Part shown: positions 1 through 64,000 of the stretch, piece after piece
Numbering within the stretch: position 1 is the first letter of the stretch
Layout: every line of letters starts with the position of its first letter
From: Pseudomonas maumuensis
GTDB lineage: Bacteria; Pseudomonadota; Gammaproteobacteria; Pseudomonadales; Pseudomonadaceae
Assembly (NCBI RefSeq): GCF_019139675.1
Contig: NZ_CP077077.1
Span: forward strand, 3,472,001-3,536,000
DNA: 64,000 nucleotides
Direction: 5' to 3'
Program-made: the position numbers and the translations under genes
The notes under the pieces: model-generated
Databases searched by the model: none
The model's input: only the letters and a program-made list of their open reading frames with translations
Told to the model about the DNA's origin: nothing

Positions 1-1243
1 CGCTGTCGTGCAGGTCTTGCGGCCCGGCCTGGAATGGATTGAAGAAAGCGCCTGGTATCGGTGCGAAGATCGCCTCCCAGCACAGCAGGCCGAACAGGCT
101 GTTGAACAAGGTGTTCTCGACGTAGTGGACAACGCCGCCGTCCTGTTCCAGATGCTGGCGCACCGCCTCCTCCACCCCCAGTGCCGCCATCGCGGCGGGC
201 AGTTCCAGCTCGATGAGCGTGACCGCGCTCGTGCGCCGACGCGGTTGTGGCGGGCCACCGAGCTTGCGCGCCAGGCGTGGCAGCATGCGCTCCAGTGCCT
301 GGCGCTCCAACGCGTTGGCAGGCGCCTGGGCCATGGCCTGGGCCAATCCGAGTGCCGGCTGCCACTGCTCGCTGCGCTCGTATACCCGGACCTGACGGAT
401 GCGCGCCTCGGGGTGGGCACAGTCGGCATAGACCTGCAACGCCAGCTCCCAGTCGCCAGCGCGCTCGCATTGCTGGCCGATACTGAACAGCAGCCGCGCC
501 CGACGTCGGACCAGCCAGGGGTTGCTGTGGTCCAGGCCCGCGAGTGCCGCAAGCAGTTCGGCGGGCGCGGCGCCCTGCTCGAGGCGCTCGGCGCACTGGT
601 GCAGGGCCATGGCCAGGTCAACCTCGCTACGCTGGCGCAAGGCTCGCGAATCGGCGCTGAACGCCACCTGTTCGTAACGGAACACGCCCAGGTCGGCGAG
701 CACGAAGTCGGACCAGCTCTGGTACAGGTTGCCAAAGAACAACAGGCGCAAGCGGTCGCATAACGGCTGTCGGCTCCAGTGCAGGATCAGCGTCGGGAAA
801 TCGGGGCACCACTGGGCCAGGGGCCTGGGCTCCAGTTCGAGAGCCTGCAACTGTTCCAGCAAGTCGGCTTTGCTGGCCCTGGGCCGGGGAACTGTCCCGG
901 TGAAAAGCCCGGCCAGCTCGTCCTTACGCAACAACGCCCACAGTTGCTCGACGGCCAACGGTGCGTCAGCTGTCACCCAGCCCAATACCAGCAACGGCGC
1001 CAGGGCCGCGTCGGTATCGCCGATCTCGGCGTAGTCGAGCTTGTCACGGCGAAACCACTCGCCCTTGCGCATGACCATGCGCACCAGCAACGCCTGCGCG
1101 GGCACCGGCAGCTCGCTGAACACCCGGATGAAACTGTGCTCGTCATGGTCCAACAGGTCGGCGTAGCGTCGCCCGACCCAGCTCAGGACCTGACGGAAGT
1201 TAAACAGGTAGTACAAAGGGTCGTCGACGGAATGGGCGATCAC
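1..1243 (-). CDS. FAN1-like VRR-NUC structure-specific nuclease, N-terminal part (runs off window)
   Basis: The minus-strand frame is open from a GTG at 1243 to the window edge and gives about 414 residues. It begins VIAHSVDDPLYYLFNFRQV and contains VRMVMRKGEWFRRDKL and, near the edge, HYVENTLFNSLFGLLCW. These match the N-terminal SAP/TPR-like portion of bacterial FAN1 proteins, which are 5'-flap and interstrand-crosslink-processing nucleases, as in P. aeruginosa FAN1. The catalytic VRR-NUC domain would lie outside the window, so activity cannot be judged. There is no strong SD before the GTG, so the exact start is uncertain. Longer plus-strand frames across this stretch are mirror images of this gene. 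Confidence 0.8.
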   Translation of the reverse strand, partial: MIAHSVDDPLYYLFNFRQVLSWVGRRYADLLDHDEHSFIRVFSELPVPAQALLVRMVMRKGEWFRRDKLDYAEIGDTDAALAPLLVLGWVTADAPLAVEQLWALLRKDELAGLFTGTVPRPRASKADLLEQLQALELEPRPLAQWCPDFPTLILHWSRQPLCDRLRLLFFGNLYQSWSDFVLADLGVFRYEQVAFSADSRALRQRSEVDLAMALHQCAERLEQGAAPAELLAALAGLDHSNPWLVRRRARLLFSIGQQCERAGDWELALQVYADCAHPEARIRQVRVYERSEQWQPALGLAQAMAQAPANALERQALERMLPRLARKLGGPPQPRRRTSAVTLIELELPAAMAALGVEEAVRQHLEQDGGVVHYVENTLFNSLFGLLCWEAIFAPIPGAFFNPFQAGPQDLHDS

Positions 1244-1414
1244 GGTGCGGGTCGGATGCGGGGAACGTGTACTGGTTATACATACAGACAACCTGCGAGG
1301 GCAAGCGTGCTGGATCAACGGTCACGCCATCACCAACGCTGGTCTCGTTACGCTGTGAAAGTCGACGTAGCAGGCTGGACGGCCCGGGACCACGTTGAAT
1401 TCTGGCAGCGTTGA

Positions 1415-2815
1415 TTATTTGGCAGCCTGCAATCGTAGGTAACCGCCGTACGGGCTGGCTGGCAGAGGTCGCAGCCACAGGTCGCGCTGCCCCAGTAAAC
1501 GGAACAGCCGCCGCGCCTGGCTGCCGAGCGTGCCAGCATACAGCGCCCGCAATTGCGTAAGCTGCAGCCCGCTGGTGTCCACCAGCCACTGACTGACAGG
1601 TTCCGGACAGGGCCGGCCCTGCAAGGCGCGATGCAAGTAGGGCAACGCCACGCGCATGCCGGGGTGGCAGCGCAGTACGAAGGTCTCGAGGTTATGCCCC
1701 TGCGCGTCGAACGGGGTGAACAGTTGGCAGACCAGCTGCGCTTCGCTCACGCCATAGGCCGCAAGCAACCGAGCCTGCGCCTCGTCACGCAAGACTCGAC
1801 CGTGGGGCCAGGGCACCGAAGGCTGGCGCAAGCGCTGGTAGAACGCCTGCGCGCCCTCGCGGTAGGTACGCTGTTCGAGGTGCTGGGTCTTGAGTCCGTG
1901 CAGGTGGGCCAGTGGCAGGGGGTCGAATAACCCTGCCGGACCTTGGGCCTGACAGGCCTGCATCTCCAGCCGCCCGAGCATGCGGTCGAGGCTCCCGCTG
2001 TCATCGGGGTGGCGCAGCAGGTCCTCCACCGTCATCAGGTGCGGGTCGCCACAGGGTGGCTGGTGCATGGGCGGTACAGGCGGTTGCCAAGGGTCGGCCA
2101 GCACCTTGCCCAGTTGTTCAAGGCCGGCGACCAGGACGTTGTGGGGTGTCAGGGAATGCGCGACCTCCCCGGTTTGCCGCAGGCAACGCCGTCCCCAGGC
2201 CAGCAGGCGGTGGCGCTGGGCGAGCGGCACGGCACTGATCAGTATCTGCTCCCCGGCTTGCCCACCCAGCACTTGCGCAAGACTGGTTCCCATATCCAGA
2301 TACCCCCTGGCCCCGAGCAAAGCGTCCGGCTGCCCCCCGACGAGGTGTCCGAACAACAGCCAGGCGTTACCCGCGGCGCTCAACTGTTCGGCCGAACAGG
2401 CCTGGCGGGCGCCGAACGGCCCAAGCTGACCACCATCGGCACGCAACAGCTCCACCCGCGGGTCGTCATGCAGGAACAGGGCACTGAAGCAACGATCGTG
2501 AAGGGCCAGAGCGGCGTCATCAAGGGTGGGCAATCGGGCCGCCAGCACCCGCAGGTGGAAGGTGGTGGCATGGCGAATGGCGATACTCAGTTGCGCGGCC
2601 CGCAGGCAGGCCAGCAAATGCGCGCTGCGCCGGTCCACGCCGTGCAGGGCCAAGACCCGCACGTTGCCGATGTGCTCCTGGCCACCGGCGATGACCAACA
2701 GGCGCTGGACCAGCAACTGCACTGAGGCGCGCTGGGCCTGGGTCATGTGCTCCAACAGACGCTGCAAGACCTGCTGGTAGATATAGTGCATCGCTTGGTC
2801 GTGGGTCTCGGTCAT
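1415..2815 (-). CDS. Conserved hypothetical protein, 466 aa
   Basis: I do not recognise the family. The ATG at 2815 is preferred over one 87 bases upstream because a GGAG sits about eight bases before it. The product is soluble-looking, rich in Leu, Arg and Gln, and starts MTETHDQAMHYIYQQVLQRL. It has no evident signal peptide, membrane segment or catalytic signature. The long unbroken frame, good SD and typical Pseudomonas codon use support a real gene. It lies upstream of the FAN1-like gene on the same strand with about 170 bases between them, so co-transcription is possible but unproven. Confidence 0.6.
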   Translation of the reverse strand: MTETHDQAMHYIYQQVLQRLLEHMTQAQRASVQLLVQRLLVIAGGQEHIGNVRVLALHGVDRRSAHLLACLRAAQLSIAIRHATTFHLRVLAARLPTLDDAALALHDRCFSALFLHDDPRVELLRADGGQLGPFGARQACSAEQLSAAGNAWLLFGHLVGGQPDALLGARGYLDMGTSLAQVLGGQAGEQILISAVPLAQRHRLLAWGRRCLRQTGEVAHSLTPHNVLVAGLEQLGKVLADPWQPPVPPMHQPPCGDPHLMTVEDLLRHPDDSGSLDRMLGRLEMQACQAQGPAGLFDPLPLAHLHGLKTQHLEQRTYREGAQAFYQRLRQPSVPWPHGRVLRDEAQARLLAAYGVSEAQLVCQLFTPFDAQGHNLETFVLRCHPGMRVALPYLHRALQGRPCPEPVSQWLVDTSGLQLTQLRALYAGTLGSQARRLFRLLGQRDLWLRPLPASPYGGYLRLQAAK

Positions 2816-2953
2816 GCTATCGCTCCATCTCCCTGACGGCTTCGAAATGAAGTCCGATTCTGGCAGATGAATAACTGACCGAGCTTGAAGGAAGCTTCCC
2901 AAAGGGTGGTAGGACGATTAGCTATGTCTAGCTGGGAAGGTAAATACCCAAGT

Positions 2954-2996
2954 CCGCCCCTGCAGACCGGACGTCATGCCGAATCTGCAGAGGCGG
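2954..2996. terminator. Inverted repeat downstream of the mexS-like gene
   Basis: Two 13-base arms, 2954-2966 and 2984-2996, are complementary with one mismatch and enclose a 17-base loop, just past the stop of the minus-strand mexS-like gene. There is no clear T-tract, so its role as a terminator is only inferred from position. Confidence 0.35.
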
Positions 2997-3022
2997 CTTT
3001 ACCCCGGCTGGCGTCGGTAACG

Positions 3023-4048
3023 TCAGCCCTGGCTGCCCATATCCAGTACCACCCGTCCACCGCAAGGGCAGGCGTCCATATGCCGGTGTGCCTCGACCAC
3101 TTGCTCGAACGGATACACCTTGATGATCTGCGGCGTCAGCAGCTGGTCAGCGGTGAACTGGTTGATATCGCGCAAAGCCCGCTGCAAGGCCACCTGGTCC
3201 TGGGTGATGCCCAACTCTGGCTTACCAGTGAAGTTACCGATGCAATGCACATGAAATTGGATGTTCTTCTGGAACGCCGCGCAGGCCGGGAACGGTGTCT
3301 GGTTGCCGCCTTGCAGGCCATACAGCACCAGGCTGCCGCGCGGAGCCAGGACATCGCCGAGCAGCGACATCTGCGGGCCGCCCATGCCGTCGAGGACCAT
3401 GTCAACGCCACGGCCATCGGTGTACTTGCCGATCTGCATCAGCAGATCCTGCTCCTCGGTGACGATCACCTTATCCGCACCCAGGCCCAGCAGGTATTCA
3501 CGCTGCTCCGGCTCCTTGGTGGCGGCGAACACTCTCAGCCCCAGGGCCTTGCCCAACTGCACGAAGGCCGGCCCGGCGCAGTGGCTGGCGTCGGTGACCA
3601 GCGCGGTCTGCCCGGCCTTTGCCCGGGCCAGATCGACATAGGCGAAGTAGGCGATCAGCAGCGGGGTGTAATGCACGCTGGCCTCGATCGGGGTCAGCAC
3701 ATCCGGGTAGCGAGTGATGGCGCTGCGCGGCAGCACGATCACGTCGCCGTACACCGGGTGGTCGTTGGGGCTGGTGGCTGGGAAGCTGGCGACCCGGTCG
3801 CCCACCGCAATATCGTCCACACCCTCGCCGACCGCGATGACCACGCCGGCCATTTCATGGCCGATGCCCGCCGGCAACCGCGCCTGAGAGGGCGCCAGGT
3901 TCTGCCGCCAGAGCACGTCGTACCAACTGATGCCGATCGCCTCAACGCGAATCTGCACTTCGCCGGTAGCCGGAGACGGTTCGGCCTGCTCCTCGCAGCG
4001 GAGCACATCGGCCTGGCCGAACTTGTGGAAACGGATCATGCGGGACAT
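3023..4048 (-). CDS. mexS: MexS-like zinc-independent MDR oxidoreductase
   Basis: This 341-aa protein is of the medium-chain dehydrogenase/quinone reductase superfamily. The N-terminal GroES-like half has GHEMAGVVIAVGEGVDDIAVGDRV, followed by an NAD(P)-binding Rossmann half around TALVTDASHCAGPAFVQLGK. The size and divergent position next to a MexT-like regulator match P. aeruginosa mexS. Loss of MexS, probably through electrophile stress, raises MexT-dependent mexEF-oprN expression. The ATG at 4048 has AGGCGAGG upstream. It is a homologue rather than a proven functional equivalent, and mexEF-oprN itself is not in the window. Confidence 0.82.
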   Translation of the reverse strand: MSRMIRFHKFGQADVLRCEEQAEPSPATGEVQIRVEAIGISWYDVLWRQNLAPSQARLPAGIGHEMAGVVIAVGEGVDDIAVGDRVASFPATSPNDHPVYGDVIVLPRSAITRYPDVLTPIEASVHYTPLLIAYFAYVDLARAKAGQTALVTDASHCAGPAFVQLGKALGLRVFAATKEPEQREYLLGLGADKVIVTEEQDLLMQIGKYTDGRGVDMVLDGMGGPQMSLLGDVLAPRGSLVLYGLQGGNQTPFPACAAFQKNIQFHVHCIGNFTGKPELGITQDQVALQRALRDINQFTADQLLTPQIIKVYPFEQVVEAHRHMDACPCGGRVVLDMGSQG

Positions 4049-4113
4049 CGCATACCTCGCCTTTGTGAATCTCGTATTACCACGGACTTTATCCGGGCTT
4101 TCACGGTTGGGCC

Positions 4114-4151
4114 ATCAGTGGCTGTTAATAGTCGACATGCCTGTCATTGAT
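4114..4151. promoter_or_regulatory. Candidate MexT (LysR) binding region between mexS and mexT
   Basis: The 207-bp divergent intergenic region contains ATCA at 4114-4117 and TGAT at 4148-4151, flanking a central GTCGAC palindrome at 4131-4136. MexT targets in P. aeruginosa are nod-box-like elements with ATCA and GTCGAT cores. The resemblance here is partial. Confidence 0.4.
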
Positions 4152-4255
4152 TGGGCCCCTGACAAATCTGTGCATTGGCACCCGGAAATCGGTGCAGGGT
4201 ACCAGCCTTTGGCCTTAAGATTCACCCCTGCCCCACTTCTGGCGAGCCGCATCGA

Positions 4256-5170
4256 ATGAATCGTAACGACTTGCGTCGCGTAGACCTCAACCTGCTGATC
4301 GTGTTCGAAACGCTCATGCACGAACGCAGCGTGACCCGCGCCGCCGAGAAACTGTTCCTCGGCCAGCCGGCGATCAGCGCCGCGCTGTCGCGCCTGCGCA
4401 ACCTGTTCGACGATCCGCTGTTCGTGCGTACCGGCCGCAGCATGGAGCCGTCGGCGCGCGCCCACGAGATCTTCGCCTTGCTGTCACCAGCGCTGGACTC
4501 GATCTCCACCGCCGTCAGCCGCGCCGCCGAGTTCGACCCGGCTACCAGTAACGCGGTGTTCCGCATTGGTCTGTCGGACGATGCCGAGTTCGCCCTGCTG
4601 CCCCAGCTGCTCAAGCGCATCCGCGCCGAGGCGCCCGGCATCGTGCTGGTGGTGCGCCGGGTCAACTACCTGCTGATGCCCACCCTGCTGGCCTCGGGCG
4701 AAATCTCGGTGGGCGTTAGCTACACCAGCGACCTGCCGGCCAACGCCAAGCGCAAGGTACTGCGCCGCAGCATGCCCAAGCTGCTGCGCGCCGACAGCAT
4801 GCCCGGCAACATTACCCTGGACGACTTCTGCGCCCGGCCCCATGCACTGGTGTCGTTTGCAGGCGACTTGTCAGGCTTCATCGACGAGGCGCTGGAGGAG
4901 ATCGGCCGCAAGCGCCATGTGGTGCTGGCCGTGCCGCAGTTCAACGGCTTGGGAAGCTTGCTGGCGGGGACCGATATCGTCGCCACCGTGCCGGACTACA
5001 CCGCCGATGCGCTCACGGCGGCAGGCGGCCTGCGGGCCGAGGACCTGCCGCTGCAGGTGCGCAGCTTCGAGCTGCACATGGCTTGGCGCGGGGCGCAAGA
5101 CAACGATCCGGCAGAGCGGTGGTTGAGGTCGCGGATACAGATGTTCTTCGGGGATCCCGATAGTCTGTGA
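4256..5170 (+). CDS. mexT: MexT-like LysR-type transcriptional regulator
   Basis: The protein has 304 residues. The N-terminal winged helix-turn-helix includes RAAEKLFLGQPAISAALSRL (about residues 30-50), followed by a LysR substrate domain with PHALVSFAGDLSGF and a C-terminal AERWLRSRIQMFFGDPDSL. I recognise this as very close to P. aeruginosa MexT, the activator of mexEF-oprN and repressor of oprD. The ATG at 4256 is chosen because MexT starts at the same MNRNDLRRVDLN sequence. It is divergent from the mexS-like gene. No internal disruption of the kind seen in some P. aeruginosa mexT alleles is visible. Confidence 0.87.
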   Translation: MNRNDLRRVDLNLLIVFETLMHERSVTRAAEKLFLGQPAISAALSRLRNLFDDPLFVRTGRSMEPSARAHEIFALLSPALDSISTAVSRAAEFDPATSNAVFRIGLSDDAEFALLPQLLKRIRAEAPGIVLVVRRVNYLLMPTLLASGEISVGVSYTSDLPANAKRKVLRRSMPKLLRADSMPGNITLDDFCARPHALVSFAGDLSGFIDEALEEIGRKRHVVLAVPQFNGLGSLLAGTDIVATVPDYTADALTAAGGLRAEDLPLQVRSFELHMAWRGAQDNDPAERWLRSRIQMFFGDPDSL

Positions 5171-5230
5171 CCCCTGCCCCACTGAGTAACGGCTTTGCCT
5201 TGAGAGCTGCCGACGCGCAGCGGCCTACGG

Positions 5231-6379
5231 CTAGTGGGCAAAGCGCTGCCGACTGAAGGCCGGAACTTGTACTTGCAGCGACTGGCCTGCTATTGCTCGG
5301 GCCAGACAACCGCCCAATGCAGGTGCGAACTTGAAGCCATGCCCAGAACAGGCCGAGACATAGAACACACCTGGAAGCTCCTTTGATTCGCCTAATATGA
5401 ACGCTTCGTCCGGTGTCAGGGTGTACACGCACTTGCGGGACGCATAGGGATGAGCGATGAGATCGGGGAAGATGCGATCCACGCACGCTGACATTTCAGC
5501 GATCTGCACGTCGCTAACCGGCTCCAATTGTGTGCCCAGGTCCAGTGCTGATTGCTGATGATTGTGGAACCCAATCTTGATGCCCGGCTCGGCATTGTCG
5601 ATTTGCGGTGTGCCGTACAGCAGGCGACCGTCCTCGAGCTCATAGAGAAACGCTGGGAAGTTCGAAAATCGGTGCTCCACCCCCGGTTTGAATGCACACC
5701 AGTAAATCGGCACGCTGCGAGGTTGCAACAACCCGACAAGGTCGGGAATCAGAGCGTCTGCCAAACTGGCGCCAGTCGCCAACACCAGCTTTTGCGTGCG
5801 CACTTGTTGACCATCGGCCAGGCGTAGTACGAGCCCGTCCGAAACCAGGGTAATTTCCTGTACGGTGCTACCGAAGCGAATTTCAGCACCATGAGCCACT
5901 GCCTGGTTCAGCATTTGCAGCCGAGCATCGTCTGCAGCGATGGTGAATGCGCCTTTCTCGAACACCGCCTCCATGTGCTCATCGGCACGAAAGACTGGAA
6001 ACCTGGCCTCAACCTCAGCTGCGGTCAGACACTGATGCGCAATGTTGCCGGCCTTCGCGGTCGCTACGCTGCCTGAAATCACCCCTGAACGAATCGGTCC
6101 GACGAACAGCCCTCCACTACGGTGCAACAAAGGCCGGTGGCAACTCGCTTGCAGCTCACGCCAGCCGAGGTCTGCTTCTGCCAGCAACGGCAGGTAGTCG
6201 GAACCCTCCCAGTAAGCCTGACGAAAAATCCGCGAACCACCGTAGGAACTGCCATACAGGTTGATTGGCGCTCTGGCCTCGAGCCCTAGGACACCTTGCT
6301 GCTGCTGAGCCAGGCGCCACAACGTGGCGCTACCCACAACTCCCAGGCCGACGACCACGGCACTATAGGTTTTAAGCAT
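5231..6379 (-). CDS. MSOX/SolA-type FAD-dependent amine oxidase
   Basis: This 382-aa flavoprotein of the monomeric sarcosine oxidase / N-methyltryptophan oxidase family starts with a dinucleotide-binding motif, VVVGLGVVGSATLWRL. The SRKCVYTLTPDEAF segment carries a Cys where MSOX attaches FAD covalently, and CSGHGFKFAPALG follows. Such enzymes oxidise secondary or N-methyl amino acids to imines with O2. The ATG at 6379 is preferred over a TTG nine bases upstream because AAAAGGAG is correctly spaced only for the ATG. It is the last gene of the 8942-5231 operon and overlaps the preceding exporter gene by 8 bases. I infer a tailoring step such as imine formation or demethylation. The substrate is unknown. 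Confidence 0.8.
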   Translation of the reverse strand: MLKTYSAVVVGLGVVGSATLWRLAQQQQGVLGLEARAPINLYGSSYGGSRIFRQAYWEGSDYLPLLAEADLGWRELQASCHRPLLHRSGGLFVGPIRSGVISGSVATAKAGNIAHQCLTAAEVEARFPVFRADEHMEAVFEKGAFTIAADDARLQMLNQAVAHGAEIRFGSTVQEITLVSDGLVLRLADGQQVRTQKLVLATGASLADALIPDLVGLLQPRSVPIYWCAFKPGVEHRFSNFPAFLYELEDGRLLYGTPQIDNAEPGIKIGFHNHQQSALDLGTQLEPVSDVQIAEMSACVDRIFPDLIAHPYASRKCVYTLTPDEAFILGESKELPGVFYVSACSGHGFKFAPALGGCLARAIAGQSLQVQVPAFSRQRFAH

Positions 6380-7286
6380 CTTCGACAACTCCTTTTGCCT
6401 TGAAGAAAACGGTATTGAGTAACGGTTCGAGTATTACCAGGAGCATGGCCAAGGCGATAAATGCAAACGCCAGTAATGCGCCATGGGAAGGCATCTGCTT
6501 ATAGAAGATCAGCGCAACGAAGAATTGAGTCAGCGGTAGCACGAACTGCATCAACCCCATGATGCTCAGGGGCAGACGCCGAGCGGCGAACGAAAACAGG
6601 GCCAGCGGCAACAGTGATACTGCACCGCAAAGCAACAGGAGCCCTTTGTCACCAGTGTCCAAGGCTGCGATATCTGCCAGCGGGGTGCTCATCCATATGA
6701 TGAACGGCACCAGTAACAAGCCCAGCACAAGTGATTCGAGAAACAGTCCCGACCACGGCGGCAAACGGGCCAGCTTCTTGAGCCAGGTGTAGCCGCCCCA
6801 CGTCATCCCAATAACCAAGAACACCCGGCTATCCAGCCCACCGGTTTCGAAAAGCAAATAGATAACGCTGCCTATTACCAATGCTAATGACAATCCGCGT
6901 GGCAGGGACATTCGTTCACGATACAGCAGCAAGCCCAGCGAGATCCCCAGAACCGGCGCGATCAGGTAGCCCAGGCCGCTTTCCAGCACGTGCCCATGGA
7001 TTGAAGCCCATATGAACGTCCCCCAGTTAGCGGCAACCAGCAGCGCTGCCCCACCGTGCAGGAGAATGTCGCGTCGAGTCAGGCCGCACAGCAGAGGTAC
7101 GAACTCTTTACGCGCAGCAAGTAGCAGCGTGACACAGAGCAATGAGATCAACACCCTACAGCCGAGCAACGTCAGCGCCGGTAAGGTTGCGAGAGCCTTC
7201 CAGTAAAGGGACGACAGCCCAAGCAGGCAGTTCGACGCCAGCGCAGCAGACAATCCCGCTGCCGCGGCAAAGGGTTTTCCGGCCAT
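6372..7286 (-). CDS. RarD-like EamA (DMT) family exporter
   Basis: This hydrophobic protein of about 304 residues has roughly ten predicted membrane segments in two EamA repeats, including NWGTFIWASIHGHVLESGLG, typical of RarD-like permeases. The family exports amino acids and metabolites. The ATG at 7286 has AGGCGAG at a usable distance; a GTG at 7295 overlapping the upstream stop is the alternative. It sits inside the biosynthetic operon between a methyltransferase and a flavin oxidase, so I infer export of the cluster product or an intermediate. Confidence 0.75.
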   Translation of the reverse strand: MAGKPFAAAAGLSAALASNCLLGLSSLYWKALATLPALTLLGCRVLISLLCVTLLLAARKEFVPLLCGLTRRDILLHGGAALLVAANWGTFIWASIHGHVLESGLGYLIAPVLGISLGLLLYRERMSLPRGLSLALVIGSVIYLLFETGGLDSRVFLVIGMTWGGYTWLKKLARLPPWSGLFLESLVLGLLLVPFIIWMSTPLADIAALDTGDKGLLLLCGAVSLLPLALFSFAARRLPLSIMGLMQFVLPLTQFFVALIFYKQMPSHGALLAFAFIALAMLLVILEPLLNTVFFKAKGVVEDA

Positions 7287-7291
7287 GGTGG

Positions 7292-8131
7292 TCACTCGCC
7301 TATTGGCGTGAAAGAGAACTCAATGATCTCGTAGGACCAGAACAACATGCCGGAGTCGTCGAATCGGCAATGCGCCCGACCCTGGTCGGTCCAGCGTTCG
7401 ATCTCGTCATGCAACATGCCTTGGAGAGCACGCCATTGCTCCGTGTACAGCACAAGCGGGATCTCGTGACGCTCCAGCAATGACCAATCGATCTTGAAAC
7501 GCTCCCCATGGGTACCATAGAGGTCACGCATGACACCGGCAATGTCGACCAACGAATTGAGGCCGATGAGCAGCTTGCCTCCAGGCTTCAGGTAGGCCGG
7601 CACCCTTTCGAAGAATCTGCGCAAGGTCTGTTCGCCATAGAACATGGCTTCCAACGACAGACCTCGTGCAGCCTCAACGGACTGCAATGCCGCGAGGAAC
7701 GCATCCGAGGGCGTCTGCCACCCTGGTGGATTGAACAGAATCACATCGAATCCGCCGTCTGCGCTGGGGACAGCGTCGAACAGATCACCATGCACGAACT
7801 CGATGCATGATTCGCCCAGGTTAACCAGTTCATTTGCCCGAGCCGCTTGAACAGCCTCTAGAGAAATATCGCTGGCAGTGATGTTGCGCATGCCTAACTG
7901 ACGCAGCAGCAACGCATGCACGCCACTCCCGGTCCCCAGATCGAGAAAACGGGCATCCCTGTCGCGCCCGCCAAAACGCCTCGCGATCAATGCCCCGAAC
8001 GCTTCTCCTGCAGGACTCACTCTAAACACCTTGGGGTCGTCGATCAGCGTAATCCGCTGGCCCATGCCGAAATACAGGTTATAGGCCGCAATGTCTGAAT
8101 GGATGCTCCCCGGAGCGGTCAGAATAGTCAT
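7292..8131 (-). CDS. SAM-dependent methyltransferase, class I
   Basis: The 279-aa protein contains the SAM-binding motif FLDLGTGSGVHALLLRQLG (about residues 62-80), an acidic motif II, and FNPPGW, a variant of the (N/D)PPY motif used by N-methyltransferases and PrmC/HemK-type enzymes. The start at 8131 follows a strong AGGAGG. It overlaps or abuts the next gene downstream. In this cluster it may N- or O-methylate the carrier-derived product, and the neighbouring MSOX-like oxidase would be a logical partner for an N-methyl group. The acceptor cannot be read from sequence. Confidence 0.75.
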   Translation of the reverse strand: MTILTAPGSIHSDIAAYNLYFGMGQRITLIDDPKVFRVSPAGEAFGALIARRFGGRDRDARFLDLGTGSGVHALLLRQLGMRNITASDISLEAVQAARANELVNLGESCIEFVHGDLFDAVPSADGGFDVILFNPPGWQTPSDAFLAALQSVEAARGLSLEAMFYGEQTLRRFFERVPAYLKPGGKLLIGLNSLVDIAGVMRDLYGTHGERFKIDWSLLERHEIPLVLYTEQWRALQGMLHDEIERWTDQGRAHCRFDDSGMLFWSYEIIEFSFTPIGE

Positions 8132-8147
8132 GTTTCATCCTCCTGAA

Positions 8148-8942
8148 TCATTCACCCAATTGCGCGGAGCGCCTGGCTGCAGCATCAAGCGCAGCATTGA
8201 CCAGTTCTTTGAAGCCTGCTGCGTCCAAGGCACCGATAGCGCGTTCGGTGGTGCCACCGACAGTTTGCACTTCGCGGCAAATCTGACTGGATGGCTTACC
8301 GCTCGCTCGGATCAACTCGGCAGTGCCGGCAAGCAACTGTAGGGCAACCACCGCTGCTTCTTCCTGGTCCAGCCCCGTGCGAAGCCCGTAATCCTGTAGT
8401 GCATCGGCGAAGTGAGCGACCAATGCCGGTCCACCGCCAGCCAAGGCAGTCCCCGTGTCGATCTGCCATTCCTCTCTGACCCTCAGAGATATTCCGATAA
8501 CGTCGAAGATCTGCCGCGCGCAGTCGATCAGATCCGTGCTGGCATGCGCGGGTGCGTAGTACATCGTGACCCCCTGGGCTACTTCTGAAGGGGTATTGGG
8601 GATGGCTCGCACAACCGAGTCGTGGCCCAGCAGGCGTACTAGCGTTGCATGGGTGATACCCGCCATCACTGAAATCACGGGACCTTGATGACGGGAAAGT
8701 ATCGGATTGCCAGCGAGCGCGCTTGCAAACTGTTGCGGAGGAACGGCCAACACCACGCAGTCGTGTGGCGCCAGCGTTTGAATCTGCGTGGCGGTATCAA
8801 ACCCTTGTTCTCGCCAATAGCCCATACGCTGTGCATCTACTTCAACAACATGCAAGTTAGCAGTGCTTTTCAAGTGCCCCTTCAAACCACGAAGGATTGC
8901 CCCGCCCATATGACCTGCACCGACCATGTAGATGTTCTTCAT
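8148..8942 (-). CDS. Pyrroline-5-carboxylate reductase-like (ProC family) enzyme
   Basis: The 264-aa protein starts MKNIYMVGAGHMGGAIL, an NAD(P)-binding GxGxxG motif, and has the ProC C-terminal signature region TALAGGGPALVAHFADAL with VGGTTERAIGAL. ProC reduces cyclic imines such as 1-pyrroline-5-carboxylate. A cluster-located copy suggests reduction of a pyrroline- or piperideine-type intermediate, not housekeeping proline synthesis. It is the first gene of the minus-strand operon, with AAGGGAT ahead of the ATG and a promoter about 85 bases upstream. Confidence 0.8.
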   Translation of the reverse strand: MKNIYMVGAGHMGGAILRGLKGHLKSTANLHVVEVDAQRMGYWREQGFDTATQIQTLAPHDCVVLAVPPQQFASALAGNPILSRHQGPVISVMAGITHATLVRLLGHDSVVRAIPNTPSEVAQGVTMYYAPAHASTDLIDCARQIFDVIGISLRVREEWQIDTGTALAGGGPALVAHFADALQDYGLRTGLDQEEAAVVALQLLAGTAELIRASGKPSSQICREVQTVGGTTERAIGALDAAGFKELVNAALDAAARRSAQLGE

Positions 8943-9024
8943 GTAAATCCCTTTATGAAATCAACGAAAGACAACACAGCGCTACAACGGGCGCCAGGAT
9001 TGGATCCAACGCGATCCGCCACTG

Positions 9025-9054
9025 AACATAATCGCTATCCAAAAACCCTGTCAA
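9025..9054 (-). promoter_or_regulatory. Sigma-70-like promoter for the 8942-5231 operon
   Basis: Read on the minus strand, TTGACA (9054-9049) is followed after 18 bases by TATGTT (9030-9025). It lies just downstream of the candidate LysR operator and about 85 bases before the first start codon. Confidence 0.55.
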
Positions 9055-9057
9055 CGC

Positions 9058-9093
9058 ATATCAGGTACGAATAGGGCAACTAGTATCTGATAT
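9058..9093 (-). promoter_or_regulatory. Candidate LysR operator (copy 1)
   Basis: ATATCAG at 9058-9064 and CTGATAT at 9087-9093 form 7-base inverted half-sites separated by exactly 22 bases, placed 3 bases before the TTGACA of the promoter. The same arrangement recurs before the plus-strand operon. Confidence 0.55.
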
Positions 9094-9317
9094 CACCAGG
9101 CCGCAAACCCAATGCAAGTCTCGCTCAGGCTTGGCGGTCATCAGTATTGAACTGCTGTCACCGCCTGCGTGCGCCACATGACGAAAAATCAAACTATCAA
9201 GAAATCCAAATAGTGAGCGACTGCCAGATATCGAGCAAACGTCACGTCGCACCCAACATCTGCACAGTCAACATTATCGCCTCGCAATAGTTCGGGTCAC
9301 GCACCAAAGAAACAGCC

Positions 9318-10268
9318 TTAAGCGGACGCTCTCACATAATCCGAAGGTGCCTCGTGAAGTCCGGATTGGTATTGCATCGATAACGCGTTTGAAGTGCTAC
9401 GTATGCATTCCACGAGGTGGTCGACGATTAGGGAAGCGCCACGCTGCAGCGGCCGTACCAAGCTGACACTGAAGGGCACCGAAACCGTGAGGCGCCTGAT
9501 GATCAGGCCTTGGTTAGCGTAAATGTTGGCGACCAATGGGTTGATGATCGATACACCAATGCCGCTCAACACCATTTGGCAAATGGTGACGGCATTGTCG
9601 ACTTCGATAATGTTGTTACGCGAAACACCCAACTGGGCAAAAACACTATCGAGATGGTGCCGGTAAGGGTCATTCGGCGCCAAGTGAATGAAGGGATACT
9701 GGCTGAGTTGCAGTGGGTCTATTTGCGGAAACACGGACAACGGATGACCAGGTGGCAGGACGCACACTTCATCCACATCCGTCAGGTGTTCAGTCGTGGT
9801 TCCCAAGGGTGCGCTCACCCCCTCGATCAAGCCGATATCGTAAGCTTGGCTGGATATCAACGGTTCGATATCGGGCGAGTCGTGAGTCGTGACACTCAGG
9901 TTGATATCCGGATAACGCTCGATGAATCTAGCAAGGCTGGTCGGCAAAATGGTTTGCGATAGTACGGGCAGGCTGACGATACTGATTTTTTCTCTCAACC
10001 CGAGCTTGATGCTTTGCGCCGCTGCGCTTACTCGAGCCAGACCGTCATACGCTTTAAGAATCTCGGAGTGAAGGGCCATACCCTCAGCCGTGGGTTTCAG
10101 GCGTCCTTTGTAGCGCTCGAACAGACGCATGCCGATGCTGCTTTCGAAATTCGAAAGCTCTCGACTTATCGTTGGCTGGGACGTCTCAAGTATCTGGGCG
10201 GCACCGGTGACAGTCCCGGTGATCATGATGGCCTTAAAGATCTCTATATGTCGAAATTTTAGGTGCAT
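9318..10268 (-). CDS. LysR-type regulator of the biosynthetic cluster
   Basis: The protein has 316 residues. Its N-terminal HTH contains VTGAAQILETSQPTISREL, as in NocR/OccR-like LysR proteins, followed by a ligand-binding domain (LPVLSQTILPTSLARFIERY). The ATG at 10268 follows AAGGAG and is preferred over upstream in-frame starts. It lies between the two biosynthetic operons and is transcribed in the same direction as the minus-strand one. I infer that it activates both through the shared ATATCAR-N22-YTGATAT sites, possibly with a pathway intermediate as inducer. Confidence 0.85.
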   Translation of the reverse strand: MHLKFRHIEIFKAIMITGTVTGAAQILETSQPTISRELSNFESSIGMRLFERYKGRLKPTAEGMALHSEILKAYDGLARVSAAAQSIKLGLREKISIVSLPVLSQTILPTSLARFIERYPDINLSVTTHDSPDIEPLISSQAYDIGLIEGVSAPLGTTTEHLTDVDEVCVLPPGHPLSVFPQIDPLQLSQYPFIHLAPNDPYRHHLDSVFAQLGVSRNNIIEVDNAVTICQMVLSGIGVSIINPLVANIYANQGLIIRRLTVSVPFSVSLVRPLQRGASLIVDHLVECIRSTSNALSMQYQSGLHEAPSDYVRASA

Positions 10269-10429
10269 ATTCACTCCTTGAATAACGCGAGCGTACTGTT
10301 TTCGAAGTACCTTGCTTTTTCTTGTGTGGCCCATCGCCCTCGTACACACCCCATCTTACTCAAAACCCTTCCCCTGTGCGTTTCAAACGTAACGGGTTGA
10401 TCGTGCAGTCCTTGGCGCCGGGAAGGCCC

Positions 10430-10735
10430 GAGTCAAGCCGTCGAACTCATGTGCGGAGCCCTGGCAGCCGCTGCGGCTGAACCCGTCAATGCCGCTAAAA
10501 ACCTTCTGCCATGCTGATGGGCAGATCTTTTCGACAAGCTTGCGACGCGAGCCAGGCTTGTTGCCAATCTCAGCACCTGCGCCTGAAAACCCGCCCCATT
10601 GCTAACCATGAGGGGAGAAAAACCCGTCAATCGTAAAGTGTCTTCACGACGTGGCCTGTTCGTCGCTCTGGCACTGTTCGTACACGGTGTGACGCACGGG
10701 GAAGCGCACCCCCAAAACAGCAACTTTATAGTTCA
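10430..10735. repeat. Possible repetitive or structured non-coding element
   Basis: The sequence ACCCGTCAAT occurs twice, near 10474 and 10614, and the stretch from about 10560 to 10720 reads like a family of short intergenic sequences I have seen in other Pseudomonas genomes. It may be related to C4-type antisense RNA loci or to degenerate repeat-derived frames. The identification is from memory only. Confidence 0.3.
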
Positions 10736-10886
10736 GCTGAATGACCATGAATGCCGACTGAATACTTGCATAAAGTCGCAACACCAAACAACAAAAAATT
10801 TAAATCCCCGACCCACCAAACACAAGACGAGCCCACGCCTTTAATGACAGGCACATATGTAAAAACAATACTAATTTGACACCCGA

Positions 10887-10922
10887 ATATCAACTTTTTA
10901 ATGAGCAATACATTTTTGATAT
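10887..10922 (+). promoter_or_regulatory. Candidate LysR operator (copy 2)
   Basis: ATATCAA at 10887-10893 and TTGATAT at 10916-10922 are inverted half-sites with a 22-base gap, followed after 3 bases by TTGACA. Geometry and sequence match copy 1 upstream of the opposite operon. Confidence 0.55.
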
Positions 10923-10925
10923 AGA

Positions 10926-10955
10926 TTGACAGCCATTCCATCAATCATTGAGCAT
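10926..10955 (+). promoter_or_regulatory. Putative activator-dependent promoter of the 11027-22388 operon
   Basis: TTGACA at 10926-10931 lies 3 bases after the operator. No good -10 box is found at 16-18 bases, which would fit an activator-dependent promoter. A second TTGACA at 10876-10881 with TAATGA 17 bases on is an alternative start overlapping the operator. Confidence 0.4.
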
Positions 10956-11026
10956 CGCTGCCGACGGCACTCTTTGCCGACCATACCCAGGGACCTTGGG
11001 TTGAAATAATTCACGATGGAGGTCGC

Positions 11027-12451
11027 GTGCACGCCATGGCTGACAACTCGAATTTCAATGATGTTCTGGATGCGGCGATGACGCGAATGAACCATTGTTA
11101 TCAACAAGTGCCGACACACTTCTGGGCAGATCGCACAGCCTTCACACACCGCTTCGATAACTTGCGTCAAATGGCAGGTCGCAGCGTCTCTCCACCGTTG
11201 ACGCCCGCGCAAGCGCAACAGGCCGTGGTCCATGAGCTATCCACTGCTAAACGCACGGCACTGTACCTTGGCGTACCCTGGTGTATTCAAACCTGTTCAT
11301 TCTGCGACCTCGCTTACTCGCGCAGCCCGCGAGCAGAGGAGAAACGCGAGTACATCGAGGTCATCCTCCAGGAACTGGATACCTACAATGCTGCAGGGCT
11401 CGCCTCGACGCCTGCAGGGAGTATCTACTTCGGTGGTGGCACCCCCTCGATACTCGACAATGATCTGCTCGCAGCCTTCGTCGATGGCACCTTGCAACGT
11501 AGCCACCTGGCAGACAACGCGGTGATCACACTGGAAGCAAGCCCGGCGACGTTGACGGACTCGAAATTGAAGCTGCTTTCCTCTCGGATCAATCGCATGA
11601 GTCTGGGGGTGCAATCCACCGACACTGCGTTGAGACAACGTGAAGGGCGGATCCTGCCACGGGAAAAGCTCCTGGCCCGGGTGGCTACCACGCTGGAGTA
11701 CTTCGACCTGGTCAATACCGATGTTCTGTATGGTATGCCTGGTCAATCACTCGAGTCGGTATTCCTCACCCTGAAAGACCTGGTGGACCTGGGTGTGCCC
11801 TCCATCACCTTCTATCGCAACGAACTATTTCCTGGCACCAAGAGTTTCCAGTTGGCTCGCCAGCAACCCTGGGCAACGGTCTCCGAACACAAAGCCAGAG
11901 AAATGTACTTCCTTGGCAAGACCTACCTCGAATCGTGCGACTACCACGAAAGTCCATTGGGCTGGTTTGTTAAACATAAAAAAACAGAAGCCATCACGTC
12001 ATGGGAAACGATGATTGAGCGCTGGAGTACGGTCGTCCCCTACTTTGGTTTGGGCATGGGCGCCTTTTCCACTGCCGCTAATTATTGGGTACAGAACAAT
12101 GAATCGCTCAGTGGTTGGATGGAGCGTGTGCGTGGTGGTCAGTTGCCATTGGCCAGTGGTTCACTGTTCGATGATAAAGAACGGTTCATGGTCACGCTCA
12201 TGCGTTATATCCGCGTGTTCAGTCGGGTGAAGCGTGATTACTTGCTGACACAGAGTGGAAGTACCCGCTTTGCCGTTGAACGTCTAATACATACCTGGTT
12301 AGAAATGGGCCTGGCCATGCACGAAGATGAGTGGCTGGTGTTCACCGAAGCGGGTTGTTCACTCATCCATTGGCTGATCGATGACTTGGCCCATGCGTTC
12401 GTCGACGGCGCGGTCAATACGGAAATCAAAATCGCTGCGCTAAATATCTGA
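11027..12451 (+). CDS. HemN/HemW-like radical SAM protein
   Basis: The 474-aa protein has a CxxxCxxC cluster motif, CIQTCSFC, with cysteines near residues 86, 90 and 93, binding [4Fe-4S]-SAM. YFGGGTPSIL follows near residue 134, the SAM-contact motif of HemN-type enzymes. HemN-like radical SAM proteins in biosynthetic clusters perform methylations, cyclopropanations and other C-C chemistry, so it is unlikely to be a haem enzyme here. The GTG at 11027 has GGAGG four bases before; an in-frame ATG at 11036 is an alternative. It is the first gene of the plus-strand operon, followed by a carrier protein after 26 bases. Confidence 0.85.
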   Translation: MHAMADNSNFNDVLDAAMTRMNHCYQQVPTHFWADRTAFTHRFDNLRQMAGRSVSPPLTPAQAQQAVVHELSTAKRTALYLGVPWCIQTCSFCDLAYSRSPRAEEKREYIEVILQELDTYNAAGLASTPAGSIYFGGGTPSILDNDLLAAFVDGTLQRSHLADNAVITLEASPATLTDSKLKLLSSRINRMSLGVQSTDTALRQREGRILPREKLLARVATTLEYFDLVNTDVLYGMPGQSLESVFLTLKDLVDLGVPSITFYRNELFPGTKSFQLARQQPWATVSEHKAREMYFLGKTYLESCDYHESPLGWFVKHKKTEAITSWETMIERWSTVVPYFGLGMGAFSTAANYWVQNNESLSGWMERVRGGQLPLASGSLFDDKERFMVTLMRYIRVFSRVKRDYLLTQSGSTRFAVERLIHTWLEMGLAMHEDEWLVFTEAGCSLIHWLIDDLAHAFVDGAVNTEIKIAALNI

Positions 12452-12477
12452 CAACATCACAGGGAGTGATTTATCCA

Positions 12478-12717
12478 ATGAAAATCATTGATGCAATCGA
12501 AATAATCCTGGCTGACTGGATCGATACGTCGACATTCGACCGCAATGACGACTTGTTCGACCAGGGCATCAATTCGTTGCAGATGGCGATTCTTATTGAT
12601 GAGATCAATAAGCGCTTCAACCTCTCCGCCAGCCTCGAGGTCCTCGCCGAAGGGGCTTCGATGACTGCCCTGGCTTCAACGTTGAGCCGGAAATTCTCTT
12701 CTCAGAACATCGGTTAA
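12478..12717 (+). CDS. Acyl/peptidyl carrier protein
   Basis: The 79-aa single-domain carrier protein has the phosphopantetheine attachment motif QGINSLQ with Ser33, where Asn replaces the usual Asp before the serine. It begins MKIIDAIEIILADW and shows the acidic four-helix pattern. The ATG at 12478 has AGGGAG at the right distance; a GTG four codons upstream overlaps that SD. Its position directly before the SyrB2-like halogenase suggests that it presents the amino-acyl substrate to that enzyme, as SyrB1 does for SyrB2. Confidence 0.85.
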   Translation: MKIIDAIEIILADWIDTSTFDRNDDLFDQGINSLQMAILIDEINKRFNLSASLEVLAEGASMTALASTLSRKFSSQNIG

Positions 12718-12729
12718 GGAGCAACCGTG

Positions 12730-13665
12730 ATGACCAACGACCTGCATGAACCACTCAGTGACGAACAAGTGGCGTTCTTTCAGAAAGAGGGCTACCTCGG
12801 CCCCTTCCCGGCTTACTCCGAGGGCGAGATCGACGACATTTGGCGACGAGCCCGCCTGAAAACCTTCGATCACTCCAAATCGGTTTTCGGCAAAGCCGAG
12901 AACACCAAGGATCCGATATCCAGCTACGACCGCCACCTGGACATAGATGAACTTGCGGACCATGTCTGCCATCCGGCCATTGTCTCCAAGCTACAACGAC
13001 TGATTGGGCGTGATGTGGCCTGCTGGCGCTCCGAGTTTTTCCCCAAGTATCCGGGCGATGAAGGGACCGACTGGCACCAAGGCGATACGTTCGCAGGTCT
13101 CAACGGCGGCAAGGACGCGCTTCGGTGGCCCGAAGGTTCTCAGGAAGGGGGAACTGTCACCGTCTGGACGGCGCTCTCGGATGTGACCCTTGACATGGGG
13201 CCAATGGGCATCATTCCAGGCACCCAGCACTCCCGGTTCTATGACGAATCCAAGGCGGCCTCTTACTCGCAAGACAAGCATGGACTGGTCAAGAACGGAG
13301 TGGCCCGCGGCTTCTACGGATACGACTACCGCGAATTGCAGGTTGATCCGAACTGGACGCCAGATGAATCGAAAGCCATTTACTTCACCATGAAGAAGGG
13401 TGAATTCATCATTTTCTGGTCCACCCTCCTGCATGGTTCGCTGCCTCACCTGGGTGAGACGAGCACGCCACGTCTGGGCTACGTATCTCGCTACGTGCCT
13501 ACCTCCGTCAAGGTCTACCCGGATGCAGATACCCTCACCGAGTTCGGCAGAACGGTAACCCTCGAACAATACGGCACAGTCATCGCCGGTGGGGAAGATG
13601 CATATGGCCACAACCGTGTGCGCTCATGCACCACGCGCGGAAAGCCATTCAATCGAATTGCGTAA
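12730..13665 (+). CDS. SyrB2-type non-haem Fe(II)/2-oxoglutarate halogenase
   Basis: The 311-aa protein is closely related along its length to SyrB2, the carrier-protein-dependent threonine chlorinase. Shared stretches include FFPKYPGDEGTDWHQ, GVARGFYGYDYRELQVD, KGEFIIFWSTLLH and SRYVP. The metal site reads DWHQGDTF: the Asp of the hydroxylase HxD triad is Gly118 here (Ala118 in SyrB2), which opens a coordination site for chloride. With the ATG at 12730 the ligands fall at His116 and His235 and the 2-oxoglutarate arginine near 254, as in SyrB2. AAGGAG is 8 bases upstream. I infer chlorination of an unactivated carbon of an amino acid bound to a neighbouring carrier protein. Chlorine may be kept or be a leaving group for ring closure. 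Confidence 0.93.
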   Translation: MTNDLHEPLSDEQVAFFQKEGYLGPFPAYSEGEIDDIWRRARLKTFDHSKSVFGKAENTKDPISSYDRHLDIDELADHVCHPAIVSKLQRLIGRDVACWRSEFFPKYPGDEGTDWHQGDTFAGLNGGKDALRWPEGSQEGGTVTVWTALSDVTLDMGPMGIIPGTQHSRFYDESKAASYSQDKHGLVKNGVARGFYGYDYRELQVDPNWTPDESKAIYFTMKKGEFIIFWSTLLHGSLPHLGETSTPRLGYVSRYVPTSVKVYPDADTLTEFGRTVTLEQYGTVIAGGEDAYGHNRVRSCTTRGKPFNRIA

Positions 13666-13723
13666 TGGCGTCACTTGCCGTTCGGTTGCGCGCTCCGTCC
13701 TGTTTGTGAAAGGAAGATCTTCG

Positions 13724-14875
13724 ATGACCCTCAGCATTCCCTTCGGGGACAACGCCTTGGCATTGTCCTTTGCCGGCTCACGTCACAAATTCCTCAGTGC
13801 CACTTGTACACCTGATGCATTCAGCGATTGCCTGCTGCAGTTGGTGGCTGCATCCAGCAGCGAGCCGGTACCACTCGGTGTACTGCGCCTGGTGGTGGCA
13901 GTCAGCGACCAAGACCAGCTTCACGGCATTCTCGAGCAACTGACGAAGGATTTCCCGGCGCTGCTTTGCCGGGCCGAGGTCGTTGTTCAGCCGCCCTTCT
14001 CAGGACAGCTGCAGCTCAGCGCCTGGCTGGTGGATCAGGCGGCCATTGCCAATGAGGCCTCCTCGAACAGCTCCTCTGCTGCGTTGCAATGGCTGTTCTC
14101 GGCCAGCAACGAGCTTGTGCCGAGCAATGCGCAAGTGGCCTCTGTGTTCAGCCGGCAGTTCTACGACGGCATGACGTTTGGCCATGCCCAAGGGCATACG
14201 CCCGATGACCTGCTGCGCGCCTGGATTTACATCGGCAACATCACCCAGGGGCGACACGATGAGACCCCCTATCAACAGGTCAATGCGGCTCGGCGAGACG
14301 TTTTCCAGGAGGTAGGGATCGGTAAAGGAACGGTCGGCTCTCCCTTCCCGGCAAGTACCGGCATAGGTACGCAAGGGCCTTCACTCACCCTTGGACTGCT
14401 CTCGTGCAGGACTCGCCCTGGAATGCGTCTCGTCGCCCTGGAGAATCGACGCCAGACCAGTGCGTTTCATTACCCGAAGGAGGAGAGCCTGATCGCGCCC
14501 TTGTTTTCACGCGCGGTGGCCATCCTTGGTGGTGCGCAAGCGATGGTGTTCGTATCCGGAACGGCCAGTATCGTCGGTGCGAAGAGCGTGCATCTCGGTG
14601 ATATCGAGCAGCAAACGAGGCAGACCCTTGAAAACATAGGCAACCTGCTATGCGCCAGGCTGCTGTCGGATTACGACTGCTATCCAGCGGTATCCGGTCT
14701 TGAAAGCATTGTCAGCTATACGGTGTACATCAAACACCGCAAAGACTTTGCACTGGTACGCGCGGTATGCGCTGCACTGCTGCCGGACCGGGCAGTGGCG
14801 TCGTTCGTCGAGGCTGATGTCTGCCGAACCGAGTTGCTGGTGGAGATCGAAGCCATTGCCGTGATGCCGGAATAA
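13724..14875 (+). CDS. Chorismatase-like (FkbO/Hyg5/XanB2, YjgF-fold) protein
   Basis: The 383-aa protein resembles the chorismatase family. The C-terminal half has AMVFVSGTASIVGAKSVHLG and DIEQQTRQTLENI, as in XanB2/FkbO, and near the end ADVCRTELLVEIEA. The Cys about residue 367 and Glu seven residues later match the Cys/Glu pair I recall from Hyg5-type, 3-hydroxybenzoate-forming enzymes. Chorismatases cleave chorismate to pyruvate and a hydroxybenzoate or dihydroxycyclohexadiene carboxylate. The N-terminal half is divergent, so another YjgF-fold reaction is possible. The ATG at 13724 is preceded by AAAGGAAG; longer in-frame starts overlap the halogenase gene. Confidence 0.72.
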   Translation: MTLSIPFGDNALALSFAGSRHKFLSATCTPDAFSDCLLQLVAASSSEPVPLGVLRLVVAVSDQDQLHGILEQLTKDFPALLCRAEVVVQPPFSGQLQLSAWLVDQAAIANEASSNSSSAALQWLFSASNELVPSNAQVASVFSRQFYDGMTFGHAQGHTPDDLLRAWIYIGNITQGRHDETPYQQVNAARRDVFQEVGIGKGTVGSPFPASTGIGTQGPSLTLGLLSCRTRPGMRLVALENRRQTSAFHYPKEESLIAPLFSRAVAILGGAQAMVFVSGTASIVGAKSVHLGDIEQQTRQTLENIGNLLCARLLSDYDCYPAVSGLESIVSYTVYIKHRKDFALVRAVCAALLPDRAVASFVEADVCRTELLVEIEAIAVMPE

Positions 14876-14880
14876 GCACC

Positions 14881-16221
14881 ATGCCGATCACTGACAGCGC
14901 TCACTTCGACGAAAGGCCTTTTCCCTCTGACTGGCAGCTACCGGATGACTTGACCGGCCGTATCTTCATCGGTGGCCTCAGGGAAAACCGAGAATGTTAC
15001 TACCTCATCGATTTTGCTCAGAAACTTATCAAAAGCTGCATCGTGCAGGTCGACGGTTACGTTTCGGCATTCTCCGGATACATAGAAAAGCATCTGGCCC
15101 CTGACCAGTACCCTTACGCCTGCGGCTCCAGCAACGCCGTAGCGTATTGTTTCGTTCAACCGCATGAGGCGCTTGAACTTGAAGATGGTCGCGTTGTAGT
15201 TGGCATGCACAACTGCAGCTATGCCCGAGAAATCGAGTTTTCCCAGCGACATGTAGGCCATGTCTCTGAACATGATGAATTCGTGCCACGCATGATGTCC
15301 GCGCAAAACTCGCTTGATCGCGGCACAGGTGAATACCTGTACACCATGACCGATATGCAGCAGCGCTTGCGGGCCTATGGTGCAGGGCCGCAGGAGCTGG
15401 ATACCGAGCTATATGCGCTTGATACAAGCTGGCAAAGCCCGCGCAAGCTGGCCTCGTTGCGCACGCTTGAGGCGTTGCACGAGGTCAAGCAGAGCCCGGA
15501 CCCGCGTTACCTGGTACTGACCGAATTTTGCCTGGCTGCGAACGTTCGTCCTCCTTGCCCTGAAGGAGATCCCTTTGCCGACCCGATGCACTGGCAGGCA
15601 TATCAGGCTGGAGGGCTGCAGGCCAATCGAATCTACCTGGTGGACAAGTCGACCGGGCAGTCCCAGGCACAGCTCGTTGCTGCAGGCACCCCTGGGCATA
15701 TCGAGTTCTCGCGGACGGACCCTTCACGCTTCTACTTGTCTTGCCACAACCTGTCCAAAGCACACGGCAAGTTGATATTGCACGGCCAGGCGACACTGAT
15801 CGCGGGCACGATCCGAGAGGGCGTGCTCAACCTCGAAGATAAGTATCAGCCCAAGGGGCTGTACCGGCTGACATCCCACAAATTGTTCATCTACCAGGGC
15901 GAGCACTACATCGTGCTCAGTGCCTATCCCAATCGTTTTCACATTGTGCGTGAACGTACGCTGCAACGAATCAGGGACGAGCAACTCTTCGAGCACGAAT
16001 CCATCGCGACCCAGGGGCTGCACTTCTGCACCTTGCTCGGACACATGCCGCTATGGATAGAGACTTCCGATAATGGCCGCTACGTGTTGCTGGTTTCGAA
16101 TGAGCTCATCTACGTCTACGACATGCAGCATCGCACCCTGCGTCATGTCCGCGGCTACAGCCATCACGGCGCCTTCTCAGGCACTGCGCACCTGAGCAAC
16201 TTCAACGACGAGCACTATTGA
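14881..16221 (+). CDS. Cluster-associated protein of unknown function, probable beta-propeller
   Basis: The 446-aa soluble protein is not recognised. Repeated beta-rich blocks with Gly/Asp turns and aromatic strands (for example RYVLLVSNELIYVYDMQHRT near the end and HNCSYAREIEFS earlier) suggest a WD40- or carotenoid-oxygenase-like propeller, but I could not define blades or a metal site. Many His residues are present. It starts five bases after the chorismatase-like stop and runs to within about 20 bases of the aminotransferase, so it belongs to the operon. It may be a new enzyme type or a binding protein for the product. Confidence 0.7.
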   Translation: MPITDSAHFDERPFPSDWQLPDDLTGRIFIGGLRENRECYYLIDFAQKLIKSCIVQVDGYVSAFSGYIEKHLAPDQYPYACGSSNAVAYCFVQPHEALELEDGRVVVGMHNCSYAREIEFSQRHVGHVSEHDEFVPRMMSAQNSLDRGTGEYLYTMTDMQQRLRAYGAGPQELDTELYALDTSWQSPRKLASLRTLEALHEVKQSPDPRYLVLTEFCLAANVRPPCPEGDPFADPMHWQAYQAGGLQANRIYLVDKSTGQSQAQLVAAGTPGHIEFSRTDPSRFYLSCHNLSKAHGKLILHGQATLIAGTIREGVLNLEDKYQPKGLYRLTSHKLFIYQGEHYIVLSAYPNRFHIVRERTLQRIRDEQLFEHESIATQGLHFCTLLGHMPLWIETSDNGRYVLLVSNELIYVYDMQHRTLRHVRGYSHHGAFSGTAHLSNFNDEHY

Positions 16222-16241
16222 CCCTTCGATCGAGCGTGAAC

Positions 16242-17450
16242 ATGCAAGCGACAGTCTTCAATACCTTCTTTCGCGAGACCAAGCTGGCCCCCGACAGCGA
16301 CGACTTCTTCAGTTGGGTCCGTACGCTCAAGGCCTCGTCAACTGGACAACCACTCCTCGACTTCGGCGTCGCGGACGCCTTCATGCCACCCGCTGACGAA
16401 CTTTCCGAGGCGTTGAGTGCATTGGCCGCGCGTCGTGAGCTACATGGCTATGTCTACCATCATTCGGCTTACGAGGCGGCGTGCCTACGGCACGCAACCC
16501 AGGGTATCAGGTCGTCGTCCGCGCTGGCCGTTCTACCCACCAGTGGCGCAAAGTCCGCGCTCAATCTGCTGTGTCTGGCCCTGATAGACGCGGGCGACGT
16601 TGTTCTTGTGACGACGCCGGCATACCCTATTTTTTCGACCATGGCACAGCGCCTGGGCGCGACCGTGGTAGAACTGCCCCTGCTGGAGGAAAACGACTTC
16701 CTGCCGAATCTGCAGCAGTTGTCGGCAGAAGTGCTCGCGCGTGCCAAGTTGCTGGTGGTGAACTACCCGAACAACCCGACTGGAAAAGTGCCAAGCCAAG
16801 CGGAATGTGATCGTCTGCTGGCTCTTTGCAAGCTCCACGACATCTTGATGATCAACGACGCGGCCTATGCGGACTTGCTGCCTGCTGATCAACCCCGTGG
16901 ACGTTTCCTGTATGCAGATGGCGCATCGAGCCACTGCATCGAAGTGCATTCGCTCTCCAAGTCATTGCAGATTCCCGGCTGGCGACTTGGCTTCATCCTT
17001 GCCGCACCCGCGTTTATCCAGGCGCTTGGCAAGCTCAGTCTGTTGCACGAAAGTGGGCAGCCGCGCATTTTACTGGATGCGGTTACCACCGTCCTCGACG
17101 ATCGCGCTTTTGCCGAACAGCTTTGCCAGTGCATAGCCAAGCGGCGCACCGTGCTGGTCGATATCCTCCAGGCAAATGGCCTGACGGTGTTCAATCCTGA
17201 CGGCGCGTTCTTTGTCTACGCACAATGTCCCCCCGGTTTGATCAATGGCAGGACGTTCGACACTGCCTACGACTTCTCGCACTACCTGGCCAGTGAACTG
17301 GGGATCCTGACGATCCCCTACCAAGTGGCTGGACGGAGCCAGGTGCGCTTTTCCGTGGCCTTCGGTGGCGACGACGAAACAGTGTTCTCTCGCTTGCGGC
17401 AGCAATTATCCCAGGTGAAGTTCAGGCATTCCGGGAAGGTGTCGAGATGA
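16242..17450 (+). CDS. PLP-dependent aminotransferase, class I/II (DapL/aspartate aminotransferase-like)
   Basis: The 402-aa fold-type I enzyme has VNYPNNPTGKVPS (about residues 173-185), the INDAAYADL segment, and the PLP lysine in EVHSLSKSLQIPGWRLGF, Lys240. The NNPTG and SKS..PGWR motifs resemble LL-diaminopimelate and aspartate-type aminotransferases. Its stop overlaps the start of the KAS III-like gene by four bases (ATGA), implying coupled translation. It probably makes or remodels the amino acid that is loaded on a carrier protein. The ATG at 16242 is used; its SD is weak. Confidence 0.85.
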   Translation: MQATVFNTFFRETKLAPDSDDFFSWVRTLKASSTGQPLLDFGVADAFMPPADELSEALSALAARRELHGYVYHHSAYEAACLRHATQGIRSSSALAVLPTSGAKSALNLLCLALIDAGDVVLVTTPAYPIFSTMAQRLGATVVELPLLEENDFLPNLQQLSAEVLARAKLLVVNYPNNPTGKVPSQAECDRLLALCKLHDILMINDAAYADLLPADQPRGRFLYADGASSHCIEVHSLSKSLQIPGWRLGFILAAPAFIQALGKLSLLHESGQPRILLDAVTTVLDDRAFAEQLCQCIAKRRTVLVDILQANGLTVFNPDGAFFVYAQCPPGLINGRTFDTAYDFSHYLASELGILTIPYQVAGRSQVRFSVAFGGDDETVFSRLRQQLSQVKFRHSGKVSR

Positions 17451-18364
17451 CAATCCATCTTCGCAATGTCGCCGGCGTGCTTGGCGAACAACAGTTTTCC
17501 TATCTCGAAGTCGAGGACTTCGACCGTAAGCGGCGAGAGTATGGGCTACCCGATGCCCCGGAAATAATGGGTTGGCACCGACTCAGTCGAACGCAGGGAG
17601 ATGCCTTCGACCTGGCCCAGCGTGTTATCGAGCAAGTTCTGGCCAAATCGGCGCGGCAGCAACCTATCGACCACCTGATTCTTTGCAGCAGCCGATTTTC
17701 TCTCGGTTTCCTGCAAGGTAACGACCGCCTCGACACGCTTTTACATACCTGCGGCCTCGACCATGTGCCGGTGACCGGAATGACACTCACCGGTTGCAAC
17801 AGTCTGTTCAATGGCTTGCACCTGGCCGATGCCTTGATCAGCTCAAGCAAGTGCGAAAACGTGTTGTTGGTCACGACTGATTCGTCCGTCAGTGAAGCGC
17901 ATCGTTTTGATCGCAATTGCATGTTCAGCGATGCGGCTGGCGGTGTGATCCTGAGCAGCACTGAAAGGTCATCACTGGCGCTGATTGACAGCGCCTGTAG
18001 CTTCGGTCGCGCTCACGAGGCAGGCGCGTTCTTCCGTGGCGATCTCAATGCCCTGGACGCGCTGGTCACGCGCTTGCTCGGGCGTCATGGGCTGCAGCGC
18101 TCAGATATCGCCAAGGTGGTGCTACCCAACTTCTACCTGCCGGTGGTCAACATGCTGCTGAACCGCCTCGGCTTTTCGGCACCGCAGCGTTTCTCAGGCA
18201 ATGCCACACAGATGGCTCACTGCTTTGCAAGCGATTACCTGATGGCGCTCGCCGAACTCTCGCAGCAAGCGGTAGCCGCCGAAGAGCTCTACCTGCTAAT
18301 CGGATATGCGGACCTTCATCAGGGAATCGGGCTCGTACGCAACACCGCAAGGAGTGCAGCATGA
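17447..18364 (+). CDS. KAS III-like thiolase-fold acyltransferase
   Basis: The 305-aa protein has the beta-ketoacyl-ACP synthase III fold. Cys117 lies in LTGCNSLF at the nucleophile position, FSDAAGGVIL matches the family GDGAGAVVL strand, and SGNATQMAH carries the conserved Asn252. Where KAS III has PHQAN, this protein reads PNFYLP, so the catalytic His appears to be Asn228. That pattern suggests an acyl transfer or atypical condensation rather than decarboxylative chain initiation. It overlaps both neighbours by four bases and sits between the aminotransferase and the adenylation enzyme. Confidence 0.75.
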   Translation: MTIHLRNVAGVLGEQQFSYLEVEDFDRKRREYGLPDAPEIMGWHRLSRTQGDAFDLAQRVIEQVLAKSARQQPIDHLILCSSRFSLGFLQGNDRLDTLLHTCGLDHVPVTGMTLTGCNSLFNGLHLADALISSSKCENVLLVTTDSSVSEAHRFDRNCMFSDAAGGVILSSTERSSLALIDSACSFGRAHEAGAFFRGDLNALDALVTRLLGRHGLQRSDIAKVVLPNFYLPVVNMLLNRLGFSAPQRFSGNATQMAHCFASDYLMALAELSQQAVAAEELYLLIGYADLHQGIGLVRNTARSAA

Positions 18365-19914
18365 ACGGAGCATTACCGACAGTAACCGGTGGGCCTGCCT
18401 ATCCAGTGGACTTCTCGCTGGTCGAACACATCGAAGCCATCATTCAGCGTCAGCCATCGAACGTAGCGGCCTTCGACTCCGAGCAGCGCTTGACCTACAG
18501 CGACATCCGGACCGCACTGCTCACCTTGCATGCTCGCCTCCATGAGCTAGGGCTGCGTAGCGGTGATGTGGTCGCAGTGAATGCAACGGTGCAGTTACGC
18601 TATCCCGTCCTGGTTCTGGGGTTGCTGCTTGCAGGCCTGGTCTACTTGCCAATTGCCGCTGCCCTGCCCCCCGAGCGCAAACGCTTGATCTGTGAACAGG
18701 CCCGGCCCGCCATAATCATCACGGATACGGCAATGCCTGATGAATCAATACGAACCTGCTCTCTCTCCACGCTCTTTTCAGGTAAACCTGCGGGAGCAGT
18801 CTTCGACCAGTACCCGGAACCCTCCCCCGAGGCCACCGCCTATGTGATCTTCACCTCAGGCTCGACCGGCGTGCCCAAGGGCGTGAGTATCCCCCGTAAA
18901 GGTTTGCTGAATCGGCTGCAGTGGGCACGCGATTACTACACGCTCGGTAGCGAAGATGTGACGGCCCTGAAAACCCAGGCATCGTTTGACCCATCGATAC
19001 AGGAAGCCGTGCTGCCCTTTTTCTCCGCGGGTGCTGTGTTCGTGCCCGACCAAACTCGCGTCAACTTCCCCAACTACCTGTCTGGCTGCATCCGTGAGCA
19101 CGGTGTGACCATGCTTATCATGGTGCCCAGCCATTTGCAGCATTTGCTCGCGAGCCCGGCAATCGAGGCTTGCCAACACCTCCGGCATATCGTCTGCTGC
19201 GGTGAGCCTTGGGGTGTCGAGCTGATCAGTGCGCTTCATGCGCGGCTGCCAGGTTGCCGGATCTACAACGGCTATGGGCCGACCGAAGCCACGATCGGAA
19301 CCCTGGTGTTCAATCCGCCACGCGGTTATGCCAGCGAAATCATCCCGATTGGTAAACCCATTGCGGGAACACATGTAGCGATCATTGACGACGATCTGCG
19401 CCCCGTGCCATCGGGTGAAGCGGGCGAGCTGATCATTGGGGGTATCTGCGTGGGCAATGGCTACCTGAACAATCCTCAACTGACTGAGCGGCAGTTCCGC
19501 ACCTTGCCGGTTGAAGGCACGGGCGAGGTGAGATTCTATTTCAGCGGCGACATGGCTCGTGCTTTGCCGAACGGCGACATCGTGTTCCTGGGACGCAAAG
19601 ATAACCAGGTGAAGATCAACGGTGTCCGCATCGAGCTCGAAGAGGTCGAACTTGCCCTGCGCAACTGCCCCGGCGTAAGCGATGCCATCGTGGTCAAGCG
19701 AGAAGGTAAGGTGAGTGATGAGCTCCATGCTTTCCTGATCGCTCAAGCACCTTTGGACACGGAGGCGATTGCAACCTCATGCGTCAGGCGGCTCGGCCAG
19801 GCGACGACACCTTCGCGTTTCTTCCAGGTCGACGCCTTTCCACTGAACCAGAACGGCAAGGTCGACCGGCAAGCCTTGGCGGCAAAGCAGATGACTGAGA
19901 GGAGCCTGCCGTGA
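18361..19914 (+). CDS. Free-standing NRPS-type adenylation enzyme
   Basis: The 517-aa AMP-forming ligase has a full set of A-domain core motifs: IFTSGSTGVPKG (A3), SFDPS (A4), NGYGPTEATIG (A5), YFSGDMA (A7), GRKDNQVKINGVRIELEE (A8) and PLNQNGKVDR (A10, catalytic Lys). Asp in the A4 motif indicates an alpha-amino acid substrate. By hand alignment to the GrsA phenylalanine domain I read a specificity code of about DPQIVCGIGK, which matches none I know; Gln at the third place also occurs in proline codes. It should load one or both free carrier proteins and overlaps the next carrier gene by four bases. Confidence 0.9.
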   Translation: MNGALPTVTGGPAYPVDFSLVEHIEAIIQRQPSNVAAFDSEQRLTYSDIRTALLTLHARLHELGLRSGDVVAVNATVQLRYPVLVLGLLLAGLVYLPIAAALPPERKRLICEQARPAIIITDTAMPDESIRTCSLSTLFSGKPAGAVFDQYPEPSPEATAYVIFTSGSTGVPKGVSIPRKGLLNRLQWARDYYTLGSEDVTALKTQASFDPSIQEAVLPFFSAGAVFVPDQTRVNFPNYLSGCIREHGVTMLIMVPSHLQHLLASPAIEACQHLRHIVCCGEPWGVELISALHARLPGCRIYNGYGPTEATIGTLVFNPPRGYASEIIPIGKPIAGTHVAIIDDDLRPVPSGEAGELIIGGICVGNGYLNNPQLTERQFRTLPVEGTGEVRFYFSGDMARALPNGDIVFLGRKDNQVKINGVRIELEEVELALRNCPGVSDAIVVKREGKVSDELHAFLIAQAPLDTEAIATSCVRRLGQATTPSRFFQVDAFPLNQNGKVDRQALAAKQMTERSLP

Positions 19915-20156
19915 GCACATCGTCGATAAGCAATACCCAGGTTGCCGAGCTGTTGAGCCGGCTGTTTCCAGATCTGCCTGACCCGGTCGACCCTAAGATC
20001 ACGCTGCACGCACAAGGCGTCAACTCGATGGGCATGATTGTGTTGATTACACATCTCCAGGATGAGTTCGGCATCGTCTTCGACACTGCCGCCTTTGCCA
20101 AACTTCACGCCCTCACGCTGGAGTCGCTCCAGGGTTTGTGCATCGATCACCGCTAG
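19911..20156 (+). CDS. Peptidyl/acyl carrier protein, second copy
   Basis: The 81-aa carrier protein has the attachment motif QGVNSMGM, Ser39, again with Asn before the serine. It overlaps the adenylation gene by four bases (GTGA), so the A enzyme and this carrier are probably made together as a split A-T module. Two carriers in one operon suggest that an intermediate is passed between them, with the KAS III-like protein a candidate transferase. Confidence 0.85.
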   Translation: MSTSSISNTQVAELLSRLFPDLPDPVDPKITLHAQGVNSMGMIVLITHLQDEFGIVFDTAAFAKLHALTLESLQGLCIDHR

Positions 20157-20291
20157 GGTCTGAACGGGGAGAGAAAGCGCAGTGTACTGGGGTACATGAG
20201 CCTTCCGAGCCCCGTTTCAACGCCGTATGGGCGAGTGCAAATACATTTCGTACCGAGCCTAGGCTGTACCCATCATCCTCATTGGAGCCTG

Positions 20292-21506
20292 ATGTCCTCC
20301 ATGCATTCCTTCTCGCCGTTGCGGTCCTCCTCCGCCCTGCCTACCCTCTTGCTGGGCTCCCTGCTGCACGACCTGGGCAAAGGTATAGCCAGTCCATTGA
20401 TGGTTCTTTTGCTGACTACCAGCTTTGCCTTGAACAGCTGGCAAGCAGGGGGGCTGCTCAGCATTGCCATGCTGCTGGCAACGTTGTTGTCATTGCCGGC
20501 AGGACTGCTTTTTGATTGGTTCGATCGACGGCACCTTGCCACTGCCGCATTGCTGCTCATGGCGTTGGCTGTGGCGCTGCTGCCATTTGCCCAGATCATT
20601 CTGCTCGTCAGCCTGCTGCTGGTGTTCATGGAGTTCGCCGCAGCACTGTTCAGCATCGGCTTGAAGGCACTCTTGGCCGATTTTGTGAAAGAGCAGCAAC
20701 GCGTCCAGGCATTCTCCTATCGCTACATCCTGACCAATGTAGCGTTTGCCATAGGCCCTATCCTCGGCGTTCGGCTGGCGGAGGCTTCCCTGACGTTGGC
20801 TCTTCTGGTGGCAGCGGGTGCCAGCTGTCTGGCGATGGTCGTCATCATGTGTCTAAGCAAGGAGCAAAACCCATCTCGTACTTCGCCGACAAGCGGACAG
20901 CTATCGTTGGCCGAGGTACCGAGGGCCTTGGGCAAAGACCGAAATCTGGTCTTTTATACCTTGGGTTCATTCTTTAACACTGTCGTTCACGGTCGCTTCA
21001 CGTTCTTTCTGTCGCTGTTGCTGCTCTATAAGTATCCTGCCACCCAAGGCATGGAGACACTTTCCTTGTTACTGTTGACCAACGCCGCTACGGTCATTCT
21101 TCTGCAACGCGTCGTCAGCCGTTGCATCACCCTGGAAAGCTTGAACAGTCGGGTACTGATGGGCGCCGTGTTGTTTTCCGCCGGCCTGCTCGGTTTTTCC
21201 GTCTCCGAACAACTTTCAGCCTGGTGTCTGTCGATGTTGATTTTCACCCTCGGCGAGCTTCTGATTCAGCCAGCCGAGTATCTCTATATCGACTCGATCA
21301 GCCCGCCCCACCTTAAAGGCAGCTATTTTGCCGCACACAATCTGGCAAGCCTGGGGGCCGCGATCAGCCCGGCGTGGTGTGGATTCATGCTTTCGCTGGC
21401 TGGCCCCAATGGCCTGTGCTATTCATTGATCGCGTGTGTACTGACGGGCAGCAGCCTGTGTGCCATGCGACCTCGCCTGCTGCCAACCAACTTGGCATCG
21501 AGGTAA
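20292..21506 (+). CDS. MFS exporter
   Basis: The protein has about 404 residues and about twelve membrane segments. FDWFDRRHLATAALLL gives the cytoplasmic loop motif of the major facilitator superfamily between helices 2 and 3, and GRFTFFLSLLLL marks the second half. The ATG at 20292 has GGAG four bases before; an ATG three codons on is possible. It lies in the biosynthetic operon and is the second exporter of the cluster, which suggests secretion of a bioactive product and self-protection. Confidence 0.8.
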   Translation: MSSMHSFSPLRSSSALPTLLLGSLLHDLGKGIASPLMVLLLTTSFALNSWQAGGLLSIAMLLATLLSLPAGLLFDWFDRRHLATAALLLMALAVALLPFAQIILLVSLLLVFMEFAAALFSIGLKALLADFVKEQQRVQAFSYRYILTNVAFAIGPILGVRLAEASLTLALLVAAGASCLAMVVIMCLSKEQNPSRTSPTSGQLSLAEVPRALGKDRNLVFYTLGSFFNTVVHGRFTFFLSLLLLYKYPATQGMETLSLLLLTNAATVILLQRVVSRCITLESLNSRVLMGAVLFSAGLLGFSVSEQLSAWCLSMLIFTLGELLIQPAEYLYIDSISPPHLKGSYFAAHNLASLGAAISPAWCGFMLSLAGPNGLCYSLIACVLTGSSLCAMRPRLLPTNLASR

Positions 21507-21581
21507 ACTTCGATGCCCCAGCATTATCGTTGATAGCCGATTTTCAACTTCAATCCTCTGATAACTTTGGTGCCCTAGCTA

Positions 21582-22388
21582 ATGCAGTTTTTCAAATACC
21601 ATGCGGCTGGAAATGACTACCTTGTCTACCGCGACAGCGCACCGTTTGATTATTCCAGACAGGTCATTTCCCTAATTTGCGACCGGCACCGTGGACTGGG
21701 CAGTGACGGCATTCTGGTACCGCTGATCAAAGAAGGTGAGATGTTGTCGGTGCAGATTTACAACACCGACGGTTCGCAGGCGGAGAAAAGTGGCAATGGC
21801 CTGCGGATTCTCTGCCGCTATCTGTGGGACCAGGGCATCGTCGGCGATGCACCTTTTGAAATTTCCACCAAAGGGGGCGTGGTGACCTGCCAGGTGCTCG
21901 ACAAGGGGCAGCGGATCTCGATCGCCATGGGCCGAGCCACTTTTTCGGAGACGACGGAATTCACTGTTGCCGTTGACGGCACGCCACTACAATTGAATCC
22001 CGTGTCCATGGGAAACCCCCATTGCGTGGTATTCGTCAATCAACCAACCGAAACGCTGGCACGACAGCTGGGGCCGATTATCGAGCAGTTGTCGATCTTC
22101 CCCGACCGTACCAACGTTCAGTTCGTACGGGTCATTGATCAACACACGCTCGAAGTACAGATTTGGGAGCGCGGGGTAGGTTATACGTTGTCCTCGGGCA
22201 CTAGCAGCTGCGCTGCGGCAGCCGTTTCACGTCGGCTTGGCCTGGTCGGGTCGCAGGTGGAGGTGAAGATGGCAGGTGGCGTCATCATGATCGAGCTGGA
22301 CAACGACTACAACGTATTGATGCAAGGCCCGGTGTGCCGAGTCGGTCTGTATTCGCTGGATAGCGAGTGCCTTGCCCAAGTGATTTGA
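21582..22388 (+). CDS. Diaminopimelate epimerase-fold protein with both catalytic Cys replaced by Ser
   Basis: The 268-aa protein has the DapF fold: KYHAAGNDYLVY, RHRGLGSDGIL, NTDGSQAEKSGNGLRI, SMGNPHCVVFV and ERGVGYTLSSGTSSCAAAA. In DapF the two catalytic cysteines lie in CGNG and in ACGTG. Here these positions are Ser70 (SGNG) and Ser205 (SSGTS). Standard two-base cysteine epimerisation is therefore unlikely. The fold also supports isomerases without cysteines (PhzF) and proline-racemase relatives that act as dehydratases. It is the last gene of the operon, 75 bases after the exporter, and is followed by a strong hairpin. It is not the housekeeping dapF. Confidence 0.87.
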   Translation: MQFFKYHAAGNDYLVYRDSAPFDYSRQVISLICDRHRGLGSDGILVPLIKEGEMLSVQIYNTDGSQAEKSGNGLRILCRYLWDQGIVGDAPFEISTKGGVVTCQVLDKGQRISIAMGRATFSETTEFTVAVDGTPLQLNPVSMGNPHCVVFVNQPTETLARQLGPIIEQLSIFPDRTNVQFVRVIDQHTLEVQIWERGVGYTLSSGTSSCAAAAVSRRLGLVGSQVEVKMAGGVIMIELDNDYNVLMQGPVCRVGLYSLDSECLAQVI

Positions 22389-22440
22389 ATACACGCAGGG
22401 CTTTGTTCGAAAAGTGCCTGCGCAACGATCATGCTGCGTT

Positions 22441-22472
22441 GAAAACAGGCTGGTGCGCCCTCGCCTGTTTTC
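22441..22472. terminator. Hairpin at the end of the biosynthetic operon
   Basis: GAAAACAGGC (22441-22450) and GCCTGTTTTC (22463-22472) are a perfect 10-base inverted repeat with a 12-base loop. A- and T-rich ends let it serve both the plus-strand operon and the convergent lipoprotein genes as a bidirectional terminator. Confidence 0.7.
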
Positions 22473-22509
22473 ACCTTGCCACGCCTTACCGTTGATCAGC
22501 CAACCCGAC

Positions 22510-23040
22510 CTACCCCGCGTCCTCGACCTTGGGAATCAAAGCACTGGCATCCAGGTCGCGCATCAGCTCGGTAAGCATCTGCCGTTGGTTTTCGGTGATC
22601 GGCGGCGGCACATACCAGGTGCCCACGCTCATGCCCTCACGCTTGTAGCTGAAGGTGCGCAGCAACTCGCCGTCCTTGTAGACCTTGCCGGTAAGGTTAT
22701 GCACGTAGCTGTAGGGCATCGGGAACGTCAGCAGCGTCAGGGCGTTGAGCGCGACCAGAAAACCAGCCCCTTCCCCTGGCGGTTGGCTGATGACCAGGGC
22801 GTAACCCTTGCGCGGTAGCCCGTGGTCGACGAAAGAGAACGCGCCGGACGACCTGACTGCGCTGGTCAGCTCGTCACGCTCCTGGACGTCGAAGCGGGTG
22901 TAGCCATCCGGCAGCACAAACAGGCTCATCGGCACGTAGGGCTTTTGCGCGTGATAGCCCAACGGCTTCATCGACGGGTTACAGCCACCGAGCAATGCCA
23001 GCCCGGCCGCCATCAGCGCCGCCTTGACCAGGTTGTTCAT
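22510..23040 (-). CDS. Putative lipoprotein
   Basis: The 176-aa protein has a type II signal peptide ending in the lipobox LLGGC, with Cys at about residue 20, and no other recognised domain. Its C-terminal region contains WYVPPPITENQRQM. It overlaps the upstream lipoprotein gene by four bases and shares its general plan, so the two may be diverged paralogues acting together at the outer membrane. The function is unknown. Confidence 0.75.
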   Translation of the reverse strand: MNNLVKAALMAAGLALLGGCNPSMKPLGYHAQKPYVPMSLFVLPDGYTRFDVQERDELTSAVRSSGAFSFVDHGLPRKGYALVISQPPGEGAGFLVALNALTLLTFPMPYSYVHNLTGKVYKDGELLRTFSYKREGMSVGTWYVPPPITENQRQMLTELMRDLDASALIPKVEDAG

Positions 23041-23561
23041 CGCTGCGCCTCCAGCGGCTTGCTGGCCTGGTTGGCGGCCTGCATGTCACGGGCGAAAGCA
23101 CGGGCGACCCGACGGATGTTTTCCTCGCGCTCAGGAATACCGAGGTCGAGCAGCCAGGCGTACTTGGCCATGTAGTTCTCATAGTGATAGCGCTTGAGCA
23201 CCTTGCCATCACGCATCACGGTGAAGTCGGCCTTGGTGTCCAGGTCACTCTGCAAGGGCAACAGGAACAGAGTGGCGGCACTGAGGAACAGCAACGGTGC
23301 AGGCGCAACCTTGCGCTGGGCATCCAGCTTGACCATCACCTGGGTCTGCCCTTCGCCTGCGGCACCGTTCTCGACCTTGCTGAACACGCCGCTCTCGCGC
23401 AGGTAATTGCGCAGCTCGGTGCCGTGTTCGAGCGAATCGACCATTACTGCGATCGGCGGCAGGTAATCCTGGCCTGCCTCGATGCGCGGATCGGGCAAGG
23501 TCTGGGTACCTGCGCAGCCGGCCAGCAGCAGGCTGGCGCTGAGGAACAGAGTCTTTTTCAT
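23037..23561 (-). CDS. Putative lipoprotein
   Basis: The 174-aa protein begins MKKTLFLSASLLLAGCAG, a clear lipoprotein signal with Cys16. A hydrophobic stretch, LLFLSAATLFLLPL, lies mid-protein. The family is not recognised. It is translationally coupled to the following lipoprotein gene (ATGA overlap) and preceded by a third envelope-protein gene on the same strand. Confidence 0.75.
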   Translation of the reverse strand: MKKTLFLSASLLLAGCAGTQTLPDPRIEAGQDYLPPIAVMVDSLEHGTELRNYLRESGVFSKVENGAAGEGQTQVMVKLDAQRKVAPAPLLFLSAATLFLLPLQSDLDTKADFTVMRDGKVLKRYHYENYMAKYAWLLDLGIPEREENIRRVARAFARDMQAANQASKPLEAQR

Positions 23562-23583
23562 TGCTGGGTTTCCTGGGTACGGG

Positions 23584-24237
23584 TCACTTCGCCGGCTGGG
23601 CGGCTTGGGGCAGCGGCATGACGAAGGGGAATGCCGGCGCCATGTTCAAGTTCAGGGCCTGCAGGGGTGGCAACCCGGGGGTGTAGCGCCGGGCGATCAC
23701 TTCATCGCGCGGCTGTTGGTCGCCATGAAAGAACAGGCACGCGGAAAGCCCGAGGCAACGCGAACGGAATTCGCCGATGTAGTACGCCTTGCCTGCTTCC
23801 AGGTGCATGGGCACAAGAAACTGTTCCCGTGCCCGGATGGAGCTGTAGCCACCGTTGTAGCCGTTCCAGAAGAACTGGAAGTCATAGAACTCGTAGTCGC
23901 CGGGCTTGAGGGGCATGACGAACACGCTGGCCTCGCCGGGCAACGCCTGCTTGTCGGGGCCGCGCACCTCTTCGATGTCTTTCGGGGTGTGGGCCACCTC
24001 GGCGAAACCCCACCATGCCGCCGCGCCGTCCTGCGCGCCACGTTTGCGCAGGAGGATGCGTTGGTTGGTGTAGGCACTATCGCGGCCAAGGGGGCCGATG
24101 CTGCCTACCAGGTACGTTACTGGACCACCAGCGGCAGGTTGCAGGGCCTCGCTGACCAGGGCGGGGGATTTGGCGGCGCAGCCGGTAAGTAGGGCAAGCG
24201 GTAACAGACGTGCGAACGCACGGAGCAATCCAGGCAT
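23584..24237 (-). CDS. Putative lipoprotein, first gene of a three-gene envelope operon
   Basis: The 217-aa protein has a signal peptide ending LALLTGCAAK. The body is beta-rich with FYDFQFFWNGYNGGYSSIRA and contains no motif I can name. The ATG at 24237 has AAGGA upstream; an ATG 14 codons further up lacks an SD and would put charged residues before the signal. Downstream lie two more lipoprotein genes, the first only 22 bases away. Confidence 0.7.
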   Translation of the reverse strand: MPGLLRAFARLLPLALLTGCAAKSPALVSEALQPAAGGPVTYLVGSIGPLGRDSAYTNQRILLRKRGAQDGAAAWWGFAEVAHTPKDIEEVRGPDKQALPGEASVFVMPLKPGDYEFYDFQFFWNGYNGGYSSIRAREQFLVPMHLEAGKAYYIGEFRSRCLGLSACLFFHGDQQPRDEVIARRYTPGLPPLQALNLNMAPAFPFVMPLPQAAQPAK

Positions 24238-24514
24238 GAAAAATCCTTGGGGCGGGTCTCGATCCATCGGCAGCTGCAATCAGCGAGCAAGCACCTCAGC
24301 TGCGGGGGCGCAATGATATAGCGGGGCAAGGGATCAGGCGAGCAGGAATACGGCCTTTTGCCACCAACCTTGCGCAGGCGCTATCGCCCTCCCTCAATCC
24401 GAGCATCGACAACGCATTGAGCCGAACGCCCCATTGGTCAGGCGGTCATGGCGGATCGCCTTCAGGGGGCTATCGTTGCTTGTCTGGGCGACCACGACCG
24501 ACGAGGGCGGTGCC

Positions 24515-25234
24515 ATGAATACCAGTGATCTACTCGAACAGCTGCTGCGGGCCGGACAAGCTTCGCAGATGCAACAAGGGAGCGGCGGCAGGTCATCGCA
24601 AGACAGCCTGGGTGGCTTGGGTGGTTTGCTTGGCGGCCTGCTTGGCGGCGGCGGTACGACGGCTGGTGGTGGCCTTGGTGGTTTGCTGGGCGGTCTGTTG
24701 GGCGGCGGTGGCAGCAACACTGGCGGCTCTACCCAGGGGCGTTCCGCGGGCGGCGTCAATTACGCGGCCCTGGCGTCACTGGGGATGATGGCATTCAAGG
24801 CCTATCAGAACTGGCAGCGCAGCCAGGCGGCAGCCCCGCAGCAGGCGGTCCGCACGGTGGATCAACTGTCCGGCTCCGAGGCCGAGGATCACAGCCATGC
24901 GATCCTGCGCGCGCTGATTGCGGCGGCCAAGGCCGATGGGCGCATCGACCAGCAGGAAGAACAGTTGATCTACGCCGAAATCAAACGCCAGACCAGCGAC
25001 CCGCAACTGCAGCAATGGCTGGATGAAGAAGTCAGCAAGCCACTCGATGCTGCCGAGGTGGCGCAGTCGGCGCGGGACCCGGCCATGGCCGCGGAAATGT
25101 ACCTGGCCAGCGTGATGCTGGTGGATGACCAGCAGGAAGCAGAGCGGGCCTACCTGGATGAGCTGGCCGGCGCACTGCAACTCGATCCGGCATTGCAGGT
25201 GCATCTGGAGCAACAGGCCAAGGGCGTCGCCTGA
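24515..25234 (+). CDS. DUF533 / TerB-like protein with Gly-rich linker
   Basis: The protein has 239 residues. The N-terminal part is an almost pure Gly/Leu repeat (GGLLGGLLGGGG occurs twice), followed by a membrane-like segment and a helical DUF533/TerB-like domain containing ALIAAAKADGRIDQQEEQLI, with acidic residues typical of TerB metal sites. YebE of E. coli is of this type. The ATG at 24515 has GAGG upstream. The function is unknown; an envelope location is likely. Confidence 0.75.
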   Translation: MNTSDLLEQLLRAGQASQMQQGSGGRSSQDSLGGLGGLLGGLLGGGGTTAGGGLGGLLGGLLGGGGSNTGGSTQGRSAGGVNYAALASLGMMAFKAYQNWQRSQAAAPQQAVRTVDQLSGSEAEDHSHAILRALIAAAKADGRIDQQEEQLIYAEIKRQTSDPQLQQWLDEEVSKPLDAAEVAQSARDPAMAAEMYLASVMLVDDQQEAERAYLDELAGALQLDPALQVHLEQQAKGVA

Positions 25235-25444
25235 CTTGGATGCGATGCCTGCGCTCGCCATTGATCCGCGGCCAGAGTGGGCAAGGCTTTCGCGACGACG
25301 GCCTTGGGGCGATCGCTACCATCTGCGAGTGATCGCTTACGACTCAAAATACTCGCCCCAACCTGTCGGACCGGACAACCGTTCCCAGACAAAGCGGAGC
25401 GTTAACTCCTACTTTGACTTCCCAGACTCAAGTAGAGGAATGCC

Positions 25445-25888
25445 ATGCTCAATGAAACAAACGATAACCGCCCTGTCTATCAAGCAGCCTGCCATTGTGG
25501 GACGGTGCAATTCTCATTGCGCTTGACCGACGGCACGCATACAGCGCGTAGGTGCAACTGCTCTCTCTGCCGTATGCGTGGTGCCGTGGCGGTATCAGCT
25601 AACCTGGGCGACATCACTGTTACCAAAGGGGAAGAGGCGCTGACTCTTTATCAGTTCAACACACGCGAAGCAAAGCACTACTTCTGCTCGAAGTGTGGCA
25701 TCTACACCTTCCACCAGCGCCGTTCTGCGCCTGATCAGTATGGAGTCAATGTGGCCTGCATTGAGGGCATGAGCCCATTTGACTTCCCAGAGGTGCCTGT
25801 CAGTGAAGGTCGGATTCACCCCAAAGACCGTGTAGTCGCAGGTTCCGAGGTTGCAGGATGGGTGCGATACGAAAGCACCGCAGAGTGA
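25445..25888 (+). CDS. GFA/CENP-V family zinc protein
   Basis: The 147-aa protein has the glutathione-dependent formaldehyde-activating family pattern: CHCGTVQF, then CNCSLCR, then YFCSKCGIYTFH, which are the cysteine sets that bind zinc. The family is named after Gfa, but most members have no proven activity. AGAGGAA precedes the ATG. It appears monocistronic. Confidence 0.8.
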   Translation: MLNETNDNRPVYQAACHCGTVQFSLRLTDGTHTARRCNCSLCRMRGAVAVSANLGDITVTKGEEALTLYQFNTREAKHYFCSKCGIYTFHQRRSAPDQYGVNVACIEGMSPFDFPEVPVSEGRIHPKDRVVAGSEVAGWVRYESTAE

Positions 25889-26030
25889 CTGCACAGCCTG
25901 CCTGGAGACCGTGCTGCGAGGGCGTGTGGCTCTCGCTGCGAAGAGCACGTCCATCGACCCAAAGCCGCCTGTCACGGTCCTGTTGATCAGGATAGGCTTG
26001 GCCGGGAGCCCGGCCAAGCAGGTTGACACA

Positions 26031-26465
26031 TCACAGCCGGGGATCGTTTTCCCACGTGGTGCCGTAGTAGTCGTGGATACCTCTGCCCCAAGTCGGATCA
26101 CTCATGTTTGGCCAGTTGTCCTTATCGAAGCCTGGGGCGTTCTTCAGGCGGTCCTTGTCGGCATCAAGGACGAAGCGCTTGTTCACCGTATCCAGGCGCA
26201 AAGCCCCCCACGGCACGGCGAACAGCTTTTCACCCATCCCAAGGAAACCGCCGAACGACAGTACAGCGTACGCAACCTTGCCGCTGGCGGTGTCCAACAT
26301 GATTTCCTTGATGTCACCCAAGTCTTCGTCTTGCGTGTTATACACGTCGTTGCCGATGAGGGTATCCGCCCCCATCAGCCGCGGCCCCGGTCCGCGGTCT
26401 CCCTCGACAGTGAAATCGGTCCGTCCCTTGTACATACCGTACTTGTCGCGTTCTTCGAAGTTCAT
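26031..26465 (-). CDS. PRC-barrel domain protein
   Basis: The 144-aa protein has a PRC-barrel core, GADTLIGNDVYNTQDEDLGD, followed by KVAYAVLSFGGFLGMGEKLFAVPW. These are stress-related photosynthetic-reaction-centre-barrel proteins common in soil Pseudomonas. The start at 26465 follows AGGAG; an upstream in-frame extension lacks an SD. The molecular role is not known. Confidence 0.75.
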   Translation of the reverse strand: MNFEERDKYGMYKGRTDFTVEGDRGPGPRLMGADTLIGNDVYNTQDEDLGDIKEIMLDTASGKVAYAVLSFGGFLGMGEKLFAVPWGALRLDTVNKRFVLDADKDRLKNAPGFDKDNWPNMSDPTWGRGIHDYYGTTWENDPRL

Positions 26466-26768
26466 AGTGCGCTCCTGGCCGGAGGCCATAGGCAGTGAGC
26501 ATCTCGACGCTTGGTTCAAGGCTGCTCGGGTGACGCCGGCGGAGATGCCCGGCGTGATCAGACATTTTTTAACCGCACGGTATCTTTCCTGCGTCAGCAA
26601 GGCTGGTAGGAGAGGCGGGCGGGACAGCGAGCGACGGGCTAGGACACTAAGCTTCGAGGGCCTGGATCCGTTGCTGCGGTGCTCAGAATAGGAGAGTGAT
26701 GAGCATCATCAGCCGTTCGCTATTTGCGACCAGCGGTGGGACGTGGAGACGACTGAAGCGGCATCGTC
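26466..26768. other. Intergenic region without a gene
   Basis: 303 bases lie between the PRC-barrel start and the arsH end. No coding frame, repeat or clear hairpin was recognised. The promoter of the PRC-barrel gene must lie here. Confidence 0.5.
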
Positions 26769-27470
26769 TCAGATCGAGCGCTGGTTCACACGGGCAGAGA
26801 GTTGCTCGGCGTTTTCCTTGCGTTCCGAATAGCGATCCACCAAGAACGCCTGGCGGTCGCGCAACAGAACGGTGAACTTCACCAGTTCTTCCATGACGTC
26901 CACCACACGATCGTAGTACGGCGAGGGTTTCATACGCCCGGCGTCATCAAACTCAAGGTAGGCTTTGGGCAGCGAAGACTGGTTGGGAATGGTGAACATG
27001 CGCATCCAGCGGCCAAGCACGCGCAACTGGTTGACCACGTTGAATGACTGCGAGCCGCCACACACCTGCATGACCGCCAGGGTCTTGCCTTGAGTGGGGC
27101 GAACCGCACCCAGTGCCAGAGGAATCCAGTCGATCTGCGCCTTGAACACTGCTGACATTGCACCGTGGCGCTCTGGCGAGCACCAGACCTGGCCTTCCGA
27201 CCACTGCACCAGATCACGCAGCTCCTGCACCTTGGGGTGCTCGACAGGCACATCGTCAGGTAGCGGCAGGCCCGAAGGATTGAAGACCCTGGTCTCGGCA
27301 CCGAAGTGCTCCAGCAGGCGTGCAGCTTCCTCCACCAGCAGGCGACTGAAGGATCGTTCGCGGGTCGATCCATACAGCAACAGGATGCGCGGTTTGTGCT
27401 CGCTGGAGCGGGTTGCCGCTGGCGGTAGATCGAACAGCGAGAGATCGAGATTAGGCAGTTGCTCGGACAT
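26769..27470 (-). CDS. arsH: ArsH NADPH-dependent FMN reductase / organoarsenical oxidase
   Basis: The 233-aa flavodoxin-like protein has [20 protein letters not shown] (FMN phosphate loop), [21 protein letters not shown] and [17 protein letters not shown], characteristic of ArsH, which oxidises trivalent organoarsenicals. The ATG at 27470 follows GGAGGAAAC. Its SD sits directly against the left end of an IS481-family element that separates it from arsC, so its native operon transcription is interrupted. Confidence 0.92.
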
Positions 27471-27476
27471 GTTTCC

Positions 27477-27482
27477 TCCTGC
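27477..27482 (+). repeat. IS target-site duplication, left copy
   Basis: TCCTGC flanks the left end of the element and is repeated at 28744-28749. Confidence 0.8.
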
Positions 27483-28743
27483 TGTATGGACCGGACACAT
27501 GGTGGACACGTGTGCGGAGACATGGTTGACACTTTTCGGCAAGCAATCTGCCGGGAATACGACCATGCCTTGGAACGCGAGAGATGCCATGAGCTTAAGA
27601 GAAGAGTTCGTTAGCCTGGCCAATCACCCGGGCGCCAATATGAGGGAGCTATGCCGCCGGTTCGGCATTAGCCCTCAGACGGGTTACAAATGGCTCAATC
27701 GATTTCGACAGGAGGGCTTGCTCGGCTTGAAGGAGCGCTCTCGAAAGCCAGCCGTCAGCCCTCGCAAGACTCAGCCTGGGCTAGAAGAGGAAGTGATTGC
27801 CATCCGTAAGGAGCACTCCACGTGGGGTGGCCGAAAGATCAGTCACCTGCTTGATCAGCGCATCTGTGCCAGTACCGTAACCAATGTCCTGCATCGGCAT
27901 GGATTGATCACCGCGGAGGCCTCCGAGGCGGCTAAACCATGGACACGCTTTGAGCGCGAAGCCCCGAATGATCTGTGGCAGATCGATTTTAAAGGTTTCT
28001 TCCAAACGGCTCAGGGACCTTGTTATCCGCTGACGCTGATTGATGACCACTCACGCTTTAACCTTGTGATACAGGCCTGCACACATCAGCGCACAGGGTT
28101 GGTCATGGAGCACCTGACCGATCTGTTCAGCCGGTATGGACTGCCCGTGCAGATCAACGCGGATAATGGCTCGCCCTGGGGGGCGCCAAGAAATCCCGGA
28201 GAACTCACACCGCTAGGTATCTGGCTGGTTCGTCTGGGAATTCGACTGACTTTCAGCAGGCCAGGCCACCCACAAACCAATGGCAAGGATGAGCGATTCC
28301 ACCGGACGCTCAAGGCCGAGGTACTAACCGGGCGCAGTTTTCGGGATCTGCGAGAAGCGCAAGAAGCTTTCGACCTCTGGCGGGGCATTTACAACTACAA
28401 GCGTCCTCATCAGCAGTTGGGCTACAAAGTACCGGCAGATCGCTACCAGATGAGCAGGCGGGCTTTCCCAAGCCGTCTACCGCCCGTTGAATACGGTCCC
28501 GATGATATTTTGGTGAAACCCTACAGCAGTCAGTTCCGCTTCAAGAAACGCTCATTTCGGATAGCCAAGGCGCTAGCAGGCTATGTGTTGGCGCTCCGCC
28601 GCAGCGATCAAGGGCCTGACCATTTTGATGTTTACTTCTGCCAGCACAAGCTGCGAACCATCGACTTCAACAACCCCGACGGTAAGCGATAATGTGTCCA
28701 CCATGTCCCCGCACATGTGTCAGCGATGTCTCAAGTCCATACA
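27483..28743 (+). mobile_element. IS481-family insertion sequence, 1261 bp, intact
   Basis: The element starts TGTATGGAC and ends with the complement GTCCATACA. The terminal inverted repeats are long (about 48-50 bases) and imperfect, containing repeated GACAC/GACAT blocks. TGT...ACA tips are typical of IS481. It carries one transposase gene, 27565-28692. The 6-base direct repeats TCCTGC at both edges mark a recent, complete insertion. It lies between arsC and arsH, with its transposase opposite in direction to the ars genes. Confidence 0.88.
27565..28692 (+). CDS. IS481-family transposase
   Basis: The 375-aa protein has an N-terminal helix-turn-helix ([20 protein letters not shown]) and a DDE integrase core: DLWQIDFKG (first Asp), NADNGSPW (second Asp) and [14 protein letters not shown] (Glu). 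No frameshift or stop was seen, so it should be active. The ATG at 27565 lies 82 bases inside the left end; an in-frame open stretch upstream runs back through the IR into arsH and is not used. Confidence 0.9.
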
Positions 28744-28749
28744 TCCTGC
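28744..28749 (+). repeat. IS target-site duplication, right copy
   Basis: TCCTGC lies immediately beyond the right end of the IS, directly against the arsC stop codon. Confidence 0.8.
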
Positions 28750-29220
28750 TCAAAGCGTAGCGATGCGATCCAGCTCGTTTTTGAGCTGCTCACGGTCGAG
28801 ATTTTCGAATGGCAGGGCGAAGAAGGCCTGGCAGCGAGACTGGATCCGGGCCAGCGTGGCGCGGAATGCAGCATCGACCGACGCTTCGTCAGCCACGACA
28901 GCGGACGGATCCTCCAGCCCCCAGTGCGTCTTCAGCGCAGGGCTGAAATACACCGGGCAGGCTTCGCCGGCAGCGTTGTCGCAAACGGTGATGACGATGT
29001 CAGGAGGGCAACGCTCGAACGCGTCATTGCCCTTGCTGCTCAGACCCTCGATCGAGATGCCGGCATGCTGCAAGGTGGTCAGGCTGCGAGGCAACACTTG
29101 GCCTTTCGGGAAACTGCCGGAACTGACGGCTTCAAATCCGTGAGGCGCCAGGTGATTGAACATGGCCTCGGAAAGGATGCTGCGGCAGCTGTTGGCCGTA
29201 CACATGAATAGGACTCGCAT
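28750..29220 (-). CDS. arsC: ArsC arsenate reductase (low-MW phosphatase type)
   Basis: The 156-aa protein starts MRVLFMCTANSCRSILSEA, the CX5R P-loop (CTANSCR) of thioredoxin- or glutaredoxin-coupled arsenate reductases related to low-molecular-weight tyrosine phosphatases. It reduces arsenate to arsenite for export by ArsB. AGGAG precedes the ATG. It lies 27 bases after arsB in the ars operon. Its stop codon touches the IS target duplication. Confidence 0.92.
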   Translation of the reverse strand: MRVLFMCTANSCRSILSEAMFNHLAPHGFEAVSSGSFPKGQVLPRSLTTLQHAGISIEGLSSKGNDAFERCPPDIVITVCDNAAGEACPVYFSPALKTHWGLEDPSAVVADEASVDAAFRATLARIQSRCQAFFALPFENLDREQLKNELDRIATL

Positions 29221-29247
29221 GAAAGCTCCTGCGCTTCGTGGCGGGTT

Positions 29248-30531
<1,284 letters not shown>

Positions 30532-30552
30532 GATGACCTCGTACAGTGATGA

Positions 30553-30900
30553 TCAGCAGCAGGCAGCGTCACGAACGGGGCGACCGTCCATGTTCTGCAG
30601 GCGCAGGGTGTTCTCTGCCAACCATTGCGTGTTGGCCTGCAGTGTCGCCTGCAAGATCTCGTGTACCCAGGAGGGCAGATCCGGGTTGAGGCGGTAATAC
30701 ACCCATTGCCCTTGGCGGCGGTCCAGCAGCATGCCACTGCTGCGCAGCTGCGCCAGGTGGCGACTGATCTTCGGCTGGCTGTCGTTCAGCGCGCACATCA
30801 GCTCGCAGACACACAGCTCACCGAGACTGGCGATCAGCAAGCTGGCGCGAGCACGGGTTTCGTCAGACAGGCTCTTGAACACATCGGGCGGGGTTATCAT
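30553..30900 (-). CDS. arsR: ArsR arsenical resistance repressor
   Basis: The 115-aa winged-helix protein of the SmtB/ArsR family has the arsenite-binding ELCVCELMCAL at helix 3 and the recognition helix SQPKISRHLAQLRSSG. It represses the ars operon until As(III) binds. The ATG at 30900 is chosen; an in-frame start 19 codons upstream would run through the operator palindrome. The SD is weak. Confidence 0.92.
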   Translation of the reverse strand: MITPPDVFKSLSDETRARASLLIASLGELCVCELMCALNDSQPKISRHLAQLRSSGMLLDRRQGQWVYYRLNPDLPSWVHEILQATLQANTQWLAENTLRLQNMDGRPVRDAACC

Positions 30901-30910
30901 GGCTGCACCA

Positions 30911-30950
30911 ATACATATGGAGATACGAATATACGGATTTCCATATGTAT
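30911..30950. promoter_or_regulatory. ArsR operator palindrome
   Basis: ATACATATGG (30911-30920) and CCATATGTAT (30941-30950) form a perfect 10-base inverted repeat just upstream of arsR, the usual place for ArsR autoregulation. Confidence 0.7.
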
Positions 30951-31117
30951 ATTGCAAGCGGGTTCAGGCGTGCCAGGGGTGGTCAGTTTTCGCGGTACAA
31001 CAATCGATCACACTGATGATTACTATCGAGCGCCCCGTCTGTCGGCTCGGCAAATCCGTCTCTTATAATCGCCAACCATTTTTCCCGCTCCCCGGTCCGC
31101 CCCAGGCGGCATCCCCC

Positions 31118-32359
31118 ATGGAATCCAACACCATGTCCAGCGTCACTCCGCCGTCTCACGGCCGCCCCGAACACAGTCAACAAAGCGTCAGCCAACAGTG
31201 GCTGGCGATTCTCTCGGTCGCCGTGGGCGCCTTCGCCCTGGTCACCAGTGAGTTTCTCCCGGTGGGCGTACTCAACGATGTCGCCAGCGACCTGGGCATC
31301 AGCGCCGGGCAGGCTGGCCTGATGGTCACCCTGCCCGGCATCATGGCCGCCCTCGCCGCGCCCTTGCTGTCGGTGGGCATCGGCGCCCTGGACCGTCGTT
31401 ACCTGCTGATCGGCCTGACGCTGATCATGATCCTCGCCAACGCCGTCGTGGCCTACGCCAGCGACTTCAGCCTGCTGCTGTTCGGCCGCGTGCTGCTGGG
31501 CATCAGCATCGGCGGTTTCTGGGCGACCGCCATTGCCCTCAGTGGCCGGCTGGCACCCAAGGGCGTGGGCGTGGCCCAGGCCACCTCGATCATCATGGTC
31601 GGCGTGACCCTGGCCACCGTGCTGGGGGTGCCGGTCGGCACCTGGCTGAGTGGCCTGATGGGCTGGCGCATGACCTTCCTGGCCACCGCGCTGGTAGGCG
31701 TGCCGGTGCTGCTGGCGCAGATCTTCCTGCTGCCGCGGCTCACCCCTGACAAAGCCATTCGCATCAGCGACCTGCCGGCGCTGTTCGTCAATCCGCAAGC
31801 GCGGGTCGGGTTGATCGCGGTACTGCTGATCGGCCTGGCGCACTTTGCCGCCTATACCTATGTCGCACCGTTCTTCAAGCAGAGCGCCGGTTTCGATGGG
31901 CCGACCATTGGTTCGCTGCTGTTGCTGTATGGCGTGGCCGGGGTGATCGGCAACGTCTTCGCCGGTTTCGCCGCCAACCGCAGCGTGCGCCACACCCTGT
32001 TGCTGGTCGCCCTGATGATCGGCATCAGCACCGCCCTGTTCCCCTACTTCGCCACCGGCATGACCGGCGCCGCGATGCTGATCGCGCTGTGGGGCTTCGC
32101 CTTCGGCGCATTCCCGGCCTGCGCCAGTATCTGGATGTTCGTGGTGGCGCCCAAGGACGTCGAACGCGGCATGCCGCTGTTCGTCGCCATGTTCCAGGTG
32201 ATCATCGCCTTGGGCTCGTTCTTCGGCGGGCGCATCGTCGACCAGCTGGGCAGCGCGGTGCTGTTGAGCTTGGCCACGGCCCTGGTGGGCTGCGGTTTTG
32301 TCGCGGTACTGGTACTCGGGCGCAACGTCTCCAATCGGATGGCGGCGCAGCCTTGCTGA
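31118..32359 (+). CDS. MFS transporter, DHA1/NepI-like
   Basis: The 413-aa protein has twelve predicted membrane segments. SVAVGAFALVTSEFLPVGVL is typical of the sugar-efflux/purine-nucleoside exporter (NepI/AraJ) subgroup, and GALDRRYLL gives the loop 2-3 motif. The substrate cannot be assigned. ATGs at 31118 and 31133 are both without a clear SD; the first is used. It is divergent from arsR with about 220 bases between, and there is no indication that it is part of the ars system. Confidence 0.8.
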   Translation: MESNTMSSVTPPSHGRPEHSQQSVSQQWLAILSVAVGAFALVTSEFLPVGVLNDVASDLGISAGQAGLMVTLPGIMAALAAPLLSVGIGALDRRYLLIGLTLIMILANAVVAYASDFSLLLFGRVLLGISIGGFWATAIALSGRLAPKGVGVAQATSIIMVGVTLATVLGVPVGTWLSGLMGWRMTFLATALVGVPVLLAQIFLLPRLTPDKAIRISDLPALFVNPQARVGLIAVLLIGLAHFAAYTYVAPFFKQSAGFDGPTIGSLLLLYGVAGVIGNVFAGFAANRSVRHTLLLVALMIGISTALFPYFATGMTGAAMLIALWGFAFGAFPACASIWMFVVAPKDVERGMPLFVAMFQVIIALGSFFGGRIVDQLGSAVLLSLATALVGCGFVAVLVLGRNVSNRMAAQPC

Positions 32360-32496
32360 CCGATTGCGCTGGATAACACTGGGCAGCAGCTGGCCTCAGG
32401 AGGACACGAGCGGCAAGGCGAACACCTCGATGTGCGGTATGGTTGCACCATCGCTACGGCGTTGCTTATCAACGCCGCGCCCCTCCGGAGACCAGC

Positions 32497-34347
32497 ATGC
32501 TGCGTGTTTTTGAACGATGGCTCGACCCTTTCCCACCTGATGAGATTCCACCGCCACCGCTAGGCCTGCTGCGCTTCTTGTGGGCCTGCACGCGGGGCGC
32601 GCGCGGGTACATCCTGGCCCTCGCGCTGTTCAGTGCTGGCGTGTCGATCTATGAAGCCTGGCTGTTTTCCTTCCTTGGCCAGGTGGTCGACCTGCTTCCC
32701 GCCTGGCAGGCGGGCGGCGCAAGCGAACAGGAAAGCCGCGTGCTCTGGAGCATCGGCGGCGTGCTGCTGGGCAGTATCGTGCTGGTGGCCCTGCGCACCC
32801 TGATGCAGCACCAGGTGCTGGCGATCAACCTGCCGCTGCGCCTGCGCTGGGATTTCCATCGGCTGATGCTGCGCCAGAGCCTGTCGTTCTTCTCCGACGA
32901 GTTTTCCGGCCGGGTCACCACCAAGGTGATGCAGACCGCGCTGGCCGTGCGCGAGGTGCTGTTCACCCTGATCGAGGTCCTGCCCGGCATCGGCGTGTAC
33001 TTCATCGCCATCATCGCCCTGGCCGGCGGTTTCGCCCTGCAACTGATGCTGCCGTTCCTGGCCTGGGGCGCCCTGTTCGGGCTGGCCATGCTGTACTTCG
33101 TGCCGCGCCTGGGCAAGGTCGGCCAGGAGCAGGCCCATGCGCGGTCATCGATGACCGGGCGCATCTCCGACGCCTACACCAACATCACCACGGTAAAACT
33201 CTTCTCTCATTCCAAACGCGAAGCGCACTTTGCGCGGGCGGCGATGGAAGACTTCAAGCTCACCGGATTTCGCCAGATGCGCCTGGTCAGCCAGTTCGAG
33301 ATCGTCAACCAGGCGCTGGTGGTCGGCTTGATCCTGGACGCCGGCGGCTATGCCCTGTGGCTCTGGCACCAGGGCCAGGTCGGCGCGGGCGCCGTGGCGG
33401 CGGTCACGGCCATGGCCCTGCGGATCAACGGCATGTCGCACTGGATCATGTGGCAGATGACCTCCCTGTTCGAAAACATCGGTACCGTGCAGGACGGCAT
33501 GGCCACCCTGACCCGCGGCCCCAAGGTGCAGGATGCGCCCGACGCCGGCACGCTGGTGACCCGCGGTGGCGCGGTGACCTTCGACAAGGTGAGCTTCAAC
33601 TACAACGGCGAACGCCAGGTGCTCGATGATCTGACCCTGCACATCCGCCCCGGCGAAAAAGTCGGCCTGGTGGGCCGCTCCGGCGCCGGCAAGTCCACGT
33701 TGATCAACCTGCTGCTGCGCTTCTACGACGTCAACAGCGGCGAGATCCGCATCGACGGGCAGAACATCGCCCAGGTCACCCAGGACAGCCTGCGCAGCGC
33801 CATCGGCATGGTCACCCAGGACACGTCGTTGCTGCACCGTACCATCCGCGACAACATCGCCTATGGCCGCCCCGAAGCGACCGAGGCACAGATCCGCAGC
33901 GCCGCGGCCAACGCCCAGGCCGATGGTTTCATCAGCCAGCTGAGCGATCGGCAAGGCCACAGCGGTTACGACACCCTGGTGGGCGAGCGTGGCATCAAGC
34001 TGTCCGGTGGCCAGCGCCAGCGCATTGCCATTGCCCGGGTAATGCTCAAGAACGCGCCGATCCTGTTGCTCGACGAAGCCACCAGCGCCCTGGATTCGGA
34101 GGTCGAAGTCGCGATCCAGGAAAGCCTCGACGACATGATGCAGGGCAAGACCGTCATCGCCATCGCCCACCGCTTGTCCACGATCGCCGCCATGGACCGG
34201 CTCATTGTCATGGACGAGGGGCGCATCATCGAACAAGGCAGCCATGCCGAACTACTCGAAAAAAACGGCACCTATGCACGCCTGTGGCGGCATCAGAGCG
34301 GGGGTTTCCTGGGCGAGGACCAGGGGCTGGTCGAGGCTGTGGAGTAG
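32497..34347 (+). CDS. MsbA-like ABC exporter, fused permease and ATPase
   Basis: The 616-aa half-transporter has an N-terminal membrane domain with six helices (about residues 30-330), then a nucleotide-binding domain with Walker A GRSGAGKST, signature LSGGQRQR, Walker B ILLLDEATSALD and the H-loop AHRLST. It acts as a homodimeric exporter of lipid-like or drug substrates. The ATG at 32497 has GGAG seven bases before. It stands alone, 137 bases after the MFS gene. Confidence 0.88.
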   Translation: MLRVFERWLDPFPPDEIPPPPLGLLRFLWACTRGARGYILALALFSAGVSIYEAWLFSFLGQVVDLLPAWQAGGASEQESRVLWSIGGVLLGSIVLVALRTLMQHQVLAINLPLRLRWDFHRLMLRQSLSFFSDEFSGRVTTKVMQTALAVREVLFTLIEVLPGIGVYFIAIIALAGGFALQLMLPFLAWGALFGLAMLYFVPRLGKVGQEQAHARSSMTGRISDAYTNITTVKLFSHSKREAHFARAAMEDFKLTGFRQMRLVSQFEIVNQALVVGLILDAGGYALWLWHQGQVGAGAVAAVTAMALRINGMSHWIMWQMTSLFENIGTVQDGMATLTRGPKVQDAPDAGTLVTRGGAVTFDKVSFNYNGERQVLDDLTLHIRPGEKVGLVGRSGAGKSTLINLLLRFYDVNSGEIRIDGQNIAQVTQDSLRSAIGMVTQDTSLLHRTIRDNIAYGRPEATEAQIRSAAANAQADGFISQLSDRQGHSGYDTLVGERGIKLSGGQRQRIAIARVMLKNAPILLLDEATSALDSEVEVAIQESLDDMMQGKTVIAIAHRLSTIAAMDRLIVMDEGRIIEQGSHAELLEKNGTYARLWRHQSGGFLGEDQGLVEAVE

Positions 34348-34491
34348 CGCTCGGCATTGCACGTCGATCCTGGAACAGTACACCGCGGCGAATATTCTTG
34401 CGCGGCGTGCATCCAGATCGGCGGCTGGCGGGTACTGGTAATGGGCGGTCCGTGAGCGCCCAGCCAAATGACCTTTCAGGAGCACTGCCCC

Positions 34492-35019
34492 ATGAACATC
34501 GAATCCTCCGCCTGCCTGCTCGCCTGCAGCCTCGCCCTGGTGCTGCAGAGCGCCAACGCCCAGTCCATGCTGCCGGATGCCGTCAAGGTTCCCGATGGCC
34601 ACAATGTCATGCTCGAAACCGTCGGCGTCGGCGAGATCACCTATGAGTGCCGCGACAAGGCCAACACCCCCGGCCAGACCGAATGGACCTTCGTCGGCCC
34701 CAAGGCGGTGCTCAACGACCGCTCCGGCAAACCCGTGGGGGACTACTTCGGCCCACCAGCCACCTGGCAGGCCAAGGACGGCTCGAAAGTCACCGGCACC
34801 CAGCTGGCGGTGGCCCCAGCGGCCAAGGGCGACCTGCCCTATCAGTTGGTCAAGGCCAATCCAGCCGAAGGCCAAGGTGCCATGCAGGGGGTCAGCTACA
34901 TCCAGCGCCTGGCCACCCGCGGCGGCGTGGCGCCGGCGAGCGACTGCACGGCGCAGAACAAAGGCACGCAGCAGATCGTCAAGTATCAGGCCGACTACGT
35001 GTTCTGGACCGCCAAGTGA
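34492..35019 (+). CDS. DUF3455 secreted protein
   Basis: The 175-aa protein has an N-terminal signal peptide ending around QSANAQS. The mature part matches the DUF3455 layout: MLPDAVKVPDGHNVML, YECRDKAN and VGDYFGPPATWQAKDGSKVTG. The function is unknown. AGGAG precedes the ATG. The ECF sigma/anti-sigma pair follows about 100 bases downstream, an arrangement that suggests regulation in response to envelope signals. Confidence 0.8.
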   Translation: MNIESSACLLACSLALVLQSANAQSMLPDAVKVPDGHNVMLETVGVGEITYECRDKANTPGQTEWTFVGPKAVLNDRSGKPVGDYFGPPATWQAKDGSKVTGTQLAVAPAAKGDLPYQLVKANPAEGQGAMQGVSYIQRLATRGGVAPASDCTAQNKGTQQIVKYQADYVFWTAK

Positions 35020-35122
35020 AAGTTGACTGAGAGGACGCCCTGCAATCGATCATCTACGCTCGTTGGCAAGCCCCCGGCCACATGGCCGGGGTAACCTGCG
35101 TGACACAAGGAAGCCGCACACG

Positions 35123-35671
35123 TTGAACTCACCCGCCGCCACCTTCGATTTCGACCACTGCCTCACGGCCTGTGCGCAGGGTGACCGGCGAGCCTTGCAA
35201 GCGCTCTACGATCATGAAGGAGCGCGCTTGCTGGGCGTTGCCCGGCGCATAGCGCGTGACGACGCCACGGCACAGGACATTGTCCACGATGCCTTCATTC
35301 GTATCTGGACACGCGCCTCCAGCTTCGACCCCGCGCGCGGATCGGCGCGGGGCTGGGTCTACTGCATTACCCGCCACCTGGCGCTGAATGCCATACGCGA
35401 CACCCGCCGTGAAACCGTGCTGGACGAAGCCGATATCGATATTGCGCCTCCGGCAAGCGGGGGGCTGGATGATGTTGAACTCTGGTCAGGCTCGGCAAAG
35501 ATCTACCGTTGCCTTGAACAACTGCAGGCCGCACCGCGGCGCTGCATCCTGCACGCCTATGTGGATGGTTGCAGCCACGCCGAGATCGCCGTGCTGCTGG
35601 GCGCGCCACTGGGCACCGTCAAGGCCTGGATCAAGCGCAGCCTCAAGGCGCTGCGGGAGTGCCTGGAATGA
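35123..35671 (+). CDS. ECF sigma-70 factor
   Basis: The 182-aa protein has sigma region 2 (AQDIVHDAFIRIWTRASSF) and region 4 with an HTH (SHAEIAVLLGAPLGTVKAWI). A TTG at 35123 is the best start because AAGGAAG lies about nine bases before it; no ATG is available. The stop overlaps the anti-sigma start (ATGA), the usual layout for an ECF sigma factor and its membrane-bound antagonist. Confidence 0.83.
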   Translation: MNSPAATFDFDHCLTACAQGDRRALQALYDHEGARLLGVARRIARDDATAQDIVHDAFIRIWTRASSFDPARGSARGWVYCITRHLALNAIRDTRRETVLDEADIDIAPPASGGLDDVELWSGSAKIYRCLEQLQAAPRRCILHAYVDGCSHAEIAVLLGAPLGTVKAWIKRSLKALRECLE

Positions 35672-36366
35672 AACCTGAAGTTGATAGCGAGCTGGACGCC
35701 CTCGCCGGGGAGTACGTGCTGGGGACACTGTCGCCCGAACAACACGCCGCGGTCGCCGAACGCCTGGGCACGGATCCCTCTTTGCGCGCCGCCGTGGATG
35801 CCTGGGAGGCCCGCCTGCTGGAGCTGACCACGCTGGCTGCCCCGCTGCCGCCGAGCGCCCGCCTGTGGGGCCGTATCCAGCGCAGCCTTGACGAATGTAG
35901 CGCACCTGCCACTGAGCAGCGTGCCCGCGGGTGGCAACGCCTCGGGCTGTGGCAAGGGCTGAGTGCCGCGGGGTTGGCCGCAAGCGTGCTGCTGGCCGTT
36001 CTCCTGCTCACTGCGCCACCGCCCACCACCCAGTACCTGGTGGTGTTGGTGGCGCCGAGCAGCCAGGCCCCGGGCTGGGTGGTGCAGGCCAGCGACAACC
36101 GCATGATCGAGCTGATTCCGCTTGGGCAGGACGAAGTCCCCGACGGCATGGCCCTGCAGTTCTGGACCAAAGGCGAGCGCTGGCGCACACCGGTCTCGCT
36201 GGGCCTGGTGCAGCCAGGCAAACCCTATCGCGTCCCACTGCAGAGCCTGCCGCCGCTGGAGGCCAACCAGTTGTTCGAGCTGACCCTGGAGAAAGCCGGT
36301 GGCTCGCCCACTGGGCTGCCGACAGGGCCCATCAAGTTCATCGGGCGTGCGGTCAAGGTGATTTGA
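35668..36366 (+). CDS. Anti-sigma factor, RskA-like
   Basis: The 232-aa protein has an N-terminal cytoplasmic zinc-less anti-sigma-like region (DALAGEYVLGTLSPEQHAAV), a single membrane helix (GLAASVLLAVLLL, about residues 100-115) and a periplasmic RskA domain. It sequesters the ECF sigma factor encoded just upstream. Translation is coupled by a four-base overlap. Confidence 0.85.
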   Translation: MKPEVDSELDALAGEYVLGTLSPEQHAAVAERLGTDPSLRAAVDAWEARLLELTTLAAPLPPSARLWGRIQRSLDECSAPATEQRARGWQRLGLWQGLSAAGLAASVLLAVLLLTAPPPTTQYLVVLVAPSSQAPGWVVQASDNRMIELIPLGQDEVPDGMALQFWTKGERWRTPVSLGLVQPGKPYRVPLQSLPPLEANQLFELTLEKAGGSPTGLPTGPIKFIGRAVKVI

Positions 36367-36418
36367 CCCCTTGCAAAACCAGGGTGACTGGCAGTGTGTG
36401 GCTGCCTCGCCACAATTT

Positions 36419-36443
36419 ATAATAACGATCGTTGCGTTATTAT
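36419..36443. promoter_or_regulatory. Putative TetR operator, site 1 (strongest)
   Basis: A perfect 9-base inverted repeat, ATAATAACG and CGTTATTAT, with a 7-base spacer lies 53 bases before the PhyH gene. On the minus strand it contains TAACGCAAC-N4-GTTAT, found also near 41.07 and 53.97 kb. Confidence 0.65.
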
Positions 36444-36496
36444 CATCTGCTTGCTAGCCTCAAGTTCACCTGTGTAAACCCACCAGGAGAACAGTC

Positions 36497-37330
36497 ATGC
36501 AAAACGCGCTGAAAAAGGCTTATCACGAAGACGGAGCGGTGTTGATCAAGGGGCTTCTGAACCCGAAGCAACTGTCGCGCTGCCGCGAAGCCTACGACTG
36601 GGCCGTGCTCAACCACGGCCCGCATGCCACCCGGATGTTCGCCGGGACGGTCCAGCAATCCCACGTCGACAATGCCAACCCACTGGCCAAGGAGCGCCTC
36701 GAGGCGCTCGTGGCGGAGCTGCCACTGGGGTCGTTGTTCGCAAATCTCTGGGGCTCGCGGAATGTCTGGTACTTCGCCGAGGAGGTCTTTCTCAAGGCCG
36801 GCGGCCAGGGCGCCCGGACGCTGTGGCATCAGGACACCTCCTACCTGCCCTGGGCCGGCCAGCACTGGGGCAACGCCTGGATCAGCTTCGATGCCGTGCC
36901 CAAGCGCAACGCCCTGGAAATCATCCGTGGCTCCCATCGTGGGCCGCGCTATGACGGCACGACCTTCACCAACCCGGATGACCCGACCCAGCCGTTGCAC
37001 GGCAATGGCGCCCTGCCCCGCCTGCCGGATATCGAGGCGCAACGCCGGGAAAACCCGCAGGCCTACGACATCCTGTCCTGGGCCACGGAGCCTGGCGATG
37101 TGGTGCTGCTGCACCCGGGCTCCTTGCATGGCGGCGCGCCAGTGGACGAGAACTTCCCAAGCCGACGGACATTCGTGTTCCGTTTCTTCGGCGACGACGC
37201 CACCTTCAGCCCACTCCCGGCCCACAGCGATGCCGGTTACCCCCCGCAAGGCGTGCTGTTCAGAAAAGAGCTCGAACACCTGGTCGCGGGCGCCCCGTTC
37301 CGCCACCCCACCTTCCGCCAAGTGGTCTGA
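36497..37330 (+). CDS. Phytanoyl-CoA dioxygenase-family Fe(II)/2-oxoglutarate hydroxylase
   Basis: The 277-aa protein has the metal motif LWHQDTSYLP (HxD intact) and a distal His in LLHPGSLHGG. It is thus a hydroxylase, in contrast to the HQG halogenase at 12.7 kb. AGGAG precedes the ATG. It is the first gene after operator site 1 and is followed by a RidA gene after 13 bases. The substrate is unknown; hydroxylation of an amine or carboxylic substrate of the catabolic region is inferred. Confidence 0.85.
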   Translation: MQNALKKAYHEDGAVLIKGLLNPKQLSRCREAYDWAVLNHGPHATRMFAGTVQQSHVDNANPLAKERLEALVAELPLGSLFANLWGSRNVWYFAEEVFLKAGGQGARTLWHQDTSYLPWAGQHWGNAWISFDAVPKRNALEIIRGSHRGPRYDGTTFTNPDDPTQPLHGNGALPRLPDIEAQRRENPQAYDILSWATEPGDVVLLHPGSLHGGAPVDENFPSRRTFVFRFFGDDATFSPLPAHSDAGYPPQGVLFRKELEHLVAGAPFRHPTFRQVV

Positions 37331-37343
37331 CAGGAGTTCCTCG

Positions 37344-37760
37344 ATGAATGCGAAACCGCTCAAGCGTCAGTCCATCAATCCACCTGCGACCCAGGCTTAC
37401 TACGACAACTTGCACTTTTCCCAGGCCACCCGCGTGGGTGACCTGATCTGGGTCTCGGGCCAGGTGGGCGTCGACGCGGCCATGCAACCTGCGCAGGGTA
37501 TCGTCGAGCAGTCGCACCTGGCCTTCCAATCGCTGAAGCTGGTCCTCGAGACAGCCGGTGCCAGCCTGGCGGACGTGGTCGAGCTGACGACGTTTCACAC
37601 CCACCTGCAAGCCGACATGGCCGCGTTTGCCCAGGTGAAGGATGTGTACTTTCCGGCGCGCTATCCGTCATGGACGGCGGTGGGCATCAGCCAACTGGCA
37701 CTGGCGCCGTTGAGGGTCGAGATTCGCGCCGTGGCCGTCGCGGGGTGTGGCGACGCCTGA
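37344..37760 (+). CDS. RidA/YjgF-family protein
   Basis: The 138-aa protein has the RidA pattern: LIWVSGQVGVDAAMQPAQGI, VVELTTFHTHL and a C-terminal RVEIRAVAVA containing the conserved Arg. RidA-type proteins hydrolyse reactive imines or enamines, which would suit a pathway that uses amine oxidases. The start follows CAGGAG, 13 bases after the PhyH stop. Confidence 0.85.
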   Translation: MNAKPLKRQSINPPATQAYYDNLHFSQATRVGDLIWVSGQVGVDAAMQPAQGIVEQSHLAFQSLKLVLETAGASLADVVELTTFHTHLQADMAAFAQVKDVYFPARYPSWTAVGISQLALAPLRVEIRAVAVAGCGDA

Positions 37761-37896
37761 GCGGGGCATGCGCAGGTGGCAAGGCTGCGCCGGGGCGGGA
37801 TGTTTTATTCACGCAGTTTCTCTATGCTGGGGCCTTTGCACCCGCATCGACACCCGTGCCCGCCCCTTCAACCGACCTCGACAGTTCTGAGCGCCC

Positions 37897-38592
37897 ATGC
37901 CTGAGACCAAAGCCCGCCCCACAGCCGCCCCTTCACGCGCAGACGGCAGCGCGCCGGAACCCGTTGCCCGACGCGGCAGGCCTGTCGGCGACCGCGACGC
38001 AAAGCGTGCGGAACTGCTGGAGGCCGCGATCACCGTGATCGCCCAGGAAGGCTATGCCGGGGCCTCGATGCGCAAGGTCGCCAAGCAGGCCGGCTGTACC
38101 ACGGGCGCGGTGACCTATTACTTCGCCAACAAGGAAGACATGATCGGCGAGGTCGCGCAGAGCCTGTTCGACCAGGTCGACCTGCTGCTGGCCACCAACC
38201 AGGCCACTCTCGACATCGCCTCGCTGCTTCGCCAATGGCTGCAATGGGTCAACTTCGACGAATCGACCATGTGGCTCTCGTGGTTGCAGTTGCTCGCCCA
38301 CGCCCGGCATGAACCGGTGTTCGCCGACATCATCAGGCAGCGCTACGCGAAGTTCCGCCAGGTGTTCACCGTGGTGATCGAACAAGGGCAGGCCCAGGGC
38401 AAGATCCGCGACGATATTCCGGCCGATGTGCTGGCCGACCAGATCAGCACCATCTGCGACGGCTGGCTGATGATGATGCCCATCGAGCCAGAGCGGTTCA
38501 GTGCCAAGCGTGGCCAGGCGCTGCTCGACGCGCTGATCCTGCTCATCTCCCCGCCTAAGGCAGTGGCTAAGGGCCGAGCCAAAGCCCAGTAA
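37897..38592 (+). CDS. TetR-family regulator of the catabolic region
   Basis: The 231-aa protein has a TetR HTH (residues about 35-80): ASMRKVAKQAGCTTGAVTYYF, followed by a BetI-like C-terminal domain (TMWLSWLQLLAHARHEPVF). It lies inside the catabolic region. I infer that it binds the TAACGCAAC-N4-GTTAT palindromes before at least three transcription units. No such site was found directly before its own start, where no clear SD is visible either. Confidence 0.85.
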   Translation: MPETKARPTAAPSRADGSAPEPVARRGRPVGDRDAKRAELLEAAITVIAQEGYAGASMRKVAKQAGCTTGAVTYYFANKEDMIGEVAQSLFDQVDLLLATNQATLDIASLLRQWLQWVNFDESTMWLSWLQLLAHARHEPVFADIIRQRYAKFRQVFTVVIEQGQAQGKIRDDIPADVLADQISTICDGWLMMMPIEPERFSAKRGQALLDALILLISPPKAVAKGRAKAQ

Positions 38593-38756
38593 TCCATCGT
38601 GCGGTGGCAACAAGCTGCCTGACGATAACTTCGCAGCGCTCGATCCCAAGGGCGCTGCCACGCTCCCAGCGAATCTCATCCACCGACTCCAGCAAACCTG
38701 ACCAAGCGCCGTCCAGGGGGTATTCCCTTTGCCGAAAGAGCGCAGTAGTATTTTAC

Positions 38757-38774
38757 ATAACTAAGGTTATCTAA
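38757..38774. promoter_or_regulatory. Degenerate operator-like site before amine oxidase 1
   Basis: ATAAC-N4-GTTATCTAA keeps the ATAAC and GTT elements of the motif seen at sites 1-3 but differs afterwards. ATAACTAAGGTTAT is itself palindromic. Confidence 0.35.
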
Positions 38775-38802
38775 ATACAAGAACAGGTTGGCCGAGGTGC
38801 AG

Positions 38803-40290
38803 ATGGATCAGGAAAACACAGAACTGTCATTGTCGGCGCGGCAGCGGCGCTTGCTCGTGCAAGCACTCGCCAGCGCCACTTTGATCGGCGGTGCCGCCCT
38901 CAGCGGACGGGCCATGGCGCAAGCCTTGCGAGCAGAACCCGAACAGGTGCTGGACGTGGTGATCATTGGTGCCGGGCTGGCCGGGCTGACTGCGGCCCGT
39001 GACCTGCATCGCGCCGGATGCACGTCATTCGCCGTGCTGGAAGCGCGCGACCGTGTGGGCGGACGCACCTACAACCACCCGCTTGGCAATGGCGTGATCT
39101 CCGAAGCCGGCGGGGAATGGATCGGGCCGGGCCAAACCGCGATCTTCGACCTGGCACGCGAGCTCGATGTCGAAACCTTCCCCACCTACTACCAAGGGCG
39201 CAATGTCTACCTGGTCGGTGAAGCCCGCTACGAGGAAGACTTGAGCAGCGGCCAGGGCACCCATCACCCGGTGACCGAAAAGCTCAACCAGCTGTCGCGC
39301 CGGGTACCCGGCAAGGAGCCCTGGACCGCGGCGGACGCCGAGGCGCTCGACAAGCTGTCGGTGGGCCAATGGCTGGCGAGCCAGGGCATCGACAACGCCA
39401 GCCGGCTGACCTTCGACACTTCCATCGGCCTGACCACCGGCACGCCACCCTCCAGCCTGTCCCTGCTGCACTACCTCTCCCTCATCAACTCCGCCGACTG
39501 CAGCATGGCAAAGCTCGAGGGCTTCAAGGGCGGCGCCCAGGAGACCCGCTTCGTAGGTGGCTCACAGGTGCTATGCACACGCATGGCGCAGGCGCTGGGC
39601 GATCGGGTGAAACTGTCCAGCCCGGTGCGGCGGATCGTCGGCTGGGACCAGGAGATCGTCGAGATCCACACCGACCAGGGGCTTATCCGCGCACGCCAGG
39701 TCATCGCCGCCCTGCATCCGGCGTTGTGCAACCAGATCGTCTTCGACCCGCCACTGCCCGATGGCCGCGCCCAGTTGCAACGCCTGTGGCCGTCCTCGGC
39801 GCCCATGCGCAAGACCGTGCATGTCTATGCGCGCCCCTTCTGGCGGGACCAAGGGCTCAACGGCCAAGTCATACAGGCCGACGGGCCGCTGATTCTGTCC
39901 TGCGACAACTCACCGCCAGACCGCAGTGTCGGCATATTAATGGGCTTCGTGCGCAGCGCGCAGCTCAGTGATGAACCCGGGCAGGCCGCACGCACCCTCG
40001 CGAACATCTACGCCAAGGCCTTGGGCGAGGAAGCCCTCGACGTCACACAGTTCCACGATCACGACTGGGCCAAGGTCGACCCCTGGACCTTGACCTGCGT
40101 CGGCTCCATTCCCCCCGGTTTCCTGACCCGCTGGGGCCGCTATCTCAAGCCTGCTGTCGGCCGCTTGATCTGGTCGGGCACCGAGACTGCGGACTTGTGG
40201 GCCAGCAGCATGGACGGCGCGGTACGCGCCGGTCACCGCGCGGCGCTCGAAGCCCTGCAGGCACTTGCCGGCACCCGGAGGCACGCATGA
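38803..40290 (+). CDS. Flavin-dependent monoamine oxidase 1, exported
   Basis: The protein has 495 residues. The N-terminus has ARQRRLLVQALAS...GRAMAQ, a twin-arginine-like signal with an AMA cleavage site. The FAD fold follows: VVIIGAGLAGLTAARDLHRAG (about residues 52-72), GGRTYNHP and, near the C-terminus, LIWSGTETADLWASSMDGAV. It is of the MAO/NicA2 flavin amine oxidase family. The following dihaem cytochrome c gene overlaps it, so electrons probably pass to cytochrome c rather than O2, as for NicA2 and CycN. The ATG at 38803 follows GAGG. The amine substrate is unknown. Confidence 0.85.
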   Translation: MDQENTELSLSARQRRLLVQALASATLIGGAALSGRAMAQALRAEPEQVLDVVIIGAGLAGLTAARDLHRAGCTSFAVLEARDRVGGRTYNHPLGNGVISEAGGEWIGPGQTAIFDLARELDVETFPTYYQGRNVYLVGEARYEEDLSSGQGTHHPVTEKLNQLSRRVPGKEPWTAADAEALDKLSVGQWLASQGIDNASRLTFDTSIGLTTGTPPSSLSLLHYLSLINSADCSMAKLEGFKGGAQETRFVGGSQVLCTRMAQALGDRVKLSSPVRRIVGWDQEIVEIHTDQGLIRARQVIAALHPALCNQIVFDPPLPDGRAQLQRLWPSSAPMRKTVHVYARPFWRDQGLNGQVIQADGPLILSCDNSPPDRSVGILMGFVRSAQLSDEPGQAARTLANIYAKALGEEALDVTQFHDHDWAKVDPWTLTCVGSIPPGFLTRWGRYLKPAVGRLIWSGTETADLWASSMDGAVRAGHRAALEALQALAGTRRHA

Positions 40291-40955
40291 AAAGGCGCAC
40301 CCTGCTGCTGGGCAGTGCAATGCTTGCCGCAGGCTTGCTTGGGGTCACGGCCTTCCATGGCCCGGAGCTGCTCGCGGGATACAGGTTCATGAACGCCCTC
40401 GATCAGCATTACGCCAGCTATGAGACCAATGGCGGCGCCTGGCCGCAACCCCAGGATGCCTGCTCGCTTTGCCATGGCGTTCGCGGGCAACCGCATAACA
40501 GCCTCTACCCCGCACTCGCTGGGCAGTCGGCAGCGTACATCCAGGCGCAGCTTCAGGCGTTTGCCCAGGGCACGCGACACAGCGCGCAGATGCAGCCGCT
40601 GGCGGCAGCCCTGAGCGATGAACGGATCAAGGCCTTGGCCGAATACTTCGCCCGCCAGGTTCCCCGGGTGACCGACGCACCGCCCCCCGATGACGCCTTG
40701 CGGGCCCGCGGCCAGGCCAGTGCCGCCGCCCGAGGCTGCACCGCCTGCCATGGCGAAACGCTATCCGGTGGCCCGGTCGGGCCGCGCCTGGCAGGACAAG
40801 GGCAGGCCTACCTGCTGGAGCAGCTTGCGGCGTTCAAACGTGGCCAGCGCAGCGACCCCAGCGGCGCCATGAACGCTACCACCGCCAGCCTTTCCGAGGA
40901 GGAGCTCCAGGCCCTGGCGCACTACATCGCAGGGCTCGCGCCGAGCACTCGATAA
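40287..40955 (+). CDS. Dihaem cytochrome c (c4-like) 1
   Basis: The 222-aa protein starts MKRRTLLLGSAMLAAGLLG, a membrane anchor or signal, and has two haem sites, CSLCH and CTACH. Met ligands are likely in the QMQPL and SGAMNATTA segments. It is coupled to amine oxidase 1 by an ATGA overlap and presumably takes its electrons in the periplasm. Confidence 0.88.
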   Translation: MKRRTLLLGSAMLAAGLLGVTAFHGPELLAGYRFMNALDQHYASYETNGGAWPQPQDACSLCHGVRGQPHNSLYPALAGQSAAYIQAQLQAFAQGTRHSAQMQPLAAALSDERIKALAEYFARQVPRVTDAPPPDDALRARGQASAAARGCTACHGETLSGGPVGPRLAGQGQAYLLEQLAAFKRGQRSDPSGAMNATTASLSEEELQALAHYIAGLAPSTR

Positions 40956-41061
40956 ACCGAGAGCTGCCGGTCTCGAACAGGGCCACCGTCGCGACACGCT
41001 GCCCGTGAGCAGTTGTGCCACGGCGACCGTCGGGTCTGTGCGGTGTAGATCCGACACTAAA

Positions 41062-41086
41062 CATAACAACTGTTGCGTTAATGTAT
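41062..41086. promoter_or_regulatory. Putative TetR operator, site 2
   Basis: On the minus strand this region contains TAACGCAAC-AGTT-GTTAT, an exact match to the shared motif, 64-88 bases before the AlmA-like gene. Confidence 0.6.
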
Positions 41087-41149
41087 TCCGCGCTCTACAG
41101 TCCGCCATAACAACAAGTACAAGCCTGGGCCGCCAGGCCCGGAGACCTC

Positions 41150-42649
41150 ATGAACCATCAGCATTTCGACACCTTGATCATCGGCGCTGGCCTGTCGGGC
41201 ATCGGTACCGCGTGCCAGCTGGCGCAGGAGTTTCCTCAGCGCAGCCTGGCGATACTCGAGCGGCGCGCCTGCATGGGCGGCACCTGGGATCTGTTCCGCT
41301 ACCCGGGTATACGGTCCGACTCGGACATGCTCAGCTACGGCTACAAATTCCGCTTGTGGCGCAGCCCCAAGGTGCTCGCCGACGGCGCCTCGATCCGCCA
41401 GTACATCCAGGACACGGCCAGGCAGCATGGCCTGGACAAGAAGATCCATTACGGCGTGAAGATCACCGGCGCCAACTGGTGCAGCCAGCAACGCCTGTGG
41501 CAGGTCAGCGCCGTGCATGAGGCCAGCGCAACGGTGCGGCAATACAGCTGCAAGTTCCTGCTGTGCTGCACTGGCTACTACAACCACGACGAAGGTTTCC
41601 TGCCGAGCTTTCCCGGCGAGGAGGCGTTCAAAGGGGTGCGGGTCCACCCGCAGCACTGGCCCGAAGACCTGGACTACACCGGCAAGCACGTCGTGGTGAT
41701 CGGCAGCGGTGCCACCGCAGCCACGCTGATCCCGGCCATGGCCGACAAGACTGCGCATATCACCATGCTGCAGCGCTCCCCGTCCTATATCTACTCGCTG
41801 CCTTCCACCGACACTCTCACCGCCGCGCTCTCGCGCATCATGCCCACCCGCTGGGCCTATGGCCTGGCGCGCAAGCGCAATATCGTGCTGTATCGGGCGG
41901 CCTATATCGCCTGCCGGCAATGGCCGCGGCTGATGCGCAGGATCATCCTTTCGCACGTCCGTCGCCAAGTCGGCCCCGATGCCGACATGCGCCACTTCAC
42001 CCCCCATTACATGCCGTGGGACGAGCGCCTGTGCGCGGTGCCCGATGGCGACCTGTTCAAGGCCATCCGCAGTGGCCGGGCCTCGGTCGAAACCGATCAC
42101 ATCGAGCGCTTCAGCGAAAACGGCATTGTGCTCAAGTCCGGCAAGCACTTGCCGGCCGACATCATCATCGCGGCGACCGGTCTCAGGCTTCAGGTGCTGG
42201 GCGGGATGGCCGTGTCGGTGGACGGCACTCCCTACCCGATCGGCGAGCAGATGACCTACAAGGGCGTGCTCCTGGAAAACCTGCCGAACCTGGCCTGGAT
42301 CTTCGGCTACACCAACGTTTCCTGGACGCTCAAGGTCGGCCTGGCGGCCAAGTACCTGTGCCGGCTTTTCCACTACATGGACCAGCAGGGCTTCGATGTC
42401 GTGACCCCTCGCGACGATGCCGGCAACGCATTGGACGACGGGATCATGAATTCGATGAAGTCCGGCTATATCCAGCGCGACCAGCAGTTTCTTCCGCGCC
42501 AAGGCAAGGCCTACCCGTGGTTCGTCTTCATGCACTACGGCCGCGACAAGAAGATGCTGCTCAAGGATCCCGTTGAAGATCCGCGCCTCGCCTTCCTACA
42601 GAGCACACGGGAAATCCCTGCCCCACGACCTTCCCGCGTCACCGGTTGA
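41150..42649 (+). CDS. AlmA-like flavin-binding monooxygenase
   Basis: The 499-aa class B flavoprotein has an FAD motif IIGAGLSGIG (residues 10-19), GGTWDLFRYPGIRSDSDML, the Baeyer-Villiger-type fingerprint FKGVRVHPQHW (160-170) and an NADPH motif, VIGSGATAATL. The whole protein reads like Acinetobacter AlmA, linked to long-chain alkane use, although BVMO-type oxidation of ketones is equally possible. GGAG precedes the ATG. It heads a unit with AlkK-like, esterase and AlkJ-like genes and has operator site 2 in front. Confidence 0.87.
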   Translation: MNHQHFDTLIIGAGLSGIGTACQLAQEFPQRSLAILERRACMGGTWDLFRYPGIRSDSDMLSYGYKFRLWRSPKVLADGASIRQYIQDTARQHGLDKKIHYGVKITGANWCSQQRLWQVSAVHEASATVRQYSCKFLLCCTGYYNHDEGFLPSFPGEEAFKGVRVHPQHWPEDLDYTGKHVVVIGSGATAATLIPAMADKTAHITMLQRSPSYIYSLPSTDTLTAALSRIMPTRWAYGLARKRNIVLYRAAYIACRQWPRLMRRIILSHVRRQVGPDADMRHFTPHYMPWDERLCAVPDGDLFKAIRSGRASVETDHIERFSENGIVLKSGKHLPADIIIAATGLRLQVLGGMAVSVDGTPYPIGEQMTYKGVLLENLPNLAWIFGYTNVSWTLKVGLAAKYLCRLFHYMDQQGFDVVTPRDDAGNALDDGIMNSMKSGYIQRDQQFLPRQGKAYPWFVFMHYGRDKKMLLKDPVEDPRLAFLQSTREIPAPRPSRVTG

Positions 42650-42721
42650 CCACACCCTGTTCCCGTTCACCTGGCTACGGCCAGCGTGGCCGGGGCATGA
42701 CAACAAGAAAGGTAGAACCCG

Positions 42722-44365
42722 ATGCAAGGCCAAATGATGACGCTGCCGCTGACCACCCCTTCGCTGCTCGAACATGCCGAGCGCTATCACGGCGACACGG
42801 AAATAGTCTCCTGCACCCTTGAAGGTCCCGTTCATCGCTACACCTACGCCGATGCGCACCGGCGGGCCAGGCAGGCCGCCCACGCGCTGGTCCGCCTCGG
42901 CACCGGGCCCGGCAGTCGCGTGGGTACCCTGGCCTGGAATGGCTACCGGCATTTCGAGCTGTACTACGCGATATCGGGCACTGGCGCGATCACCCATACC
43001 ATCAACCCCCGGCTGTTCCCCGAACAGGTGGCCTGGATCATCAATGACGCCAAGGACGAGGTCGTGTGCTTCGACCTGAGTTTCGCCGCACTGGTCGAGG
43101 CCATCGCCGCCGATTGCCCGGGCGTCAGGCACTGGGTGGCGATGACCGACCGTGCGCATATGCCAGCCCTGCGGATCGCCAACCTGCTGTGCTACGAGGA
43201 GCTCTTGGCGGCCGAGTCGGCGGACTTCGCCTGGCCTGCGCTGGATGAGCATTCGGCGGCGGCGCTGTGCTACACCTCGGGAACCACCGGCAACCCCAAA
43301 GGGGTGCTCTACTCGCACCGCGCCACCTTGTTGCATGCGCTGGCCAGCGCGCTGCCGGACGCGCTGGCGCTGTCTGCGTGCGACGTCGTCGCCCCGGTGG
43401 TGCCGATGTTCCACGTCAACGCGTGGGGGCTGCCTTACTCCGCGCCACTGGTGGGCGCCAAACTGGTGTTTCCGGGCGCCTGCCTGGACGGCGAGAGCAT
43501 CTTTTCGCTCTTCGAGCGCGAACGCGTCACCTTCTCGGCCGGCGTGCCCACCGTGTGGCTGAGCCTGCAGCAGCATATGCGCCAGCACGCGAGCCGCCTT
43601 CCCCACTTGCGGCGCATGATCGTCGGCGGCGCCGCCTGCCCGCCGGCGATGATGCGCAGCTACGAGCAAGAGTTCGGTATCCAACTACAACACGCCTGGG
43701 GCATGACCGAGCTGTCGCCGATGGGCACGGTGAACACACTCAAGGCCTCGCACCTTGGCCTGGATGACGAGGCGCGCTTCGCCATCGGCGTCAAGCAGGG
43801 ACGCCCGCCGTTCGGCATGGACCTGAAAACCGTGGACGACCATGGCAACGAGCTGCCGCGTGACGGCAAGACCGCGGGCGCCCTGTTGGTGCGTGGCCAC
43901 TGGGTGGTCGAGCAGTACTTTGGCAGCGAGGCAAGCCCGCTGGTGGATGGCTGGTTCCCCACCGGGGATGTCGCCACCCTCGACCCCGACGGTTTCATGC
44001 AGATCACCGACCGCGCCAAGGATGTGATCAAGTCCGGTGGCGAGTGGATCAGCTCGATCGACCTGGAAAACATCGCCATGGCTCACCCTGCGGTCGCCGA
44101 AGCCGCCGCGCTGGGGATCGCCCACCCGAAGTGGGATGAGCGCCCGTTGCTGGTAGTGGTGCTCAAACCAGGCCAGGCCGTGAGCCGCGAAGCGTTGCTG
44201 GCCCATTACGCCGGCAAGGTCGCGCGGTTCTGTTATCCCGACGATGTGGTGTTCATCGAGGCATTGCCGCACACCGCCACCGGCAAGGTCAGCAAGGTGC
44301 TGCTGCGCGAACAGTTACGCGACTACCGCTGGCCGACCCCCAGCCAGCGCGAGGTGACGTCATGA
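42722..44365 (+). CDS. AlkK-like medium/long-chain acyl-CoA synthetase
   Basis: The 547-aa AMP-forming ligase has [17 protein letters not shown] (about residues 183-199), [16 protein letters not shown], the [10 protein letters not shown] motif and [13 protein letters not shown]. It resembles AlkK of the OCT alk system in sequence and length. It activates fatty or other alkyl carboxylates to CoA thioesters for beta-oxidation. Its stop overlaps the esterase start (ATGA). Confidence 0.88.
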
Positions 44366-45312
44366 AGGCGCAGCTGCATACCCGTGAAATCGACCCGGCA
44401 GAGGGCCGCTGGAAAAGCCGGCTGCTCAACCTGCTGCTGCGCCTGCTGGTGAAGTCCGGGCATGGCCGACGCATCGACATCCGCAAGCTGCGCAAGCAGT
44501 TCGAACGGCTCGATGGCCAGGCGCCCAAGACATTCCCGACCGATGTACACCGCTCCGACGTGAACTGCAACGGCGTCGCCGCCCAATGGCTGACGCCGGC
44601 CCATTGCCGACCTGAACGGGTATTGCTGTACATCCATGGCGGCGCCTTCGTTGCCTATACCCCCGAGGTCTACGCCGCGATGGTCGCGAGCTGGTGCCGG
44701 CCACTCAAGACGCGGGCCTTGATGCTGGACTACCGCCTGGCCCCCGAGCATCCGTTCCCAACCGCACTGCACGAAGCGCTGGACGCATACCGCTGGTTGC
44801 TTGGACAGGGCTTCAAGGCCAGCGACATCGTCGTCGCCGGCGACTCCGCCGGCGGCAACCTGGCGCTTGCGCTGCTGCAACGGCTACGTGACGAAGACGC
44901 GCCCCTGCCGAGCTGCGCCGTGCTGCTCTCGCCATTTCTCGACTTCACCCTCAGCGGCGCGAGTGCCTTGGACAATGCGCGCCATGACCCGATCTTCACC
45001 CCGGCCTTCGCCATCGGCATTCGCGGTTTCTATGCCCCCGCCGAATCCCACGGGCAGCCGGCGGTATCGCCGCTGTTCGGCCGCTTCGATGGCCTGCCGC
45101 CGCTGCTGTTCCAGGTAGGCAGCACCGAGATGCTGCTGGATGACTCGGTGCGCGCCGCCGCCAAGGCCTCGGCGGCCGGCGTGCCGGTTCACCTGGAGAT
45201 CTGGAAGCGCCTGCCCCATGTGTTCCAGATGATTGCCGCCCTGCCCCAGGCCCAGGCGGCGCAACGCAACATCACCCGTTTCGTCAACCAGTACACCGCC
45301 TGGGACGGCTAG
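44362..45312 (+). CDS. Alpha/beta hydrolase, HSL family
   Basis: The 316-aa esterase-like protein has the oxyanion motif YIHGGAFVAY, the nucleophile elbow GDSAGGN, and a late His in KRLPHVFQM. Hormone-sensitive-lipase-type enzymes hydrolyse short or medium esters, which would be the products if the AlmA-like enzyme acts as a Baeyer-Villiger oxygenase. It is coupled to the ligase gene upstream. Confidence 0.85.
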   Translation: MKAQLHTREIDPAEGRWKSRLLNLLLRLLVKSGHGRRIDIRKLRKQFERLDGQAPKTFPTDVHRSDVNCNGVAAQWLTPAHCRPERVLLYIHGGAFVAYTPEVYAAMVASWCRPLKTRALMLDYRLAPEHPFPTALHEALDAYRWLLGQGFKASDIVVAGDSAGGNLALALLQRLRDEDAPLPSCAVLLSPFLDFTLSGASALDNARHDPIFTPAFAIGIRGFYAPAESHGQPAVSPLFGRFDGLPPLLFQVGSTEMLLDDSVRAAAKASAAGVPVHLEIWKRLPHVFQMIAALPQAQAAQRNITRFVNQYTAWDG

Positions 45313-45360
45313 CCCGCCCGCTCGCCTCCTCTACCTCGCCACCCACTCGAGAACAACAAG

Positions 45361-46941
45361 ATGGAATTCGACTACCTGATCGTCGGCGCAGGCTCCGCCG
45401 GCTGCGTCCTTGCCAATCGCCTGAGCGCCGACCCCGGCGTCACCGTGGGCCTGATCGAAGCGGGCCCCGAAGACCGCTCGCCGCTGATCCACACCCCCGT
45501 CGGCGTGGCCGCGATCCTGCCGACACGGCATGTCAACTGGGCGTTCAAGACCACTGCGCAGCGGGGTCTGGGCGGCCGCCATGGCTACCAGCCTCGCGGC
45601 AAGGTGCTCGGCGGCAGCAGCTCGATCAATGGCATGGTCTATATCCGCGGCCATCACGACGATTACAACGACTGGCACGCGCTGGGCAACGAAGGCTGGT
45701 CGTTCGACGATGTGCTGCCCTACTTTCGCAAGAGCGAGATGCACCATGGCGGTGACAACGACTACCACGGCGGCGAAGGCGAGCTTTACGTCGGCCCCGC
45801 GCATCGCCATGTCGTCACCGAGGCCTTCGTTGAAGCAGCCCTGCGTGCCGGACACGGCTTCAACGAAGACTTCAACGGTGCCCGGCAAGAGGGTGTCGGC
45901 TATTACGACGTGACCATCCGCGATGGCCGGCGCTGGAGCACGGCCACCGCATTCCTGAAACCGGTGCGCCAGCGCCGTAACCTCACGGTGCTGACCAACA
46001 CCCATGTCGAAAGCATCGTGCTCCAGAGCGACCGAGCCACTGGCGTGCAGGCACTGGTCAAGGGCACACGAGTCCACCTGAAGGCGCGCAAGGAAGTGCT
46101 GCTGGCGGCGGGAACCTTCGGCAGCCCGCATCTGTTGATGCTCTCGGGCATCGGCCCACGGGCCGAGCTCGAACCCCAGGGTATCGCCATCAAGCATGAG
46201 CTGCCGGGGGTTGGCCAGAACCTGCGCGATCACCCCGATGTGGTGCTGTGCTACAAGAGCAGCGATACCTCGCTGCTGGGCGTGTCCCTGGCGGGCAGCC
46301 TGAAGATGGGCAAGGCGACCTATGATTACCTGCGCCACCGTCGCGGCCCTTTGTCCAGCAACTGCGCCGAGGCCGGTGCATTCCTGAAGACCGACGCGGC
46401 CCTCGCCCGACCGGATATCCAGCTGCATTCAGTAATCGGCACGGTCGATGACCACAACCGCAAGCTGCACTGGGGCCACGGCTTCAGCTGTCATGTCTGC
46501 GTGTTGCGCCCCAAGAGCATCGGCAACGTGGGCCTGGCCTCGCCGGACGCGCGTGTCGCCCCGCGCATCGACCCGAACCTGCTCGCCCACGACGACGACG
46601 TCGAGACCCTGCTCAAGGGTTACCGCATGACCCGCGAGATCATCGCCCAGACACCGATGGCCAGCTTCGGCCTGCGCGACTTCTACAGCGCCGGCCTGCA
46701 CAGCGATGAACAGCTGGTCGAGTTGTTGCGCAAACGCACCGACACCATCTACCACCCGGTCGGCACCTGCAAGATGGGCCAGGACGACATGGCCGTGGTC
46801 GACAGCCAGCTACGCGTTCACGGCATCGAGGGCTTGCGAGTGATCGATGCTTCGATCATGCCGACGCTGGTCGGCGGCAATACCAACGCCGCCACGATCA
46901 TGATCGCCGAGCGCGGCGCCGAGTGGGTCGCCCAGGGCTGA
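45361..46941 (+). CDS. GMC-family FAD alcohol dehydrogenase, AlkJ-like
   Basis: The 526-aa protein has the GMC N-terminal ADP-binding motif YLIVGAGSAGCVLANRL, the signature GYQPRGKVLGGSSSINGM, and a C-terminal catalytic region TIYHPVGTCKMG and MPTLVGGNTNAATIMIAE. It resembles AlkJ-type membrane-associated alcohol dehydrogenases that oxidise aliphatic alcohols and pass electrons to the respiratory chain. It lies 48 bases after the esterase gene. The aldehyde dehydrogenase needed for the next step is convergent and broken. Confidence 0.88.
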   Translation: MEFDYLIVGAGSAGCVLANRLSADPGVTVGLIEAGPEDRSPLIHTPVGVAAILPTRHVNWAFKTTAQRGLGGRHGYQPRGKVLGGSSSINGMVYIRGHHDDYNDWHALGNEGWSFDDVLPYFRKSEMHHGGDNDYHGGEGELYVGPAHRHVVTEAFVEAALRAGHGFNEDFNGARQEGVGYYDVTIRDGRRWSTATAFLKPVRQRRNLTVLTNTHVESIVLQSDRATGVQALVKGTRVHLKARKEVLLAAGTFGSPHLLMLSGIGPRAELEPQGIAIKHELPGVGQNLRDHPDVVLCYKSSDTSLLGVSLAGSLKMGKATYDYLRHRRGPLSSNCAEAGAFLKTDAALARPDIQLHSVIGTVDDHNRKLHWGHGFSCHVCVLRPKSIGNVGLASPDARVAPRIDPNLLAHDDDVETLLKGYRMTREIIAQTPMASFGLRDFYSAGLHSDEQLVELLRKRTDTIYHPVGTCKMGQDDMAVVDSQLRVHGIEGLRVIDASIMPTLVGGNTNAATIMIAERGAEWVAQG

Positions 46942-47100
46942 TATCGTTCAACCACCCATCCACATCGCCACCGCCCAACGAGCAATCCGGCGGTGGCGTC
47001 CTGTGTGAAAGCTCCACCAGCCTGCCCCTGACGCAGCACCCCGGAAAAAAAGGCGCCCCGAAGGGTAATGCCAGTCAGTTAAGCGATAGGGGCCGCTTTG

Positions 47101-47130
47101 CGGCCCATCGCCGGCAAGCCGGCTCCCACA
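47101..47130 (+). repeat. REP sequence, first copy
   Basis: It contains CCATCGCCGGCAAGCCGGCT followed by CCCAC, an REP type common in the P. putida group. It forms an inverted pair with 47165-47192. Confidence 0.75.
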
Positions 47131-47164
47131 AATACAGCGCAGGCCTCACTAAATGCGCGGTCCC

Positions 47165-47192
47165 TGTGGGAGCCGGCTTGCCGGCGATGGGT
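47165..47192 (-). repeat. REP sequence, second inverted copy
   Basis: GTGGGAGCCGGCTTGCCGGC followed by GATGG is the complement of the first copy, giving a BIME/REPIN-like arrangement. Confidence 0.75.
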
Positions 47193-47318
47193 TGTGTAGC
47201 AGCCCCAGTGACGCTAACTGACAGGTATTACCCCGAAGGGCGCCCAAAAGGGCATGACGATCACGGGAGCAGCGTCAACTCGGAGCGACTTCGTCATGCC
47301 CGCCCAGCACACCGAGCC

Positions 47319-48742
47319 TCAGCGCAGCATCAGACGCAGCAGCGCCTGGGTGAGGCGACCGTAGGGCGGTTTGAGCAGGAAGCTGCCGTTGCGCTTGGCT
47401 TGATAGAAAATCGGCCGCATCTTGCTGAATGTCTGGAAACCCTCTTCGGCGTGATAGTGGCCCAGCCCCGAGTGGCCGACCCCACCGAATGGCAGGTTCT
47501 CCTGCAGCACGTGCAGCATCACGCTGTTGACCGAGACACCGCCGGAGATCGTCTGTCGCAGCAGCGTCTCGACACGCCCCTGGTCCTCATCGAACAGGTA
47601 CAAGGCCAGTGGTCGTTCGTGGGCGTTGATGTAGTCCACCGCCTCTTCCAGCCGGCGATAACCGAGCACCGGCAGCACGGGCCCGAAGATCTCCTCCTGC
47701 ATGATGAGCATGTCGTCGCGCACGTCGAACACCAGATGCGGCGCCAGCTTGCCGACCCGGCGGGCGCCTTCGGCGTCGGCCAGGGCGACGACCCGCGCGC
47801 CCTTGTCGCGGGCATCGGCCAGCAGGGCTTCGACCCGTGCCATCTGGCGCGGGTTGATCATGCAGGTGTAGTCCGGGTTGTCGGCCAGCGGTACCGGGTA
47901 ATGACGGCTGACCGCCGCGCTCGCATGCTCGATGAACGCCTCTTCGCTGCCGGCCGCAGGAACAGATAGTCCGGGGCGACGCAGGTCTGCCCGGCATTGA
48001 GGCACTTGCCCCAGAGGATGGTGTCGGCGGCTTTGCGCAAGGGGTAATCGGGGGCCACCAGTGTCGGGGACTTGCCACCGAGTTCGAGGGTCACGGGGGT
48101 GAGGTTCTCGCTGCAGTTGCGCATGACCTGCCGGCCTACCGCAGGCGAGCCGGTGAAGATCAAATGATCGAACGGCAAACGCGAGAAGCCGTCGTTGATA
48201 CCGGGACCTGGCTGGATGACCGCTACCAGGTCCTCGGCAAAGCGCCTGCCCAGCAGCTCGGCCAGCAGCCGCCCGAAGTGGCTCGAATCGCTGGCGACCT
48301 TGATCATCGCGCGATTGCCGGCGGCCAGGGCGCCGCACAGCGGCCCCAAGGTCAGGTAGAGGGGGTAGTTCCAGGGCGCGGCAATGCCGATCACCCCGAG
48401 CGGCTGGGCGAGCACGGCCGCACGCCCGGGCTGGAACCAGAGACCGACTCCGCGCTGGCGCGGTTTCATCCAGCGTTTCAGGCTTTTGATCGCATGATTG
48501 ATTTCGCTGACCAAGCCAAAGATGTCCAGCAGTTTGGTCTCGTGTACCGAACGGTGGCCGAAGTCGCTGGAAATGGCCGCCGCGATCGCATCTGCGTGCT
48601 CCAGTACCAGCGCCTTGAGCGCTTGAAGGTTGGCTCGACGTGATACGTACGAGGGATAGCGTGCTTCGGCAAACGCCTGGCGCTGGAGGGTAAATACCTC
48701 GCGCATGCGCTCGACCGCCGGCGCGACTTGTTCAATGGACAT
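47319..48742 (-). pseudogene. Aldehyde dehydrogenase (coniferyl aldehyde dehydrogenase-like), frameshifted
   Basis: Two overlapping minus-strand frames together make one complete aldehyde dehydrogenase of about 475 residues. The first frame, from the ATG at 48742 (GGAG upstream), contains PWNYPLYLTLGPL, LELGGKSP with the general-base Glu, and NAGQTCVAPDYLFL with the catalytic Cys. After this point, near 47950-47965, the product continues in the other frame as AGSEEAFIEHASAA through EEIFGPVLPV and PFGGVGHSGLGHYH to LLRLMLR. The pattern fits loss of one base in a CTGCCGGCCGGC-like stretch. Either the gene is inactivated or the assembly has an error. It would oxidise the aldehydes made by the amine oxidases or the GMC enzyme. 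Confidence 0.82.
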
Positions 48743-48796
48743 GGGATGTACTCCGGGGTGGATTGCAAGGCTGCGCAGAGCCCGCGAACGGCTGCA

Positions 48797-49438
48797 TCAA
48801 CGCGCGCAGGCCTTGGCGCGCTCCAGGGCGAAGAAGGCGTAGTACAGCTGGATCATCATGTACGACCAGGTGACCAGGGCGATGGACAGGAAAATCGCCT
48901 TGGTGTCGTCGCCTGGGATCGGGTAGAAGTCGTAGATGCATGCCACGATCAATCCCGATATCGCCGCGACGGTCACGCCCAGCGCATGCAGGTGCTCACC
49001 CGCGCGGGCCAGCCTGGCGATGAAGTACGCCAGGTAGGCCGAATAGGCGCACCACATGACGACATAGAAGTAAGGCAATGGCTTGGCCATGAAGTCGCTC
49101 TTGATCATGACCAGCGTGCTGGCGAAGGTGATCGCGAAGATCGCCGCGTCCTTGAGCTTCGAAGGCTTGTAGTTGTGGGTCACCGCCATCAGGCCGAGCA
49201 CCGTGACGATGGGGATGCCGAAGCCTCGGGAGAAGGCATCGCAGAAGAACGAGATGCCATAGGAGATCTGCGATTGGGTCAGCAGGAAGATCAACAGGTT
49301 GCTGCCGGAAAACGCGACGATCAACCACTCCATCCCCAGCAGGAAATTGCCCTTGCGCAGAAACTTGATGCCATAGATGCCCCCGGACGCGATCAGGAGC
49401 ACACAGGTGAGCAAGGCGAAAACATCTTTGGTTTCCAT
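48797..49438 (-). CDS. Integral membrane protein of unknown function
   Basis: The 213-aa protein has about six or seven membrane segments, starting METKDVFALLTCVLLIASGGIYGIKF. The family is not recognised. Between an aldehyde dehydrogenase and a cytochrome c gene on the same strand, it could be a membrane component of substrate uptake or electron transfer. The start has only a weak purine-rich SD. Confidence 0.7.
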   Translation of the reverse strand: METKDVFALLTCVLLIASGGIYGIKFLRKGNFLLGMEWLIVAFSGSNLLIFLLTQSQISYGISFFCDAFSRGFGIPIVTVLGLMAVTHNYKPSKLKDAAIFAITFASTLVMIKSDFMAKPLPYFYVVMWCAYSAYLAYFIARLARAGEHLHALGVTVAAISGLIVACIYDFYPIPGDDTKAIFLSIALVTWSYMMIQLYYAFFALERAKACAR

Positions 49439-49471
49439 AGCGAAATTCTCTTTTCTATAGGATTCGGAACG

Positions 49472-50125
49472 TCATTTCGGCGCAGCGGCGAGCGAGGCAA
49501 GGTAATGGGCGAGCGCCTTGCGATCCGCCGGTGACAAGGTTGCGCTGATCGCCTTCATCGACCCGCTCGGATCGGTCCGCCGCCCCTCGGCAAAGGCATC
49601 CAGTTGTGCCAGGAGGTAGTCGGCGCCCTGCCCGGCCAGGCGGGGGAATGGCCCCTGCCCCAGCAGATGCTCACCATGGCAGGCCATGCAAGCGCCCGCC
49701 GCCGCCAGCTTGCCGCCTTGCGCGCGCAGGGCTGGATCGGAGTCGAACCCGTGGTTGTCGAGCGCCGGCTGACGCGCGTAGTAATCGCTCAGTTCGAGGA
49801 TCTGCTTTTCGGTCAGGCTCATGGCCAACGGCTGCATGTTCGGGTTCATGCGCTGGCCACTGGCAAAGTTGTGCAGTTGTGCCTTCAGGTACTCGGCGGG
49901 TTGCCCCGCCAGGCTCGGGTAACGCTGGTGCAGGGAGCTGCCTTGTTTACCATGGCAACCCAGGCAGGCATCCGCCGTGTGTGGCCAGGGCCCCTCTGCC
50001 TCGTAGGCCTGGGTGGTGGTGTCGAGATAGTCCAGCAGCCGGTACAGCCCAAGCAGGTCGCGCCCGAACAGGGCCAGCAGTACCACCAACGCTGCGCCGG
50101 TAGCCAACAACAGTTTCTTTTTCAT
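49472..50125 (-). CDS. Dihaem cytochrome c (c4-like) 2
   Basis: The 217-aa protein has an N-terminal hydrophobic anchor (KKKLLLATGAALVVLLALF) and two haem motifs, CLGCH and CMACH. It is a clear paralogue of the cytochrome at 40287 and shares the PSLAGQPAEYLKAQL, QMQPLA-like and DPSGSM segments. The ATG at 50125 follows GAGGAG. It is paired with amine oxidase 2, nine bases upstream. Confidence 0.88.
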   Translation of the reverse strand: MKKKLLLATGAALVVLLALFGRDLLGLYRLLDYLDTTTQAYEAEGPWPHTADACLGCHGKQGSSLHQRYPSLAGQPAEYLKAQLHNFASGQRMNPNMQPLAMSLTEKQILELSDYYARQPALDNHGFDSDPALRAQGGKLAAAGACMACHGEHLLGQGPFPRLAGQGADYLLAQLDAFAEGRRTDPSGSMKAISATLSPADRKALAHYLASLAAAPK

Positions 50126-50134
50126 GACCACTCC

Positions 50135-51622
50135 TCAAGCCTGACGCAGCGAAGCGAGTGCCTGCAGCGCGCCCTGATGACCCGAACGCACCGCGCCATC
50201 CATGTAGCCCGCCCAGATTTCGGCGGTTTCGGTCCCCGACCAGATCAGGTTGCCGCAGGCCGGACGCAGGGACTCGCCATGCTGGCTCCAGAAGCCGGGC
50301 GGGATTGCCGATACGCAGGTGATGCTCCATGGGTCGGCCTGCCCCCAGTCATGGTCGTGATAGCCGATGGGCTTCAGCGCTTCGTCACCCAGGGACCGTG
50401 CGTAGATTTGCGCCAACGCACGCTGCGCCGCGGCAGGTTCGGACGGCACCATGGCGTTGACGATAAAAGCGTTGATCACGCCGATTTCGCCATTGGGCGG
50501 CGAGTTGTCCCACGCCCACAGCACCTGCCCCTTCACCTCTACGGTGTGGCCATTGAGCCCCTTGTCGCGCCAGAACGGCCGCTTGTAGACCATGGCGGTC
50601 TTGCGTGCCGGGCTGTGGGCGGGCCAGGCACGTTGCAGCGCGGCCCGGCCTTCGGGGAGTGCGGGCTGAAAGCGTACCTGGTTGCACAGCGCAGGATGGA
50701 TCGCCACGATGACCCGGCGTGCGCGGACCTCGCCCTGGTCGGTGACCAGCCTCACCACCTCACGGTCCCAGTCGGCGATCTCGCGCACCGGGCAGGCCAG
50801 GCGCAGCTTGTCACCCAGCGCCTCGGCCATGCGCGTGCACAACAGCTGCGAGCCGCCGACGAAGCGTGTGCCCTGCGCACTGTCCTTGATCGAGTCGAGC
50901 TTCATGTAGTCGCAGCTCGCCGAATTGATCATCGACAGGAAATGCAACAACCCCATCCTGGCCGGTGGCACGCCGCCGGTGAGGGTCAGACTGGTGTCCC
51001 ACCCCGATCGCTCTTCGGGCTTGATGCCTTGCCGGGCCAGCCACTCGCCCACCGAGAGCTTGTCCAGCTCCGCAACCCTTGGCGAAGTCCAGGGGGCGCC
51101 AGAGGGCACGACCTTGGACAGTTCGCTGAGCTTGGCGCCGATGCGCTCGTCCGTGCCGAAGGTGCCGTGCAGGTCGACCTCGAGCCGCCCTTCCCCGCCA
51201 AGCACCACGGTCTTGCCCTGGTAGTAGGTCGGAAAAGTGTCTATCTGGAGTTCACGCGCCAGGTCGGCCACCGCAGTTTGCCCAGGCCCGATCCACTGGC
51301 CGCCGGCTTCGGAGATCTGGCCCCCGCCCAAGTCATGGTTCAGCACCCGGCCGCCGACACGATTGCGTGCCTCCAGCACCACGAATGACTGGCAACCTGC
51401 ATTCTGCAGGTCGCGTGCGGCGGTCAGCCCGGCCATGCCGGCACCGATGATCGCGACGTCGAGCACGCCATCGTCGCTGTCGCGAACGCGGGCCGTGCCT
51501 TCGGCGGCGCTCGCCGGCAACGCGTGCAGGCCCAGGCCACCGACGGCCGCCGTGGCGCCGGCGAACTTCAGCAATTGCCGACGCTTGAGATCGAATGAAT
51601 TGGAGGGGGGCTTTTCAGCCAT
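50135..51622 (-). CDS. Flavin-dependent monoamine oxidase 2, Tat-exported
   Basis: The 495-aa protein has a Tat signal with LKRRQLLKFAG and a SAA-type cleavage site, then VAIIGAGMAGLTAARDLQNAG and C-terminal LIWSGTETAEIWAGYMDGAV. It is a paralogue of amine oxidase 1 with the same length and domain order. The start follows GAGG. Together with its cytochrome it forms a second oxidase/cytochrome pair, in opposite orientation to the first, so one may handle a different amine or a later amine in the same route. Confidence 0.87.
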   Translation of the reverse strand: MAEKPPSNSFDLKRRQLLKFAGATAAVGGLGLHALPASAAEGTARVRDSDDGVLDVAIIGAGMAGLTAARDLQNAGCQSFVVLEARNRVGGRVLNHDLGGGQISEAGGQWIGPGQTAVADLARELQIDTFPTYYQGKTVVLGGEGRLEVDLHGTFGTDERIGAKLSELSKVVPSGAPWTSPRVAELDKLSVGEWLARQGIKPEERSGWDTSLTLTGGVPPARMGLLHFLSMINSASCDYMKLDSIKDSAQGTRFVGGSQLLCTRMAEALGDKLRLACPVREIADWDREVVRLVTDQGEVRARRVIVAIHPALCNQVRFQPALPEGRAALQRAWPAHSPARKTAMVYKRPFWRDKGLNGHTVEVKGQVLWAWDNSPPNGEIGVINAFIVNAMVPSEPAAAQRALAQIYARSLGDEALKPIGYHDHDWGQADPWSITCVSAIPPGFWSQHGESLRPACGNLIWSGTETAEIWAGYMDGAVRSGHQGALQALASLRQA

Positions 51623-51700
51623 TTCGGGAGCCTCGCACGGTTGTAGTTTGAGTACGCGCCCTCTTCGGGGGGCGTGTGGAACGGCTGACCAACCTGCGGT

Positions 51701-52417
51701 TCACGCGCCAAGCGCAAGGCGCAGCGAGCGTCGGCGCAACTGCACGCCGAACAGCACCATCCAGAACGGGAAGATCAGCACCACGATGACCAGCAGGGCA
51801 TTGGTCAGGGCATCGAGCTGCGGGAAAAACCCCGCGATGAAGTACAGGCCGAAGCACCAGCCGACGATCTTCAGCGGCAACAGGATCGAAGCCCCCCAAC
51901 CGGCCTGCTTCAACTGGCTGCCGACCACCAGCCCCCAGAACAGCACGACCGGCCCCTCGCACCACCACAGCCCGCGTTGGCTGCCCACCGCGATGCTGGT
52001 CCAGGTGACTTCGGCGGCGGCCTGCACCGCCGGTGAGCCGCCCTGGTGAAGCGCCGCGAGGGGGTTGAGCACCGACAGCTGCAAGCCGGCGCCGACCACG
52101 CCCAGCACCACGTAAGTGGTAATGGCCAGGGCGGCCACGTCACCCAATGCGCCGGCCTGGTCACGGAACGCCCGCCAGAGGTAGCCGCCGATCACCAGCA
52201 ACGGCAGGTAGAAACCCAGCAGGTCGGCGAACATCGACAGCCTGAAGTACTGCCGCAGCTGCGCTGGCAAACTCAGCATCTGCGCGCCATCCAGGGTCAC
52301 CGTCATGTCGCCGTGGGTCACCATCAGCATGAAGCCGACGTTCAGGTAGGCAAACAGACCGCCCAGGATCGCGGCCCAGGCCGTTATCCGGACGGCATCG
52401 TTCGTATTGCTGTTCAT
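51701..52417 (-). CDS. Integral membrane protein of unknown function
   Basis: The 238-aa protein has about six or seven predicted membrane helices, beginning MNSNTNDAVRITAWAAILGG. No family is recognised. It lies between the DadA-like oxidase and amine oxidase 2 in a same-strand run, so it is probably part of the same unit. GGAG precedes the ATG. Confidence 0.7.
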   Translation of the reverse strand: MNSNTNDAVRITAWAAILGGLFAYLNVGFMLMVTHGDMTVTLDGAQMLSLPAQLRQYFRLSMFADLLGFYLPLLVIGGYLWRAFRDQAGALGDVAALAITTYVVLGVVGAGLQLSVLNPLAALHQGGSPAVQAAAEVTWTSIAVGSQRGLWWCEGPVVLFWGLVVGSQLKQAGWGASILLPLKIVGWCFGLYFIAGFFPQLDALTNALLVIVVLIFPFWMVLFGVQLRRRSLRLALGA

Positions 52418-52478
52418 GATTGCTCCAAGTTTGCGAGCGCGAGTCGGCCTCAGGCGGCCGGCCTGCGCTGTCGAGGGG

Positions 52479-53903
52479 TTACTGGGCCTGGGCGGCCCGG
52501 ACTTTGCGATTCAGATGGCGGTCGAGCCCATTCACACCCGCCAGGGCGGCCTGCATGGCGCACCACTGCAACGGTTCGGGCAAGGTCGAAGGCGTCTTGT
52601 GGCGCAGCGCCGCCAGCAGCGGATGCTCGATCCCGCCGATGCGTTCGGCCAACAGGTGGCCAACCAGCGACTGGGTACCGACGCCATGCCCGGAGCAACC
52701 GGCGCTGTAGAGGATGTTGTGCCGGGCACCCGTGGCGCCGACCACGGGCAAGGCGTCGTAAGCCAGGCTGATGTAACCGCTCCAGCAAGCACGGATCGGC
52801 GTACCGCGAAGCGTCGGGAAGCGCTCGCCCAAGGCTTGTTGCAAAGCCTTGTAGGCGGACAGGTCCGGCTGGTTGGGCGTGGCCGAGCCGTAGGCATAGC
52901 CAAGCTGCTTGGTGGTGACCAGCAAGGTGTCACGCGCCGTCAGGCGATGACTCTCCATGGTCCAGTGCGGGGTGACGATCCCTTCCCTGCCCTGCCATCC
53001 CAAGGTCTGTAGCTGCGCCTTGGACAATGGGGTGGTCTCGATCGCCGAAACTCGCAGCGGCACCACCTTGTCGCGCAGCAGCCCCAACTGCGGCGTATAG
53101 GCATTGGTGGCCAAAACCATGAACGGCGCGCTGGCACTGCCGCGCTCGCTGCGGCAGATGACGGTTGCGCCTTCCTGATAGGACAGCAGCCGGGTCTGCT
53201 CGAACAGCCGCACCCCGGCCCGCAGGGCGGCGCGGCGCAGGCCCATGACGTACTTGCCGGGATCGAGCGTGCCACCGTGCTGCGTACAGCCGAACAAAAA
53301 CGCTGGCGGGATACCGCGCGCGCGCATTTCATCGGGCTCGACGAAGCGTGTGACAGAGCCCAGTTGCTGCCCGAGCGCCATGCCATGGCGCAGCTTCTTC
53401 TCCTGGGACGGATGCACAGCGGCGCGAATGATGCCGGAGGGGTTGTAGTCGCAGTCGATGGCCAGTTCACGCAGGCGCCGTTCCACGTAGCTGACGCCTT
53501 CATCGTAGAACGCGACGATTTTCCGCGCCTGCTCAACGCCCACCCGTTTGTGGAACAGCTCGAATTCCACACCCATGCTGCCGGCCAGGTACCCGGCGTT
53601 GCGCCCACTGGCGCCGAAGCCTGCGAAGTCCTGCTCCAGAACCACCACGCTGGCACCCAGCGCAGTCAGCTCCAGTGCCGTGGACAGGCCGGCAAAACCT
53701 GCGCCGATGATGACCACGTCGGCGCTGACATCGCCTTCCAGGGCGGGTTGCACATCGTCCGGGCGTTCGACCCAGCCGCCTAGCAGGCGGAACTGCTGCG
53801 AACCGGGGTTTGGCTGCGGTGTGTCGCTGAAAGTGTTCATGCACGCGCTCCAGGCAGCGGTGGAACCGCTGGGCGGCTGACGCTTGAGAAGCGGCTGGCA
53901 CAC
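52479..53903 (-). CDS. FAD-dependent oxidoreductase, DAO/DadA family (PuuB-like)
   Basis: The 474-aa protein has the FAD motif DVVIIGAGFAGLSTALELTALG (about residues 62-83), FGASGRNAGYL, and C-terminal YSAGCSGHGVGTQSLVGHL. The layout resembles gamma-glutamylputrescine oxidase and related enzymes that oxidise amines or D-amino acids. The ATG at 53903 follows GGAGGATCGCC and is preferred over an internal ATG at 53840. It is the first gene of the minus-strand unit that continues through amine oxidase 2, with operator site 3 upstream. Confidence 0.85.
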   Translation of the reverse strand: MCQPLLKRQPPSGSTAAWSACMNTFSDTPQPNPGSQQFRLLGGWVERPDDVQPALEGDVSADVVIIGAGFAGLSTALELTALGASVVVLEQDFAGFGASGRNAGYLAGSMGVEFELFHKRVGVEQARKIVAFYDEGVSYVERRLRELAIDCDYNPSGIIRAAVHPSQEKKLRHGMALGQQLGSVTRFVEPDEMRARGIPPAFLFGCTQHGGTLDPGKYVMGLRRAALRAGVRLFEQTRLLSYQEGATVICRSERGSASAPFMVLATNAYTPQLGLLRDKVVPLRVSAIETTPLSKAQLQTLGWQGREGIVTPHWTMESHRLTARDTLLVTTKQLGYAYGSATPNQPDLSAYKALQQALGERFPTLRGTPIRACWSGYISLAYDALPVVGATGARHNILYSAGCSGHGVGTQSLVGHLLAERIGGIEHPLLAALRHKTPSTLPEPLQWCAMQAALAGVNGLDRHLNRKVRAAQAQ

Positions 53904-53959
53904 ATGGCGATCCTCCTGCGGCTTGTTGTTGTTTTTTTGACTCTACTGCGCTGATCGAT

Positions 53960-53979
53960 TTAACGCAACTAGTGTTATG
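53960..53979. promoter_or_regulatory. Putative TetR operator, site 3
   Basis: TAACGCAAC-TAGT-GTTAT lies about 60 bases before the DadA-like gene. In the direction of transcription all three strong sites read ATAAC-N4-GTTGCGTTA. Confidence 0.6.
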
Positions 53980-54077
53980 TATTTAAATCAAGAGCGTCCT
54001 TGGCGAGGCTCGCGAGGGGTACGTACAGGGTCAGGACGATGTGCCTGTGACGCTCGCTGCCACAGGCGGCACACACT

Positions 54078-55031
54078 TCAAGGCAAAGCTTTCCCCGGTC
54101 CGCGCCGGGAAAACAGCAACGGTCCATCCTCGCCACCGGCCAGCACGGCGGTCAGCGACACACCATCCTCGCGGCGTGACAGCGTGAACGTCCGCCCAAC
54201 ATCCTCGCTGCGCGCCTGCAGGCCATCGAGCCCCACCGCTACCACTTGCTGGCCGTCCACAGCGATGGAGGTGATCGAACTGCGGCTGTCCAGCGCAATG
54301 CGCTGCCACGACGCGCCGTCAGGCGTCCCGCGCAACAAGGTGCCACGCTGGCCCCCCACCAACAGTCCGCCATCGGGCAACACGGCGCCCGTCCAGAGCG
54401 TGCCGTCGTAGCCGGTGTCCAGGTATCGCCAGGTCTGCCCCCGGTCGTCGGAGCGCAACAGCTGCCCGCGTTCGGCCGTGGCATAGAGCGTCTGCTGACG
54501 ACCATCGACGAACAGGCTCATCAGGTTGAGGTCCGCGCGGCCTGCGCCTGCCGGCGCCGGCAAATCGCGCTCGGTCCAGGTCGCCCCGCCATCGTCGGTG
54601 GTCAGCACCAGCGACCACAGCCCCACCGCCACGCCCCGCAGGTTGTCGAAGAAGTGAACGGCGAACAGCGGCCTGTCCTGGTCAGGGGTCAGGCGCTGAA
54701 CCTGCCAATGCTCGCCGCCATCGTCGCTGGCAACAATCGCCCCCCAATGGCCCACCGCCCAGCCATGCCTGGCATCGGCGAAGCTGACGCCGGTCAGGCT
54801 GCTGGACACGGGCACGGCGCGGGCCTGGCGGTAGCTGCGCCCGTGGTCATCGGAAAGCAGCACGATGCCGTGGTCGCCCACCGCGACCACCCGCTTCTGC
54901 GCCCAGGCAGCCCCCAACAGCATGGCCTGGGCAGCGTGCGCGACAGGCGCCGCCGACACCGCTTCGAGGGCACCGGCCATAGCGGACACGCCCAATAAAA
55001 TGACGCCCAACAGTGTTTTCAGGTATCCCAT
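54078..55031 (-). CDS. YCF48/BNR-repeat beta-propeller, exported
   Basis: The 317-aa protein has a signal peptide (LLGVILLGVSAMAGALEAV) and repeated BNR/Asp-box-like units such as LSDDHGRSYR, ASDDGGEHWQ, TTDDGGATWT and RSDDRGQTWR. YCF48-type proteins are often encoded with MMPL transporters and DUF1302/DUF1329 proteins, as here. A periplasmic assembly or substrate-carrier role is inferred. It lies ten bases after the transporter. Confidence 0.83.
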   Translation of the reverse strand: MGYLKTLLGVILLGVSAMAGALEAVSAAPVAHAAQAMLLGAAWAQKRVVAVGDHGIVLLSDDHGRSYRQARAVPVSSSLTGVSFADARHGWAVGHWGAIVASDDGGEHWQVQRLTPDQDRPLFAVHFFDNLRGVAVGLWSLVLTTDDGGATWTERDLPAPAGAGRADLNLMSLFVDGRQQTLYATAERGQLLRSDDRGQTWRYLDTGYDGTLWTGAVLPDGGLLVGGQRGTLLRGTPDGASWQRIALDSRSSITSIAVDGQQVVAVGLDGLQARSEDVGRTFTLSRREDGVSLTAVLAGGEDGPLLFSRRGPGKALP

Positions 55032-55041
55032 ACCGCTCTCC

Positions 55042-57450
55042 TCAATGCGCCAGCGCGCCGATCCTGCGCACCGGGCGCTTGCGCGGGAAGACCCGCTCCA
55101 GCCAGACCGCGAACGCCGGCAATACGGTCATGGCCATCACCATGTTGACCATGAACATGAAGGCCAGCAGCTTGCCCATGTCCGCCTGGAACTTGAGCGC
55201 GGAAAACGCCCAGGTGGCCACGCCGACCGCCAGGGTGATGGCGGTGAAGATGGTCGCCATGCCCACCTCGCGCAGCGACAGCGCCACCGCGACTTCGATC
55301 GGCTGGCCATCGGCCTGGTGCAACTGGATGCGGTTGTAGATGTAGAAGGCGTAATCCACCCCGATGCCCACGGCCAGCACCATCACCGGCAGCGTGGCGA
55401 TGGTCAGGCCGATCTGCAGCTCTTTCATGAACCAGTAGCCGATGAAGGTGCCAATGGTCAGCGGCAGGCAGCACACCAGCACGGCGCGCCAGTCGCGATA
55501 CACCACCAGCACCAGCAAGGCGATGGCGGCGTAGACATACAGCAGCATCGGCGTCTCGCTCTTCTCCACCTCCTCGTTGATGGCGGCGATCACCCCGGCG
55601 TTGCCGGCGGCCAGGCGCACGGCAACGCCGGGCAACGGCTGCTCGGCGCGGAACGTCTTGGCCGCCTCGATCACCCGGCCGATGGTGGTGGCCTTGTGGT
55701 CCGCCAGGTACAGATGCACCGCGGTCATGCTGCAATCGTTGCGCATCAGGCCTGGGCTGCGCGCCACTTCGGCGGCCAGCGACGAATAGTTCAGCGCATC
55801 GATCGGCACCGCGCTCATCTTTGGGTTGCCCTCGTTGTAGCCTTCGTTGAACTGACGCATGGCCGAGGAGAACGATGCCACCGAAAGCACCCCCGGCACC
55901 CCTTCCATCGCCCACGCGAAGCGGTCCTGGTATTGCCCCAGCTCGACGTCCTCGCAGGCGTTGCCACCTGCGTCACCCAGCCGCTCGGGCTGCACTTCGA
56001 AGACCACGCTGAGCCAGTCGAGGCCGATGTCGTAGTGGCTGGCGATGGCCAGCGCGTCGCGGTTGAAGCGCGCGTCCTCGCGCAGCTCCGGTGCCCCGGC
56101 CTGCAGCGAACCGACCACGCGGTCGTGGCTCTGCCAGACGGCCGTGGCGAACACCAGCAAGGCCGCCAGCATGACCCAGCGCGCATTGCGCCATTCGGCC
56201 AGCGCGGCCAGCCACGCCAGGCGTGCGGCGCGACGCTCGCGGGCGGACTCCTCGCGGGCCGCGTAACGGCCATCGACCTTGAGCATCGAGGCTACCAGCG
56301 GCAACATGACCAGGTTGGTGACAATCTTGAAGGCCACACCGAGCGCCGCGGTGATCGCCAGCTCGCGCACCATGGGGATGGGGATCAGCAACAGGGTGAC
56401 GAACGACACGAAGGCCGTCACCAACGCCAAGGTGCCCGGCACCAGCAACCCGCGGAAGCTCGAGCGCGCCGCCACCGCGACCGTGCTGCCGGCGGCGATC
56501 TCGCGGACGATGTAGTTGATCTGCTGTACCCCATGGGAGACACCGATGGCGAACACCAGGAACGGCACCAGCACCGCCAGCGGATCGAGCCCGTAGCCCA
56601 GCAAGCGCAGGCTGCCGAACTGCCAGACCAACGAGGTCAGCGAACAGCCCAGCGCCAGCAAGGTGAAGCGCAGCGAATGGCAGTACCAGTACACCGCCAC
56701 CGCAGTCAGCAACAGCGCCAGCAGGCAGAACTCCAGCACCGCCGCCGCGCCATCGGCGATATCGCCGATCTGCTTGGCGAAGCCGATGATCTGCACCTCG
56801 AACTGCGCATCCTCGAACCGTTGGCGGATCTGCTCCTCCAGCACTCGGTTATAGGCCACGTAATCCAGGCGCTCACCGTTGGCATCACGCTCGTTGAGCT
56901 CGGCGGTAATCATCGCGCTGCGCTGGTCACGGGAAACCAGGGTGCCGATGAAGCCGCCCTGGGCGGTCGAGTCGGCGATCCGGGCGATGATGGCGCTGTC
57001 CAGCCGCTCGGGCGTCACCGTCCCGGGCACCAGCGGGTCGGCCCGGAACCCCTCCTCGGTGATCTCGTTGACGAACGCGTTGGGCGTCCACAGCGAGCGC
57101 ACGCTGCTGCGCGAGATGCCGGGCAGGAACGTCACCGCCTGGGTCACATCGTACAGACGACGCAGGCCCGCCTCGCTCCAGATGCTGCCTTCGCGGGCCC
57201 TGACCACCAGGGTCAGACGGTTCGCACCCAACAAGTCGCCACGGTACTGCCTAAAGGTTTCCACGTACTCGTGGCCGATCGGCAGCTGTTTCTCGAACCC
57301 GGCATCCATGCGCAACTGCACCGCGAACCAGGCCATCACCGCGGTGAACAAGGCCAGGATAAGCAGGACCACACGCCGGTGCCCGAACAGACCGGCCTCG
57401 ATGCGCGGCAGGACGCCGCGCAGCGATTGCTTCGATACATCGATAGACAT
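55042..57450 (-). CDS. MMPL/RND-family transporter
   Basis: The protein has about 802 residues and twelve membrane segments in two repeats with large periplasmic loops. VFAIGVSHGVQQINYIVREI and MVLAVGIGVDYAFYIYNRIQL are the paired helix-4-like motifs of the RND/SSD superfamily. Such transporters move lipids and hydrophobic substrates. The ATG at 57450 is preferred over a GTG six codons earlier. A very long plus-strand open frame over this gene is a mirror artefact. It probably works with the neighbouring YCF48, DUF1302 and DUF1329 proteins. Confidence 0.87.
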   Translation of the reverse strand: MSIDVSKQSLRGVLPRIEAGLFGHRRVVLLILALFTAVMAWFAVQLRMDAGFEKQLPIGHEYVETFRQYRGDLLGANRLTLVVRAREGSIWSEAGLRRLYDVTQAVTFLPGISRSSVRSLWTPNAFVNEITEEGFRADPLVPGTVTPERLDSAIIARIADSTAQGGFIGTLVSRDQRSAMITAELNERDANGERLDYVAYNRVLEEQIRQRFEDAQFEVQIIGFAKQIGDIADGAAAVLEFCLLALLLTAVAVYWYCHSLRFTLLALGCSLTSLVWQFGSLRLLGYGLDPLAVLVPFLVFAIGVSHGVQQINYIVREIAAGSTVAVAARSSFRGLLVPGTLALVTAFVSFVTLLLIPIPMVRELAITAALGVAFKIVTNLVMLPLVASMLKVDGRYAAREESARERRAARLAWLAALAEWRNARWVMLAALLVFATAVWQSHDRVVGSLQAGAPELREDARFNRDALAIASHYDIGLDWLSVVFEVQPERLGDAGGNACEDVELGQYQDRFAWAMEGVPGVLSVASFSSAMRQFNEGYNEGNPKMSAVPIDALNYSSLAAEVARSPGLMRNDCSMTAVHLYLADHKATTIGRVIEAAKTFRAEQPLPGVAVRLAAGNAGVIAAINEEVEKSETPMLLYVYAAIALLVLVVYRDWRAVLVCCLPLTIGTFIGYWFMKELQIGLTIATLPVMVLAVGIGVDYAFYIYNRIQLHQADGQPIEVAVALSLREVGMATIFTAITLAVGVATWAFSALKFQADMGKLLAFMFMVNMVMAMTVLPAFAVWLERVFPRKRPVRRIGALAH

Positions 57451-57464
57451 GTTCACGGCAGGCC

Positions 57465-59111
57465 TCACAGAGTGCGCGACAGAACCACGCCGACATAGTC
57501 GCGGTCACGCAGCAGTTGGTCGTAGGCCGTGTCACCGCCCATGAACTTGGCGTAGTTGAACGACACCTGCCAACTGGCGGGGTTGCGCACGAAGTTGAGG
57601 TACAGGTTCAGGCTGCTGGCGTCCTCGGTGAAGGTCGCCGCCAGGTTGGGCGTGCGCCCGCCCAGCGAGCGCGCATAGAAGATGCCCGGGGTCACCTGCC
57701 AGCCGGGCAGCAGGGTGCCGTCGTAGGTCAGGCTGAAGTCCAGGTTTATCCCCGAGGAGGTCTTGTCGCCGTGGCCTTTCGGCGCGCTGGCCGGGTCCAG
57801 TTGCCAGGTGTTGGCCCCGGCGGCGATCACCTCGCCGTCGTAGCTGTCGTGCAGCCCCGGGTACTTGATGACCACCAGCTCGGTCAGCAGGGTGCCGGTG
57901 CTTGCCCCGGTCAGGTCCAGCAGCCGCGGCGAATTGGAAGGCGTCATGCTGTACAGCCCGGTGAGGTGCCACTGGAACTTCTTCTCGTCCTTCCAGCACT
58001 TGCCCCCGTTGTTCGCGCACAGGTCGAGCACCGGGTTCAGGGCGACGGCATCCTTGGGCCGGTAGGACAGCTCGGTGCCCACCGCCCAGTCGCCAAGCGG
58101 CAGGTTGGCACTGATGCCATACATCATCCGGTCTTCGGGATAGACCCATTTCTGCGACACGGCGAAGGTGTCCGGATCGAGCAGCCGGGTGGTCAGCGAA
58201 GGCAGCTTGTCGTGGTAGCGCATCACGTACACGCCCAGGTTGAGGTCGCTGTCCTGCGGCTGCCAGCGCAGCGAAAGCCCCCACTGGCCACTGTCGCGGG
58301 CGTTCTTGTCGTCGAAACCGTACGACTTCATGCCCTTGCCGAGCGCGGCGGTGTACGACCAGTAGCTGCCCACCGGCGGCAGTTCGCTCTTGTTCCAGGC
58401 GAACTGGTAATAGGCCTCGACATTGACCCCAGCCCCAAGGCCAGAGGCGACGCTGAGCATCGGCGCCGGCAGCACGGCTTCCTTGAGCTGCACGCCCGGG
58501 CGCGACAAGGCCTGCACATCGTAGGCGTTGGTGTTGTTGATGCCACCCTGCACGAACAGGCTTTCGCCCCAGTTGATCACCTGGTTGCCCAGCCGTGTAC
58601 GCACGCGCTGATCGCCCACGTCGAAGCCCTTGCTCACCCAAAGGTCGAGCAGGCGCGCCTTGAATGCGAGGTCATCACGCGCCGAACGGGTCAGCCCGTC
58701 GCTGCCCACATCCGCCGGTGTGTTGAAGGACAACGCGCCCGTCGTGTCGCTGGCGGCGAAGTCGCGAATCCAGCTGCCCCGGGCCATGAAGGTGAAATCC
58801 TCGGGCATCTTTAGCAGCAGCTCGTGGGTGCCCTTGAGGTAGTGGGTGAACAGGTCGCCCTTGTCGTAGTTGAGATCGCCCTGGTCGCCGATACCGGAAG
58901 TCTGGGCCAGGCACCCCGCGGGAGGGTGATGGCCCGTTGCGCCCTGGTTGATCAGGTTGCAACCCTGCGACTCGGTGCGCACGCCCATGCCATAGGAGAT
59001 CGTCGAGTCGAAAGACCCCCTGACGGATTCGGTTTCAAAGGTGAACCCCATTGCCAAGGGGGTCATGCACGCAATAGCAAGGCCTGAAACTTTTGTGATT
59101 GTTGTTTTCAT
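57465..59111 (-). CDS. DUF1302 outer-membrane protein
   Basis: The 548-aa protein has a signal peptide near residues 1-22, a beta-strand-rich body and a C-terminal aromatic-containing end. FTFETESVRGSFDSTISYGM and WGESLFVQGGINNTNAYD are typical of DUF1302. Family members are found in hydrophobic-substrate catabolic clusters and are thought to be porin-like. It lies 23 bases after the DUF1329 gene. Confidence 0.87.
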   Translation of the reverse strand: MKTTITKVSGLAIACMTPLAMGFTFETESVRGSFDSTISYGMGVRTESQGCNLINQGATGHHPPAGCLAQTSGIGDQGDLNYDKGDLFTHYLKGTHELLLKMPEDFTFMARGSWIRDFAASDTTGALSFNTPADVGSDGLTRSARDDLAFKARLLDLWVSKGFDVGDQRVRTRLGNQVINWGESLFVQGGINNTNAYDVQALSRPGVQLKEAVLPAPMLSVASGLGAGVNVEAYYQFAWNKSELPPVGSYWSYTAALGKGMKSYGFDDKNARDSGQWGLSLRWQPQDSDLNLGVYVMRYHDKLPSLTTRLLDPDTFAVSQKWVYPEDRMMYGISANLPLGDWAVGTELSYRPKDAVALNPVLDLCANNGGKCWKDEKKFQWHLTGLYSMTPSNSPRLLDLTGASTGTLLTELVVIKYPGLHDSYDGEVIAAGANTWQLDPASAPKGHGDKTSSGINLDFSLTYDGTLLPGWQVTPGIFYARSLGGRTPNLAATFTEDASSLNLYLNFVRNPASWQVSFNYAKFMGGDTAYDQLLRDRDYVGVVLSRTL

Positions 59112-59134
59112 GACGGCGCTCTAGAGGTGAAGGT

Positions 59135-60559
59135 TCAACGTTCGCTGATGGCCCGCAGGTTGTCGGAGGTGTAGAAGTCGCGCTTCAGGCGCGGGTTGCC
59201 GGCATCCTCGGTGAGCCAGCGGTGATCCTTCTTGCCAACGCCGATGGAGGTCATGTCGTAGAGGTAGCGGCCATCGACCAGGTTGTACTGGGCCTGGGCC
59301 TCCATGTCGCAGGTGCCGGTCTCGTAGACCGGGATGGTGTAGCCCTCGCGGACCTTCCAGATCTGCCCCTGTTTGTCGTAGTCGACCGCCATCAGGCCGT
59401 TCCAACTGTCCTCGTCGATGTAGAACACCCGCTTGGGCGCCTGGTGGCGCATGCCCTGGCGCACGTTGGCCTCCACCACCCAGACCCGGTGCAGCTCGTA
59501 GCGGCGGGCCTGGGGCGCGATGGCGCTCTGCTGCGCGACATCCTCGATGCGCGCCGAACCGTCATAGGCCCCGAACGCGTTGTACGGCACCAGCAGTTCC
59601 TGCTTGCCGACCAGCTTCCAGTCGAAGCGGTCCATGGGGCCGAAGAAGATGTTCGACTCGTCGATGGTGTACTGGTTGTCCAGGCCGATCTGCGGTGCAT
59701 CGTAGGAGTACGACGGCATGCGCCGTACCCGTCGCTGCCCGGGGAAGTAGTAGAAGGTGCTGGCCTGCTCCCCGGCCTTGGTGGTGACCACCCCCGCCTG
59801 GCCCGCCAGGGCGGCCGGTTCGTAGTAGTTGAAGTAGGTGGCCACTTCCAGGCGGTCGAACGAGGAGAACAGCGCACTGCCCTTCTGCCCCCAAGGGGTG
59901 TACATGAACCAGTCGGTGGAAGTGCGCAGCCAGCTCCCGCCGGCCTCGCGCGGCGACAAACCGGAGACCGTCTTGGACATGTCGAAGCCGACCCCGCGGT
60001 AGCGCATCTTCATGTTCCACATGACCTCGGCCCCCGTCGTGGGCAGGGGGAACGGAATGCCGGGAACATGGGCCTCCTTCAACGCCAGGCCCTCGCCGTC
60101 GAGGGTGGCGAAGCCGACGTTCTTGCGCGTGTTGTCGACCACGAAGTCCGGGGCGCCGCAGCTGCGCCGCGTCGGGTAGACGTCCATGCGATAACCCGGG
60201 ATCTTCTTGAACAGCTCGAGCTGGCCTGGCGACAGTTGCTGGGCATGTTGCGCCACATTGCCGGCGTCGATGCTGAACAATGGCTTGTCGTCCTTGAACT
60301 TCCAGTACTGGCCGCGCACCTGGCCGTAGCTCCACCCCGAGTCCTGTTTGCCGGGGACCACCCAGGCCGGGATCGAGCCGTCTGCGTTGGCCGCCACCTC
60401 GCCGCCCAGGGGGGTCAGCTTGCCGCCCAACTGCCCGGCATCAGTCCCGGCAGCCTGGGCCGAGCCGAAGACGGCCAGGGCCGCGAGCGCCACCACCAAC
60501 GGCCGGGCTACTGCGCAGCAGGCATGGCCGACATCACGGTGCTGAATCACATCTTTCAT
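59135..60559 (-). CDS. DUF1329 periplasmic/outer-membrane protein
   Basis: The 474-aa protein has a signal peptide ending FGSAQAAG and DUF1329 landmarks GGKLTPLGGEVAANADGSIP, FYYFPGQRRVRRMPSYSYD and the C-terminal KRDFYTSDNLRAISER. The fold is LolB/LolA-like, suggesting binding of lipid-like molecules. The ATG at 60559 follows GAGGA; a longer frame to 60679 lacks an SD. It is the first gene of the DUF1329/DUF1302/MMPL/YCF48 operon. Confidence 0.88.
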   Translation of the reverse strand: MKDVIQHRDVGHACCAVARPLVVALAALAVFGSAQAAGTDAGQLGGKLTPLGGEVAANADGSIPAWVVPGKQDSGWSYGQVRGQYWKFKDDKPLFSIDAGNVAQHAQQLSPGQLELFKKIPGYRMDVYPTRRSCGAPDFVVDNTRKNVGFATLDGEGLALKEAHVPGIPFPLPTTGAEVMWNMKMRYRGVGFDMSKTVSGLSPREAGGSWLRTSTDWFMYTPWGQKGSALFSSFDRLEVATYFNYYEPAALAGQAGVVTTKAGEQASTFYYFPGQRRVRRMPSYSYDAPQIGLDNQYTIDESNIFFGPMDRFDWKLVGKQELLVPYNAFGAYDGSARIEDVAQQSAIAPQARRYELHRVWVVEANVRQGMRHQAPKRVFYIDEDSWNGLMAVDYDKQGQIWKVREGYTIPVYETGTCDMEAQAQYNLVDGRYLYDMTSIGVGKKDHRWLTEDAGNPRLKRDFYTSDNLRAISER

Positions 60560-60909
60560 TGGAAGGTCCTCATAGGCTCTGAGCTGTCGTCGAACATTCC
60601 TGATGCCAGGAGTGGGGACGACAGGGTCTGTTCGACACCCCGGGCGCGTGCCCGGACAGAAAGCCTTGGAGCAAACCACATGCCAATTTCGTAACAGATG
60701 TTTTCTACATATTTTTCAATCGGTTATTATTTTTATAACACTTGCTATGTGATACCTGACAACCCATCCATGCACGTTGCCGGAACAGTGCCCGCACCAA
60801 AAGCGTGAATTTACGAAACATTCGTTACTTTAAAATGTTGCCGCCCCAGGTCGGCATCAAGGTGATGCGACGATGGATTTGAGCACCTGTGAGCCCGAAC
60901 CCCTGCCCT
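60560..60909. other. Promoter region of the DUF1329 operon
   Basis: 350 bases have no gene. The centre, 60690-60840, is AT-rich and holds several TAAC/GTTA elements, including the degenerate operator at 60811-60828. The LysR gene ends at the other side. Confidence 0.55.
60811..60828. promoter_or_regulatory. Degenerate TetR-like site upstream of the DUF1329 operon
   Basis: TTACGAAAC-ATTC-GTTAC matches 11 of 14 fixed positions of TAACGCAAC-N4-GTTAT and is in the same orientation relative to transcription as site 3, but about 250 bases from the start codon. Confidence 0.35.
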
Positions 60910-61797
60910 CTAGTCTTCGGCAAGCTGCCCGCCCAGCCAGTCGATGAACGTCCGCACCGGCGGTCGTTCGAGCTTCTCCCTGCGGGCGACCACGTAGTAG
61001 GCGAAACGCGACGGCCAGGGCCGGTCCAAGGCCACCACCAACCGACCCTCGCGCAGGTCTTCCTCGGCATGCTGCGCCTGCACCAGCGCGATGCCCTGGC
61101 CACCGACGGCCGCACGCAACAGCAGCAAGTCCTCGTCAAAGCTCGGCCCGCGCCTGCTGCGGCTGTCCGCCACCACGCCATGGGCCTGCAACCACAGCGC
61201 CCAGTCGGCGCGCTCGGCCTCCTGCAGCAGCGGGTATTGCAGGCAGTCCTGCGGCTCGCGCAGCAGCGGCCCGCCGGCGAGCAGGGCCGGGCTGCAGACG
61301 GGCAGCAGCACCGGTGCCAGGAAGGGGATCGATTCAAGCCCCGGATAGTCGCCCAAGCCATGGCGCAATGCGATATCGACACGCCCGCGCTGCAGGTCGA
61401 CCAGTTGCGCGGTAGCCTCCACGCGCACCTCGATATGCGGATGCAGCGCATTGAAAGCGGCCAGGCGCGGCACCAGCCAGCTGGAGGCGAACGAGGGCTG
61501 GGTACTGATGGTCAAGGTGCTGGCGCCCACCAACGCGTCCAGGTCCAGCAACGCGTTCTCGATCTCGCCGAAGCCACGCAAGAGGCCAGGGTACAGCGCC
61601 GCTCCCGCCTCGGTGAGCTGCACACCATGGCGGCTGCGGGTCAGCAAGCTGACGCCAAGGCGGTCCTCCAGCTGGCGGATCTGCTGGCTGATCGCCCCCG
61701 GCGTCACCCCCATGCGCTCGGCAGCGGCCTTCAGGCTGCCCAGGCGAGTGGTTTCGGTAAAAGCGCGCAAGGCGAGCAATGGCAGGACAGCGCCCAT
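60910..61797 (-). CDS. LysR regulator, GcvA-like
   Basis: The 295-aa protein has an HTH with LKAAAERMGVTPGAISQQIRQL (about residues 22-43) and a GcvA-type substrate domain (LVPRLAAFNALHPHIEVRVEA). AAGGAAT precedes the ATG. It is divergent from the GST gene with 126 bases between, so it probably regulates the GST/luciferase-like pair. Confidence 0.87.
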   Translation of the reverse strand: MGAVLPLLALRAFTETTRLGSLKAAAERMGVTPGAISQQIRQLEDRLGVSLLTRSRHGVQLTEAGAALYPGLLRGFGEIENALLDLDALVGASTLTISTQPSFASSWLVPRLAAFNALHPHIEVRVEATAQLVDLQRGRVDIALRHGLGDYPGLESIPFLAPVLLPVCSPALLAGGPLLREPQDCLQYPLLQEAERADWALWLQAHGVVADSRSRRGPSFDEDLLLLRAAVGGQGIALVQAQHAEEDLREGRLVVALDRPWPSRFAYYVVARREKLERPPVRTFIDWLGGQLAED

Positions 61798-61923
61798 AGG
61801 GATTCCTTGATTTAGAAAATCTAATTCTGGTGGCAGAAGCTATCGTTTTAAATACGTACACAGCATGCATAGGATAGCGCTCAGGCCAAACAACTTACGT
61901 TAGTTTCCCTGAGGTTATCCAGC

Positions 61924-62559
61924 ATGCAAGCCCCCTCCCTTGTTCTCTACACCGACAGCTCCCCCAACGGCTTCAAAATCACCATCGCACTGGAAGAAAT
62001 GGGCCTGGCCTATCGCCTGGAGCATGTCCGCATCGAGCACGGCGAGCACATGCAACCAGACTTTCTCGCGCTCAACCCGGCAGGCCGCATACCCGTGCTG
62101 GTCGACCGTGATGCCGACATCGTGCTGTTCGAGTCCGCCGCCATCCTGCTTTACCTGGCTCAGCTCAGCGGCCAGTTGCTCGATCAGGCAGCGCAGCCCC
62201 GCTGGGCCGCGATCACCTGGCTGATGTACCACAGCGCCAGCATGGGGCCCCTGCTCGGCCAGCGCGTGCATTTCGAGTGCTTCGAGGCCGTGCCCAACCC
62301 GGCGGCGCTGCAGCGCTACCGCAGCCTGACCGAAAGCACCTTCGAGACGCTCGACCAGCACCTGGCCAGCCGCTCGTGGCTGGCTGGGGACGCTTATTCG
62401 ATTGCCGACATCGCCACCTTCGCCTGGCTGCATATCGCAGCCCTGGTGGGCTTTGATTTCAGCGCCTACCGCCACCTGGTGCGCTGGTACCGGCAGGTCG
62501 AACGGCGCCCGGCCGTGCAACGCGGTATCTGCCTACCCGCCCCGGCCACCGGGCCGTGA
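61924..62559 (+). CDS. Glutathione S-transferase
   Basis: The 211-aa protein has a thioredoxin-fold N-terminal domain (PSLVLYTDSSPNGFKITIAL, with NPAGRIPVL and the ESAAILLYL glutathione-binding turn) and an alpha-helical C-terminal domain containing SIADIATFAWLH. The Ure2p/YfcG-like style is likely. GAGG precedes the ATG. The luciferase-like gene follows 23 bases later, so the two are probably co-transcribed. Confidence 0.87.
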   Translation: MQAPSLVLYTDSSPNGFKITIALEEMGLAYRLEHVRIEHGEHMQPDFLALNPAGRIPVLVDRDADIVLFESAAILLYLAQLSGQLLDQAAQPRWAAITWLMYHSASMGPLLGQRVHFECFEAVPNPAALQRYRSLTESTFETLDQHLASRSWLAGDAYSIADIATFAWLHIAALVGFDFSAYRHLVRWYRQVERRPAVQRGICLPAPATGP

Positions 62560-62582
62560 ACACGCTGACCCAAGGAGCAGTT

Positions 62583-63611
62583 ATGAACACCACCCCGAGC
62601 ACCTGTGGCGCCAACGCCGACGCCTTCCGCGAGCATCCTGGCTACCGGCGCATGTTCGCCCCCGACACGCTGACGCTGGGCATCTTCATGCCGCTGCGCT
62701 TCTATGACGGCGATATGCGTGTGCTGTCCGGCCAGGCGCGCCTGGTCAGCAAGATCGACCAGTTGGGTTTCGCGGCGGTCTGGGTGCGTGACGTGCCGTT
62801 GTTCGACCCGCACTTTGGCGATGCCGGGCAGGTCTTCGACCCATTTGCCTACCTCGCCTATCTGGCCGCCCATACCGAACACATCGCCCTGGTGACCGGC
62901 AGTACCGTCTTCCCCCTGCGCCACCCCATCGACCTGGCCAAGGCCGCGGCCACCCTCGACAACCTGTCGGGCGGGCGCCTGGTGCTGGGCATCGCTTCGG
63001 GGGACCGGCCCGTGGAGTTCCCGGCCTACGGCCTGGACCACGATAACCGTGGCGAGCGCTTTGCCCAGGGCGTGGACTACTTCCGTCGGCTGCTGGCCCA
63101 GCAACCTGGGCCGATCGACTCACCGCTGGGGCAACTGCACGGCGCCCGCCTGCTGCCCGCGCCTGTCTGCGGGCGCATCCCGCTGGTGATGACCGGCTCG
63201 TCGCGGCAAAGCCTGCAATGGCTCGGCGAGCATGCCGACGGCTGGCTCACCTACCCGCACGCCACCCACGACAGGCACGGGCCGCTGCGCCTGGCGGCAA
63301 AAGTCCGCGCCTGGCGCGAGGCGATACCGGGTGGTGGTTTTCGCCCGCACATGACCAATGAATGGATCGACCTGGACGACGACCCGCACTTTCCCCGAAC
63401 ACCCATGCAGGGCGGTTATGTGCTGCGCACAGGGCGCCATGGGCTGGTCGAGCTGCTGGAGGAATGGCGCGAGGCCGGGGTGAACCACGCCGCGCTGGGA
63501 TTGCAGATGGCCAGGCGTCCGGCGCAGGACATCATCCAGGAGCTGGCCGAGGAGGTGTTGCCGTTGTTTCCGACGCTGCCAGGGCCGCAGCCTCATTCAC
63601 AAAGCTGGTAG
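62583..63611 (+). CDS. LLM-class flavin-dependent oxidoreductase
   Basis: The 342-aa protein has the luciferase-like TIM barrel: TLGIFMPLRF, FAAVWVRDVPLFDP, LVTGSTVFPLRHPIDLAKAAATLDNLSGGRLVLGIASGD. The group resembles bacterial luciferase-type monooxygenases using FMNH2. ATG at 62583 with AAGGAG six bases before. Partnership with a GST suggests breakdown of a xenobiotic or electrophile; the substrate is unknown. Confidence 0.85.
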   Translation: MNTTPSTCGANADAFREHPGYRRMFAPDTLTLGIFMPLRFYDGDMRVLSGQARLVSKIDQLGFAAVWVRDVPLFDPHFGDAGQVFDPFAYLAYLAAHTEHIALVTGSTVFPLRHPIDLAKAAATLDNLSGGRLVLGIASGDRPVEFPAYGLDHDNRGERFAQGVDYFRRLLAQQPGPIDSPLGQLHGARLLPAPVCGRIPLVMTGSSRQSLQWLGEHADGWLTYPHATHDRHGPLRLAAKVRAWREAIPGGGFRPHMTNEWIDLDDDPHFPRTPMQGGYVLRTGRHGLVELLEEWREAGVNHAALGLQMARRPAQDIIQELAEEVLPLFPTLPGPQPHSQSW

Positions 63612-63648
63612 CACCAGGCAGCCGCAGAGCCTGTCCATCGCGGTATGT

Positions 63649-63677
63649 CGGGTGGCCCCGGCCATGGGCGCCACCCG
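63649..63677. terminator. Inverted repeat between convergent genes
   Basis: CGGGTGGC (63649-63656) and GCCACCCG (63670-63677) are perfectly complementary around a 13-base loop between the stops of the LLM gene and the convergent TonB receptor. There is no T-tract. Confidence 0.35.
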
Positions 63678-63693
63678 GCCTGCCCGACGTGAA

Positions 63694-64000
63694 TCAGAAT
63701 GCGTAGACCAACGTTGCCGTGGCACTGCGCGGGGTGCCGTACCACCCGCGCCCACCGATCGCGGAGTAGTACTTCTCATCCAGCACGTTGTTGAGGTTCA
63801 AGGCGACGCTGGTCTGCGGCGTGAACGCGTACTGCGCCATCAGGTCGACCACACTGTAGGCGCCCTGGGTGAACGTCTCCTTGTTCGGGCCGGCGTTCTT
63901 CTTGTACTCCATGCCCTGCCAGCGCACGCCGCCACCAATCTTCAACTGTGGCAAGGACTGCAGTTGATAACTGGTGAACAGCTTGAAGGTATCGCGCGGC
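63694..64000 (-). CDS. TonB-dependent (siderophore) receptor, C-terminal end (runs off window)
   Basis: The last about 101 residues of a TonB-dependent outer-membrane receptor are present, with LKIGGGVRWQGMEYKK, AYSVVDLMAQYAF, SVALNLNNVLDEKYYSAIG and the terminal TATLVYAF, ending in the aromatic residue needed for barrel insertion. NLNNVLDEKYY is the common C-terminal motif of FpvA/FhuE-type siderophore receptors. The plug and TonB box lie outside the window, so the ligand cannot be told. Confidence 0.88.
   Translation of the reverse strand, partial: PRDTFKLFTSYQLQSLPQLKIGGGVRWQGMEYKKNAGPNKETFTQGAYSVVDLMAQYAFTPQTSVALNLNNVLDEKYYSAIGGRGWYGTPRSATATLVYAF

What the first reader, a model, noticed from the sequence alone, without database searches (positions are those of the whole stretch)
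5231..22388. Unrecognised halogenase-containing biosynthetic cluster in two operons around a LysR gene
Seen: a SyrB2-type halogenase, two free carrier proteins, a free adenylation enzyme, a KAS III-like transferase, an aminotransferase, HemN-like radical SAM, chorismatase-like and DapF-like proteins, a P5C-reductase-like enzyme, a methyltransferase, an MSOX-like oxidase and two exporters. Established: SyrB1/SyrB2 and CmaA/CmaB/CmaD chlorinate amino acids on carrier proteins. Inferred: an amino acid is adenylated, loaded, chlorinated, then ring-closed or transferred, reduced and exported. The gene set matches neither syringomycin nor coronamic acid loci, nor any other cluster I know. Obligate four-base overlaps link aminotransferase, KAS, A enzyme and carrier.
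Basis: partly seen in the sequence, partly recalled or inferred. Interest (0 to 1): 0.93.

Follow-up and report, generated by a model that had tools for sequence, protein, structure and literature searches.

The report
Rare chlorinating gene cluster in Pseudomonas
A rarely seen Pseudomonas gene cluster appears to build and export a small amino-acid-derived compound that is chlorinated on a carrier protein, and it includes an undescribed propeller-shaped protein that often travels with a chorismatase-like enzyme.

Summary
In detail: every named gene is in 5231-22388.

LysR plus eleven genes (9318-22388) is syntenic in all four Pseudomonas genomes whose loci I could read, but rare: propeller in 4 of 398 Pseudomonas genomes. 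The second operon (5231-8942) adjoins it in two of the four; elsewhere it stands without any core gene in 10 of 10 loci read, one with a frame-broken oxidase.

The halogenase forms its own clade (13 of 13 HQG; 108 of 110 others HQA). The DapF-like protein has both catalytic cysteines replaced by serine in four of four copies, so it is probably not an epimerase. Chorismatase-like and propeller genes also adjoin in a deltaproteobacterial plasmid.

Best reading: a free-standing carrier-protein pathway that chlorinates an aminoacyl thioester, moved between carriers by a ChlB3-like acyltransferase, then dechlorinated or rearranged. Product and substrate are unknown; ten literature searches listed no description.

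The parts
5231..6388 (-). MSOX / N-methyltryptophan-oxidase-like FAD oxidase (operon 2, optional module)
   Evidence: PF01266; NF008425 293 bits over cut-off 257; matched in 10 of 10 other operon-2 loci read, split over two frames in L063
6372..7295 (-). EamA/RarD-like exporter (operon 2)
   Evidence: PF00892; TIGR00688 112.5 bits, below cut-off 130
7292..8131 (-). SAM-dependent methyltransferase (operon 2)
   Evidence: PF05175; relatives at E 1e-25 or better in 15 of 298 Pseudomonas genomes, own included
8148..8942 (-). P5C-reductase-like (operon 2)
   Evidence: PF14748; TIGR00112 186.1 bits, below cut-off 196.75
9318..10349 (-). LysR regulator beside the core (probable start 10268)
   Evidence: PF00126, PF03466; 75-87% identical orthologue beside the core in the other three genomes
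11027..12451 (+). HemN/HutW-like radical SAM protein, CX3CX2C
   Evidence: PF04055; TIGR04107 169 bits (cut-off 400); the two solved relatives listed are NocN and HemN
12466..12717 (+). carrier protein CP1
   Evidence: PF00550; GINSLQ serine conserved in four genomes
12727..13665 (+). SyrB2-type halogenase, HQG subfamily
   Evidence: TIGR01762 359.8 bits; PDB SyrB2 and CytC3; own clade, all HQG
13724..14875 (+). chorismatase-like (FkbO/Hyg5 fold)
   Evidence: PF21168, PF01042; TIGR04444 162 bits below cut-off 325; Hyg5-type Gly, Gly, Cys and catalytic Glu present
   Evidence: searches (18 relatives; model pLDDT 88)
16218..17450 (+). PLP fold-type I aminotransferase-like
   Evidence: PF00155; best NCBIfam model LL-DAP aminotransferase, none of the 25 listed rows of 74 over its cut-off
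17447..18364 (+). KAS-III-like acyltransferase, Cys117/His258/Asp263
   Evidence: PF08545; residues invariant in 4 of 4; ChlB3 triad Cys113/His296/Asp301 in PMC9573744
18361..19914 (+). free-standing adenylation enzyme
   Evidence: PF00501; TIGR01733 359 bits over cut-off 317
19911..20156 (+). carrier protein CP2
   Evidence: PF00550; 4-bp overlap with the A enzyme
20196..21506 (+). MFS exporter, YdeE-like (probable start 20292)
   Evidence: PF07690; NF007472 194 bits, below cut-off 582
21582..22388 (+). DapF-fold protein with both catalytic Cys replaced by Ser
   Evidence: TIGR00652 220 bits; SGNG and SSGT motifs in 4 of 4 cluster copies against CGNG and ACGT in 4 of 4 best-scoring DapF copies of the same genomes
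10350..11026 (.). divergent LysR/radical SAM intergenic region, probable control region
   Evidence: position only; promoter-like matches 5 against 2.2 expected (sd 1.5) in 8800-11100, not evidence of function

Best explanation
It is a compact, probably horizontally moving pathway for a small amino-acid-derived metabolite. SHOWN by sequence: the gene set, its order, its conservation, and the residue patterns. INFERRED: (1) the A enzyme adenylates an alpha-amino acid and loads CP2; (2) the KAS-III-like protein, by a Cys-His-Asp acyltransferase mechanism like ChlB3, moves the aminoacyl group between CP2 and CP1, the job that CmaE and SyrC do elsewhere; (3) the HQG halogenase chlorinates the aminoacyl group on CP1; (4) the chlorine is probably cryptic: the aminotransferase-like PLP protein, the Ser/Ser DapF-fold protein and the radical SAM protein eliminate, cyclise or alkylate the chlorinated unit; (5) the chorismatase-like protein and the probably metal-binding propeller act together on a second, chorismate-derived or enol-ether unit; (6) the MFS protein exports the product and LysR controls the operon. 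Operon 2 is an independent module that in two species sits next to the core and may add a tailoring branch.
For: Twelve-gene synteny in the window, LB-090624, P. orientalis and G168. Halogenase clade with SH-aLRT support 100 and 14 clade-specific positions, the HQG glycine among them. KAS Cys, His and Asp at ChlB3 spacing, with Asn228 aligned to the His of a solved KAS III (that this His is the catalytic one is recalled). Ser/Ser DapF in 4 of 4. Chorismatase Gly, Gly, Cys, Glu. Propeller and chorismatase-like proteins on contigs of the same length for 8 of 18 propellers; propeller with a clade halogenase for 3 of 18. Adjacent chorismatase-propeller pair in Smac51. Glutamate racemase mutants with an active-site Cys changed to Ser eliminate HCl from 3-chloroglutamate, and DAP epimerase eliminates fluoride from fluorinated substrates (PMC8142540 section 9).
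Against: No activity or product is known. The A-enzyme substrate cannot be read reliably. The order of steps is a guess. In the cited glutamate racemase mutants one Cys remained, and that enzyme is another protein; here both Cys are gone, so the DapF-like protein could instead be a binding or protective protein. The chorismatase score is half the curated cut-off, and the same residues occur in all 37 sequences aligned, so they do not discriminate. In Klebsiella sp. DNRA6 the contig with the chorismatase-propeller pair is not among the 120 listed of 2027 halogenase hits, so that pair may serve a separate purpose. The KAS model failed (pLDDT 46).
Confidence: 0.6

Rival explanations
1. Both operons form one pathway: operon 2 reduces, N-methylates and oxidises a cyclic imine derived from the chlorinated amino acid and exports it.
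For: The window and LB-090624 share both operons as one block, 5230-22378, at 80-82% DNA identity, with low GC throughout.
Against: Operon 2 is missing from the locus in 2 of 4 core-bearing genomes, incomplete on another contig of P. orientalis, and present without any core gene in 10 of 10 loci read.
Confidence: 0.22
2. A disguised coronamic-acid or chlorothreonine-type pathway: gamma-chlorination and cyclopropane closure or release of a chloro amino acid, with the remaining genes as ornaments.
For: SyrB2-type halogenase with separate carriers and a shuttle-like acyltransferase; ACC synthase is among the PDB relatives of the aminotransferase-like protein (E 1e-11).
Against: The A enzyme and carrier are separate proteins; no alpha/beta-hydrolase shuttle appears in the Pfam scan of the block; the halogenase is a separate HQG clade.
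Confidence: 0.12
3. The centre of the pathway is the chorismatase-propeller pair, which makes an aromatic or carbocyclic acid; the chlorinated amino acid is a substituent that the KAS-III-like transferase attaches to it.
For: The pair recurs in Smac51 and Klebsiella sp. DNRA6, where no clade halogenase was seen in what I looked at; CerJ, a KAS-III-like enzyme, transfers a malonyl unit to a sugar hydroxyl.
Against: No separate aryl-activating enzyme was seen; the A enzyme keeps an Asp at the amino-binding position (manual mapping on recalled positions); no chorismatase activity is known to me for this branch.
Confidence: 0.2

Closest known systems
Coronamic acid pathway CmaA-E (Pseudomonas syringae)
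   Same: [quoted passage not shown] halogenase in PMC8407142, passages).
   Different: Here A enzyme and carrier are separate proteins, the shuttle is KAS-III-like, and radical SAM, chorismatase-like, propeller, PLP and Ser/Ser DapF proteins are added.
Syringomycin SyrB1/SyrB2/SyrC
   Same: SyrB2 is the nearest solved halogenase; carrier-tethered chlorination logic.
   Different: No NRPS condensation domain in the Pfam scan of the block; 13 of 13 clade members read HQG where 108 of 110 others read HQA.
ChlB3/CerJ KAS-III-like acyltransferases
   Same: Cys, His and Asp with the same five-residue His-Asp spacing as ChlB3.
   Different: Only weak sequence similarity to solved KAS-III proteins; acts, if inferred correctly, on an aminoacyl group.
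Hyg5-type chorismatases (CH-II)
   Same: Diagnostic Gly, Gly, Cys and catalytic Glu (PMC7170507 passages).
   Different: About half the curated score; next to a propeller gene; no separate aryl ligase in the block.
DAP epimerase DapF
   Same: Family score well over cut-off.
   Different: Both catalytic Cys are Ser in 4 of 4 cluster copies.
Carotenoid cleavage oxygenases and selenium-binding proteins
   Same: Beta-propeller fold with conserved histidines in or directly after predicted strands.
   Different: No sequence match; many unrelated propellers score as well, so no kinship is claimed.

Membership tests
SyrB2-type non-haem iron halogenase | curated family score (TIGR01762) | tested here: met
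   359.8 bits against 226.3
SyrB2-type non-haem iron halogenase | two His with a non-carboxylate residue in the third ligand position | tested here: met
   HQG in 13 of 13 clade members; second His in 122 of 123 aligned
SyrB2-type non-haem iron halogenase | halogenates a carrier-tethered substrate | not testable with these tools
   adjacent carrier genes only
Coronamic acid (Cma) pathway | A-T didomain protein (CmaA) | tested here: not met
   A enzyme and CP2 are separate ORFs, 18361-19914 and 19911-20156
Coronamic acid (Cma) pathway | alpha/beta-hydrolase-type shuttle (CmaE; fold recalled) | tested here: not met
   no such Pfam family in the block; KAS-III-like protein instead
CerJ/ChlB3 acyltransferases | Cys-His-Asp with His to Asp spacing of five | tested here: met
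   C117, H258, D263 invariant in 4 of 4 against ChlB3 C113, H296, D301
CerJ/ChlB3 acyltransferases | close structural match | tested here: inconclusive
   model pLDDT 46 from four sequences, not searched
Hyg5-type chorismatase (CH-II) | Gly, Gly, Cys and catalytic Glu | tested here: met
   37 of 37 aligned sequences, so not discriminating
Hyg5-type chorismatase (CH-II) | curated family score (TIGR04444) | tested here: not met
   162.3 bits against 325
DAP epimerase | two catalytic cysteines | tested here: not met
   Ser/Ser in 4 of 4 cluster copies; Cys/Cys in 4 of 4 best-scoring copies elsewhere in the same genomes
Pyrroline-5-carboxylate reductase | curated family score (TIGR00112) | tested here: not met
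   186.1 bits against 196.75
Class C (HemN-like) radical SAM methylase | CX3CX2C and HemN-like core | tested here: met
   CIQTCSFC; NocN E 8e-19, HemN E 5e-15; the curated HutW cut-off is not reached
Class C (HemN-like) radical SAM methylase | methyl or methylene transfer | not testable with these tools
   no assay
Carotenoid cleavage oxygenase | iron held by four His of the propeller (recalled) | tested here: inconclusive

The most novel reading that the evidence does not exclude
The His-rich propeller is a new family of metal enzyme that works as a partner of chorismatase-fold proteins, and the Ser/Ser DapF-fold protein is a natural dehydrochlorinase, so that the cluster carries out a cryptic-chlorination chemistry not seen in any described pathway.
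Probability: 0.2. Interest if true: 0.85.

Novelty: new variant of a known kind. Interest (0 to 1): 0.62.

Why it matters
It offers an HQG subfamily of carrier-dependent-type halogenases distinct from SyrB2, a KAS-III-like protein in the place of a CmaE/SyrC shuttle, a protein family with no Pfam entry that adjoins chorismatase-like genes in distant bacteria, and a DapF fold stripped of its catalytic thiols inside a chlorination pathway. A 2021 review states that, apart from two hydroxyproline cases, all known eliminations by racemases and epimerases are on unnatural substrates (PMC8142540 section 9); a natural dehydrochlorinase would change that. Most of this can be tested with about a dozen small proteins.

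Tried and rejected
Close-relative scan of genome contigs with the chorismatase-like protein found none; the alignment scan with the propeller gave two loci; a viral-contig scan gave none. Class, genus and phylum searches with the propeller gave 1 of 369, 4 of 398 and 2 of 398 genomes, own genome included each time; the genomes were drawn from larger groups.

The por hydrazine-synthetase cluster of P. orientalis DSM 17489 (PMC11705231, passages) was considered. The second strong MetRS-like match of that genome lies on another contig (C36, the cluster is on C11), so por is probably not this cluster.

Literature: ten paper searches, open-licence PMC only; in some only part of the matching papers was listed (20 of 34, 15 of 35, 8 of 23). 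None of the listed papers described this gene set by title or abstract; propeller with chorismatase gave 0 papers. Subscription journals were not searched.

A-enzyme specificity code was mapped by hand on recalled GrsA positions (D-P-Q-I-V-C-G-I-G-K, same in the four orthologues); it matches no code I recall and is not used to name a substrate.

Full report
WHAT IS THERE. On the minus strand: LysR (9318-10349) and, further out, P5CR-like, methyltransferase, EamA and MSOX-like genes. Four-base overlaps tie propeller-AT-KAS-A-CP2 in the window. The block has GC 0.563 against 0.652 for the window parts 1-5229 and 31001-64000. The host is probably Pseudomonas soli or a near relative, because the best propeller hit is a 97% identical P. 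soli protein.

THE CORE IS A UNIT. Identities run from about 51% (carriers) to about 84% (halogenase) in P. orientalis and G168, and from 73 to 92% in LB-090624. It is rare: the propeller occurs in 4 of 398 Pseudomonas genomes, 1 of 369 genomes of the class and 2 of 398 of the phylum, own genome counted each time; 18 propeller proteins were found in a database of 5.8 billion. Hits named P. graminis (propeller, chorismatase-like, halogenase) and Pseudomonas sp. KFB-139 (chorismatase-like) suggest further carriers that I could not read.

OPERON 2 IS SEPARABLE. It lies beside the core in G000 and LB-090624, where both operons lie in one shared DNA block from 5230 to 22378. It is absent from the locus in P. 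orientalis and G168. P. orientalis has an incomplete copy on another contig: only the ends of the oxidase and the C-terminal part of the P5CR-like protein match (L041). The methyltransferase is in 15 of 298 Pseudomonas genomes; two of these are the core-bearing G000 and G081. Of the other 13, I fetched ten. All ten have the four genes in the same order, and no core protein matched at E 1e-6 in the 19 kb read; in one (L063) the oxidase is split over two frames. The three others were not read beyond the short search locus. None of the 13 had more than weak Rid-domain matches to the chorismatase-like protein. So operon 2 is a stand-alone unit that may or may not contribute to the core's product.

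THE HALOGENASE. It is a full SyrB2-type enzyme. I aligned 123 sequences: the window's, three orthologues, and 119 of the 120 listed hits (of 2027; the one left out is the window's own cluster). The 13 most similar form one clade with SH-aLRT support 100. All 13 have HQG; of the other 110, 108 have HQA, one HQE and one HQV. Fourteen positions in all, the glycine included, separate the clade at the threshold used. Clade membership was set from identity (at least 64%) before the tree was built. HXG is known from other halogenases (a plant enzyme in PMC12346261, passages), so this is a subfamily and not a new mechanism.

THE SHUTTLE. PMC8748450 (passage) describes CmaE moving aminoacyl groups between carriers. 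No comparable family appears in the block. The KAS-III-like protein has Cys117, His258 and Asp263, invariant in four of four orthologues, spaced like Cys113, His296 and Asp301 of ChlB3, which moves an aryl group from one carrier to another (PMC9573744, passages). I therefore infer that it is the shuttle. Its structure model failed, so this rests on residues.

THE DAPF-FOLD PROTEIN. It scores above the DapF cut-off, yet both catalytic Cys are Ser in 4 of 4 cluster copies, while the best-scoring DapF elsewhere in each of the four genomes has both Cys. Two of the genomes carry a third DapF-type match that I did not examine. It is therefore unlikely to be an epimerase. Glutamate racemases with an active-site Cys changed to Ser eliminate HCl from 3-chloroglutamate (PMC8142540 section 9, read in full), which makes dehydrochlorination a reasonable idea. 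Against it: those mutants kept one Cys.

CHORISMATASE-LIKE PROTEIN AND PROPELLER. The Hyg5-type Gly, Gly, Cys and catalytic Glu (PMC7170507, passages) are all present, but they are present in 37 of 37 sequences that I aligned (window, 8 plasmid proteins, 28 of 120 listed hits of 1324), and the curated score is not reached. The propeller has no Pfam family: of 19 members scanned at E 10 only four scattered weak matches came up, best E 0.08. AlphaFold gives a confident model (pLDDT 88.1, pTM 0.89) that matches beta-propellers. Foldseek's best matches are apocarotenoid oxygenases, TM about 0.49, and structural alignment scores many unrelated propellers alike. Seven His are invariant in 19 sequences: 95, 110, 200, 273, 289, 333, 437. 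Four lie in a predicted strand and three directly follow one; six remain in a 19% identical relative. That relative, on a plasmid of Deltaproteobacteria bacterium Smac51, is followed with a 4-bp overlap by a chorismatase-like gene. Propeller and chorismatase-like hits share a contig length in 8 of 18 cases, including P. graminis and Klebsiella sp. DNRA6, where the locus tags are HG597_20195 and HG597_20200; three of the 18 also share it with a halogenase of the clade. The Klebsiella contig is not among the 120 listed halogenase hits, so the pair may be independent of chlorination.

MOBILITY. Besides low GC, transposase genes (HTH_Tnp_1 and integrase-core pieces) lie beside LysR in P. orientalis, and a phage-integrase gene lies beyond the DapF-like gene in LB-090624.

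VERDICT. A real, rare carrier-protein chlorination pathway for which I found no description, in kind related to Cma and Syr systems but built from different parts. The substrate, the order of steps and the product remain inference.

Noticed in passing
L055-L064 (ten unnamed Pseudomonas genomes) and window 5231-8942: A stand-alone four-gene operon P5CR-like, methyltransferase, EamA, MSOX-like oxidase of unknown function recurs in Pseudomonas without the halogenase core; in L063 the oxidase is split over two frames.
   Followed up: partly
L065:9608-12462 (plasmid CP026658.1): Distant propeller and chorismatase-like genes overlap by four bases in a cockroach-gut deltaproteobacterium, with glycosyltransferase, PEP-utilising and radical SAM genes nearby.
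   Followed up: partly
L066, L070, L071 (Aureibacter and Parabacteroides plasmids): A chorismatase-like gene is preceded by a propeller-like protein with di-haem cytochrome c domains; it is not detectably related to the window's propeller. DhaK genes lie nearby in two of the three.
   Followed up: partly
window 26765-30959: A transposase gene (27094-28692, IS481-type domain) and an ArsB gene (29248-30531) match the LB-090624 contig that carries the cluster, in opposite orientation.
   Followed up: partly
L041:6522-8963 (P. orientalis): Incomplete copy of operon 2: oxidase and P5CR-like genes match only in parts, EamA and methyltransferase have long open frames.
   Followed up: partly
G676:C20:210191-210970 and G168:C1:3397112-3397891: A third DapF-type gene in P. 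orientalis and G168, not examined.
   Followed up: no
L058:3186-4067: A 67% identical relative of the window's flanking LysR gene (4175-5170) lies about 2.8 kb from operon 2 in G040, which may hint at a shared insertion region.
   Followed up: no
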